Shown one piece after another: positions 1 through 43,764 of a stretch of DNA of 43,764 bases. The stretch covers positions 1-43,764 of the forward strand of contig NZVD01000018.1 in assembly GCA_002701385.1 (NCBI GenBank), in the 5' to 3' direction. Numbering within the stretch: position 1 is the stretch's first letter; each line of letters starts with the position of its first letter. The notes under the pieces are model-generated. The model was not told the origin of the DNA, made no database searches, and was given only the letters and a program-made list of their open reading frames with translations. The position numbers and the translations under genes are program-made. Source of the stretch: Rhodopirellula sp. (GTDB lineage Bacteria > Planctomycetota > Planctomycetia > Pirellulales > Pirellulaceae).

Positions 1-2839
1 CCGCAAAGGCTCCCGAGAATTCCAATCGCCTCTTATCAGCAGGATTGGCGGGATCTACCAAATAGAATTCGATCTCATTGATGACAAAATTTCCATTTTC
101 CGGATTGCGTCCCGGTGCACCAGTCGGCAGTGATGAATCACCCAACACATCTAATCGCAATGCATGTAACATTCCCTGTGGAAGGTCATATTTGACTGTA
201 TAAGTCTCGTTCTCAGGGTTAGGACCTTCGGCCAACAATGATTTATCCTCTTGAACATTGAGAACCGTTGCGCCGTCAGTGAGCCAGTCCTTGGGAGTAA
301 GGGGAGAGAATTCTCGCTGGCCACGATCCCAAAACTCCGTCGAAGGACGTTCTTCCTTGGTGACCGGCGTCATATGAGCCACGACTTTCGAGGGGGCACT
401 CAGTTTCAACTCGCCAAGCATTCCTCCTGTCATCACGAGTTCCAGGCCCGCCACCATCGCGGTAGCTTGAATCTGTCCCCACATATTCCCCTCCGGCATC
501 ACTGCATTGGCATGAGCATGGACCACTCCTCTAGCCTGCAAATGCCCGGCCTGGATCGTCAGTGGAGTGGTCACCGTGAAACCGGCCGGCATATTAGTAA
601 TTTCCAGGGTAATCGGACCATTAAAGCCATCCAGTCGGTTTGCGGTAATCGTAAACGCCTTTCCTCCTGCTCGATTAATCGTGGGATTCGCTCCAGCCAA
701 CGAAACACCAAAACTCGGCTCTGGCCGTCTGGCAATGACTTCATAATGAAACGACTCGCCGTGGTGATCCCGCACGTCACTCAGCCGAAGAAAATAAGTG
801 CCATCGGCCGGTGCCGAGAAATGGAGGCTCGAGTCGTTCCCTAATTGCCTGTTCGAGGCGTCATCATTTTCATAATTTACAGTAAATGCAGGGAGCCCAT
901 TGTCAGGTAAGGCAGTACCAACGGGATAAGGCTTGACGACATAGGCAATCTGCCCGAGCGGATGAGAGCGAGGCGTGGTGTCGAAATAGCCGTGACGTGC
1001 GCCCGTTTCCGGGTAGAAAAGCGAGTCCGAATCCGGACCTCTACGTTGTCGAAAGTGCTTTAAGACCTCGCCATTCACGTAAAGATACTCATCCAAACTC
1101 GTTTCGTCATAATTGGCGAACCGAAACCCCCTTGCCGCCGAACTCACCGAACGAAATTCAATTCGACTATCACGAATCGCTCGTAACAGCACACGCGGCA
1201 CAGGCTGGCCTTTCTCATCGAGAATCTCAATCTTCGAATCAAGCAACGACTTGTTACGAGCCGCATTAACTTCAAATATCCACTGTTCACCCTTGTTAGC
1301 GCGGAAGCCGAACAAGTCGTCCTCTATGGTCACCGTTTGGTTTACCGCCGTTGGTGAATACAATACGCCTTGAAATTTGACTGGCAGGTCGACAATCTGG
1401 GCTTCTGACACAAGATTATTAGGCTCGACCTCTTTTATCGCGGGAATCTGGTCGCGTGGAGTTACATTTGGATACCGGATTTCCGGCATATAGTCGACTA
1501 ACGTTTGTTTATCGAATACGCTTCCAGCTTGCTCACTACCAGTTTCATAAATATCTAAGCTGCCATCCAGCCGGCCGGCGACGAATCCTCGATTACCAAT
1601 CGTTGCGAGCGACGAGACCCAGTCGGCCTGGGAAGAGAAAGCGGCAATATTTGCCATCAGTCTAGCATCCCAGAGTTTAACCAAATTGTCTTCACCAGCA
1701 CTCAGTAAACGTGCCCCATCTTTTGAATACGAAATATCTACAATTGCTAACTCATGTGCATACACACTGGTTAACAAAGGATTCGTGCCTTCTGTGAAAT
1801 CAGGACTAAGTTGCCAGGTCCGAATCCTGTTATCGACACCTGCGGCAGACAGCGTCCGACCATCAGGGGCAATCGCTACACAGTACAACTCCTGCTGGGA
1901 CTGCTTTAACGTATCCAACCTGGTACCCAGCTCCACGTCCCACAATTTCACCGTACGATCGGCACTGGCCGTTGCGACCATTTTTCCGCTGGGGTGAAAT
2001 GCCAAATCATAAACGGCTCCATTATGCCCAGCAATTGAATGTCGAACCTTACCGTCCTTTGCATTCCACAGAATGAGTCGCTTATCGTAGCCGACTGATG
2101 CGAGGACATTGTTATCGGGTGAAACTTTAACTGCATAGACACTATCACGGTGTCCTTTTACCTTTTGCAGGATAGACCAGTCGTCTGTTTGATAGAGCAC
2201 AACCTCTCCGGCCAAGCCGGTTTCTCCTGCTCCGGCAATCAGCAGGCTACCATCATCACTAAATGCAACGCCATTGACAACTCCGGTGAGCCCTTCGAGC
2301 AAAGAGACACGCTGGCCATCCTCAACGTTCTTTATTTCCACCCGGCCATATTGAGCGACGGCCAACAACAGACCATTTGGACTAACGGCGACCGCGTTGA
2401 TGGGGTCACGCGCTTTCCCCAATAACTCAATCTTTGGTGTGACCAAGGTAGGTTCCACGGCCATTCCATCCGGACCTCGAGCGCCGGCATTGACCCAGTC
2501 GCCGAACAGTTGCAATTCATTCTCCGTCGGAGCTTCGTTACCTTCCGGAGGCATCTTAGGGCTTGCCTTGCCTTCAATAACACGAACTAACCGACTTAAT
2601 TCCGCTCTTCCCGGCAATAGGACGGCACCACCTTTCCCACCTTTCATCATTGCCTGGAAAGACTCCAGATTAAGCCCGCCTTCAGCATCATCTGCATTGT
2701 GGCAAGCAACACAATACTTGGTTAACAGGGGGGCAATTTGAGAATTGAAATCCGGCACCTTCACTTCTGGTGTCTCTTGGCCCAACAGTGTTCCACTGAA
2801 GCTCAAGAGGAGAATCAACAAACAGGTATTTTTCTTCAT
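1..2839 (-). CDS. Secreted cytochrome c / WD40 repeat protein, 3' end cut by window edge
   Basis: The minus-strand frame is open from 2839 to the left edge, giving 946 codons with no stop, so the protein is partial at its C-terminus. It opens with a signal peptide (residues 1-20). A planctomycete-type cytochrome c domain follows, with haem motif CVACH at residues 43-47 and a downstream KMPPE stretch that could supply the axial Met. Then come about seven WD40-like repeats with typical 'VKLWD'/'LILWN' strand ends, a pre-peptidase C-terminal-like beta domain, and further beta-rich sequence. The start is supported by AAGGAG at 2845-2850, six bases before the ATG. It lies 19 bases downstream of the DUF1549/DUF1553 gene and so is the last visible gene of that operon. 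The family is common in planctomycetes. A role in periplasmic electron transfer or a polymer-degrading complex is only inferred. Confidence 0.88.
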   Translation of the reverse strand, partial: MKKNTCLLILLLSFSGTLLGQETPEVKVPDFNSQIAPLLTKYCVACHNADDAEGGLNLESFQAMMKGGKGGAVLLPGRAELSRLVRVIEGKASPKMPPEGNEAPTENELQLFGDWVNAGARGPDGMAVEPTLVTPKIELLGKARDPINAVAVSPNGLLLAVAQYGRVEIKNVEDGQRVSLLEGLTGVVNGVAFSDDGSLLIAGAGETGLAGEVVLYQTDDWSILQKVKGHRDSVYAVKVSPDNNVLASVGYDKRLILWNAKDGKVRHSIAGHNGAVYDLAFHPSGKMVATASADRTVKLWDVELGTRLDTLKQSQQELYCVAIAPDGRTLSAAGVDNRIRTWQLSPDFTEGTNPLLTSVYAHELAIVDISYSKDGARLLSAGEDNLVKLWDARLMANIAAFSSQADWVSSLATIGNRGFVAGRLDGSLDIYETGSEQAGSVFDKQTLVDYMPEIRYPNVTPRDQIPAIKEVEPNNLVSEAQIVDLPVKFQGVLYSPTAVNQTVTIEDDLFGFRANKGEQWIFEVNAARNKSLLDSKIEILDEKGQPVPRVLLRAIRDSRIEFRSVSSAARGFRFANYDETSLDEYLYVNGEVLKHFRQRRGPDSDSLFYPETGARHGYFDTTPRSHPLGQIAYVVKPYPVGTALPDNGLPAFTVNYENDDASNRQLGNDSSLHFSAPADGTYFLRLSDVRDHHGESFHYEVIARRPEPSFGVSLAGANPTINRAGGKAFTITANRLDGFNGPITLEITNMPAGFTVTTPLTIQAGHLQARGVVHAHANAVMPEGNMWGQIQATAMVAGLELVMTGGMLGELKLSAPSKVVAHMTPVTKEERPSTEFWDRGQREFSPLTPKDWLTDGATVLNVQEDKSLLAEGPNPENETYTVKYDLPQGMLHALRLDVLGDSSLPTGAPGRNPENGNFVINEIEFYLVDPANPADKRRLEFSGAFA

Positions 2840-2858
2840 TCCATGCTCCTTCTTAGCA

Positions 2859-5297
2859 TTAGTGGTTAAAAATGAATTCTTTGGACGTAAGCAACGACCA
2901 ATAGAGGTCTTCCAGAACAAGTCGTCGTTGTTCAGCCGAGTCGTCCGACTCTATGATTTCAGTCAAGCGTTGTGATTCCAATTCCGTTGGTTCACGAGAC
3001 AGTGCTTCCATGTAGGCACCTCGTACCGCATCCGCTGCCGCGACTTCTCCAGCAAAGAGGCGTTCGATACGCCCTTCCTTAGATTGCAACTTATTGTTGA
3101 CAGTGTCACCGTTATAAAGATGAAGCACTTGAGTCACGCTTGGCTCATCTGTCCTTTCACAATCACAGGTAATGATTCTTTCCGGCCGGCCAAACGTAGA
3201 AAGGAAGTAACTATCGACACTACTATCGGGCAACTGCAATGCTCTGGTTCCTTTGGCCCGATCTTTGAATTCAGTCGGCACGCCGGTCACTTGTGAAACC
3301 GCATCCAACAACACCTCCGCTTTCAGACGGCGGGGATAATACCTGGAGTAGAAGCGGCGGTCCCCTCCGTTCCCTTCAACGGCCACGCTGGAACGCTGAT
3401 AGGTAGCGGAGTTAAGAAAAACCCGCATTAGTTGCCTGAGATCGAAATTCTGCTGAACCAAATAATCAGCTGCTGCATCAAGCAGTTCCTGATTGCTGGC
3501 AGGATTAGTAACTCGCATATCATCAACAGGTTCGACCAAGCCAACGCCTAGATAATTGGCCCACACTCGATTGGTTATCGACTTTGCAAAATAACCATTG
3601 TCCTTCGACGTCAACCACTGAGCTAATACTATCCGCCGGTCCGAAGTATCAGCAAACGCAACTGCGTCACCATCCAATGGCCGTGGTGGTTGGGGACGCC
3701 CAGTGCTCGGCTGAATCAACTCTCCCTGTGTATCAGAAAATACGATTCGATTGCCGTCTCCACTGCGGAAATCACCTCCCCAACCCTTGGCACGTACTCG
3801 GGAAAACATATTGGCCATTGCGTAGTATTGATCATTGGTCCATTTTTCCAATGGGTGGTTATGGCACTTCGCACAGTTGATGCTTAGCCCCATGAAGGCC
3901 TGAGCTACCGTTTCCGCCATATCTTCTGGCGACTGGTGTAACGCATAAAAGTTTGCCGCTCCATTTTCCAATGCACTGCCACTGGCAGTCACCACCTGTC
4001 TCACCAATTCATCCCAAGGAAGGTTATTCGCGACGCGTTCTCGAATCCATTTGTAATAGGCTTCAACTCCTGCAGGCCGAAGTCGTGCTCCACTGACCAA
4101 CAATAGGTCGGACCACTTGTAAGCCCAGTAATCAACAAACTCTGGTCGCCCCAATACTTCATCAATCAGGGCCACTCTCTTTTCGTCGGAAGGACGCGGA
4201 TCCTCTAGGAAGACCACCAACTCTTCGGTGGTTGGCAACACCCCCATTGCATCAACAAACAGACGTCTAATAAAAGTGGGATCGTCGCATAATGGAGAGA
4301 CCGGAACCTTCAACTCATTAAGTTTGCGATTAACGATCTCGTCTATAAAGTTATTCTCTTGAATCGAGTCGCCATTAACCAATTGATCATTGAAAGGCAC
4401 CGTATTGAAACTAAGGGCGTTCAGATTGAGGTACCAGACCTTAATAGCCCCTTCGCCAGGACCGACGAATTGCACCTTTCCGTGTTCGCCGACAGTCGCA
4501 ACATTGAGATCCACGCTAGTATATTTCGACCACCGCGTGACGTCCTCGACATGACCATCACTAAAGTGGGCCATCACAACCAACTGTTGAGAAACACCGA
4601 CTTGCTGCATCGCCAGTGGTGGTAACACTTCGAGCCGTTCGATGACGGGATCTTCATCAGCAGGCCCTGGAGCGCCGGCCGCAATCCATTCGGCGAGCAC
4701 TCGGTATTCTACTTCGTTAACGTCCAGACGAACGCCTCCCTTATGTGGAAGCGCTCCGGTTGGTTTAGTAAGCAAGAGGCTTCGGCCAGGATCACTCGGA
4801 ACGATTCGTCGCCCGCGGGCCTGACGTGTTAAATACGAATAATCTGCCGCCAAATCAAAACCGAAAAGCGTCAAACGAAAACCATTTTGCCCGGCACGGG
4901 CCCCGTGGCAAGCACCCCCATTACAGCCAGCCTTAGACAACACGGATTCTACATGATTGCGGAAACTCCAGCGAAACTCTTGTTGCTGCCCTGTCACTTT
5001 CACTGGCACACGAATCGACACTTCACCGCGTGTCGCAATCAGCGCGGTTTCACCATTCTTCAGCGGATAGACTTTATTGCCTTCTACTTTCGCAATGTCC
5101 GAGTGTTCCATACGCAAGACCACTCCTGAGAGAACCTGAGTCATGACTCTGTCCGACTGCAATTCCTGCACCACCACTGTCTGCGTCGCTTCGGTCGAAT
5201 GCAACCGGATTTCCTGTGGGTAGACTCGAAGCTCTGCACCAACACTGCAGTTCAACGCGACGAATGAGAGGAAAAGAGTTAGCAATGACGATTTCAT
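2859..5297 (-). CDS. Secreted DUF1549/DUF1553 protein with cytochrome-c-like motifs
   Basis: This 812-aa protein starts with a clear signal peptide (MKSSLLTLFLSFVALNCSVG) at 5297, preceded by an AGGTG ribosome site. The frame stays open to 5360, but that extension would place charged residues ahead of the signal and contains a tandem DNA repeat, so the inner start is preferred. The order is a bacterial Ig-like (Big_2 type) N-terminal domain, a haem-like CNGGACHG motif, a second Ig-like segment, the DUF1549 domain containing CAKCHNHP, and a C-terminal DUF1553 domain. DUF1549 and DUF1553 proteins occur as large paralogous families in planctomycetes, normally next to DUF1501 genes as here. Their biochemical function is not established. 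The first haem-like motif has four residues between the cysteines instead of two. Confidence 0.92.
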   Translation of the reverse strand: MKSSLLTLFLSFVALNCSVGAELRVYPQEIRLHSTEATQTVVVQELQSDRVMTQVLSGVVLRMEHSDIAKVEGNKVYPLKNGETALIATRGEVSIRVPVKVTGQQQEFRWSFRNHVESVLSKAGCNGGACHGARAGQNGFRLTLFGFDLAADYSYLTRQARGRRIVPSDPGRSLLLTKPTGALPHKGGVRLDVNEVEYRVLAEWIAAGAPGPADEDPVIERLEVLPPLAMQQVGVSQQLVVMAHFSDGHVEDVTRWSKYTSVDLNVATVGEHGKVQFVGPGEGAIKVWYLNLNALSFNTVPFNDQLVNGDSIQENNFIDEIVNRKLNELKVPVSPLCDDPTFIRRLFVDAMGVLPTTEELVVFLEDPRPSDEKRVALIDEVLGRPEFVDYWAYKWSDLLLVSGARLRPAGVEAYYKWIRERVANNLPWDELVRQVVTASGSALENGAANFYALHQSPEDMAETVAQAFMGLSINCAKCHNHPLEKWTNDQYYAMANMFSRVRAKGWGGDFRSGDGNRIVFSDTQGELIQPSTGRPQPPRPLDGDAVAFADTSDRRIVLAQWLTSKDNGYFAKSITNRVWANYLGVGLVEPVDDMRVTNPASNQELLDAAADYLVQQNFDLRQLMRVFLNSATYQRSSVAVEGNGGDRRFYSRYYPRRLKAEVLLDAVSQVTGVPTEFKDRAKGTRALQLPDSSVDSYFLSTFGRPERIITCDCERTDEPSVTQVLHLYNGDTVNNKLQSKEGRIERLFAGEVAAADAVRGAYMEALSREPTELESQRLTEIIESDDSAEQRRLVLEDLYWSLLTSKEFIFNH

Positions 5298-5308
5298 TTC
5301 GCACCTAA

Positions 5309-5340
5309 TTGATCGGTTTTCCAGTTGATCGGTTTTCCAG
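5309..5340. repeat. Perfect 16-bp tandem duplication before the DUF1549 gene start
   Basis: The unit TTGATCGGTTTTCCAG is present at 5309-5324 and again at 5325-5340. It lies just upstream of the ribosome site of the DUF1549/DUF1553 gene, in the 74-base gap of the operon. It looks like a recent local duplication; no function is evident. Confidence 0.9.
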
Positions 5341-5371
5341 CTATATACTTGCCTAGACAATAAGCAAATTT

Positions 5372-6748
5372 CTAAAACAGCTCCGTGATGGCTTCTTTTC
5401 CAAAATCAACCAATGGAAATGGTCGGCCGTTAGGACCAGGGAGAGTGGTATCCAAGTCTAAACCAAGACTGTGATAAATCGTGGCTACCACATTCGATGG
5501 GTCGACCGCGCGTTCGGCTGGAAAGCCTCCATTCGGGTCACTTGCCCCCACAACTTGGCCGCCCTGCACGCCTCCCCCGGCAAAATAGACGCTGAAACAT
5601 TGTGGCCAGTGATCTCGTCCCCCGGCAGGATTCACACGAGGCGTGCGGCCAAATTCAGCCAGATTACAGACCAGAGTATTCTCCAATAAACCACGCTGTT
5701 CTAAATCCTCGATTAGTGCCGAATACGCTTGGTCATACATCGGAGCAACGACATCCTTCATTCCGGCGATCGAGGTGAAAGGATTACTTCCATGAATGTC
5801 CCATGTAATTTCGTTGAAGACGGTCAGGAAAGTGTTCACCGTGACAAACCGAACTCCTGCTTCAATCAATCGACGAGAAAGCAAACAGCATTGTCCAAAG
5901 CGATTCAATCCGTATCGTTGACGAACTTTTTCCGGTTCCTTACTCAGATCAAATGCTTCCCGAGCTGCTGGACTTGTCATCAATCTAAATGCCGCTTCAA
6001 AATTAGAACCGAGCAAATCAGCGTTCTCACTATTTTCGAATTCCTTGACCGTGTCTTCGACAACATCCCGAAGTCTGCGCCGCCGATTCAGACGTGCTTC
6101 ACCTATTTCGGCAGGTGGCAACAGGTCAGGCACTTCGAAATCTTTCTTCGAAGGATCTGCATTGAGCACAAATGGGTCATAGGCTTTTCCGAGAAAGCCC
6201 GCGTCCTGCCCGTGAGGTAAATTACCGCCGGTCGAACCCATCGGCTCGGGCAGAATGGCGTGTGCGGGCAGGTCCGTTTTCCTGCCACGCAAATAAGACA
6301 AGGCACATCCCGCATGAGGAGTATTAATACCACCGGTGAAAAGACGCCCCGTTTGCAACATTTGATGGCCAGTGTCGTGGACGGCCGCCGCAGTATGGTA
6401 AACGCTTCGCACGACCGAAAACTTGTCTGCAATTTTTGCATGACGAGGTAGGATTTCTGTTAGAAGCATTTCGGGAGACGCTGTTTGTATCGGACTAAAC
6501 GGGCCACGAATTTCAGCAGCGGCATCTGGTTTAGGGTCAAATGTGTCGATTTGGCTGGGTGCTCCCAAGTTAAAAATCATGATGACGTTTTTGTCATCAT
6601 TTTCGCCCTTAACGGCACCAGCTTCCTGAGCTTCCACCAACTTTGGCAGCGAGAGCCCTACCGCCCCCAGACTTCCCACTTGAATGAAATCACGGCGAGA
6701 TACCCCGTCGCACGTATGAGCCTTCGCATTACTTGTCAGATTTAACAT
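5372..6748 (-). CDS. Tat-exported DUF1501 protein
   Basis: This 458-aa protein is the first gene of the minus-strand operon. Residues near 18-45 form a twin-arginine signal (SRRDFIQVGSLGAVGLSLPKL), so export in folded form through Tat is expected. The body is typical DUF1501, with the early segment VIMIFNLGAPSQIDTFDPK, an HDTGHQMLQTGR region, the GRTPRVNPAGGRDHW segment and the closing IYHSLGLD region. DUF1501 belongs to the alkaline phosphatase/sulfatase-like fold group, but no activity is proven for the family. The downstream DUF1549/DUF1553 gene starts 74 bases after this stop, consistent with one transcript. Length is normal for the family and no breaks are seen. Confidence 0.93.
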   Translation of the reverse strand: MLNLTSNAKAHTCDGVSRRDFIQVGSLGAVGLSLPKLVEAQEAGAVKGENDDKNVIMIFNLGAPSQIDTFDPKPDAAAEIRGPFSPIQTASPEMLLTEILPRHAKIADKFSVVRSVYHTAAAVHDTGHQMLQTGRLFTGGINTPHAGCALSYLRGRKTDLPAHAILPEPMGSTGGNLPHGQDAGFLGKAYDPFVLNADPSKKDFEVPDLLPPAEIGEARLNRRRRLRDVVEDTVKEFENSENADLLGSNFEAAFRLMTSPAAREAFDLSKEPEKVRQRYGLNRFGQCCLLSRRLIEAGVRFVTVNTFLTVFNEITWDIHGSNPFTSIAGMKDVVAPMYDQAYSALIEDLEQRGLLENTLVCNLAEFGRTPRVNPAGGRDHWPQCFSVYFAGGGVQGGQVVGASDPNGGFPAERAVDPSNVVATIYHSLGLDLDTTLPGPNGRPFPLVDFGKEAITELF

Positions 6749-7026
6749 TCGTCACTATTCACTAAAAAGGTCGCCGTCGGCATACCCCATCCCGTAACTC
6801 TTAAACGACACCACGGCCTGGAATAATTCTTTGTAACACATTAATATCACTTGCTAGCAAGTGTTCTGCATTGTCTAAATTAACAGAATCAGAACAGTGG
6901 CTCAAATGCACCTTTCCCGGAGCTACTAACCATTTCCTGAATACCATTTGCCTTTTAATTTGGACGTTCTAACATTGAATGAAAGTATGTAGTCTGAGTA
7001 ATCACCACACCACGGGGCGGCTTGAA
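6749..7026. other. Intergenic region between divergent genes
   Basis: This 278-base, AT-rich stretch separates the divergently read DUF1501 operon and the small secreted-protein gene, so promoters for both should lie here. The only strong structure I see is the 16-bp palindrome at 6848-6863. No RNA gene or further coding frame is convincing. Confidence 0.5.
6848..6863. promoter_or_regulatory. Perfect 16-bp palindrome, possible operator
   Basis: CACTTGCTAGCAAGTG is identical to its own reverse complement. It sits about 100 bases upstream of the DUF1501 start and about 165 bases upstream of the divergent secreted-protein gene. There is no T-run after it, so it is not an intrinsic terminator. 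A binding site for a dimeric regulator is an inference from symmetry and position. Confidence 0.35.
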
Positions 7027-7641
7027 ATGAAATTAAACTCAATCTGTTTCTGGACAGTCTTTCTAATCTCTTTTTTTGCCAGCGACGCTTCGTTCGGACA
7101 ACAGCAGAAAACGTTTAAGCACTATGCAGATGCGCTCTCACGTCGCCTAATTGCAGAAGCGACGGCCAAGTCGAATGTAGACCATGAACTTGCCGTCATT
7201 GAGCTGACAAAACTGTACTCAGAATTGATAAACGATCCACGCCTTCGCAACAGTCCAACATTGAATCAATACCGAATAAAGCTGCGAGCACGTCTGATGA
7301 AGGTATTGCGTGAATTGGAAATACGGATCGCCCGAGAAGTGAGTCTAGCCACTCGTTCGAATTCTGACCAATTACAATACGCCTTACAGCGTCATCTTTC
7401 TGCGGCCAACCGTCAAATGGGTGGAGCCAAGCATTTGTTGGCTCCACGCGCGGGAGCAAACGTACCTGATTACGGTCCACAATTGGTGGCATTAATACAA
7501 CGCACCATCACTCCACAGTTCTGGAACGTCAACGGAGGCCCCGGTTCGATTGTATACTACGCTCCTCTACGCCTACTTGTCGTCCGTGCCACAAGTCAGG
7601 TGCACGGACAGATACGAGACCTGAATGGCATGTTAAGATAA
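7027..7641 (+). CDS. Small secreted protein of unknown function
   Basis: The frame is open from 6979, but the ATG at 7027 starts a good signal peptide (MKLNSICFWTVFLISFFASDASFG, cleavage likely before QQQ), so I take 7027 as the start (204 aa). The first half of the mature part is helical and charged. The C-terminal half contains 'VPDYGPQLVALIQRTITPQFW' split across a Gly/Pro turn and then 'SIVYYAPLRLLVVRATSQVHGQI'. This resembles the small alpha/beta module seen in planctomycete secretin-like or 'response element' proteins, but I do not recognise a named family. It is probably periplasmic. It stands 57 bases before the thioredoxin-like gene and may be cotranscribed with it. Confidence 0.72.
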   Translation: MKLNSICFWTVFLISFFASDASFGQQQKTFKHYADALSRRLIAEATAKSNVDHELAVIELTKLYSELINDPRLRNSPTLNQYRIKLRARLMKVLRELEIRIAREVSLATRSNSDQLQYALQRHLSAANRQMGGAKHLLAPRAGANVPDYGPQLVALIQRTITPQFWNVNGGPGSIVYYAPLRLLVVRATSQVHGQIRDLNGMLR

Positions 7642-7698
7642 AACCAACAGGCCCACATTGCCTGTCTTGCTCCCACATTATTTTCGCTAAGGCCCCCT

Positions 7699-8259
7699 AT
7701 GAATCCAGCAGACTACTTTCCTCAAGCTTTATCCTACAACGACTTCCTCGCACAACATGGCGATGACGGCGACCAGCGTCGATGGCAACAGGTTTATGAT
7801 CAATCCGTCTTGAGCGACGAGCAGCTACAGCTACTGGGATCCTTTGTTCGCCAGATCAACGTACTCGTTTTTGCCGGAGCATGGTGTGGGGACTGTGTTG
7901 TCCAATGCCCGCTCTTTCAGCGATTTGCTGATGCGACTCCCACCATACAGCTCAGATTTATAGATCGTGACACTTTCCCTGAGCTCAAAGAAAACCTCAC
8001 CATCTGCGGTGGCGCACGCGTCCCTCAAGTTCTATTCTTCAATGAAGACATGCAATATGTCGGCCATTACGGCGATCGAACAATATCTAAATACCGTGCT
8101 ATGGCAGAGACGATAACCGGTGCAGCCTGCAGCGTTGGAATGGTTACTCAAGGTGATTCCGTGCACGAGCAGGTAATTCAGGACTGGCTGTCCGAATTTG
8201 AACGTATTCAGCTTATCTGCCGCACCTCTCCTCGCTTACGGGAGAAACATGGCGACTAG
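7699..8259 (+). CDS. Thioredoxin-family protein
   Basis: This 186-aa protein has no signal peptide and is therefore probably cytoplasmic. A thioredoxin fold is indicated by the strand NVLVFAGAWCGDC, with redox cysteines C63 and C66 (motif WCGDC), by another cysteine at C70, and by the conserved cis-Pro segment GGARVPQVLFF with P109. About 50 helical residues precede the fold and about 45 follow it, making it longer than classical thioredoxin (about 108 aa). It resembles the bacterial 'thioredoxin family protein' group rather than TrxA. A role in thiol-disulfide reduction is likely; the partner is unknown. The gene lies just upstream of sufE, but a functional link is speculative. Confidence 0.85.
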   Translation: MNPADYFPQALSYNDFLAQHGDDGDQRRWQQVYDQSVLSDEQLQLLGSFVRQINVLVFAGAWCGDCVVQCPLFQRFADATPTIQLRFIDRDTFPELKENLTICGGARVPQVLFFNEDMQYVGHYGDRTISKYRAMAETITGAACSVGMVTQGDSVHEQVIQDWLSEFERIQLICRTSPRLREKHGD

Positions 8260-8348
8260 TAGGCGGTTGCACGATTCCGGATCTATGTGAAAATGAACAG
8301 CTGAATCTGACTGGTCAATCAATCAATATTTGCCGAGACCTTACTGTT

Positions 8349-8783
8349 GTGACAAATCGCATTGAACCTATTTCCACGGAAGAGCTTATCGAAGAGTTCG
8401 AGCTTTTTGATGACTGGGAAGAACGGTACCGATATATCATTGAAACCGGCAACTCCATGCCACCGCTGGGGTCTGTCTATCAAACCGAAGAAAATCGCGT
8501 CCAAGGGTGTTTGAGCAGCGTTTGGTTGATCATTGAACCGACCGAGAACGGACGCTACTTCTTCCGAGCAGACAGTGATTCCCAACTAGTCAAAGGGTTA
8601 GTTTGTCTGGTGATTATGTTGTACAGTGACAAAACTGCAGAAGAAATCTTACAGTTAGACATCAACACCGTCTTTGAGGCTATTGATTTACGACAGCACA
8701 TCAGCCGCTCACGGTCGAATGGATTGAATTCTATGATTGGCCGAATAAAATCACTCGCGTTGGAAACGCTTCATTCAAGCTAA
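8349..8783 (+). CDS. sufE: SufE-family sulfur acceptor protein
   Basis: The 144-aa protein matches SufE over its full length. It has the opening EELIEEFELFDDWEERYRYIIE, the PPL...YQTEENRVQGC segment holding the sulfur-accepting cysteine C54, and the C-terminal LRQHISRSRSNGLNSMIGRIK. SufE takes persulfide sulfur from the cysteine desulfurase SufS and enhances Fe-S cluster assembly in the cytoplasm. The gene starts with GTG, since no in-frame ATG lies upstream near a ribosome site. No sufS or sufBCD is visible nearby, so it acts with genes elsewhere. Length is normal. Confidence 0.93.
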   Translation: MTNRIEPISTEELIEEFELFDDWEERYRYIIETGNSMPPLGSVYQTEENRVQGCLSSVWLIIEPTENGRYFFRADSDSQLVKGLVCLVIMLYSDKTAEEILQLDINTVFEAIDLRQHISRSRSNGLNSMIGRIKSLALETLHSS

Positions 8784-8804
8784 GATCATCGCCGGAGCCA
8801 TTTC

Positions 8805-9767
8805 TTGGACGCTACATACGTTTTATACGCGCTGCTTACTTTCGTGAGTTCGCTGGCAGGTGGCTTAATCGTTAGTCGTATTAAGTTTACTCATAACGGC
8901 TTGCAAATCCTTCTGAGCTTTGTCGGTGGACTGATGCTTTCGGTCGCCATCCTTCACTTATTGCCTCACGCTGTACAAGAACTTGAAGACGATACGGTTA
9001 CCGCCTCGCAGGCCGTGCTCGTTGGCATCGTGGTGACATTTATTTTGTTACGTGTTTTTCATGTTCATCAACACGGCCCCCATAATGAGAGCGACGAGGG
9101 CCATGACCATGATCACCAAAACCATCGCACTGAACACTCCCATACAACCGCCAGTGAGGACCCTGATCATTGCGAAGTTCACAGCAGTCGCTTCAGCTGG
9201 ATTGGGTTGTTTATTGGGTTAGGGATTCATGCCCTAGTCGATGGAATTACAATCGCAGCAATCATTCTACAGTCTCGCGCTCATGATGGTGACGCTTCTC
9301 TACTTCCTGGGCTTGGAGTGGCGGCAGCAATTATTCTCCACAAACCACTCGATTCGATGTCTGTAATCTCTGTGATGAAGAGTTCCGGTTGGGATCAAAA
9401 GACGATCAATCTCTGGAATCTCGGATTTGCATCCATCTCCCCATTGGGAATCTACATTGCAGGCTATGGGTTAGGAACTATGGCAGGTGATTCCAACACG
9501 ATGCTAATGGGCTGTACATTTGGGTTCACCACTGGATGCTTCTTAACCATCGCCCTGTCCGACATCCTTCCTGAACTGACATTTCACAGTCACGATCGCT
9601 TAAAACTAACCGCCGCCCTGATCGCAGGCATGCTATTAGGCATGACCCTGCAAGCACTGGAACCAAACCACGGCCACGGGCACAATCACAGCAAACATAA
9701 TCATTCCAGCGTCATTCCGTATCAACCGTCTCCAATTCCGGTATACGATGTACTCCGCATAGGCTGA
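8805..9767 (+). CDS. ZIP-family metal transporter
   Basis: This 320-aa membrane protein has about eight hydrophobic segments and a long His-rich cytoplasmic loop (about residues 86-125, with runs such as HDHDHQNH). That layout is typical of ZIP transporters, which import Zn2+ or other divalent metals. The ZIP signature is present as GIHALVDGITIAA with His and Asp ligands, followed by HKPLDSMSV in the next helix. The C-terminus carries another His-rich tail. The start is TTG at 8805, chosen because GGAG (8794-8797) lies seven bases upstream and the first helix follows at once. The 3' end overlaps the convergent membrane-protein gene by 56 bases. Metal specificity cannot be told from sequence. 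Confidence 0.92.
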   Translation: MDATYVLYALLTFVSSLAGGLIVSRIKFTHNGLQILLSFVGGLMLSVAILHLLPHAVQELEDDTVTASQAVLVGIVVTFILLRVFHVHQHGPHNESDEGHDHDHQNHRTEHSHTTASEDPDHCEVHSSRFSWIGLFIGLGIHALVDGITIAAIILQSRAHDGDASLLPGLGVAAAIILHKPLDSMSVISVMKSSGWDQKTINLWNLGFASISPLGIYIAGYGLGTMAGDSNTMLMGCTFGFTTGCFLTIALSDILPELTFHSHDRLKLTAALIAGMLLGMTLQALEPNHGHGHNHSKHNHSSVIPYQPSPIPVYDVLRIG

Positions 9768-10668
9768 ACAGCCAAAGACACCAGCCTGTCAAGGTTATCC
9801 AAATTCCGTTCATTGGCAACGCAGTCGACGGAGCAACATGACCGTCGAGTACCAGTGAATTCATTACTTGCGATACAATCCCAGCTGCGACCAGCAAAAG
9901 GCCGCCCAATTGTCCTACCATCTGTAATGGCGAGTAACGATACCGGTAGATTGCCACTACTGCCATCGCTTGCCAGAAGCTTAAAGCCAGCAGCACCGCC
10001 GGAAAATAGTAGATGCAAACATCCAAAAATGGTGGTAGGACCGGGCTAAAACCGAAGTAGCTAAGGATTTCCGTGGAATAGAAGTGAAAACCACAGATGC
10101 CCACTGACAGAAGGAAATACCCGGATAACCAACTCATGGCGAACACGACCTGAGCCAATGCTAACATTCCCCGTCCACGGGGATTAATCTTGCCCATGTC
10201 CATAAGATGCATCCGCCACCACGTGTGGGTCACTCCCCACGGACCGGTCAATAAACCGATCGGCAGGATAAAACAGACCGCCGAAAGGGCAATCCAGCGT
10301 TTTCCGTTATGGGCGGGAAGTTCGTGAGGATTAAACCTACCGCGTAATACATGCCCTTGCTTTTTTACCGCCGTGTCGCTACAGCGAGCAAATAGATAAA
10401 GCAAGCCGAAAGGAAACGCCTGATAAAGGGACATCGCCAGTCCATAAAAATAAACACCACCCTCTTGCCAGGCAGTGGTCAAGGGAATTTGCGTTTTTTG
10501 GTAGATCAACCAGTGGATCGCCTCAGAAAACAAAAACAAAACGCTGGAAGCGATCGCCAAAAAGACTCCAAGTCCACGTCGGCGGCGTAAAGCCAAAGCA
10601 AGGGTGACCAACGTCAGGCAGGGAATCATCGTAATCCCGAAGAGTTCGCCGTTGAGGTGAAACCACAT
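9712..10668 (-). CDS. Multi-pass membrane protein of unknown function
   Basis: This 318-aa protein has about eight strongly hydrophobic segments, beginning LFGITMIPCLTLVTLALAL and ending ITLTGWCLWLFSLCGV, joined by short basic loops. It is clearly an inner-membrane protein. I do not recognise a family. Conserved-looking polar residues within the membrane (a His near the second helix, and the HTWW and HFYS segments) are noted but not interpretable. It ends inside the 3' end of the ZIP gene on the other strand. The neighbouring DUF1570 gene stops 25 bases upstream of this start, so they may form one unit. Confidence 0.75.
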   Translation of the reverse strand: MWFHLNGELFGITMIPCLTLVTLALALRRRRGLGVFLAIASSVLFLFSEAIHWLIYQKTQIPLTTAWQEGGVYFYGLAMSLYQAFPFGLLYLFARCSDTAVKKQGHVLRGRFNPHELPAHNGKRWIALSAVCFILPIGLLTGPWGVTHTWWRMHLMDMGKINPRGRGMLALAQVVFAMSWLSGYFLLSVGICGFHFYSTEILSYFGFSPVLPPFLDVCIYYFPAVLLALSFWQAMAVVAIYRYRYSPLQMVGQLGGLLLVAAGIVSQVMNSLVLDGHVAPSTALPMNGIWITLTGWCLWLFSLCGVHRIPELETVDTE

Positions 10669-10693
10669 GCCTAGTCACCGCTCTTTCCAACCA

Positions 10694-12079
10694 TCATTTC
10701 AACGAACCACGAACGTAGCGTTCTGCAAGAATTCGCGTCGGAAAGACCTTCTTCTGCACCTGAATCTGACTGCGTTCCAAATCATATTGATCGATCGTAC
10801 GACTAAGCCATTGATCGGCAATTTCATCATTATGAAACACATTGCCTAGCATCTGTACTCCACGCGGTCCACGGAAACGCATTAACACCGTTACATGAGG
10901 CCAATCGATAAACGGGTCCTTATAAGGGAGTTTATTCAAGTAGGGAACCAACTTGGCTTCAACCTCCTTAGGCTGAAGCTGGAAGTGCTTAGCAAACAGA
11001 TCGAGATGCCGAGGAATCGTTCCGTCTGCACTCACGCGAAACCCACCGTCCAATGGCCCCAACGTCTGAAGTTCCTGAATATAGCCCTTAAATTGAGTTT
11101 GCCGCACCTTGGCAAGGTAGTGTGTTAAAACCCAAGCAGATGCATAGCCCTGCGAATCAAGGCGATAAGCAGTAATGACGTCCTGCATCCACTTCCCTGG
11201 TGACTTACCAAGCAACTCCGTCGTTTTTACAAATTGCTCTAATTCAAACATCCGGAAGTCATTGACTGTACCGGCCCCTTTCCAACGCATGTACTGCCCG
11301 GTGCTGGTAGGCGAGAGATACTCTGCGATCCCTTCAGTAATCCACATGGGCCACTGTGATGTTCTGGTCTGTGCACCAATATTATGCAGCAGTTGATGAA
11401 CGCCTTCATGTGCAATCGTGTTGATTTTCTGCTTAATAGCCAATTCAGGTTTAATCTCCGAAAGTTTCGACTCCTCATACATCACGACGCGATTGGTAAG
11501 CGTGTGATAGTAGGCTACAATCCCCGGCGGCGTCTCTCGATAACGTTGAAATTCAGCCTCGGTTCGAAACATAACTACTACCAGAGGGACCTCCGGTTCA
11601 TGCACTTGCACATCGAGGTTTTTCATATATCCGATGATACCGGGTGCCATCTTTTCCAGAATTTGACTTGTTGATTGGGCAAACGCTTCACTCGTGTTGT
11701 AAACATAAACGTAGCGGCCACTTTTACGCACCTGAAAACCAGCGAATAGCTGTTGCTGGAGCATTTTCCCCAGTTGCCCTTTATCGGCACCAACGAAAGG
11801 CTCGTCTGAAACTGGCGCCTCGGAGATCGCCCGACCTACTAACTGGCCGTCCGGCAGCAACACAATATGGTAATCCCCAAGAGTCACATGTACCTTGCCG
11901 ATGACAGGATTACCAAATTCATTTACTGTTGCAACGTGCTGCCCACGGGTGGACACCACCGTACCAGGAGGGATATTAAACCCATACGAGCGTAAATCCA
12001 AGAGTTTCCCAACGGGCTGCGCAACCACAATACTCGCTGTGGAAAGCAAAATCAACAATGTTTTATGTAATCGAATCAT
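10694..12079 (-). CDS. Secreted DUF1570 protein, putative gluzincin metalloprotease
   Basis: This 461-aa protein has a signal peptide (MIRLHKTLLILLSTASIVVA). The central DUF1570 region holds HEGVH (H224, E225, H228), matching the HExxH zinc motif, and further on WITEGIAEYLSP, whose Glu fits the third ligand of gluzincin peptidases. The earlier segment VPLVVVMFRTEAEFQRY is also usual for DUF1570. The N-terminal 130 residues form a beta-rich module. Peptidase activity is predicted from the motif and has not, to my knowledge, been shown for DUF1570. The protein is likely periplasmic. It is read divergently from the secretion operon, from which it is separated by about 400 bases. Confidence 0.88.
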   Translation of the reverse strand: MIRLHKTLLILLSTASIVVAQPVGKLLDLRSYGFNIPPGTVVSTRGQHVATVNEFGNPVIGKVHVTLGDYHIVLLPDGQLVGRAISEAPVSDEPFVGADKGQLGKMLQQQLFAGFQVRKSGRYVYVYNTSEAFAQSTSQILEKMAPGIIGYMKNLDVQVHEPEVPLVVVMFRTEAEFQRYRETPPGIVAYYHTLTNRVVMYEESKLSEIKPELAIKQKINTIAHEGVHQLLHNIGAQTRTSQWPMWITEGIAEYLSPTSTGQYMRWKGAGTVNDFRMFELEQFVKTTELLGKSPGKWMQDVITAYRLDSQGYASAWVLTHYLAKVRQTQFKGYIQELQTLGPLDGGFRVSADGTIPRHLDLFAKHFQLQPKEVEAKLVPYLNKLPYKDPFIDWPHVTVLMRFRGPRGVQMLGNVFHNDEIADQWLSRTIDQYDLERSQIQVQKKVFPTRILAERYVRGSLK

Positions 12080-12477
12080 GCTTGGGTAGATTAAAGCACT
12101 TTATGCCGAATTGCATCCCTGATCTTTTAATTTAATCGAATTCGGGGCTAGTTAATGTGGAGCAAAAGACCCCATAACAGCCGGCAAAATCGCCAAATCC
12201 GAAAAATTACGCCCCAGACTTGCCCAGTAAGTACATATTTCCCATACTCTCACCGAAACGTAATGGGTAAAGACTGGTTAAACCTTATTATTAGAAGACA
12301 TTATCCTTGAGGCAACTATTGCCTATAAACCCTACGACCGTCCCGCAATCGAGTTTTTTGGATATACAATGTGGACAAGGTCGAAAAGAGAGAAGTGCTG
12401 TATTGATGGCTACAGGACTATGGGTACCCTCATTTTGCCATCAACTAATCATTTATTCCGTAACGGACATCCTCCAA
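12080..12477. other. 398-base divergent intergenic region upstream of secretion operon
   Basis: This stretch separates the DUF1570 gene (minus) from the secretion operon (plus). A plus-strand frame runs through its right part from a TTG at 12307, but that extension lacks a signal peptide and is not taken as coding. A weak inverted repeat (12106-12112 with 12139-12145) and a short hairpin (12311-12323) are present. No RNA gene is recognised. Confidence 0.5.
12220..12248 (+). promoter_or_regulatory. Possible sigma-70-type promoter for secretion operon
   Basis: TTGCCC (12220-12225) and CATACT (12243-12248) are separated by 17 bases, and each matches four of six consensus positions. They lie about 230 bases upstream of the first gene of the secretion operon. 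This is a weak match and planctomycete promoters are poorly defined, so it is only a candidate. Confidence 0.18.
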
Positions 12478-15400
12478 ATGATCATTCGAAATTCAGGTTC
12501 ACTCCTTAAATCGATCCTCGTATTTGCCGCGGTTCTTGTATCTGCTCCTGCCAGTCAGGCCGCTGAATACACGCCGAATTTGGGAATATTGGAAATCCTG
12601 GCTAATCCGGCGACTCAGAATCAAACCGGTCTCTCGCCTGAGCTAACTGCGAAGTTTCAGGATCTCAAATCCCAGCGTCTCGAAATCTTTGATGCGTTGT
12701 ATGGAGAAAATTCAAAGGTAGAACAGGAAGTTGTGACCCAGGAATTTCGCCGAGCCTCAGAGCAGATGGCTTTAAGCCTCTTAACTGTAAGTCAACGCAC
12801 CAAGGTAAATCGTCTCCAATTCAACAAAGATGGGCTTGCATCCCTCCTGAAACCAGAAGTCCGCACTGCCATCAGCATTTCCGACAAGCAAGCAGCGGCT
12901 ATTCGTGCTCACATCAAACACCGTGATGAACTATCCGGAAATTCCACGGAAACAGAAGCAGCTCGACTCCACATCCATACTGAACGAAAACTGTATGCTA
13001 TCCTCAACAAAAACCAACAGCAGGATTGGAACCGTTTGACAGGACTGGACGAGAAATACGTCGCCTTCCTACAGGACACCCCCGCTGCCACGCCAGCAGA
13101 GTCTGAAAATTCGGACGAAAAACCAGCTGAGCCTGCGACGGAAACCTCCGAAAAAGCTCCGGCTGAAACTCCAACCACCGAAAAGCCATCAACAGACTCC
13201 CCCAAAGAAGAATCTGCGGATACCCCCAACGAAACCCCTGCAAATAAAGAGACGCCAGCAGCCGAAACTACAGAAGAGCCGGCTGACACTGACGCCCCAG
13301 TCCCTGCAGAACCCACTGAGACTCCGACCGTCACGCCAGAGGCGACCGGGACTCCGTCCAATGATAGTCAGTCCATGCTGAATGAATTTGGTGAGATTGA
13401 AGTGCGGTTCGCTTTCAATTACACCCCATGGGGCGATGTTATTGAGTGGTTTGCCGAGTTGAATGAACTATCTCTTCAAATGGATGCCACTCCAGAGGGA
13501 AGCTTCAATTATTCAGACCCACGTTATTACAGCCCAGCTAAAGCAATGGACCTAATGAATGGTGTTTTGCTAACTCGTGGCTACACGCTGGTAAGACGCA
13601 ATCAGATGCTGCTGGTCGTCAATTTGGAAGATGGAGTGCCAGACGTTCTAGTGGAGTATGTACCCCTCGAGGACCTGGACTCGCGTGGTGAATACGAACT
13701 GGTGAAAACGCTATTTCAATTGGTTAAAATGACTCCCGAAGAAGCTACGGCTGACTTGCAGAAGCTGATTGGGCCAACCGGACAACTCTACGTCTTTCCT
13801 GCAGCCAAGCAGGTCCTTGTCCAGGAACAAGCAGGTCGTCTTCGCACCATCCGAGACATTATCGAAGGGGTTGAAAAACCTCGCGGAGAATTAGCAAGCA
13901 AAGTAGAGGAAATCGAACTCGAATTTGTGACCGCAGAAGATATCTTGATGGTCGCACGAACCATGCTGAACATGAGCGAAGATTCTTTCGCCCGCGAAGG
14001 CCTGAGTTTTGCAGTCGACACACTCGGCACTCGCATCTTCGTTACTGGAGAAGAAGAAAACATCGCTGTCTTAAGAGACCTCGCGGAACGCTTAGACAAA
14101 GACCCACTTGAAGGTATGGAAGCCGTAGATGTGGAACAACCCCAGTTGCAAACGCACCTAATCAACGTTGCTGACCCACAGACTACATTCGACGTCCTTC
14201 AGACTCTATTGGCCGGCTTGCCCGATGTCAGACTTGCACTCGATCCGGCAACTAACAAGGTTATCGCGTTGGCCCGCCCGTCCGAGCAAGCACAAATCGT
14301 CGCAACAATTAAAGAGCTTGAAGGCGACGTCCCTGTATTTGAAGTGATTTCATTGCAAACACTTGATCCAGAAATGGCATTGGCCATGATCGCAAATATG
14401 TTTGGAACGACCACCACTGAAGAAGGTGTAGAAGTGACTCAGGGGCCTAAGGTTACCGCTGACCCAGTTTCCATGAAGCTCTTTGTCCGTGCGACCGAAT
14501 CAGAAGTAACTTCGATCCGGACGATGATTGAACGGTTGGAAGCTGAAAACACAACAACGCAGGAAGGGAATATTCGCATCCTGCCCTTCAGCGGCCAGAG
14601 TGCCGAAGACGCACTTGAGCGGGCTGGACGCTTCTGGACGGGCGAAAACAAGATTCGACTGGTCACCCCAAGTGATCGAGGTGAATCGAACATACAAAAA
14701 CGAACCACGGAAGAGCCGCAGGAACAGACGGAACCTCCAACGACAGATGCGCCAGCGGTGAAACCGACGAAAACGGATGTATTGAACAAATCCGCTAAAA
14801 CTGACGACGGAAAAATCCAATTCATTAGCAGTTCACTGCAGGACGACAACACAATCACCTCCCGCATAGGCAACGACATTGTCGTGGAACTTACGCCTGA
14901 TGGTATTATTATCGCGAGTGACGATACCGATGCTTTAGATCGCTTTGAAAGCCTTTTGCGCCAGCTCATACCTCCGGGAACCACCCTCACGGATCGTCAG
15001 ATCACCGTTTTTTACCTCAAATACGTGAAGTCCGATGTCGCGAAGTCCCTCATCCAGGAAATCATGAGTGGTGGCGCGGACTCCACAGATGGACTTGGTT
15101 CTTTGGTTAGTGACGCCACGAGCAGTTTAATGGGTGGCGGTCTAATGGGAATGATCCTCGGTGGTGGCGGTGACAGTGGATCCGGTGACTCATCGACCTT
15201 TTCCGCCACAGGAACAGTAAGTATCGTTTCCGACCCCCGCCTCAATGCCCTCGTTGTTCAAGCAAATGACGAAGACCTCGCCATGGTGGATTCCCTATTG
15301 GGGATTATCGACAAAGAAGGATCGGAAACGGAAGTTGAAACGCAAGGCAAACCACGACTGATCCCTGTCACCTATGTTAGTGCTAAGGACATAGCCGACA

Positions 15401-15984
15401 TACTCAAAGAGGTATACTCTGGCCGAGTTAACGGCGCATCGAGCGGTCAACAGCAACAGCGGCAACCAAGCCCTGAAGATCTGATCCGAGCATTGCGAGG
15501 CGGAGCGGGCGGAGGACGCGGAGGCCAGCAGCAAGCGGCTAAAAGTGAACCTGCGAAGCTCAGCATCGGGGTCGATGAAACCAGCAACTCAATTATCGTT
15601 TCAGCTCCTGAACCGCTCTTCAAGGAGGTCGAAGAGTTGGTAATGACACTTGATCAAGCGGGTACTCAAACCCAACAGCAAATCGAAGTTCGAACGCTAC
15701 ATCTTGCCAACCCAGACGTGGTCAACACTGCTTTACAAGCGATTCTCGGTGATTCAGTGTCCACTTCATCGAGCTCAGGCGGTAATAGCGGTTCATCTGC
15801 GGGACAATCCGGCGGTGGAAACCCTGCTGCATCCGCTGAAGCGATCCGACAACGAATCCAGGCATTCCAGGAAGCTGCCAGACGTGCTGCTGAGGCTCGT
15901 GGTGGAGGAGGAGCACCTGGTGGAGGTGGACGTCCCGGTGGATTCCCTGGTGGGGGTGGTCGCCCCGGTGGTGGCGGACGCTAA
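12478..15984 (+). CDS. Secretin-like protein with N0 and tandem N domains but no barrel
   Basis: The start at ATG 12478 gives a signal peptide (ILVFAAVLVSAPASQAA) and 1,168 aa. The open frame from 12307 would bury it. Residues about 30-200 are helical. Residues about 203-300 are a Thr/Glu/Pro-rich linker. About 306-390 read as an N0/STN-type domain. Then come NolW/secretin_N-like modules beginning near 392, 476, 557, 620, 700, 842 and 960. A last one at about 1069 ends after its first strand and helix and passes into a Gly/Arg-rich tail (1140-1168). No secretin barrel domain follows. It is first in the operon, 44 bases before gspE, so it should be a periplasmic part of the outer-membrane channel. 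The pairing with the secretin at 26569 is inference. Confidence 0.87.
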   Translation: MIIRNSGSLLKSILVFAAVLVSAPASQAAEYTPNLGILEILANPATQNQTGLSPELTAKFQDLKSQRLEIFDALYGENSKVEQEVVTQEFRRASEQMALSLLTVSQRTKVNRLQFNKDGLASLLKPEVRTAISISDKQAAAIRAHIKHRDELSGNSTETEAARLHIHTERKLYAILNKNQQQDWNRLTGLDEKYVAFLQDTPAATPAESENSDEKPAEPATETSEKAPAETPTTEKPSTDSPKEESADTPNETPANKETPAAETTEEPADTDAPVPAEPTETPTVTPEATGTPSNDSQSMLNEFGEIEVRFAFNYTPWGDVIEWFAELNELSLQMDATPEGSFNYSDPRYYSPAKAMDLMNGVLLTRGYTLVRRNQMLLVVNLEDGVPDVLVEYVPLEDLDSRGEYELVKTLFQLVKMTPEEATADLQKLIGPTGQLYVFPAAKQVLVQEQAGRLRTIRDIIEGVEKPRGELASKVEEIELEFVTAEDILMVARTMLNMSEDSFAREGLSFAVDTLGTRIFVTGEEENIAVLRDLAERLDKDPLEGMEAVDVEQPQLQTHLINVADPQTTFDVLQTLLAGLPDVRLALDPATNKVIALARPSEQAQIVATIKELEGDVPVFEVISLQTLDPEMALAMIANMFGTTTTEEGVEVTQGPKVTADPVSMKLFVRATESEVTSIRTMIERLEAENTTTQEGNIRILPFSGQSAEDALERAGRFWTGENKIRLVTPSDRGESNIQKRTTEEPQEQTEPPTTDAPAVKPTKTDVLNKSAKTDDGKIQFISSSLQDDNTITSRIGNDIVVELTPDGIIIASDDTDALDRFESLLRQLIPPGTTLTDRQITVFYLKYVKSDVAKSLIQEIMSGGADSTDGLGSLVSDATSSLMGGGLMGMILGGGGDSGSGDSSTFSATGTVSIVSDPRLNALVVQANDEDLAMVDSLLGIIDKEGSETEVETQGKPRLIPVTYVSAKDIADILKEVYSGRVNGASSGQQQQRQPSPEDLIRALRGGAGGGRGGQQQAAKSEPAKLSIGVDETSNSIIVSAPEPLFKEVEELVMTLDQAGTQTQQQIEVRTLHLANPDVVNTALQAILGDSVSTSSSSGGNSGSSAGQSGGGNPAASAEAIRQRIQAFQEAARRAAEARGGGGAPGGGGRPGGFPGGGGRPGGGGR

Positions 15985-16028
15985 AACCTGTATGCAGATA
16001 CGCAAAATTATTAGAAAAGAGTACTATA

Positions 16029-17729
16029 ATGGAAGCATGCGTAATACTACGGGATAGGGGCCTCCTTAATGACACCCAGGTGGACACAATCGTCCAGACT
16101 GGCGTGAAAGGCAACGAGCAAATTGCGAGCGCTATTTCATTAGGCTTTGTTGAAGAACGACAAGCCTTACAGGCGGTCGCTGAAGCGATTGGCGTGGACT
16201 TCGTCGACTTACGCGAAACAGAGGTTGACCTCGGGTTACTGGACGAATTCCCCACACGATTGATCTATCGTGAATCCCTATTCCCCGTCGCGGCACAGAA
16301 CGGTCACATTACCGTTGCCACTAGCGATCCTTTCAATCTCTATCCGCTTGACGAGGCTTCTGCAGCCACAGGCAAAGCCATCCTCCCTGTTGTTGCGACG
16401 CAACGTGATATCGACACGCTAATCAAAAATCATCTTGGCGTTGGAAGTGAGACTATTGACAGTCTCGTAGCAGCTAGGCAGACCGACGAAGTCGAGTTGC
16501 TCGAGGAACTGGAGATAGATGGTTCCGAGCTGTCAGAAATGGCCCAGGAAGCCTCGGTTATTCGACTCGTAAACGAAATCCTTCTGGAAGCGATTGAATC
16601 AAGAACAAGTGACGTCCATATCGAATCACAGGCAAGTGGCATTTCCATACGGTACCGTATTGATGGGATGCTCCACCCCCAACCGGTACCCCCTGAGATT
16701 AATCAGTTTCAGGCAGCGATCATCAGTCGCCTTAAGATTATGGCAAGATTGAACATCGCAGAAAAACGACTGCCGCAGGACGGCCGGATTAAGCTTAAAG
16801 TTCGCGGTCGGGAAGTCGACATTCGTGTGAGTGTGATCCCAATGATTCATGGCGAAGGGATCGTCATGCGTATCCTCGATAAAGGTGCGATGGTCTTCGA
16901 CCTCCAAAGCCTGGGGATGGAAGCAGATACCTACGCAACTTTTAGCGAACTCATTCGGATCCCACATGGTATCGTATTAGTCTGTGGTCCGACCGGGTCC
17001 GGTAAAACCACGACCCTCTACAGCTCTCTGATGGAAATCAAGGGACCCGACAACAAAATCATTACTACAGAAGATCCGGTTGAATACCAGCTCGACGGTA
17101 TCAACCAGATTCAGGTTCATTCACGTATCGGGTTGACCTTCTCTGCCTCGCTGCGGAGCATCCTGCGTCATGACCCGGACATCGTCCTGGTCGGTGAAAT
17201 TCGTGACCTTGAAACAGCCGAAAACGCCATCCAAGCATCCCTTACCGGGCATATGGTATTTTCTACACTCCATACAAACGACTCTGCCGGCGCGTACACT
17301 CGTATGACCGACATGGGAGTTGAACCTTTCCTGGTTGCCAGTACCGTCGAAGCCGTAATGTCCCAACGTCTGGTTCGTCGTCTCTGTAACACCTGTAAAC
17401 AACCGGTCAATCTTGACGACATAGACCTACCACATGATTTTCCACGAGATCAGGTTGATGGTGACATCTTCTCCGCCACGGGTTGTCGGGAATGTCGCAA
17501 CGTCGGGTATTCCGGCCGACTTGGAATCTACGAATTGATGCTTACAACTGACGAAGTTCGGGATCTGGCAACGCAAAACGCAAGTAGTTGGGAGCTAAAG
17601 AAAATTGCCGTACGCAACGGAATGAAGACCTTGCGAGATGATGGTTGGCGAAAAGTAATCGCCGGCAAAACCAGCCTTGATGAAGTCCTGCGAATCACTA
17701 AAGGCGACCAGATCGTTCCGGCTTCCTAA
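16029..17729 (+). CDS. gspE: Type II secretion / type IV pilus assembly ATPase GspE
   Basis: The 566-aa cytoplasmic ATPase contains an N-terminal MshEN/T2SSE_N domain (about 1-140). The core has the Asp-box region RTSDVHIESQ, Walker A GPTGSGKT (residues 320-327), and Walker B within DIVLVGEIRD (about 384-393), followed by the His box STLHTNDSAG. A zinc-binding tetracysteine insert is complete (C453, C456, C486, C489). It powers pseudopilus assembly at the inner membrane together with GspF and GspL. The MshEN part lacks the clear arginine-led RLG motif of c-di-GMP binders, so nucleotide sensing is doubtful. It lies between the secretin-like gene and gspF. Confidence 0.96.
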   Translation: MEACVILRDRGLLNDTQVDTIVQTGVKGNEQIASAISLGFVEERQALQAVAEAIGVDFVDLRETEVDLGLLDEFPTRLIYRESLFPVAAQNGHITVATSDPFNLYPLDEASAATGKAILPVVATQRDIDTLIKNHLGVGSETIDSLVAARQTDEVELLEELEIDGSELSEMAQEASVIRLVNEILLEAIESRTSDVHIESQASGISIRYRIDGMLHPQPVPPEINQFQAAIISRLKIMARLNIAEKRLPQDGRIKLKVRGREVDIRVSVIPMIHGEGIVMRILDKGAMVFDLQSLGMEADTYATFSELIRIPHGIVLVCGPTGSGKTTTLYSSLMEIKGPDNKIITTEDPVEYQLDGINQIQVHSRIGLTFSASLRSILRHDPDIVLVGEIRDLETAENAIQASLTGHMVFSTLHTNDSAGAYTRMTDMGVEPFLVASTVEAVMSQRLVRRLCNTCKQPVNLDDIDLPHDFPRDQVDGDIFSATGCRECRNVGYSGRLGIYELMLTTDEVRDLATQNASSWELKKIAVRNGMKTLRDDGWRKVIAGKTSLDEVLRITKGDQIVPAS

Positions 17730-17750
17730 CCTCTCAATCAAAGCTCATTC

Positions 17751-18956
17751 ATGCCCGATTTCCAATACACTGCCCGCGATGCCACAGGAAAAAAGGTAGC
17801 AGGCAAAATTGCCGCCGCTACTGAACGGGAAGCCGTACGCCTACTTGCTGGTCAATCGCTATTTCCCTTGAACATCTCCACCGATGTCAAAGCGACGGCC
17901 CGTAAGAGCAGCAAACGCGTAAAAGGGCAGGTAATGGCGCAAGTCTACGGCCAACTAGCGTCGCTCCTAAGAAGTGGAGTGCCCCTTCTGCGTAGCCTCA
18001 AAGTCCTACAAAAACAAGCGTCTAATGAAACGCTCTCCTTTGTACTCGGCGAAGTCCACAGGCAGGTCGAAGAAGGTATCAACATTGCAGACGCAATGGG
18101 GCAATACCCCAAAGTCTTTAGCGAAGTCTGCATAAACATGTCACGCGCGGGAGCGGAGGGTGGATTTCTAGAAGACGCGCTCGATCGAGTCGCCACCTTC
18201 ACCGAACAGCAGGAAGACCTCAAAGGAGAAACCATGGGCCAACTGGCCTATCCGCTATTCTTAGGAACTGTGGGATCCCTTCTGGTCGCAGGGCTCATCA
18301 TATTCTTTGTCCCTAAATTTGGTGACATGTTTGATAATCTCCGGGAGCGTGGCGAACTGCCGGCCATCACTGACCTTCTACTCGCATTTAGCGAAAAGCT
18401 GCGAACGATCTGGGCGGGTATTGGCTTAGGGATCGCATTTGCAGGGGTCCTGCTTATTAACAAACACTTACAGACAGATCATGGAAAACGACAACGCGAT
18501 TTGATTAAGATTAAACTTCCGCTGGTAGGCAAGGTATTCCTGGCTTTTGCCGTCGCACGATTCTGTCGCGTCCTGGGAACTTTGTTGCAAAACGGAGTGC
18601 CAATCTTAAAATCACTTGAAATCAGCAGCCAGGCGGCAGGCAACCGAATTATTGCCAAGGCTATTGACGATGCCACGGATAATATTACAAGCGGTGAGTC
18701 GCTATCGAAACCATTAGGTGGAAGTGGATATTTTCCCGTCGCCGTGGTGGAAATGATTTCAGTGGCAGAAGAGTCGAACACTTTGGATAGAGTACTAATA
18801 GAAATCGCCGATAATCTCGAAAAACGGACGACTCGTCAGCTTTCGCTAGCGGTCCGCTTGCTCGAGCCCATTATGCTTCTGGTCATGGCTGCAGCCGTGC
18901 TTGTCGTCGTAATCGCGTTATTGTTACCAGTGATCAAAATGAGTAGTGCAATCTAA
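17751..18956 (+). CDS. gspF: Inner-membrane platform protein GspF
   Basis: The 401-aa protein has the family layout: an N-terminal beta part (MPDFQYTARDATGKKVAGKI), two repeated T2SSF helical domains (about 65-190 and 270-395), and transmembrane segments near 170-190, 220-240 and 375-398. The first domain carries LLRSGVPLLRSLKVL and the second LLQNGVPILKSLEIS, the duplicated signature of the family. GspF/PilC is the polytopic platform that links the ATPase to the growing pseudopilus. It starts 21 bases after gspE ends. Length is standard. Confidence 0.96.
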   Translation: MPDFQYTARDATGKKVAGKIAAATEREAVRLLAGQSLFPLNISTDVKATARKSSKRVKGQVMAQVYGQLASLLRSGVPLLRSLKVLQKQASNETLSFVLGEVHRQVEEGINIADAMGQYPKVFSEVCINMSRAGAEGGFLEDALDRVATFTEQQEDLKGETMGQLAYPLFLGTVGSLLVAGLIIFFVPKFGDMFDNLRERGELPAITDLLLAFSEKLRTIWAGIGLGIAFAGVLLINKHLQTDHGKRQRDLIKIKLPLVGKVFLAFAVARFCRVLGTLLQNGVPILKSLEISSQAAGNRIIAKAIDDATDNITSGESLSKPLGGSGYFPVAVVEMISVAEESNTLDRVLIEIADNLEKRTTRQLSLAVRLLEPIMLLVMAAAVLVVVIALLLPVIKMSSAI

Positions 18957-19050
18957 GGATTTCCACGAAACTTTTGCTTACAATCTTAGTTTAATACACA
19001 TAAACCTTACTTAGTTAACTGGGCTTATCCCCTGAGGACCATTTAGAGAA

Positions 19051-19485
19051 ATGCAAACGAAAAAATACCAACGAAACCAACGACGTCGCAAGGGTTTTAC
19101 ACTGATGGAAGTCCTGATTGTGATGGCAATCCTCGTGGTGCTCGGCTCCATGGTTGTAACACAATTTGGTGGGATTTTATCCAAGAGCAACTCCGACAAC
19201 GCAATGATCCAAATGCGGTTATTCCAAAAACAACTCAAATTCTACAAGGCTCATGTTGGTTCTTACCCTCCAACAGAAGCAGGTTTGGATGCGTTGATCA
19301 ACGCACCTGCTAACGCCCCGCAAGGAAAGTGGAATGGCCCGTACATGGAAGCGGCTGAAGTGCCGACCGACCCCTGGGGAAATCAATACACCTATTCTTC
19401 AGACGGCAAGACATTCACCATCGTCTCAAATGGCGAAGATTCCCAGGAAGGCTCGGAAGACGACGTCACTCTGGAGGGACTCTAA
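19051..19485 (+). CDS. gspG: Major pseudopilin GspG
   Basis: The 144-aa protein has the prepilin peptidase site RRRKG/FTLMEVLIVMAILV, with Glu at position +5 of the mature form, and a single N-terminal helix. The C-terminal part is the classical GspG fold: YKAHVGSYPPTEAGLDALI, WNGPYMEAAEVPTDPWGN, YTYSSDGKTFTIVSNGED. The acidic residues near the end fit the calcium site known in GspG. This is the main subunit of the pseudopilus that pushes substrates through the secretin. About 94 bases separate it from gspF, more than between the later pseudopilin genes, which leaves room for its own ribosome site or an internal promoter. Confidence 0.96.
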   Translation: MQTKKYQRNQRRRKGFTLMEVLIVMAILVVLGSMVVTQFGGILSKSNSDNAMIQMRLFQKQLKFYKAHVGSYPPTEAGLDALINAPANAPQGKWNGPYMEAAEVPTDPWGNQYTYSSDGKTFTIVSNGEDSQEGSEDDVTLEGL

Positions 19486-19514
19486 TCCCCGCCTCACAAC
19501 ACTCCGAGTAAATC

Positions 19515-20258
19515 ATGAAGACTATAAAGTGTAAAATGCGCCGCACTGTGAAAACAACTGCGGCCGCTTTTACACTTTTTGAACTTCTGATTGTGCTGGC
19601 TGTAGTGGTTATCCTTTCCGCCGTTGCCTACCCCACCATACGTTCCATCGTCGGTTCGGAATATCTCACCTCTGGCGGAGACCAGGTCAGGATTCATTTT
19701 GCCCAAGCGCGAAACCAAGCGATCCGCAGCGGCCAAACGCTTTCTCTTCGATACGAAATTGCAGGCAAGCGATATCTGATTGAACCCTGGACAACCGGAG
19801 ATGAGTTTCTAGAAGCTGGGATGACAAGCGACACTCAACCCCAAGTCAATCTAATGGGTATGGGTGCCGTTGAAGCTGAACCGAATCCCAATCACGTCAT
19901 TGAGAAACTGGTTGGGCAAGTACATACGTTACCAGAGGACATTACTTTTGCCGGCTCAGTCCAGTCTTTCGATGCACGCCAGTCCATTCTGGGCGATGCC
20001 AGCTACAACGAGCTAACCGAGGTTGCAGGCCTTCAAAGTGCCACTGATGGAATTGCCGGTACCTGGTCAGACCCTATCTTATTCTATCCCGATGGGAGTA
20101 CCACTCAGGCGGAGGTTCGCCTTGCCAATGACTCCAAGCAGGCTTTTGTGATGGTACGAATCCGGGGATTAACCGGCGTGTCCTACGTTTCCAACGTCGT
20201 CACGGCCGAAGAACTGCAACAACTCGATATCCAGAGAGCCTCTTCGCAAAACCAATGA
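19515..20258 (+). CDS. gspH: Minor pseudopilin, GspH-like
   Basis: The 247-aa protein carries a type III signal (TAAAFTLFELLIVLAVVVIL), with Glu at +5 and one N-terminal membrane helix, then a beta-rich C-terminal domain with a GspH-like start (QVRIHFAQARNQAIRSGQTLSLRYE). The residue at -1 is Ala instead of the usual Gly; prepilin peptidases are known to tolerate Ala at -1, so cleavage is still plausible. It overlaps the following gspI by four bases (ATGA), a translational coupling signal repeated at the next two junctions. It is assigned to H by position between G and I and by size. Confidence 0.85.
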   Translation: MKTIKCKMRRTVKTTAAAFTLFELLIVLAVVVILSAVAYPTIRSIVGSEYLTSGGDQVRIHFAQARNQAIRSGQTLSLRYEIAGKRYLIEPWTTGDEFLEAGMTSDTQPQVNLMGMGAVEAEPNPNHVIEKLVGQVHTLPEDITFAGSVQSFDARQSILGDASYNELTEVAGLQSATDGIAGTWSDPILFYPDGSTTQAEVRLANDSKQAFVMVRIRGLTGVSYVSNVVTAEELQQLDIQRASSQNQ

Positions 20259-20719
20259 TTACGCGCAAATCACAATCCGGACGAAAGGGATTTACCTTGA
20301 TGGAATTGCTCGTGGCAATTTCCATTCTTGGTTTTTCCATGGTGGCTATAAATGGCCTACTGTCACTCGGAATGCGAAATGCCGTCGACGCTCAGATACT
20401 TACCACCTCACAGTTTCTGGCCGAAACCAAACTGTCTGAAGTGAAGACAGGCCTGATCTCACCTACATCCACCGGCAAAATCCCCTTCACCGCCGAAGAA
20501 ACGATGGACCCCTTCACCTATGAAGTACAATCCCAAACGATCGGCAGTGATGGCAATCTGATGGCGATACAAATTGTCGTCGAATACACGCCACCAGATG
20601 GCTCACGCCCTTTAATAACCACCTTAACAACCTGGATGATTGACCCGCAGTTGGAATTGGCAGAAGATGCCAACGACCCGATCCAGCAAATGCTTCTTGA
20701 ACTGGAGGGTACCCAATGA
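20255..20719 (+). CDS. gspI: Minor pseudopilin, GspI-like
   Basis: The 154-aa protein has the site SGRKG/FTLMELLVAISILGFSM, with Glu at +5, and a short C-terminal domain with the pattern TKLSEVKTGLI...FTYEVQSQTI, typical of the small GspI pseudopilin. GspI starts the tip complex with J and K. The gene overlaps both neighbours by four bases, so it is almost certainly translated together with H and J. Identification rests on gene order and size more than on a distinct motif. Confidence 0.85.
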   Translation: MITRKSQSGRKGFTLMELLVAISILGFSMVAINGLLSLGMRNAVDAQILTTSQFLAETKLSEVKTGLISPTSTGKIPFTAEETMDPFTYEVQSQTIGSDGNLMAIQIVVEYTPPDGSRPLITTLTTWMIDPQLELAEDANDPIQQMLLELEGTQ

Positions 20720-21690
20720 GCTCCAGCTATAAACACAAAGGTGTCACGCTTTTTGAACTGATCGTCTCTCTGGCCCTGTCTGGTGTGCTATTCGCTTTAA
20801 TTACAGACATGATTAGTACGCACTTTGGTGTGCTACAGCGTGAACGAGGTCGCGTCGAAGAAGTGCAGTTAGCCCGTGCACTGCTTTCGCAAATCTCTAA
20901 CGACATCAAAAGCGCAGTACAGTATAACGGTGTCGACGTCAGCGCTGCCCTCGATAACATTTCCGTAGACGATGCCTTAGGGGCTGCGATGAGTGCGGGA
21001 GTTGATTCCAGCGCGTTACTGGATGCAGCCAGCGGGCTACTATCGTCCGGCGACCAAATGCCAACCTACGATTTCGAGACCAGCTTCCCCGAATCCCTCG
21101 GCATGTATGGCGATTCCGCGGTACTGCGACTGGATGTCAGCCGAATTCCAAGGCAGGAAGAATACCGCGCCCTTTACAATCCCACAAATCCGTCGGCGTT
21201 ACAGGACGTCCCTTCGGACGTCAAACTAATTTCCTACTATTGCCGCAATGCCGACTTGGAAACAACAGCATCGGCCCAAGATATCTTCATTGACGACCCA
21301 ACGACTCCAGGCTTGGTCCGGGGTCAACTCAGTCGAGCTATTACCGCTTACGCTATGAACAACGGTAATTTCCAAGCTGTGCAGGCCGCCGATAAGTTAT
21401 TAGCACCCGAAGTGATGGCAGTCGAATTCGAATATTTTGACGGATACCAATGGCTCACTTACTGGGATAGCGAAGAATTCGAGGGATTACCACTTGCGGT
21501 CAAGGTTCGCATGACCATGCGGTCAAATTCCCCCTATTCCAGCGGTGGTGTGATTGATGCCTTTTATGGTAATACGACTGATAGTCAGGGGAGAGTTGCC
21601 GTCACCTATCAAAAGACCATCAAACTTCCCGTAGGTAAAATCCGCCCACTTGAACAAGATGACGGAGGACTCGATTCACTCGGATTATGA
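20716..21690 (+). CDS. gspJ: Minor pseudopilin, GspJ-like
   Basis: The 324-aa protein has the site YKHKG/VTLFELIVSLALSGVLF, with Val at +1 and Glu at +5. The large C-terminal domain includes VLRLDVSRIPRQEEY and the late strand AVEFEYFDGYQWLTYWDSEEFEGLPLAVKV, which is typical of GspJ. It is longer than many proteobacterial GspJ proteins (about 200 aa) owing to a central insertion about residues 70-110. It overlaps gspI and gspK by four bases each. Confidence 0.88.
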   Translation: MSSSYKHKGVTLFELIVSLALSGVLFALITDMISTHFGVLQRERGRVEEVQLARALLSQISNDIKSAVQYNGVDVSAALDNISVDDALGAAMSAGVDSSALLDAASGLLSSGDQMPTYDFETSFPESLGMYGDSAVLRLDVSRIPRQEEYRALYNPTNPSALQDVPSDVKLISYYCRNADLETTASAQDIFIDDPTTPGLVRGQLSRAITAYAMNNGNFQAVQAADKLLAPEVMAVEFEYFDGYQWLTYWDSEEFEGLPLAVKVRMTMRSNSPYSSGGVIDAFYGNTTDSQGRVAVTYQKTIKLPVGKIRPLEQDDGGLDSLGL

Positions 21691-23342
21691 TTTCCAAACT
21701 CGCCTTCCGCAGGCTACGCGGCTCAGCCCTGTTAATCGTTTTAGTGGTTGTCATGATAGTGTCACTTGGGGCATATACGTTTTCCGAGTTGATGTTGACG
21801 CATAATGAAACCGCGAACCTATCGACCCAAAGCATGCAGGCGAAATGGCTGGTTGACGCCGGCATCGACGTCGCCAGAATCCATCTATTACAACCGCATG
21901 ACCAACGCATGGCGTCCGGTGGTGACTACGACAACCCGAATGTATTTCAAGCGATTAACGTACTGACTGACCCAAATCCGGAACTCACCGGGAATTTCAC
22001 CATCATCGCACCTGGACAAGACAGTGATGGCTTTACTGCCGGTTATCGCTATGGACTTGAAGACGAATCCTCGAGGCTCAATCTGAACGCACTCGTGGTT
22101 GCCGACACTTATTCGACTAATGGGGGCCGTGAAATGCTCATGGCTTTACCAGGCATGACTGTTGACATCGCCGATGCAATCATGGACTGGATTGACGACG
22201 ACGATGAAACTCGTGAATTCGGCGCCGAGTTCGATTACTACCAAAGCTTGGGATCACCCTACGAGCCCAACAACGGCCCCTTCAACACCGTGGAAGAAAT
22301 CTTACTCGTCCGTGGTGTCACCCCTGAAATGTTGTTCGGGGCAGACATCAATCGCAACGGGATGATCGATCAACACGAACTTCCTGCTCAGCAAAAGATT
22401 CAAGAACTGGTTTCTCTCGCATCTGCGACCAATGGAACGGATACCTTAAATACCGGTTCGCTCGATCGCGGTTGGAGTGCTTATCTGACACTATACAGCA
22501 AAGAAAATAATCTGAATGTAAACGGTGAGCCCCGAATTGACCTGAATTCAAGTGACCTGCAAACTCTACATCAGGATTTAGCTGCCGTGTTTGATCCGGC
22601 TGTTGCCAATTTCATCATTCTCTACAGGCAAGGATATCCGGTCTTTGAACAGGGCGACAACCAAACTGATGGCCTCCCTCAACCCGCCTCTGCAGTCGAG
22701 ATTGATTTCCTCCTCGAACCGGAGCGAGAAATCACGCAGGTTCTAGAATTGGTCGGTAAACAGTTACTCTGGGAACCTGATCTGATCGATGACGAACCAA
22801 TCGATATCATGCCTGCCTACCCTATGGACTTAAGCCTGGCTACGACGCTCGACCGCCTAATGGACAATGCTTCCACTAACTCTAACCCAACCATTCCCGG
22901 ACGACTAAATATTAATCAGGCCCCTCGACTGCTACTACAAGGAGTCCCGGGACTGTCTGACGATATGATTGATTTCATCATACAAACTCGTTCCGTCGAC
23001 CCCTATCAGGACCAGCAAAATTACTATCGCCACGAGACCTGGTTACTCAAACAGGCGGGACTCAGTTTCCTGCTTGGGAACGCTCCTTTTACGCTCGACG
23101 ACATGAAGGCATTGCAGCCGTTCATTTGTGGTGGCGGAAGTGTTTTTAGAGCACAAATCATAGGCTATTACGAAGGTGGGACAGCTTCCGCAAGAGGTGA
23201 AGTCGTCCTAGACGCTACAACCGTTACACCACGTATTCTTTTGTGGCGTGACCTAAGCCATTTAGGCCGTGGATATCCCCTGGACGTGCTAGGCTTACAT
23301 TACGCTGGTAGCGGTCAAACCGCCCTACCCGCTATTCAATAA
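21687..23342 (+). CDS. gspK: Minor pseudopilin GspK
   Basis: The 551-aa protein begins LRRLRG-like (FRRLRG/SALLIVLVVVMIVSLGAYTF). It lacks Glu at +5, as is normal for GspK, which caps the pseudopilus tip. The periplasmic part has SRLNLNALV, then MALPGMTVDIADAIMDWIDDDDE, and near the end LNINQAPRLLLQGVPGLSDDMIDFII. These are the two SAM-like/helix-hairpin-helix regions of the T2SSK family. An acidic stretch IDDDDE and a DINRNGMIDQHEL segment resembling an EF-hand-like calcium loop are notable. The length is greater than usual (about 320 aa). Confidence 0.92.
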   Translation: MISKLAFRRLRGSALLIVLVVVMIVSLGAYTFSELMLTHNETANLSTQSMQAKWLVDAGIDVARIHLLQPHDQRMASGGDYDNPNVFQAINVLTDPNPELTGNFTIIAPGQDSDGFTAGYRYGLEDESSRLNLNALVVADTYSTNGGREMLMALPGMTVDIADAIMDWIDDDDETREFGAEFDYYQSLGSPYEPNNGPFNTVEEILLVRGVTPEMLFGADINRNGMIDQHELPAQQKIQELVSLASATNGTDTLNTGSLDRGWSAYLTLYSKENNLNVNGEPRIDLNSSDLQTLHQDLAAVFDPAVANFIILYRQGYPVFEQGDNQTDGLPQPASAVEIDFLLEPEREITQVLELVGKQLLWEPDLIDDEPIDIMPAYPMDLSLATTLDRLMDNASTNSNPTIPGRLNINQAPRLLLQGVPGLSDDMIDFIIQTRSVDPYQDQQNYYRHETWLLKQAGLSFLLGNAPFTLDDMKALQPFICGGGSVFRAQIIGYYEGGTASARGEVVLDATTVTPRILLWRDLSHLGRGYPLDVLGLHYAGSGQTALPAIQ

Positions 23343-23362
23343 CACAACTAAAGGAACTCAGC

Positions 23363-25111
23363 ATGGCTAAATTCGTCGCATATGAATGGGATGATCAGTC
23401 AGTACGCGCAATTTCGGCATCCGCAAAAGGAGCAGATCTAGCTATCCACGGATTAGTGGAAGAAGCTATCCAACCCGCTAGTGAAGATGTCGACGCCGAA
23501 GCCTCGCGTGAAAATGCTATCTCCAACGCACTTGCGTCGGTTGGAGTAGGTCGTGGGCAAGCCGTTGCGTTTTCCGCTCGACGCTCGCAGACCGAAGTTC
23601 GCATGCTTGTGTTTCCCGATATCCCGGAAAGCGAGTTACCGGACCTAGTCCGCATTCAAGCACCGACCATCTTCAATGCGGGTGACGATGGGCTGCTGGA
23701 CTTCACTCCCCTAGGTGAACTCCAGGATGGCCAGCGTTATATCGCAGCCGCCGCGATCGAAAATGACACCCAGGTGGATATTATCAGCAGTGCAGCTGCT
23801 GCGGGTGTGACGATCGGTAACATGACGCTTCATCCGTTTGGCAGTGCATTTTACGTAGAAAAATACCTTCCGTCGTCGACGGCCCGGCTCATTGTGGAAA
23901 TCCTGGGCGTAGAAGCAGAACTAACCGTTGCTCGTGATGGCGTCGCTCACCTGGTCCGCACAATCCGACTTGTACCAGATTCACCGGATCTAAACTACAT
24001 TTCTTCCGAAGTTCGCCGTACGCTAACCAGCTATGAAAATCAGCCTAATGGCGGAGACGTCACGCAAATTGTGGTCGTTGGCAATGAAGCGATTCATCAA
24101 GAGCTATCTGATTTACTGTCCTCACTTGTAGACGAACCCGTCGAATTGTTTAATCCCGTTACGCATGCGTCCATAGATTCGACCGCTAGAAGCAATATGC
24201 CTAACAACGCTTCAGTATTTCTCGGTCTCATGGGCTGTGTGACTCAACTGGCCAACAATGAAATCCCTGCAATTGACTTCCTGCACCCAACGCAGCCACC
24301 AAAACAGACTGCTGGCCGTGACAGAGCGGTAAAATTGGGGAGCTATGCGGTTGCCGCCCTAGCTGTGATCGCTATTGCATTATGGTACCCAGTTAAATCA
24401 AAGAAAGACACCATCGCCGAAAAATACCAATTGGCTGGCCAAGCAGTCTCCCTCACTCCTCAAATGATTAAGACGCAGGATGAGAAAAACAAAATACTCG
24501 CATCTAAACTTGGCACAGTTGACGACTTCTCTAGCAATACGGTTAGCTGGCTAAATGAAATTGCTTACTTGTCCGACACGCTCCCTCAGGACCCAAATGA
24601 TGTAATCATCAATGGTTTCTCGGCACGGATCAATCAAAACCGTTCCGGCCAAAATGCAAACGTTAAAGCGAGACTTACATTAGATACGCTTTTACGGGAC
24701 GCCTCGCTCCTTAACACGATGACTACCTCGATTCGCAACCCATTACATGCGATCTCTAATAATGGCTTGCAGGAAACTCCGGATACCCCACCCTACACCC
24801 GAAAAACGCTACAGCTCATCGACCTTCCGCTTGTTGAACCGGAAACAGAGATTTCGGAAGAGACATCCGTCGATACGCAACCTACGCCCGAATCAGAGCC
24901 CCAACAAAAAACTGTCGGCAACGTAGCCGAAGACGGCGAAACTGATCGAAACCCAACAACAGATGAAGCAAAAGCAACGTCACCGCAAACGGAATCTGAC
25001 CCTACCAACAAGCCCAATCCGACCACGGAAGAATCCAAGGACGAAGCGGGGGATACAGAGAGACTCAATGATTCTAAATCCCCCGAATCGATCGACAATT
25101 CAGGAGTTTAG
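23363..25111 (+). CDS. gspL: GspL-type protein (PilM-PilN-like fusion)
   Basis: The 582-aa protein starts after a strong AAAGGA ribosome site. Residues about 1-310 form a PilM/GspL-type actin-like cytoplasmic domain (start FVAYEWDDQSVRAIS; strand ARLIVEILGVEAELTVARDG). One transmembrane helix follows (about 324-343, LGSYAVAALAVIAIALWYPV). Then comes a PilN-like periplasmic part (WLNEIAYLSDTLPQDPNDVIINGF). The last 95 residues are an acidic Thr/Glu/Pro-rich tail without predicted fold. GspL recruits the ATPase GspE to the inner membrane and pairs with GspM. The next gene begins two bases after this stop. Confidence 0.88.
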   Translation: MAKFVAYEWDDQSVRAISASAKGADLAIHGLVEEAIQPASEDVDAEASRENAISNALASVGVGRGQAVAFSARRSQTEVRMLVFPDIPESELPDLVRIQAPTIFNAGDDGLLDFTPLGELQDGQRYIAAAAIENDTQVDIISSAAAAGVTIGNMTLHPFGSAFYVEKYLPSSTARLIVEILGVEAELTVARDGVAHLVRTIRLVPDSPDLNYISSEVRRTLTSYENQPNGGDVTQIVVVGNEAIHQELSDLLSSLVDEPVELFNPVTHASIDSTARSNMPNNASVFLGLMGCVTQLANNEIPAIDFLHPTQPPKQTAGRDRAVKLGSYAVAALAVIAIALWYPVKSKKDTIAEKYQLAGQAVSLTPQMIKTQDEKNKILASKLGTVDDFSSNTVSWLNEIAYLSDTLPQDPNDVIINGFSARINQNRSGQNANVKARLTLDTLLRDASLLNTMTTSIRNPLHAISNNGLQETPDTPPYTRKTLQLIDLPLVEPETEISEETSVDTQPTPESEPQQKTVGNVAEDGETDRNPTTDEAKATSPQTESDPTNKPNPTTEESKDEAGDTERLNDSKSPESIDNSGV

Positions 25112-25113
25112 TC

Positions 25114-26349
25114 ATGGAAGCAAGAGAAAAACTATTAGGCGCAGCGTTAGGTCTAATGATTATTGCCTGGGCCCTCATTTCAGGCATCGGCCAGTATACT
25201 GACCTGCTCGCTGAACTAGACGAAGAGGCACAAGAGGCTGACATCAAAGTAATTGATTACCTTGACCTACTTGAAGATTTCCAAGAAGACTCTACAGACT
25301 ACGAATTATTACTTAATAAATCTCTTGGGTCTGACATCAATGTAGCACTTAACGACTACAAGGCCTGGCTGGTGGAACTGCTGGAAGGTGACTTGGAAAT
25401 TTCCAACTATGACATTAAGAACGAACCACCGCGTGATGTGGACAACATATACACCAGCCTGGGAATCCGCCTCAATGCGACTGGCTCCCTTCAGCAAACA
25501 ACCAAGCTACTATATCTGTTTGAAACCAAGCAATTGCTACATCGCATCAAAGATTTGACGGTTACACCAACCGGATACAATCAATATCAACTGGTATTGG
25601 CTATCGAAGCAATCGCGATGACTGAAGCACCATCCAAAACCGATGTAACCGCAGTGGCCCATTCAGAAACATTAAACGGCGAAAGCTACGAAGATTACTG
25701 GACTAGGATTTCCAATCGCAACTTCTTTGGTCCGGAAAATAAAGAACCAACGTTTACACCGCCACCAATAGCGGCAACCGTGGGCGAGAAAACATCACGA
25801 ACACTCACCGCGAGTGCTGGCGTCAACGAACAAAACGTACAAAATGTCGTTTTCGAATTGGACGAGGATTCAATCCCGCCGAATTTCGTCGCGACCCTAG
25901 CAGGAAATAGCCTGACGGTATCCAGTGAAGACGTCGGCACCTATCGATTTAATGTCAAAGTTACCGATAACGGTCTGCCAGCGAAAACAATTACACGGGA
26001 ACTTGCAGTTACCGTAAACGAGAAACAGGTGCCGAAGCCCGCGGAACTGAAGCCGGAACCACCTAAGCCACCTGAATTCAACGTGGCACAACTTGCATTT
26101 TTCACAAGCACAGTCGAAGTGAACGGTCGAGTTCAGGTCTGGATCCATCGACGAGATTTGGGGGAAATCCTCAAACTACCGCTTGGATCCAAAATCGAAA
26201 TTGGTGCGATTCGGGGCACCATCCATGACGTAGATCAACGATATCTGACCATTCTTACCGAGAATAAAGACCTTCTTGAAATCAAGGCGGGTAAGGCTCT
26301 AAGTACAGCCGAAAACATTACCTCTCAAGCGGAAAGCCTCCTCCCGTAG
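25114..26349 (+). CDS. gspM: GspM/PilO-like protein with cadherin-like and GspC/PilP-like domains
   Basis: The 411-aa protein has an N-terminal helix (about 7-28), a coiled-coil-like stretch, and a PilO/GspM-type domain with IRLNATGSLQQTTKLLYLFE as its signature strand-helix. About residues 208-305 form a cadherin/He_PIG-like beta domain ending YRFNVKVTDNGLPAKTITRE. After a Pro-rich hinge, about 328-405 (VAQLAFFTSTVEVNGRVQVW to IKAGKALS) has the strand and glycine pattern of the GspC homology region or PilP. No separate gspC occurs in the locus, so this domain could replace it; that is inference. The ribosome site AGGAG lies within the end of gspL. Confidence 0.83.
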   Translation: MEAREKLLGAALGLMIIAWALISGIGQYTDLLAELDEEAQEADIKVIDYLDLLEDFQEDSTDYELLLNKSLGSDINVALNDYKAWLVELLEGDLEISNYDIKNEPPRDVDNIYTSLGIRLNATGSLQQTTKLLYLFETKQLLHRIKDLTVTPTGYNQYQLVLAIEAIAMTEAPSKTDVTAVAHSETLNGESYEDYWTRISNRNFFGPENKEPTFTPPPIAATVGEKTSRTLTASAGVNEQNVQNVVFELDEDSIPPNFVATLAGNSLTVSSEDVGTYRFNVKVTDNGLPAKTITRELAVTVNEKQVPKPAELKPEPPKPPEFNVAQLAFFTSTVEVNGRVQVWIHRRDLGEILKLPLGSKIEIGAIRGTIHDVDQRYLTILTENKDLLEIKAGKALSTAENITSQAESLLP

Positions 26350-26379
26350 GGAAATAGGCAACCTAAGAACTCTACGCTA

Positions 26380-26423
26380 GCGAGTAAAGCTTTAACCAGA
26401 TGGCTTTACTCGCTTTTTCTTTG
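26380..26423 (+). terminator. Strong intrinsic terminator after gspM
   Basis: An 11-bp perfect stem (26380-26390 with 26403-26413, arms GCGAGTAAAGC and GCTTTACTCGC) encloses a 12-base loop and is followed by TTTTTCTTT. It lies 30 bases after the gspM stop and closes the first secretion transcript, so the downstream secretin needs its own promoter. Confidence 0.93.
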
Positions 26424-26568
26424 TTTAAAGGCTGAAGGTGCCTGCGGGTTATTCCGATTGTAATGAACATAACGGGATGTGCGCTTATGGTATGCCTGCG
26501 CAGAACTGGCAGGGACGCCTGTTTGGTAATAATTAGGCAATAGAAAAACCCAATTGAGAGACACGGAA

Positions 26569-29500
26569 ATGGAATTCCCAGTGAAAAGTTTTATTCACAA
26601 AGCTATTACATACGTTGCAGTTGTAATGTTGCTTACTTCAGTACCGCTCTTTGCACAAAATGCGTCAGTTAGTTCGACAGTACTGCCTGTCAAAAACACC
26701 GAAGCACCAGCATTAGCCAGTCGCCTTCAGTCGGTATTACAAGATTTCGGCATCAGTGCCCAAGTGACTGCTGACCGAACAACCAATTCGCTAATCGTAA
26801 ATGGCTCTTCCAACGCTCACAAGATTGCGGCGGACCTATTAAGAACACTTGACAAACCTATTGCGAAACAAGTTCCGCAACCGCAACAGGCTGGTTCGAA
26901 AGTGGTTGGGTATAGCGTGCCTTTAAACCAAATTGCAGATATTTCCCAAAAGATCCAGGCTGCGTTTGCCAATCAGCAGGAGGTTAAGGTTGTCCCCGAC
27001 GCTCGTACTGGGCAGATCGTTGTCATTGCTGGTGACACCGTGCACAGACAAATAACTCAGTACTTGGATACAATCAAACCGGCACCTCAAACTAATGTAC
27101 TGCCAGTCTCTAGTCCGACGAAACAAGCCGGCCACCAACTACTAAGTATTGACTCCAAGCAGTTCGAGGCTTCTGTACAGAGCATGTTTGGCGGAAACCT
27201 GAGGGTCACTACTAATCAAGATGGGAGTATTGCTAACATTGTTGTTCCGTCCCGAACCGGCAATGGTGCAGTACTTCAAGTTAACCGAGCCACAAATACA
27301 ATCAGTGTACAAGGCAATTCTGTCGCCCAACAAGCTTGGCTAAAGATTGCAACCCTGCTCGACACCCCAGCCACCGGAGAAGATGACCGCACCGGAATCG
27401 TGCCTGTCGAAAAGGCTAACCCCAATACCGTCAAACGTGCGGTGACATTGGTAGAAGACGCTGAAAAGGCGTCGAGCAATACTAATCGTGCGTTGCAAAA
27501 GTCGACCGAGCGAAAGGCATGGGGTGGTGATTTAGTAAGTTCCATCTTCAATCAAAACACTGTCGCTACTCAAGAGCCGGTCGGGGAGGAGCGCAAGCCT
27601 GCTGACGATGAGGAAATCGGCGAAACGCTACTGCAAATCGAACCAAGTGAGGCTGGATTACTAGGTCCTGTGCAGATCGAATTCGTCGAAGGGCTCGGGG
27701 TATTTATTATCAAAGGCCAACGGGACGACGTTGCGAGGGTCATTGAAATCATTGAGCAAATTGAACAGCGAACTAGTGAGACCCAGCCTTCGATACAAAT
27801 CCACCACTTAAGTCACGTCGACAGCAACGTAATTACCGAACTCATTGACGAATTGTACGATGATGTGTTTGGTTCGCGTAATAGTAGCGTCAGCATCACA
27901 GCCCTAGACAAACCTAATGCTTTATTGCTTATTGGACGCAACGAAAGCATGTCCGCCATCATGGACCTCATTACCAAACTAGACCAGCCCGTGAGGCCTG
28001 ATACCCAGTTCCAAATCTTCCCATTGCAACATATGTCAGCGTTGGATGCCGAACGACAAATCCGCTCGTTTTACACCAATCAGCCTGGTGGAGACGAAGA
28101 GCAACGTCCCGGCCTCGGTGTTCGCCCGCGAGTCATTGCGGATTATCGCACCAACAGCCTTATCGTTCACGCTGCCCCTAGAGATGTTTCTGAGATTGCA
28201 GCTCTTCTTGAACGGCTCGATATCGAAGAGTCTCCGGCAACCAACCAATTACGAGTATTCCGGCTCAAGAATGCACTTGCTGCTGACTTACAGCCAGTGC
28301 TACAGGAAGCCATGACTGGCATAGCTGCCGACCAAGGCGGTAATAACCAAGGCAGCACTGCCACGATTAGTCCTCAGTCATCGAAGTTAGAAATCCTGAC
28401 GATCAATTCTGACGGTGAAAGCAAAGTTGACTCCGGGATTCTGGCTGGTGCCACTGTGACTGCAGATGAGAATGTAAATGCTCTTGTTGTACGAGCTCCG
28501 GCAACCGCCATGCCGTTAATTCAAGAACTCATTAATCAACTTGACCAACTCCCTAACGCGGAAGCGCAGATTAAGGTTTTTCAGGTCGAAAATGGGGATG
28601 CTATCAATCTCACCCAATTACTACAGGAACTCTTTGGGTTGCAAGTTACTGCAGGCTCAAACGCCAGCAGCAACGCCTTCAATTCAGCCCTGAGATCCGG
28701 TGGTGGGGGAATCGGCGGAGGAGAGTCCTCACTGGTACCCCTTAGGTTCGCCGTTGACCAGCGAACCAACAGCGTAATCGCCTCCGGTTCAGAATCGGAT
28801 CTCGATATCGTAGAGCTTCTTTTGTTACGCCTTGATGAAGGCGACATCCAAACGCGACGCAGTGAAGTGATTCGCTTAAAAAATGCGGATGCTGCGTCGG
28901 TAGGTCAGACGCTTCAGAATTACGTCAATACTCAAAGACAACTCCTTACTCAATCCTTTAGTCAGCAGACCAGTATAGCCAATTACGAGATCGAGGAAAC
29001 GGAAGTGGTCGTAGCTTGGGATGTTGCTAGTAATTCTGTTATTATCTCAGCGCAACCCAAAACCTTTGACACACTCGCTGCTCTGGTCGAAGAATTGGAT
29101 TTTGAACCTGACATGGTGATGATACAAGTTATCATTGCGGAGGTTGAACTAAATGACGGCTTTGAGGCCGGGGTTGAACTTGGACTTCAGGATAGCCTAC
29201 TCTTCGATCGAGGAGCATCCACCAATGGTTTTGGTTGGCACGGTCAGGCCCTAGGGAATGACCCTGGAGCAACCGCCTCCCGTGAAAGTCTAGCGGGCCA
29301 AGTGATTTCAGGGTTTGGCATGGGGCGTAATAGTGCTGCACTAGGATACGGCGGATTAGCTGTGAGTGCGGCCAATGAGTCGATTCATATAATGATGAGG
29401 GCTCTACAGGACCGCGGCCGCCTACAAATCCTGAGCCGTCCGCAAATTATGACCTTGGATATGACTGAAGGATTCGTCCAAGTCGGCTCTGACATCCGTC

Positions 29501-30450
29501 AGATTACCGGTAGTCAGGCTAATCAGTTTGGAGGCATTACCAACACGTCGGAGCCGGTTTCCATTGGTTTACTGGTAAATGTTAGGCCAAGGGTCACGGT
29601 CGACGGTCGCATCGTCATGGTTGTCGGTGCCGAAAAGTCCGAATTAGGAGAAGCGATGTCCGGGACGGTAGTTGGTATAAATCCCGATGGACAGGCGGTA
29701 ATGGCCGCACCCATTAACAAAACGACCGCCGAGACAGTCGTTAGTGCACGCGATGGAGAAACTGTTGTCTTCGCGGGCCTGATTACCAAAGACAAAGCTG
29801 TCGCTAGACGCAGTGTACCATTGCTTGGAGACCTACCTGGCATAGGGGGACTATTCCGCTATGACACCGAAACCGAGAAACGCAAGGAACTTCTCATCAT
29901 CATGACTCCTCATATTGTCCGCGGAAAGGACGATGTTGACCGAATCAAGGAACTAGAAACCGAGCGTATGAGCTGGCTACTTTCAGATCTCACTGAGATC
30001 CACGGAGATGCAGGCTTTGATGCCGGTCGGGGCTTCTGGGGCGAGGCAGGCACCGTTATATACCCAGATGATGATCCATCTGGCTCACTTCTCGACCACG
30101 CCTTTCCAAGTACGATGTTGAAACCGGCATTAGGGCCTAATAATGGAACGCAGCTTCGCGGAAAACGAATTCACCAAGGAAGCGGTACACCACGAGCAAT
30201 GCAGGGTAGGCCATTCATTCCCCAGCACCATCAGGGCCCTGCTCCAACAGACGGTAGGCCAATGCCTGCCCAGACACTGCCAGTGCCGCAAGCTCCTACC
30301 AGCAATCAAAACCGCTATCTTCCTGTTAGCAACGTTGAACCAAGCCAGCGGATTTCGTACAATCCTCCAGCTCAGCAATGGGAGAATGGGCAGTTGAGAC
30401 GAATCCCCCCTCAAACCCCGGGGACTTATACAACCCCAGTCAGCCGCTGA
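26569..30450 (+). CDS. gspD: Giant secretin GspD with expanded N-domain array
   Basis: The ATG at 26569 gives a signal peptide (ITYVAVVMLLTSVPLFAQ) and about 1,293 aa, twice the usual 650. In-frame starts at 26554 (TTG) and 26581 (GTG) are possible. NolW/secretin_N-like modules begin near 33, 112, 189, 363, 410, 481, 560, 668 and 765. The C-terminal secretin barrel (about 845-1120) has the usual signatures: MVMIQVIIAEVELNDGFE, ILSRPQIMTLD, VSARDGETVVFAGLITKD and RRSVPLLGDLPGIGGLFR. A Pro/Gln-rich tail of about 150 residues follows. It forms the outer-membrane pore of the secretion system. No N0-type domain is evident at its N-terminus; the protein at 12478 has one. Confidence 0.94.
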   Translation: MEFPVKSFIHKAITYVAVVMLLTSVPLFAQNASVSSTVLPVKNTEAPALASRLQSVLQDFGISAQVTADRTTNSLIVNGSSNAHKIAADLLRTLDKPIAKQVPQPQQAGSKVVGYSVPLNQIADISQKIQAAFANQQEVKVVPDARTGQIVVIAGDTVHRQITQYLDTIKPAPQTNVLPVSSPTKQAGHQLLSIDSKQFEASVQSMFGGNLRVTTNQDGSIANIVVPSRTGNGAVLQVNRATNTISVQGNSVAQQAWLKIATLLDTPATGEDDRTGIVPVEKANPNTVKRAVTLVEDAEKASSNTNRALQKSTERKAWGGDLVSSIFNQNTVATQEPVGEERKPADDEEIGETLLQIEPSEAGLLGPVQIEFVEGLGVFIIKGQRDDVARVIEIIEQIEQRTSETQPSIQIHHLSHVDSNVITELIDELYDDVFGSRNSSVSITALDKPNALLLIGRNESMSAIMDLITKLDQPVRPDTQFQIFPLQHMSALDAERQIRSFYTNQPGGDEEQRPGLGVRPRVIADYRTNSLIVHAAPRDVSEIAALLERLDIEESPATNQLRVFRLKNALAADLQPVLQEAMTGIAADQGGNNQGSTATISPQSSKLEILTINSDGESKVDSGILAGATVTADENVNALVVRAPATAMPLIQELINQLDQLPNAEAQIKVFQVENGDAINLTQLLQELFGLQVTAGSNASSNAFNSALRSGGGGIGGGESSLVPLRFAVDQRTNSVIASGSESDLDIVELLLLRLDEGDIQTRRSEVIRLKNADAASVGQTLQNYVNTQRQLLTQSFSQQTSIANYEIEETEVVVAWDVASNSVIISAQPKTFDTLAALVEELDFEPDMVMIQVIIAEVELNDGFEAGVELGLQDSLLFDRGASTNGFGWHGQALGNDPGATASRESLAGQVISGFGMGRNSAALGYGGLAVSAANESIHIMMRALQDRGRLQILSRPQIMTLDMTEGFVQVGSDIRQITGSQANQFGGITNTSEPVSIGLLVNVRPRVTVDGRIVMVVGAEKSELGEAMSGTVVGINPDGQAVMAAPINKTTAETVVSARDGETVVFAGLITKDKAVARRSVPLLGDLPGIGGLFRYDTETEKRKELLIIMTPHIVRGKDDVDRIKELETERMSWLLSDLTEIHGDAGFDAGRGFWGEAGTVIYPDDDPSGSLLDHAFPSTMLKPALGPNNGTQLRGKRIHQGSGTPRAMQGRPFIPQHHQGPAPTDGRPMPAQTLPVPQAPTSNQNRYLPVSNVEPSQRISYNPPAQQWENGQLRRIPPQTPGTYTTPVSR

Positions 30451-30512
30451 GACCACTTATATGCTTCGCAGTGAAAATATATACACAACCATCAATAATT
30501 AGGTGCAAAAGC

Positions 30513-31421
30513 ATGACCCCCCCCTCCCATTTCAAACGTACCACCCCAGCATTTTCAGTACTTTTATTCCTTACGCTTTGTGGTTGCCAGAGCTTGTCCG
30601 AGTCCGCCAAATATATTGACGACTCGATGCCCTGGAACTCCAGGCAGGCTGAACAGCGTCGTCACGAACAAGCAGCTGCTAGAATTGTTGCAATCTGGTC
30701 ACACGATGTTCTCTCGACCCCCAAGCAAGGTCCCATTCAAGGTTTTGGCGGTAGAATGTACTTTTATAACCGCCGGCAGGAGGCGGTCAAAGTTGAAGGG
30801 CAGTTAATTGTTTATGCTTTCGACGATACCGGAAAAACGGTAACTGACCACACCAAAATGGCTCCGACTAGAAAGTATATCTTCCGAGCGGAGCAGCTCC
30901 AGTCACACCTTAGCGAATCTGAACTAGGCCCATCTTATAGTTTTTGGATTCCATGGCAAAAAATAGGTGGGCAAGAGCGGAAGATCAGCCTAGTTCCTGT
31001 TTTTATCCCCGAACAGGGTGAAGTAATCAACGGACTATTCAGCAAAGCGGTGTTACCCGGGAAAACGTCCACACCAGATGGAACTACCGAGCAGGACCAA
31101 CTAGTTAACGCTCCAAGCGAAAAGGCAATGCGAGTTGACACTTATACCCACCGAGACACAAATACTGCACACGGAGTTCGTAATACACAAACGATCGACC
31201 TATCGCCCAACCTTACTCGCCATATGACTACCGCTCCACCACAACGAGTTGCACCAACGAGCTATTCAAACAATGTGCCCGAAATGGCTACCAGTTATCC
31301 CACCAAGCAGTCCGCTAACGCTCCATACGTTTCATCTAGACGACCGACAGGGATTCAAATTAACACTAATCCGTCTGGGCTAAAGTCAATAAAGCTGGGG
31401 CCACCAAAACGCGACCAATAA
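30513..31421 (+). CDS. Lipoprotein of unknown function next to secretin
   Basis: The frame is open from 30378, inside the secretin gene, but the ATG at 30513 has AGGTG upstream and begins a lipoprotein signal with the lipobox segment LTLCGC (302 aa). About residues 55-185 form a globular part (VAIWSHDVLSTPKQGPIQGF, MYFYNRRQEAVKVEGQLIVY, YSFWIPWQKIGGQERKISLV) that looks beta-sandwich-like. The C-terminal third is a disordered-looking Thr/Asn/Pro-rich tail. It follows gspD by 62 bases and may be cotranscribed. A role as pilotin or channel accessory is inferred only from this position; no GspS/pilotin signature is seen. Related proteins appear to be planctomycete-specific, but I cannot confirm this. 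Confidence 0.72.
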   Translation: MTPPSHFKRTTPAFSVLLFLTLCGCQSLSESAKYIDDSMPWNSRQAEQRRHEQAAARIVAIWSHDVLSTPKQGPIQGFGGRMYFYNRRQEAVKVEGQLIVYAFDDTGKTVTDHTKMAPTRKYIFRAEQLQSHLSESELGPSYSFWIPWQKIGGQERKISLVPVFIPEQGEVINGLFSKAVLPGKTSTPDGTTEQDQLVNAPSEKAMRVDTYTHRDTNTAHGVRNTQTIDLSPNLTRHMTTAPPQRVAPTSYSNNVPEMATSYPTKQSANAPYVSSRRPTGIQINTNPSGLKSIKLGPPKRDQ

Positions 31422-31485
31422 GCCCTCTTTCGTTTAGAAACTTGATCGCACCGAACTTAGTGGGATTCCGTTTTAGAGATATCTG

Positions 31486-32094
31486 TTATTCAACAGCATT
31501 AACGCTAAGGTTATTTGTGACTTTATTGATACCTGGTTCTAACAATACCAATCGGGCTACCAGGTTCTTCTCACGTTCGGATATAACCTGGCCGGTAAGG
31601 GTGGCTACACCTTCAGTTAAATCAACGGCCACTTTATTATAGCGAGACAGACCAGGAAGCTTGGTGAGTCGAGTTTCAGCTTGCCGCTGTACGTTGATCG
31701 GTATAGTAGGTACGATTTTGAATTTGACTACGAAAGGGAATCGCAGATTGGCCCCTGGTTGCTGTTGTTGCTGCCCCCCAAACATGCCGCCCATCATTCC
31801 GCGACCCATGCCTCCAAAGCCGCCCATTCCTCCGAAGCCGCCCATTCCTCCGAAGCCACCCATGCTTACGCCGCCCATAATAGCTTGGTTTGAGGTCGCA
31901 CGAGGGTCCCCACCGATCCCACCACCACCGACAAAACCTTGATTTGAAGTTTGGCTGGAAATTTGGCCGGTGGATGAAACCTGACCGCTCTCTGAATTTT
32001 GACCGTTTTGGCCAATAGCTTGCTGAGCTTTAACCATCATTGGCGAAAGTAGAAAGGTTAACATGGCAACTATTGTGATTTTGGATCGTAACAT
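31486..32094 (-). CDS. Exported BON-domain protein with Gly-Phe-Met repeats
   Basis: A 202-aa protein is read from the ATG at 32094, which gives a standard signal peptide (MLRSKITIVAMLTFLLSPMMVKA). The frame is open to 32121. The mature protein begins with a Gln/Ser/Asn-rich stretch, then a Gly-rich part with the repeated hexapeptide GGFGGM, and ends with a BON-type domain (about 125-202). In that domain RLTKLPGLSRYNKVAVDLTE and VATLTGQVISEREKNLVARLV match the family pattern and KVTNNLSV is its usual end. BON domains bind membranes or envelope components. It faces the lipoprotein gene convergently (64-base gap). Confidence 0.82.
   Translation of the reverse strand: MLRSKITIVAMLTFLLSPMMVKAQQAIGQNGQNSESGQVSSTGQISSQTSNQGFVGGGGIGGDPRATSNQAIMGGVSMGGFGGMGGFGGMGGFGGMGRGMMGGMFGGQQQQQPGANLRFPFVVKFKIVPTIPINVQRQAETRLTKLPGLSRYNKVAVDLTEGVATLTGQVISEREKNLVARLVLLEPGINKVTNNLSVNAVE
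31811..31864. repeat. Three tandem 18-bp units inside the BON gene
   Basis: Units at 31811-31828, 31829-31846 and 31847-31864 differ at one to three positions (for example CCTCCGAAGCCGCCCATT). On the minus strand they encode GGFGGM repeats. Being in frame and a multiple of three, the array can expand or contract without breaking the gene. Confidence 0.9.
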
Positions 32095-32392
32095 ATGGGT
32101 AACATCTCTTAAATGAAACAATAATTACTGATAGATTGGTGGATTGAGCCCATTTAAAGCTTCGGCCTTGTCAAACCAAACCATTTAGTCCCAATTACCG
32201 TCTTAATCGATTATACCCACAGTAACAACACGCAATTCAATATAAACCCAATAGTCCAACAAGCCTCGCCAATCACTACAGCTTAACACCCACTGTTCTT
32301 GATAATTTTTCGCGTTAAACGAAACTTATAGGGCAATCTAGGGTTTAAGTAATACCCCTTCTTTATTCCTTCACGTTAGGTGAACTGGTTAG

Positions 32393-34225
32393 ATGTACCT
32401 TAAATTAAGAAATCCAATTTTTGTATTAGCCCTCTTCTTTTTGCTTGCTGGTCGTCCTGCGGTTGCTGAGCGTCCAACAGCCCCAAATCTTTTACCTTAC
32501 AATACAGTCGTCTATTTACGAATCAACGACTTTCCGTCTTTAGGTGATGATTTCCAACGTACATCACTTGGGCGAATTCGAAATGATGTCTCCGTCGCTC
32601 CACTTGTGGATCGACTATACAACGAATTCATAAACGCATTCCCGCAAATCGAAGATGAACTCGGCGTCTCTGTCGAAGACCTGCTGGAATTGCCGACTGG
32701 TGAAGTTGCTATCAGTCTTGCTGTCACAGATACTGGCCGCCCAATGTTTGCTTTCATTGCTGATGTGGGTGAAAACGTTACGACAGCTACGACTCTGCTT
32801 GAGCGTGCTGAATTCGAGCACATCAATAACGCCGGTGACCTGTCTCAAGAATTAATCGGTGATACTGAAGTCACTTTATTTGCCAATCCCGGCGACGACG
32901 ATGACGTCTACTCCTTCATCAAAGAAGAGACTGTTGTGCTCTGCAGCAGCGAATTGATGGCGACTCATCTAATCAGTGTTTGGGAAGGCACGGCCACAGA
33001 TGCGGACCGCACGTTAGCCGACAATCGTAAATTCACCGACATTATGCGTAATAGTACGGGCGCTGATGATTATCAACCACAGATTAGCTTTTTTGCCGAT
33101 CCTCTGACGCTAATCAAATCAACCACTCAAAACAACTTTCAGGCACAAGCAGCACTTGCCCTGCTACCGACTCTGGGCGTGGACGGCTTCAAAGCGGTCG
33201 GTGGATCCATCATTGTAGCGCCCCCGGGATTCGACACGATGGCTCACTTCCATCTATCACTCGGCAGCCCACGGCGAGGCGTAATGAATCTGCTCACATT
33301 CGGCGAAGGCGATATGACACCAGAAGAATGGGTCAGCAATGACGTCATGAACTACAACACGATTTACTGGGATCTGGAACAATCCTACGCAGAACTTACG
33401 AAGGTAGTGGATTCCATTCTAGGGTCAGGCTATTTTGAGAACATGGTTGAAGAGAATGTCAACACACCTGCTGGAATCAGCCTTCAGGATGATGTAATTG
33501 CTCATTTTGGCGGGCGACTGACCATGATTCAACAGGTTGTTGACGCCGAAAAGCTTAACGGCAACGCGTTGGGAATTGGTATTAAGCTCAAAGACACTGA
33601 CAAATTCGCAGAGTTTATTGACGAATTTATCGCGGCAAAGGCGCCCTTTATCACAAAGCAGTCTCATAACGGCGTAACCTACTATCAGCCTCCGCAAGGC
33701 GGTCCTCGCGCTGCCGCCAATGGAAATCAGCAAAACTCTGCTCCACCTCAGGTTCAGGCGGCACAGCAAAATTTCCGTGCAAATTTCCGACGTCCTTCCC
33801 CTACCTTCGCGATTGTCGGGGACACACTCGTCTTAGCCGATTCCGACTTGATTATCTTTAACGCGATTGACACTATGCAAGGTCAGGGAGACCGTCTATC
33901 GGATGCAGATGACTTCAAACTAATTGCGGATGCAGTTAAAAGCCAAACGGGGGAGACACAACCGTCGGCATTGAGCTTCAATCGTCCTGAACAGGGGCTT
34001 AAGTTCATCTATGACTTGGCTTTAGGCGAGCAGGCACAATCCGCTTTGCAGCGAGGGGCGGAAAATAACGACTTCCTACGCACACTAAACTCTGCATTCC
34101 TGGATCATCCGTTGCCACCGTTTGAGGAAATTTCAAAGTACATGGCTCCAGCCGGAGGCGTACTGTTCAATCGACCAACAGGTTTGCATTATCTTTCGTT
34201 CTCAATGAACCCCGAGAATCAATAG
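32393..34225 (+). CDS. Exported protein of unknown function (DUF3352-like)
   Basis: The 610-aa protein starts after AGGTGA with a signal peptide (IFVLALFFLLAGRPAVAE). The layout resembles the DUF3352-type secreted proteins of planctomycetes. It has an opening PNLLPYNTVVYLRINDFPSL, a repeated alpha/beta pattern with FAFIADVGENVTTATTLLER, a later AISLAV/LGIGIKLKDTDKFAEFID element, a Gln/Asn/Ala-rich insertion near 440-465, and then a segment FAIVGDTLVLADSDLIIF. Function is unknown. It has its own terminator at 34246 and no close partner, so it is probably monocistronic. Position beside the secretion locus allows the guess that it is a substrate or accessory protein. Confidence 0.78.
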   Translation: MYLKLRNPIFVLALFFLLAGRPAVAERPTAPNLLPYNTVVYLRINDFPSLGDDFQRTSLGRIRNDVSVAPLVDRLYNEFINAFPQIEDELGVSVEDLLELPTGEVAISLAVTDTGRPMFAFIADVGENVTTATTLLERAEFEHINNAGDLSQELIGDTEVTLFANPGDDDDVYSFIKEETVVLCSSELMATHLISVWEGTATDADRTLADNRKFTDIMRNSTGADDYQPQISFFADPLTLIKSTTQNNFQAQAALALLPTLGVDGFKAVGGSIIVAPPGFDTMAHFHLSLGSPRRGVMNLLTFGEGDMTPEEWVSNDVMNYNTIYWDLEQSYAELTKVVDSILGSGYFENMVEENVNTPAGISLQDDVIAHFGGRLTMIQQVVDAEKLNGNALGIGIKLKDTDKFAEFIDEFIAAKAPFITKQSHNGVTYYQPPQGGPRAAANGNQQNSAPPQVQAAQQNFRANFRRPSPTFAIVGDTLVLADSDLIIFNAIDTMQGQGDRLSDADDFKLIADAVKSQTGETQPSALSFNRPEQGLKFIYDLALGEQAQSALQRGAENNDFLRTLNSAFLDHPLPPFEEISKYMAPAGGVLFNRPTGLHYLSFSMNPENQ

Positions 34226-34245
34226 AGTTTGCCTAACTTACAAAG

Positions 34246-34290
34246 AAACACGTCGTTCGGTGTCCTGGCATCCGATTGACGTGTTTTTTT
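34246..34290 (+). terminator. Intrinsic terminator after the exported protein gene
   Basis: A nine-bp outer stem (AAACACGTC at 34246-34254 with GACGTGTTT at 34278-34286) encloses a smaller imperfect hairpin (TCGGTG with CATCCGA) and runs into seven T residues. It lies 20 bases after the stop at 34225. Confidence 0.88.
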
Positions 34291-34364
34291 ATGAAGGCCG
34301 ATAGTTGCCTCGCAACGCTCACATGCTAAAGTTTTAATGTAAGTGAAGCACTTGAGCTCGCGCC

Positions 34365-34775
34365 ATGAAAATACAGCATCGGAGTACCCGGACATTGGAT
34401 GACACCACTCGCCAAACCGTCCTAATCGTTGACGACGACCCGGACATTCTGGACTCTGTCAGTTTTGCGTTAGAGCAAGCCGGCTATAGCGTGCTCACTG
34501 CAAATAACGGTGAAGATGGCTTGCGTCTTGCAAAACAGCACCAACCAAGTCTGGCAATCCTCGACATGATGATGCCCAAACGCAGTGGCTTCCTCGTTAT
34601 CGAAGCTCTACGTGAAGAATACTCAGAACCTATCCATCTCATCATGATGACCGCCAATCAAGGCAACCGCCACCAATCCTATGCGGAGTTGCTTGGTGTC
34701 GCGGACTATATCCACAAACCGGTTGCAATCAACACACTTGTTGAACGTGTGAACGAATTATTGTCTCAGAATTAA
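34365..34775 (+). CDS. Single-domain response regulator (CheY-like receiver)
   Basis: The 136-aa protein is a receiver domain alone, after about 17 extra N-terminal residues. The acidic pocket is at D23-D25 (LIVDDDPDIL), the phosphoacceptor is D67 (LAILDMMMP), the switch residue is T96 (MMTANQG) and the conserved lysine is K118 (IHKPV). All catalytic positions are present, so it should be phosphorylated by a histidine kinase. There is no output domain and no kinase in view. It lies 36 bases before hemQ and could be in the same transcript, but a link to haem synthesis is speculative. Confidence 0.94.
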   Translation: MKIQHRSTRTLDDTTRQTVLIVDDDPDILDSVSFALEQAGYSVLTANNGEDGLRLAKQHQPSLAILDMMMPKRSGFLVIEALREEYSEPIHLIMMTANQGNRHQSYAELLGVADYIHKPVAINTLVERVNELLSQN

Positions 34776-34811
34776 GCCTTCTGCATTCTACATCCCGGAG
34801 CCTAACGCACC

Positions 34812-35648
34812 ATGAACCGCCCTCCCCACACACAGAACCTTCCTGAACCATCTGTTATCCCACAGGAAGGGTGGCATTGCTCACACTTCTATTACGCGTT
34901 CGACCGAGCAGCGATCCAGGCGTTTTCGACGGATCAGTTAGAAGCAGCAAAGGTCGAGTTTGTTAGTGTGCTTACCAGCACTGAAGACGGCCCTGAGCGT
35001 CTACAGGTCAGTATTGTCTCGGGCCACAAAGCGGATTTCGGACTGATGGTGATGGATCCAAATCCACTCACAATCGACCGTGCGCATCAACGCCTGCTCA
35101 ACACCCAACTGGGAGCTGGCCTAACCACAACCTATAGCTTTGTTTCCGTCACGGAGATCTCCGAGTACGTCCCTACCATTGAGCAATATGCTGCTCGACT
35201 AGTACAAGAAGGTGAAGACGAAGGAAGCCCTGCCTACGAAGCTAAGCTCAATGCGTATAAACAACGCGAGCCCATTATGCGAAAGCAGCGTCTTACACCA
35301 GATTTCCCTGAATGGCCCGCCACCTGCTTCTATCCGATGAACAAAATCCGCATCCCGAATGCCAATTGGTTCATGATGGATCACTCGGAACGAAATAAAC
35401 TAATGGCAGAACATGCTCGCAGTGGGATGGAATTTGCCGGCAAGGTCCAACAGTTAATCACCACGTCGGTTGGCCTGGATGATTGGGAATGGGGTGTCAC
35501 CCTTTGGGCTCGGAACCCGGAATATCTCAAAGACATTGTTTATCGAATGCGGTTTGATGAAGCTAGCGCCAAATACGCTGAATTCGGACCGTTTTACACA
35601 AGCTATATCGCCACGGCCGAAGAAGTCTTAAGTCACTGCGGGATTTAA
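34812..35648 (+). CDS. hemQ: Coproheme decarboxylase HemQ (chlorite dismutase family)
   Basis: The 278-aa protein matches the HemQ branch of the chlorite dismutase family. The proposed reactive Tyr and nearby Lys appear as Y174 and K178 in FYPMNKIR, fitting Y145/K149 of the characterised enzymes. The proximal haem ligand is expected at H201 in AEHARSGMEF. The family signature VQQLITTSVGLDDWEWGVTLWA and RMRFDEASAKYAEFGPF are complete. HemQ converts coproheme III to haem b using peroxide, the last step of the coproporphyrin-dependent pathway. The ribosome site CGGAG precedes the ATG. The neighbouring haem-pathway genes are not in the window. Confidence 0.93.
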   Translation: MNRPPHTQNLPEPSVIPQEGWHCSHFYYAFDRAAIQAFSTDQLEAAKVEFVSVLTSTEDGPERLQVSIVSGHKADFGLMVMDPNPLTIDRAHQRLLNTQLGAGLTTTYSFVSVTEISEYVPTIEQYAARLVQEGEDEGSPAYEAKLNAYKQREPIMRKQRLTPDFPEWPATCFYPMNKIRIPNANWFMMDHSERNKLMAEHARSGMEFAGKVQQLITTSVGLDDWEWGVTLWARNPEYLKDIVYRMRFDEASAKYAEFGPFYTSYIATAEEVLSHCGI

Positions 35649-35683
35649 GCAGAACTAACGAGCCGGAACCGATGTCTTAACCG

Positions 35684-36550
35684 CTAGGAAGCCTTCTCAT
35701 TAGTTGGCTCTTCCTTAGGCGGCGTTTGGGTAGCCTTGGGCATTTCGATCTGCTCTGCCCACTTTTTCACCTGGGTAAATATCTCCGCATCGGAAGCCAA
35801 TGCCTTAGGTTCCTGTTTGGTTACTTCCCCTGGGCGATTCACCAAAATCAGCCGTACGGGAGTCCGAACTTCAGGCACCTTGACGGCGTTAGCGTGGTAT
35901 TCCAGGAAATTGTTGTCCTTCGTACTCTCTACCGCGATATCCATTGTCGCCGTAGGGAAGTTGGAAACGCAAATCAATGATCCGTCATCGCCGTAATACC
36001 GTTGCTTTCCTGTGGACGCTTCTTTCCAAAATCCACTACCAGCAAACACCCACGCGTGTCCTAATGTTTTCTTGCTCCGGCCTTTGGTGATCCATTGTTG
36101 AGCGGCGATCGTCTGAATCTTGCCTTTTTCGTCCTTCCACACACAAATTACATCAATGACTGAGCCGCTTGCAGAAATATATTCCGGGTCAAACTTTACT
36201 GGTGAGCCTGTTTTTGCCCCGATCGCCAGAAGAGCGGCGTGGACAAACCTAGCCGGCGATTTCACGGACACCACCGACTCATGCTCCTTGGTCCCTTGAG
36301 GACAGGCAAACATCTCCAGCGGTCCTTCTCGCAGGCAGATTTCGCCATCCGCAATCACCCATTTCCGGCTCAAATCGACCCACAGCCCTCCTTCCGGTAG
36401 TAGCGACAGAACAGAATTCCCTTTCTTCAGAGGCTTGAACTGAAGCAGTGGATTAGCTTCTGGCTTGGGTGAGGCAGGAGCCTGCCCCGACAATTCACTC
36501 TGACAGAGGGCAACTGCAAAAAGACAAGTGATCCACAGTGATTGCTTCAT
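35684..36550 (-). CDS. Secreted YdjY-domain protein
   Basis: This 288-aa protein has a signal peptide (MKQSLWITCLFAVALCQSEL). Residues about 55-215 fit the YdjY domain: WVIADGEICLREGPLEMFAC, KEHESVVSVKSPARFVHAAL, LAIGAKTGSPVKF and WKDEKGKIQTIAAQQWI. The domain's function is unknown; planctomycetes have many such proteins. The C-terminal part is Lys/Pro/Glu-rich. The gene is convergent with hemQ (35-base gap) and is 24 bases downstream of the 545-aa protein gene, so these two may share a transcript. Confidence 0.8.
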   Translation of the reverse strand: MKQSLWITCLFAVALCQSELSGQAPASPKPEANPLLQFKPLKKGNSVLSLLPEGGLWVDLSRKWVIADGEICLREGPLEMFACPQGTKEHESVVSVKSPARFVHAALLAIGAKTGSPVKFDPEYISASGSVIDVICVWKDEKGKIQTIAAQQWITKGRSKKTLGHAWVFAGSGFWKEASTGKQRYYGDDGSLICVSNFPTATMDIAVESTKDNNFLEYHANAVKVPEVRTPVRLILVNRPGEVTKQEPKALASDAEIFTQVKKWAEQIEMPKATQTPPKEEPTNEKAS

Positions 36551-36574
36551 TGTTAATTCCCGAACGATGACAGA

Positions 36575-38212
36575 TTATTCAATCTCAACGTATTCATAGA
36601 CCGTACCATCCTCCTGGAATTCACCAAAAGCAAATTCAGACGAATAGTTCTGCCCTAGCAAAGTGCGATTACCGAATTCCGTCAAAGATCGATAAAGTAA
36701 CCATTGTCGTTTACCAACTTGAATTCGGAATCCTGCAGCAATATCTTCGGGCTGTCTATCTAATTCTTCGGCAACAGACAGCCGACGCCAAGTATATTTC
36801 TTCGTAGCAGCCTTACCGTTTAAGACGAATAGTAGTGGTGCGTAGACGGCACGATGCTGACCTTTAGTCACACGGTAGCTGAGAACCTGTTGCTTGACAT
36901 TGAGCTCACCTTCTCGGTTTCCTACTCGCCATTCCGGCAATGCCAGCGGGAGAACGACCGCTTCCGGATTTTCTCCCCAAAGATATCCCTCATTGTGTTC
37001 GTCCGCTCCAAAATATTTAATGCCATCGGCCAATGTATATCTCTGCTCAAGGCAGAGGTCATCCCCTTCCGCATCCTTGGCACGTGATTTACCAGGCAGA
37101 ACGGCGTCACCGATCAGCAGCAAATTATCGTCTTTGGTAAGCAAGAATTGTTTCTGGATTCGCCAACCATCGCTCAGGATCGCCTCGAGCTCTAGATAGT
37201 CCACGTCTTCATCGCTCTCGTAACAGACCTCTTCCCAAGCACCTACCACAGCCAATGCTTCACCGGCGACGGTAACACGAGTGGCAAGTTGACATGAGAA
37301 GAGAGTTTTCCCGGACGAACGCAGTTCCGCCCAGACTTCATGGCCTGAATAGCGTACATAGGCTTCCCGGCGTTTTAATCCCCAACCAGTCCGTAACACC
37401 GCGATCTGGGATTCTTCCGAATGCAAACTACATTCTGGAAGATAGTGATCGGCAACCCGTTTCTTAAATTCTTTCTGCGGATACCCCAGTTGTGCTGCCA
37501 GCCGTCGATCGGAGCTATCTCCTCCAAGAAACAGTAACAGTTCGACAAATTCTTTGGAAAGTTTTAGCTTCCCCTCTTCTGAGAGGGTCGTAATATGACG
37601 ATCCCCGCCACTCAAGCTAAGAAGCTGACGCACGGCCCATTCGAAACGATTAACAAACGCCTTTTTAAGCTTCAGGTTGAGCGACTTTTTTCGGCCGCCA
37701 TTAAAGCATCTAGCCCAAACAGCCATAATCGCTGCGAAACGAGGCAAATGACGACCGTTGATCAGGCCATTCTCATCGAACAACTCATCAGAAGAGTCGG
37801 AAAGGAGCGACGCGGCACGCTTAAAAATTTTAGTTAGTTTACTATTTCCTGGACAGACTTGCGACAGAACAGATGGAATCTCAACACCTACTATGAGCAG
37901 CCCCCAGGGATTCGTCGACAATTTGAATTCCTTTAAGCATAACTCTAGGTAATCGCTGAGCTCATCAATCCATTCGCTCCGTGCTTGCTCATTGAAATTC
38001 GGCAGATCATAAGCAGTTGCCAACGCGACAAACACGGTTTGCGAAGAGGTGTCTCCTCGTTGCATCATGTCTAATAAGCCTGCGTGTCCCGCTCGACTTA
38101 ACTCAGACTTGGTAATAAGCTCAGGCAGTCCCCAATTTAGAGCTTTGGGAAACCTCTGGATTAATTCCAGCATACCCAAATTAGTCATCGAATCATGTTT
38201 CTTTTTGGTCAT
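36575..38212 (-). CDS. Protein of unknown function, 545 aa
   Basis: I do not recognise the family. There is no signal peptide and no membrane helix. The N-terminal half (about 1-260) is helical with PWGLLIVGVEIPSVLSQVCP and HLPRFAAIMAVWARCFNGG. The C-terminal half is beta-rich (EVWAELRSSGKTLFSCQLAT, QKQFLLTKDDNLLLIGDAVL), loosely reminiscent of a heparinase II/III-type all-helical plus beta-sandwich layout, but no catalytic motif could be assigned. Another in-frame ATG at 38188 is possible as start. It lies 65 bases downstream of the yggS stop on the same strand and upstream of the YdjY gene. Confidence 0.75.
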   Translation of the reverse strand: MTKKKHDSMTNLGMLELIQRFPKALNWGLPELITKSELSRAGHAGLLDMMQRGDTSSQTVFVALATAYDLPNFNEQARSEWIDELSDYLELCLKEFKLSTNPWGLLIVGVEIPSVLSQVCPGNSKLTKIFKRAASLLSDSSDELFDENGLINGRHLPRFAAIMAVWARCFNGGRKKSLNLKLKKAFVNRFEWAVRQLLSLSGGDRHITTLSEEGKLKLSKEFVELLLFLGGDSSDRRLAAQLGYPQKEFKKRVADHYLPECSLHSEESQIAVLRTGWGLKRREAYVRYSGHEVWAELRSSGKTLFSCQLATRVTVAGEALAVVGAWEEVCYESDEDVDYLELEAILSDGWRIQKQFLLTKDDNLLLIGDAVLPGKSRAKDAEGDDLCLEQRYTLADGIKYFGADEHNEGYLWGENPEAVVLPLALPEWRVGNREGELNVKQQVLSYRVTKGQHRAVYAPLLFVLNGKAATKKYTWRRLSVAEELDRQPEDIAAGFRIQVGKRQWLLYRSLTEFGNRTLLGQNYSSEFAFGEFQEDGTVYEYVEIE

Positions 38213-38277
38213 GTCTATCTGGCAAAGCGTGAGTGAGATTGGGCAAGTTTTAGATACGTCTCATATTTTAGCAATGG

Positions 38278-38979
38278 CTATCGCTCAATCCCATTAAACA
38301 AGCTGTTACCAACCCGCACCATGGTCGCGCCCTGTTCAATGGCTATATCATAATCGCGACTCATCCCCATCGAAAGTTCCCTAAGTTCAATTCCATCAGG
38401 CTTGACGGTTAACAGTCGTTCCTGCAATAAACGCATCTGCTCAAATTCCCGTCGTGCGCCATCTAGTCCTGAACCCAAGCCTGCCATTGCCATCAGCCCG
38501 CGGACTTTAATGCCAGCCATTTGCTCACACTCGTTGAGTACGCTTTCCATTTCTTCGGGGTTAAATCCGTGCTTGTTCTCATCGCCTGAAATATTAACTT
38601 CGACGAGGACATCCTGCTCCTTCTCAATGCGAACGGCTTCCTTACTTACTTCCCGCAACAACCTAAGGCTATCTGCTGCATGCATCAACGTAATCAGAGG
38701 CAATGTCCGACGCACCTTATTTCGTTGCAGGTGGCCGATCTGATGCCAACGAATCCCCTGCCCGTCGAGCGTCTCTGCTTTCTCCCAAAGTTGCTGTGGT
38801 CGATTCTCGCCTAAATCGAGCAACCCTGCGTCTACCACTGCCTGCGTAACTGATGCGTCGAAATATTTGCAAACAGCCACCAATGTAATCTCTTGAAATG
38901 ACTTTCCAGCCACCTTAGCCGCCTCAGCAATCCGCCCTTTCACTTCAGCAATGTTGTTCTCAATGATGCCCGAAATCAT
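38278..38979 (-). CDS. yggS: YggS-family PLP-binding protein (PROSC/PLPBP)
   Basis: The 233-aa protein matches YggS over its length. It has the PLP lysine K38 in LVAVCKYF, then GENRPQQLWEK, WHQIGHLQRNK, a VEVNISGDENKHGF strand, and LSMGMSRDYDIAIEQGATMVRVG near the end, which binds the phosphate. The family is involved in pyridoxal phosphate homeostasis and has no known catalytic activity. The residue before the lysine is Cys, where most homologues have Ser. Its ATG begins immediately after the stop of the upstream TIM-barrel gene, so the two are likely cotranslated. Confidence 0.94.
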   Translation of the reverse strand: MISGIIENNIAEVKGRIAEAAKVAGKSFQEITLVAVCKYFDASVTQAVVDAGLLDLGENRPQQLWEKAETLDGQGIRWHQIGHLQRNKVRRTLPLITLMHAADSLRLLREVSKEAVRIEKEQDVLVEVNISGDENKHGFNPEEMESVLNECEQMAGIKVRGLMAMAGLGSGLDGARREFEQMRLLQERLLTVKPDGIELRELSMGMSRDYDIAIEQGATMVRVGNSLFNGIER

Positions 38980-39804
38980 CTAATTCGTCTCCAATGCTTC
39001 CGCAATCCAATAATGCCACTTTTGCATTGACTCGATCGTGACCCGTTCGACTTCCGGCGATGAGATAAATTCGAACATCATCGGCCCGGCATAGGCATCT
39101 CCATGGAACTGGCGGACAACATCCGGCCAGTTTACTTCGCCTTCACACAACTCGGTCTCAATCACTCCGGCATTAGCCTGCTTGACGTGTAGCATCGAAA
39201 CCAGTGACTTATCCAGTGAGGCCACAACCTCCGCGATCCTCTCCGCTTCGTTAGCTAGCGAGAAATTCGCCGGGTCAAAGCAAAGCCACAGGTTTCGGGA
39301 ATTCGATCGTTCCCTGGATTGCATAAATGCCAGAAAGAACAAATCCCACTTCTGAAACGAATGTTCTATCGACAACCGCACGCCATCGTTATGCAAGTCG
39401 TCTGCTAACTCCGCTAAGCAACGGATTGTCTGATCTAAGTTAACCTCTGCCGTGTCCGAGTCACTGGTTATGTCGACGAGCCGCAGATGGGCATCACCGT
39501 TGCCCAGGGCAGATGCGATTTCTCTTCCCAGTTGAATGTCACACGCACTGCTGTCGAACCGTCCGCCAAAAAACGGGAAGCTCATCGCGTAATCAAAACG
39601 ACAGTGATAGTGTGCCTGAGCAATGTCCTGAAAAGCATCCAGATGCGTTGTTGTGTGGGAAGGCTCTAGATCGCCTAACGATCCCTGGCGAAATTCGATA
39701 TCCCGCATTTGTAAATCCGCCGCATGGGCAACTAACTCACGCAGCTTCACACCATTTTGCAGGTAGAAATTCCAGCAATTACTAACAATTCCAGTATTCA
39801 GCAT
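38980..39804 (-). CDS. Sugar phosphate isomerase/epimerase-like TIM-barrel protein
   Basis: The 274-aa protein has the AP endonuclease 2 / xylose isomerase-like barrel. Likely metal ligands are E147 (RLSIEHSF), D177 (LCFDPANF), H206 (MLHVKQAN) and E245 (MMFEFISS), in the standard order. There is no signal peptide. The substrate is unknown; family members isomerise sugars, inosose or hydroxypyruvate-type compounds. The start follows AGAGG. The gene is divergent from the decarboxylase (69 bases between starts) and directly abuts yggS downstream. Confidence 0.87.
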   Translation of the reverse strand: MLNTGIVSNCWNFYLQNGVKLRELVAHAADLQMRDIEFRQGSLGDLEPSHTTTHLDAFQDIAQAHYHCRFDYAMSFPFFGGRFDSSACDIQLGREIASALGNGDAHLRLVDITSDSDTAEVNLDQTIRCLAELADDLHNDGVRLSIEHSFQKWDLFFLAFMQSRERSNSRNLWLCFDPANFSLANEAERIAEVVASLDKSLVSMLHVKQANAGVIETELCEGEVNWPDVVRQFHGDAYAGPMMFEFISSPEVERVTIESMQKWHYWIAEALETN

Positions 39805-39873
39805 AACAACCTCTTCTTGTCACCTGTTTTACCATATAAAACAAATACTTTAAGTTCCCTTACGGCACAGAAC

Positions 39874-41319
39874 ATGCAAATCTCCGACGATCAATCGCCG
39901 CTCGAAGTTTCTGCCGAGCAGTTACGTCACGACGTTAATCGTGTTCTGGACTATCTCACCCAGCATTTGCAAACGCTCGACTCGCAACCAGCGTGGGATC
40001 TCGCCGATGACGACGCGTCAAATGTATCCGCCAGAGAAACGGTCCCGATAGAGCCCGGGCAATTTGACGCCATTATCGAAGACTTGTTTTCTAATCGTAT
40101 GACTCCCAGTTACAACCCGTCGTGCGGAGGCTATTTGGCCTACGTTCCTGGGGGAGGATTACCACATGCGGCTGTGGCGGATTTAATCAGCGGAATACTC
40201 AACAAATTTGTCACGCTATGGCAAGTTGCTCCTGGATTCGCCAATATAGAGGCCGACGTGATCGACTGGTTCTCCGGGATTGTTGGATTTCCAAATACGG
40301 CGGGGGGATACCTAACTACAGGTGGTTCCATGGCTAACTGGTCAGCGATTGTAACAGCACGCCGCGTTCAACTCGGAGACCAGTTTTTAGATGGGGTAAT
40401 TTACACCACCGAACAGTCCCACCACAGTGTCATGAAAGCTGCCGTCTTGGCTGGCTTCCCAGAGGCCAATGTCCGTCTGGTGTCCACCACCAATCTTGTG
40501 ATTGATGTTCCAGCACTTGAGGCTCAGATTCAAAGCGACCAGGAACGTGGGGCCCGTCCCTTTCTGGTGGTAGCCAATGCCGGCACGACCAATACGGGTG
40601 CGGTAGATGATCTTTCCACCATTGCACGCGTATGCAAAGAGCACAATCTCTGGCTACACACAGACGCGGCCTATGGCGGATTTTTCATGCTCACAAAACG
40701 TGGAAAAAATCGTTTGTCTGGGATTGAGTTATCAGATTCTATTACATTGGATCCGCACAAAGGGCTGTTTCTGCCCTATGGAACAGGGTGCCTATTGGTA
40801 AAAAATGCCTGCCATTTAGAGCAAGCCCATAAAGTCGCAGCTAAATACCTGCCGCCCTTTCAAGAAGAGTCCGATCGCATCGACTTCTGTGGGATATCTC
40901 CGGAACTATCCCGGGACTTTCGCGGACTACGCGTCTGGCTTCCCTTTAAGCTGTTTGGGACTCAAACATTTGCCGCCTATCTCGACGAGAAGCTTGATTT
41001 ATGCCAATACGCATTCAAACAAATCCAGGCGCTCGAACAGATCGAAATTCTGGCGGAACCAACCTTGTCTACCTTCGCCTTCCGCTATCGACCTCGCGAC
41101 TGCTCGCCCGGAGATGAACTGAACTCGCTCAATCAGAGGTTCTTAACCGAAGTCAATCGTACGAAGCGGTTTTTATTATCAGCAACGTATCTTGGAGATG
41201 AGTTCACGATTCGAATTTGTGTACTGTCTTTCAGAACTCACCAGCGTCATATTGACGACTGTGTAGAGGAGGTTAGACGGGTCACTCGCTTATTCAACGA
41301 CGGCAGCTCGACTAATTGA
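39874..41319 (+). CDS. Group II PLP-dependent amino acid decarboxylase
   Basis: Taken from the ATG at 39874 (481 aa); the frame is open from 39757, but that part overlaps the divergent gene and adds no conserved sequence. Group II hallmarks are present: GGGLPHAAVADLISGILNKF, the TTGGSMANWSAI PLP-phosphate loop, HTDAAYGG with the cofactor Asp, and SITLDPHKG with the Schiff-base lysine K296. The family includes aromatic amino acid, glutamate and diaminobutyrate decarboxylases; the closest general pattern is the aromatic one, but substrate cannot be assigned. It is expected to be cytoplasmic. The Nramp-type gene follows after 44 bases. Confidence 0.9.
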   Translation: MQISDDQSPLEVSAEQLRHDVNRVLDYLTQHLQTLDSQPAWDLADDDASNVSARETVPIEPGQFDAIIEDLFSNRMTPSYNPSCGGYLAYVPGGGLPHAAVADLISGILNKFVTLWQVAPGFANIEADVIDWFSGIVGFPNTAGGYLTTGGSMANWSAIVTARRVQLGDQFLDGVIYTTEQSHHSVMKAAVLAGFPEANVRLVSTTNLVIDVPALEAQIQSDQERGARPFLVVANAGTTNTGAVDDLSTIARVCKEHNLWLHTDAAYGGFFMLTKRGKNRLSGIELSDSITLDPHKGLFLPYGTGCLLVKNACHLEQAHKVAAKYLPPFQEESDRIDFCGISPELSRDFRGLRVWLPFKLFGTQTFAAYLDEKLDLCQYAFKQIQALEQIEILAEPTLSTFAFRYRPRDCSPGDELNSLNQRFLTEVNRTKRFLLSATYLGDEFTIRICVLSFRTHQRHIDDCVEEVRRVTRLFNDGSSTN

Positions 41320-41363
41320 TTACAATGGGAGCTAACATTTAGCAGCATGTAGGAGCTATAGGG

Positions 41364-42707
41364 ATGAATGAGCAAAATTCGGCTGAATCAGTGGACATCA
41401 TGGAAAATCGAAAATGGTACCAAGCAATTGGTCCGGGTATCATTACCGCCTGCGTCGTAATCGGTCCTGGAAGTATTCTGACCAGCAACAAGATTGGCTC
41501 CACTCAAGAGTACAGCATGATCTGGGTGGTCGTGGTCGCCTGCATTTTTATGATGTTTTTCATGTCGATGGGTGCGAGAATTGGCGTCTTGGCAAAATCC
41601 TCTCCCGGGAATCTTCTGAGAGAGCACTTAGGTGGTAGTGGAAAAGCACTTGCCATCCTCGTCGGATTATGTGTCTTTTTCATCTCGACAGCATTTCAAT
41701 TCGGGAACAATCTGGGAGTTCAATCCGCATTCAACGTTTACATGGACAAAAGTATCACCATGTATCTGGTCATCGCCTTCAATGCATTATCCATTTGCTT
41801 CCTGTTTGCATTCAAGGATTTCTACAAGGCGTTAGAAAAAGTCATGATGGTTTTTGTCGGACTTATGTTGCTTTGCTTTGCAGTCAATCTGATTTTTGCC
41901 AAACCAGCGATAGGGCAACTAGCCAAAGGTTTTCTGCCACTAGAAGCGGAGATCGATTTCAATACTCTTGGGCTAATCGGTACAACCTTTGTTGTTGCGG
42001 CTGCCTATTTTCAGGCTTATCTCGCCCGCCAAAAGGGTTGGTCTGTGAGCGAACTAAAGAATGGGTTGGTCGATGCAAGAGTCGGGTCGGTTATCATGGC
42101 GACGCTGACGATCATGCTGATGGCCACAGCTGGTACCGTCCTAGTTGGACAGAATCTTACCAATGTAGAGGAGGTCGCTGCAGGACTCGAACCAGCGTTT
42201 GGTGAAACCGGTAAAATGCTTTTTTGTATCGGGTTGTTTTCAGCAGCGTATTCGTCGTTTCTGGTTAACTCCATGATTGCCGGCTTCATTCTCTCTGACG
42301 GCTTAAACCTCGGCAGTGCCACGACCGACAAGGCTCCCCGCATTCTCACGACTGTCGTATTACTGACGGGTATGATCGTCGCATTATTCGTTGTTTGGCA
42401 GGATGTAGACCCTGTCCCTGCGGTTGTATTTGCTCAGGCCATTACTGTGATCGGAAATCCCTTACTTGCCGGTACATTACTTTGGATAACCAATAACCGA
42501 AAGATTATGGGAGACCACACCAACGGCCCAATCACAAACACGGTTGGGGTTTTAGGACTTCTCATCCTATTCGCAATGGCCTACCAAACGGCCTTCATAA
42601 AAATCCCAGAGAAGTTAAAATCGTTAGACAAGCCCGTTGCAGTTCAATCGATGACCCCAATGGGCGTTGGTAGCCACCAAACAACCGATCCACAACCGAA
42701 AGATTAA
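41364..42707 (+). CDS. Nramp-family transporter with altered metal site
   Basis: The 447-aa protein has about eleven hydrophobic segments and aligns by eye with Nramp/MntH. The first helix reads GPGIITACVVIGPGSILTSN, where canonical members have DPGN, and the sixth reads TTFVVAAAYFQAYLARQKG, where they have the MPHN-type motif. Thus the Asp, Asn and Met that bind Mn2+/Fe2+ are missing. The fold is likely kept, while substrate or coupling should differ. The C-terminal 45 residues are hydrophilic. The ribosome site AGGAG (41350-41354) sits nine bases before the ATG. The next gene begins three bases after the stop. Confidence 0.88.
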   Translation: MNEQNSAESVDIMENRKWYQAIGPGIITACVVIGPGSILTSNKIGSTQEYSMIWVVVVACIFMMFFMSMGARIGVLAKSSPGNLLREHLGGSGKALAILVGLCVFFISTAFQFGNNLGVQSAFNVYMDKSITMYLVIAFNALSICFLFAFKDFYKALEKVMMVFVGLMLLCFAVNLIFAKPAIGQLAKGFLPLEAEIDFNTLGLIGTTFVVAAAYFQAYLARQKGWSVSELKNGLVDARVGSVIMATLTIMLMATAGTVLVGQNLTNVEEVAAGLEPAFGETGKMLFCIGLFSAAYSSFLVNSMIAGFILSDGLNLGSATTDKAPRILTTVVLLTGMIVALFVVWQDVDPVPAVVFAQAITVIGNPLLAGTLLWITNNRKIMGDHTNGPITNTVGVLGLLILFAMAYQTAFIKIPEKLKSLDKPVAVQSMTPMGVGSHQTTDPQPKD

Positions 42708-42710
42708 AGT

Positions 42711-43118
42711 ATGGACTTAACACCAGAAGACGAATTGCTTGTCTTAAACGAACGATTACTCGAATCAATCGATAACAACGATTACGAAACCTACACGGAC
42801 CTATGTGACGTCAATCTCAGTGCTTTTGAACCAGAAGCGATGGGGCAACTTGTGGAAGGCCTCCCTTTCCATGCGTTTTACTTGATGCGAGAAGGTTCAG
42901 GCACGGCCAAGCAATCGACCATCTGTTCGCCGCGTGTCCGCATGCTAGGTGACGATGCCGCCGTAGTCACTTTCGTACGACTCGTTCAAACTCAATCTCC
43001 AGCCAACGGAGATGCCGTCTCGAGCTGTGAAGAAACCCGAGTATGGCACAAAGTCAATGGTCAGTGGAAGCATGTCCATTTCCACCGCAGTTTTGCCGGC
43101 AGTGTGGAACTCGGCTAA
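42711..43118 (+). CDS. CaMKII association-domain-like protein (NTF2 fold)
   Basis: The 135-aa protein resembles the association domain of CaM kinase II (NTF2/SnoaL-type cone fold). Visible features are an N-terminal helix LLVLNERLLESIDNNDYETY, the middle CDVNLSAFEPEAMGQLVEG, LPFHAFYL, then VRMLGDDAAVVTFVRLVQ and the final ETRVWHKVNGQWKHVHFHRS. In animals the domain oligomerises the kinase; in bacteria it stands alone and its ligand is unknown. It lies three bases after the Nramp-family gene, strongly suggesting a shared transcript. Confidence 0.88.
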   Translation: MDLTPEDELLVLNERLLESIDNNDYETYTDLCDVNLSAFEPEAMGQLVEGLPFHAFYLMREGSGTAKQSTICSPRVRMLGDDAAVVTFVRLVQTQSPANGDAVSSCEETRVWHKVNGQWKHVHFHRSFAGSVELG

Positions 43119-43213
43119 GGCCGCCTGACAAATCCGAGCATGCTTCAAGAGAGCCCATGTGCCAGTGGGGCATACATGCCCCATTGCCATAAGGCAGGAG
43201 TCCTACCCATCCA

Positions 43214-43764
43214 ATGGCTGTTAAACGAAAACGGACTCCGCCCCGCTGGAATAAGCTCAATCGTGAAATTGACAACTGTGCAAAGTGTCCGCGTCTAATC
43301 ACGCATTGTCAGGAGATAGCCACGGTCAAACGCAAGGCCTATCAGGATGAGGATTATTGGGGAGGGCCGGTCTCCAATTTCGGTGACCCTTACGCTGAAT
43401 TGCTACTCGTAGGACTCGCCCCTGGTGCCCATGGTGCCAATCGAACGGGGCGTATGTTCACCGGAGACCGCAGCGGCGACTGGCTCTACAAAGCTCTGCA
43501 TAAATCCGGATTTGCCAATCAGGCCACTTCAACACATCTAAAGGATGGTCTTGCCCTCGCCAATTGCGCCATCACCAATATTTGCCATTGCGCTCCCCCC
43601 CAAAACAAGCCGACGCGTGATGAAATACTGACATGCCAACCGTGGTTTGAATCGTTAGTTACCCAACTACCAGTGAAAGTGTTCCTTGCATTCGGGCAAA
43701 TCGCCTGGCGAGGTGTGATTGACTTTATGCGTGACACGGAAGTGTATTCCGGTCCGATTCCCAA
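43214..43764 (+). CDS. udgB: Family 5 uracil-DNA glycosylase, cut by window edge
   Basis: A plus-strand frame from ATG 43214 remains open to the end (183 codons). The N-terminus has CAKCPRLITHC, giving three of the four Fe-S cysteines expected in thermophile-type UDGs. Then come ELLLVGLAPGAHGANRTGRM and FTGDRSGDWLYKALHKSGF, the motif-1 region of family 5 (UDGb), and NICHCAPPQNKP, likely with the fourth cysteine. These enzymes excise uracil and other deaminated bases from DNA. The second active-site motif near the C-terminus lies beyond the window. The gene name is by family; the exact subtype needs the missing end. Confidence 0.88.
   Translation, partial: MAVKRKRTPPRWNKLNREIDNCAKCPRLITHCQEIATVKRKAYQDEDYWGGPVSNFGDPYAELLLVGLAPGAHGANRTGRMFTGDRSGDWLYKALHKSGFANQATSTHLKDGLALANCAITNICHCAPPQNKPTRDEILTCQPWFESLVTQLPVKVFLAFGQIAWRGVIDFMRDTEVYSGPIP

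Follow-up and report, generated by a model that had tools for sequence, protein, structure and literature searches.

A type II secretion-like locus of Rhodopirellula sp. with the N0 domain and the secretin barrel encoded by separate genes

The window analyzed here, the complete stretch of 43,764 nucleotides of contig NZVD01000018.1 of Rhodopirellula sp. (Planctomycetota; Pirellulales; assembly GCA_002701385.1), encodes two secretin-related proteins, one with an N0 domain and an array of NolW-type modules (hereafter N0arr), the other with a second such array and the secretin barrel (Dbig). Judging from sequence, modeled structure, and comparison among genomes, the two probably constitute one divided secretin of the type II secretion system (T2SS) kind, stacked end to end and derived from a duplicated single-chain secretin.

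N0 domain and barrel in the window

Both reading frames are open as first annotated, and gspE to gspK, together with GspL- and PilO-like genes, lie between them, as follows.

12478..15984, +, N0arr, barrel-less N0 and NolW-array protein, 1,168 aa (Pfam, AlphaFold2 model, Foldseek and structure matches)
12478..12564, +, putative signal peptide of N0arr, assigned by eye, cleavage near ...SQAA
12586..13077, +, helical N-terminal domain of N0arr, weakly LTXXQ/Spy-like (Pfam LTXXQ, E values 0.67 and 0.27; helices in the AlphaFold2 model)
13387..13626, +, N0 domain of N0arr, residues 304 to 383 (structure match to 4jtm; Foldseek; hhalign)
13690..15663, +, seven NolW/Secretin_N-like modules of N0arr, residues about 405 to 1062 (Pfam and AlphaFold2 secondary structure)
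15673..15762, +, orphan half-module of N0arr, β-α only, residues about 1066 to 1095 (alignment; AlphaFold2 helix at 1079 to 1090)
15763..15981, +, Gly/Arg-rich C-terminal tail of N0arr, ending in -GR
16029..17729, +, GspE-like ATPase (TIGR02533, 605.7 bits, just below the cutoff of 630.25; Pfam T2SSE, 448 bits, above cutoff)
17751..18956, +, GspF-like platform protein (TIGR02120, 332.8 bits, below the cutoff of 424; Pfam T2SSF, 188.8 bits, above cutoff)
19051..19485, +, GspG major pseudopilin (TIGR01710, 105.4 bits, above the cutoff of 88.85)
19515..20258, +, GspH-like pseudopilin (Pfam GspH, 25.6 bits, above the cutoff of 21)
20255..20719, +, GspI-like pseudopilin (TIGR01707, 24.9 bits, below 44.35; prepilin motif TIGR02532, 27.6 bits, above 16.3)
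20716..21690, +, GspJ-like pseudopilin (T2SSJ, 27.8 bits; cutoff, 28)
21687..23342, +, GspK-like pseudopilin (T2SSK_1st, 67.6 bits, above 26.2)
23363..25111, +, GspL/PilM-like protein (NF045709, 44.9 bits, and PilM_2, 21.5 bits, both below cutoff)
25114..26349, +, MC protein, with a PilO/GspM-like domain, an Ig domain, and a small C-terminal β domain (AlphaFold2 model)
26569..30450, +, Dbig, secretin without N0, 1,293 aa (Pfam; N0 model searches)
26668..29106, +, NolW/Secretin_N modules of Dbig, residues about 34 to 846 (eight stretches in Pfam, nine by eye, seven with an in-house model)
29401..29922, +, secretin barrel of Dbig, residues 945 to 1118 (PF00263, 131.5 bits; cutoff, 27.5)
30513..31421, +, lipoprotein directly downstream of Dbig, candidate pilotin (lipobox by eye)

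In N0arr, Secretin_N (PF03958) matches six stretches (152.7 bits; cutoff, 28.2), and Pfam searches give no match to the Secretin barrel (PF00263); among the matches listed, none of the N0-bearing frames has a barrel. We parse the secondary structure of its AlphaFold2 model as seven β-α-β-β-α modules followed by the half-module, in agreement with the initial annotation, which had described at least seven NolW-type modules and no barrel. The N0 domain itself needed structural proof because the Pfam N0 models, STN and type_II_gspD_N0, do not match N0arr; an N0 profile compared with PDB sequences found no GspD match. The mean pLDDT of the model is only 59, with values of 65 to 84 by ten-residue blocks in the N0 region and 48 at its end. 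Residues 304 to 383 nevertheless superpose on the solved N0 of ETEC GspD (4jtm) with a Z score of 10.5 and an rmsd of 2.1 over 80 of 81 residues, and on the GspD half of the GspC-GspD complex (3oss) with a Z score of 9.4. The same search recovered N0-like folds in unrelated proteins, such as a cyanophage baseplate entry (Z, 8.2), so that the assignment to GspD rests on the top match and on the GspD-like modules behind it. With the N0arr model as the query, Foldseek ranked N-domains of T2SS secretins first (E value, 1e-10), and N0 structures of the DotD/VirB7 type (3ady, 6gyb, 2l4w, and 3ov5) are among the structure matches. The N0-N1 profile is collinear with residues 25 to 182 of Escherichia coli K-12 GspD (hhalign E value, 3e-4; probability, only 39), the superposition of residues 405 to 616 on GspD N1-N3 has an rmsd of 10.7 over the three domains together, and N0arr scores 126.4 bits, below the cutoff of 351.35, with the GspD equivalog TIGR02517. 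The N0/STN-type domain first proposed from the sequence is thus borne out as a GspD-type N0 by modeling and structure matches, not by Pfam.

A C-terminal Arg is found in 20 of 21 N0arr proteins, a count restricted to those under 2,000 aa and excluding duplicate loci of the same genome. Among the longer proteins outside this count, that of L033 ends in -AR and that of L135 in -GR. N0arr, which ends in an orphan half-module and a Gly-rich tail, resembles a truncated copy, as would be expected of a decaying secretin duplicate devoid of function. However, its frames are intact, its N0, modules, and C-terminal Arg are conserved in Pirellulales and in family f19, and in some genomes it has expanded to 2,433 to 2,690 aa, all of which makes decay highly improbable.

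Dbig scores 231.8 bits with Secretin_N (cutoff, 28.2) and 339.6 bits with TIGR02517, again below the cutoff. No room is left for an N0 domain ahead of its first module, which begins near residue 37, and a wide N0 model gives nothing above noise for the window protein. The N0-bearing planctomycete secretins score 75 to 90 bits with this model, of whose training set they were part, and 29 to 59 bits with a narrower model whose training set consisted of barrel-less proteins only. When a profile of the conserved Dbig modules was compared with the N0-N1 profile, only the module part of the N0-N1 profile aligned, with a probability of 0.9 of 100. These data match the initial description of about nine modules (eight or nine here) and a barrel with no clear N0; the two proteins, said to exceed 2,400 aa together, come to about 2,460 aa and some 16 modules. 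The lipoprotein encoded behind Dbig may be its pilotin. Homologues follow the Pirellulales and f19 Dbig genes that have enough flanking sequence, even where Dbig lies outside the operon, and none was detected beside single-chain secretins.

For the GspE- and GspF-like proteins, TIGR02533 and TIGR02120 are the best matches, though under the NCBIfam equivalog cutoffs. In the AlphaFold2 model of the MC protein (mean pLDDT, 90.4), residues 78 to 170 match PilO (2rjz; Z, 12.2; rmsd, 1.8) and residues 208 to 306 match an Ig domain; structure searches with the whole protein were filled mostly by Ig-domain matches. At an E value of 0.05, the window MC protein has no Pfam match to T2SSM or PilO. Among 43 MC relatives, T2SSM is matched in 5 and PilO in 2, and T2SSC and PilP are absent among 25 of the 30 families matched by these proteins. 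No PilO family member was found in the same genome at an E value of 1e-3. A GspC/PilP HR domain at the MC C terminus was considered and found no confirmation in Pfam, PDB sequences, or an hhalign comparison with K-12 GspC; that the small β domain is HR-like is a guess, and these searches recognized no GspC-HR counterpart for N0 to bind. Designed repeat proteins headed the matches of the β domain among PDB sequences and were regarded as chance hits. A scan for promoters and terminators gave about as many sites as in shuffled sequences.

Co-occurrence and gene neighborhoods

A survey of co-occurrence had been proposed in the initial annotation. In 294 planctomycete genomes, the N0 profile is present in all 50 that encode Dbig, in a separate frame in 49 of them and in the same frame in one (G121). 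Among 40 near genomes, that of the window included, a Dbig-type frame is encoded in 29 of the 32 with N0arr and in none of the 8 without it (one of which, G004, is only 69% complete); G037, with only a weak N-terminal match, was not counted as having N0arr. The three exceptions, G007, G012, and G034, are draft genomes of 400 to 600 contigs. G007 has only two fragments of N0arr, and the G012 contig breaks off inside gspK; G034 is 94% complete, with no fragmented N0arr or broken contig of this kind in view to explain why no Dbig was found. All three encode other secretins. Thus, N0arr does occur without a detected Dbig, but the case named at the outset as counterevidence, its presence in a genome lacking any secretin, was not encountered among these relatives.

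The gene order N0arr-E-F-G-H-I-J-K-L-MC-Dbig-lipoprotein is kept in several genera and in the f19 genome G091. With single-chain G121 left aside, N0arr and Dbig lie no more than 25 kb apart in 24 of 49 genomes; in the remaining 25, they are on different contigs (13 genomes) or apart on one contig (12 genomes). Several genomes have N0arr beside gspE or gspE-gspF and Dbig elsewhere, several contain at least two N0-bearing proteins and several secretins, and in 25 of 80 loci the helical LTXXQ-like domain is a separate gene of 242 to 378 aa upstream of gspE. Such separation of the pair and multiplicity of candidates would be expected if N0arr worked with GspE and GspF in one machine and Dbig in another, the operon in the window being incidental. 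We regard this as quite improbable in view of the shared operon, the co-occurrence in every Dbig genome, and the existence of a single-chain form, described below.

Single-chain relatives and proposed origin

In f21, a family of the same class, a single chain of about 2,200 to 2,330 residues is collinear with N0arr followed by Dbig. Its 2,328-aa representative has the best N0arr-profile matches at residues 64 to 273 and 338 to 1020 and the best Dbig-profile matches at 1131 to 1191, 1232 to 1372, and 1476 to 2069; L144 shows the same order. Weaker matches fall in the other half (e.g., the Dbig profile at 682 to 932, 42.7 bits, and the N0arr profile at 1492 to 1669, 47.8 bits), which is the behavior of repeats. 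By this collinearity, the N0 protein would sit below the module stack of the barrel protein, toward the inner membrane. Other planctomycete families encode a single chain with N0, 36 to 49 detected modules, and a barrel (seven giants of 3,575 to 5,073 residues). That two chains are the general planctomycete way across a wide periplasm is not supported, as these families use one giant chain. One giant matches Pfam type_II_gspD_N0 at an E value of 1e-3, below the cutoff; the f19 and f21 N termini tested give no match to this model.

In most f19 genomes, Dbig carries an N0 domain itself, and N0arr is encoded as well, by a gene of its own. The domain was found in 5 of 6 fetched f19 orthologues (not in that of G147) and in G223, and the genome survey contains at least 26 N0-bearing Dbig frames. 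An N0 in the barrel protein had been named beforehand as evidence against a two-protein channel; with the wide N0 model it is absent from the window protein and from 31 Pirellulales Dbig reading frames, some from one genome, but present in these f19 orthologues. The clean division of N0 and barrel is therefore typical of Pirellulales, not of planctomycetes generally, and in most f19 genomes N0arr would be added to a Dbig that already has N0, not stand in for a missing one.

The f19 data also bear on a different role for N0arr, that of a periplasmic T2SS adaptor or scaffold for substrate, peptidoglycan, or platform, with Dbig as the sole conduit. By domain content, Dbig of most f19 genomes is a complete secretin; the Spy/LTXXQ-like helical domain and the long acidic, Pro-rich linker of N0arr do not look like parts of a ring subunit, and the separate helical genes and the N0arr genes next to gspE or gspE-gspF with Dbig elsewhere would suit an adaptor as well. 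Still, the N0-N1-N2-N3 region of N0arr aligns in order with GspD, the protein corresponds in linear order to the lower portion of the f21 single chain, and an N0 match accompanies Dbig in all surveyed genomes that encode it, so we consider an adaptor role rather unlikely.

On a tree of barrels, the group without N0 (28 of 42 rows) is accounted for by one change (support, 99/97; 98% of bootstrap trees), the direction of which depends on the midpoint root, and G147 Dbig groups with the Pirellulales type. The N0 tree (37 rows) did not recover the branching order, its outgroup being on a very long branch, and was left out of the ordering of events. Duplicate loci of the same genome were omitted from both trees. 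Simple gene fission is disfavored, since in most f19 genomes an N0-bearing Dbig coexists with a separate N0arr. The most likely course of events begins with the duplication of a single-chain secretin, followed by loss of the barrel from one copy and, in Pirellulales, of N0 from the other. The ancestral single-chain state would have persisted in f21, and other families would have enlarged it enormously. After duplication, one copy would have been cut inside the loop of a module and lost its barrel, becoming N0arr with its half-module and tail; the other would have kept the barrel and later, in the lineage found in Pirellulales, lost N0 to become Dbig.

In the divided secretin favored here, both chains would be exported. 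Dbig would form the outer-membrane barrel and an upper stack of module rings, and N0arr would form a lower ring stack and the N0 ring, placed below Dbig, end to end around the pseudopilus. In known T2SSs, it is through the N0 ring that the secretin contacts the inner-membrane platform; here, N0 of N0arr may contact the PilO-like MC protein. The joint channel of two proteins first suggested for this locus thus gains support from co-occurrence, from proximity in about half of the genomes with the pair, and from the f21 single chain, with co-assembly itself remaining a prediction.

Comparison with known secretins and implications

The closest counterpart is GspD (E. coli K-12 GspD, XcpQ, and PulD), with N0, NolW-type modules, a barrel, and gspE to gspK as neighbors. 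As initially stated, known T2SSs have N0 and barrel in one chain of about 650 aa, which is right for K-12 GspD (650 aa; N0, three Secretin_N domains, and Secretin); in the window, they are on two different chains. A split secretin without N0 has already been described in the mitochondrial T2SS (PMC8134430), where the secretin is divided among polypeptides (GspD and GspDN1-3), the barrel part has no N0, and GspD gives a yeast two-hybrid signal with GspDN1. As described there, that split is reductive, into single modules or halves, with no N0 anywhere and no GspC; in the window, which is bacterial, the two parts are enlarged and N0 has been retained. PilQ of Thermus thermophilus, one chain of 757 residues with six ring domains, forms a complex 350 Å long that reportedly reaches across most of a wide periplasm (PMC5745081). 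Against these six, the window has about 16 modules and the giants 36 to 49 detected ones.

Legionella DotD belongs to a type IV secretion system, as does Xanthomonas VirB7, unlike N0arr, and we know of no NolW array in either. Both resemble N0arr in having the N0 fold on a barrel-less protein of a secretion machine (PMC3093366). Among the best-ranked matches of a search largely outside subscription journals and preprints, no paper dealt with the architecture of planctomycete secretins, whether split or giant. The main text of Denise et al. 2019 (PMC6668835) does not name Planctomycetes, PMC3422733 names two secretins from an anammox bacterium but gives no architecture for them in that listing, and the accessible part of PMC11131199 adds nothing on secretins.

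At an assumed rise of 25 to 40 Å per ring, about 16 rings on the two Pirellulales chains would measure roughly 40 to 65 nm, and 36 to 49 modules on one giant chain roughly 90 to 200 nm. Planctomycetes have crateriform envelope complexes, where fibers emerge and the inner membrane is kept near the wall. It is possible, though doubtful, that planctomycete secretins form conduits far longer than any described, tethered to the inner membrane by the separate N0 protein where one exists, and that they are candidates for these complexes.

A bacterial secretin is usually treated as one homo-oligomeric chain. If the proposed assembly is correct, the inner-membrane-facing ring and the outer-membrane pore of a secretin can be different proteins, and the addition of modules can set the length of a secretin. 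The short single chain, the giant and mid-size single chains, and the duplicated and complementary split forms would make up a natural series from which the job of each secretin part can be read. The composition of planctomycete crateriform structures would also become a testable question. Planctopirus limnophila is amenable to genetics, and deletions of three putative pilQ genes have already been made in it (PMC11958385). The locus points to a secretion tunnel of unusual length, built in two parts, which may now be tested.

Domain architecture of the two secretin-related proteins

The source genome (4.89 Mb in 100 contigs, 99% complete) has four Secretin matches in all; its three further secretins, in the fetched loci L002, L003, and L004, are of other types. 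Both reading frames proposed in the initial annotation, at 12478-15984 and 26569-30450, are present as described. Pfam agrees that the first protein (here N0arr) has no barrel, finding 6 Secretin_N stretches and no Secretin match, and that the second (Dbig) combines modules with a barrel, finding 8 Secretin_N stretches plus Secretin.

10694-12079 (-), divergent neighbor with an HEGVHQ motif (by eye), possibly a metalloprotease
12478-15984 (+), N0arr, 1,168 aa, barrel-less protein with N0 and an array of Secretin_N-like modules
12586-13077, helical Spy/LTXXQ-like N-terminal domain of N0arr
15763-15981, extreme C-terminus of N0arr
25114-26349 (+), MC, PilO/GspM-like protein
25735-26031, Ig/cadherin-like domain within MC
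26569-30450 (+), Dbig, 1,293 aa, secretin with barrel
30513-31421 (+), lipoprotein

The best stretches against the NCBIfam GspD model are 350-550 in N0arr and 665-1126 in Dbig. Between the two genes sit those for GspE, F, G, H, I, J, and K, a GspL/PilM-like protein, and MC. In MC, AlphaFold2 modeling and structure comparison identify a domain with the PilO fold (91 residues matched to 2rjz at Z 12.2 and rmsd 1.8) as well as an Ig domain, which is inserted in the PilO-like protein in some genera and absent from others. In 25 of the 80 fetched loci (e.g., L067 3127-3864 and L070 1853-2590), the helical domain of N0arr is encoded by a separate gene of 242 to 378 aa upstream of gspE; one genome, G036, carries both forms. 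The C-terminus is kept: among the non-duplicate N0arr proteins shorter than 2,000 aa (n = 21), 20 end in Arg, 18 of these in -GR.

The N0 domain initially ascribed to N0arr is matched neither by Pfam nor by a profile search of PDB sequences, so its assignment rests on the predicted structure, in which residues 304-383 match the N0 of ETEC GspD (Z 10.5, rmsd 2.1, 80 of 81 residues). Residues 405-616 track GspD N1-N3 in the structure comparison (rmsd 10.7 for the three domains taken as a whole), and the same comparison has N0-like folds of other proteins in its lower rows. Confidence in the model is low on average (mean pLDDT 59) and higher in the matched domains (65 to 84 in the N0 blocks). A Foldseek search with the model returns N0-N1-N2 of XcpQ in the top rows (E 1e-10). 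K-12 GspD aligns collinearly with the N0-N1 profile (E 3e-4, probability 39).

Distribution of N0 and barrel among planctomycetes

The reported lack of N0 in Dbig holds under a wide N0 model, with which neither the window's protein nor any of 31 Dbig frames from Pirellulales (some sharing a genome) scores more than 2.6 bits. A second, narrower model, trained on barrel-less proteins only, finds N0 at 29 to 59 bits in 5 of the 6 fetched Dbig proteins of family f19, in both fetched chains of f21 (a family of the same class as Pirellulales), and in all 7 fetched “giants,” single-chain secretins with N0, many modules, and barrel. The one fetched f19 Dbig lacking N0 by this model comes from G147; the Dbig of G223 has it (45 bits). 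An N0-only match is present in at least 26 f19 Dbig frames among the matches listed, and two f19 genomes, G147 and G219, have one N0 match each outside Dbig. The N-terminus of the L002 secretin looks STN-like by eye and is scored by neither Pfam nor the in-house N0 model, which thus does not catch every N0.

In a survey of 40 near genomes, the source genome included, N0arr matches were found in 33, or 32 once G037, whose match covers the N-terminal domain only, was dropped. A Secretin frame of at least 1,180 aa and at least 130 bits accompanies N0arr in 29 of these 32, including G001 and G006, which match the Dbig profile as well. Dbig was not found in G007 (600 contigs, N0arr as two fragments only), G012 (400 contigs, with the contig broken inside gspK), and G034 (420 contigs, 94% complete), nor in any of the 8 near genomes without N0arr, among them G004 (69% complete) and G005 (89%).

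Across the phylum, 294 genomes of at least 90% completeness were drawn evenly; 84 of them matched the N0 profile and 50 the Dbig profile, the 50 all lying within the 84. One of them, G121, has both matches in a single frame. The pair lies within 25 kb in 24 of the other 49 genomes; in the remaining 25 it is on different contigs (13) or apart on one contig (12). When the 34 N0 genomes without Dbig, plus G121, were checked for Secretin, N0 and barrel shared one reading frame in 31 of the 35. The exceptions are G066, G303, and G327 (different contigs) and G256 (two frames on one contig).

Single-chain forms and the order of events

N0 and barrel share one frame of 2,221 to 2,331 aa in all 3 f21 genomes of the draw where the frame was found. 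Two f21 chains were fetched, L143 10171-17157 (2,328 aa) and L144 6253-12780 (2,175 aa), and profile matches make both collinear with N0arr followed by Dbig. In the 2,328-aa chain, the best N0arr-profile matches are 64-273 (108.6 bits) and 338-1020 (149.9 bits), reaching through the orphan half-module and the Gly-rich stretch, and the best Dbig-profile matches are 1131-1191 (31 bits), 1232-1372 (79 bits), and 1476-2069 (492 bits). Weaker cross-matches, such as that of the Dbig profile at 682-932 (42.7 bits), are expected because both profiles are of repeats. We read the f21 form as fusion-type evidence for a joint action of the window's N0arr and Dbig, and use it to judge in which order the two are arranged.

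Single frames of 3,109 to 5,073 aa with N0 and barrel are found in 14 genomes of families f22, f74, f77, and f65. The seven fetched giants (L136-L142, from G121, G064, G109, G260, G233, G189, and G214) span 3,575 to 5,073 aa, with 36 to 49 modules detected by the in-house model; their leading N0arr-profile match stops after the first modules. Large proteins without a barrel also occur: L033 1226-8527 (2,433 aa) and L135 4771-12843 (2,690 aa) encode paralogous N0 proteins that have roughly 20 modules, and in G018 such a protein forms a second cluster, beside a Dbig of 1,199 aa. A 700-aa frame at L150 3848-5950 (G304) gives no barrel match; its residues 532-616, toward the C-terminal end, match as N0-like.

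In a midpoint-rooted tree of barrels and preceding modules (42 rows), the giants are followed by f21, then f19 with N0, then the Pirellulales group without N0, which G147 joins. The N0 difference maps to one change (support 99/97); its direction would be loss, given the midpoint root and the presence of N0 in the other groups. A separate N0arr together with an N0-bearing Dbig is found in most f19 genomes and also in G223, a pattern that points to duplication followed by complementary losses, of the barrel in one copy and of N0 in the other, as the likely order of a division of labor. The N0 tree does not confirm this order.

Relation to known systems and possible division of labor

A divided secretin is already known from the mitochondrial T2SS, as described in PMC8134430, so the principle is not new. 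In the literature searched, mainly open-access, we found no description of N0 and barrel on separate bacterial chains, nor of the enlarged module arrays and single-chain giants. Planctopirus limnophila is reported to have crateriform complexes, about 104 per cell by extrapolation; at least a part of them is joined to the inner membrane and seems to anchor it in the vicinity of the wall, and some carry 12-nm fibers (PMC5394234). Appendage bases of other planctomycetes have been compared with the pilus machine of Thermus thermophilus (PMC8303584).

The lipoprotein gene lies 3' of Dbig in the loci of Pirellulales and f19 that include sufficient flanking sequence, and no homologue was detected beside single-chain secretins; from its position and lipobox we guess that it might be a pilotin. 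In the T2SS, as presented in PMC8134430, GspD contacts GspC of the platform through its N0, builds the stacked rings from N1-N3, and makes the pore with its C-domain. By analogy, the platform contact and the lower rings would come from N0arr, and the upper rings and the pore from Dbig.
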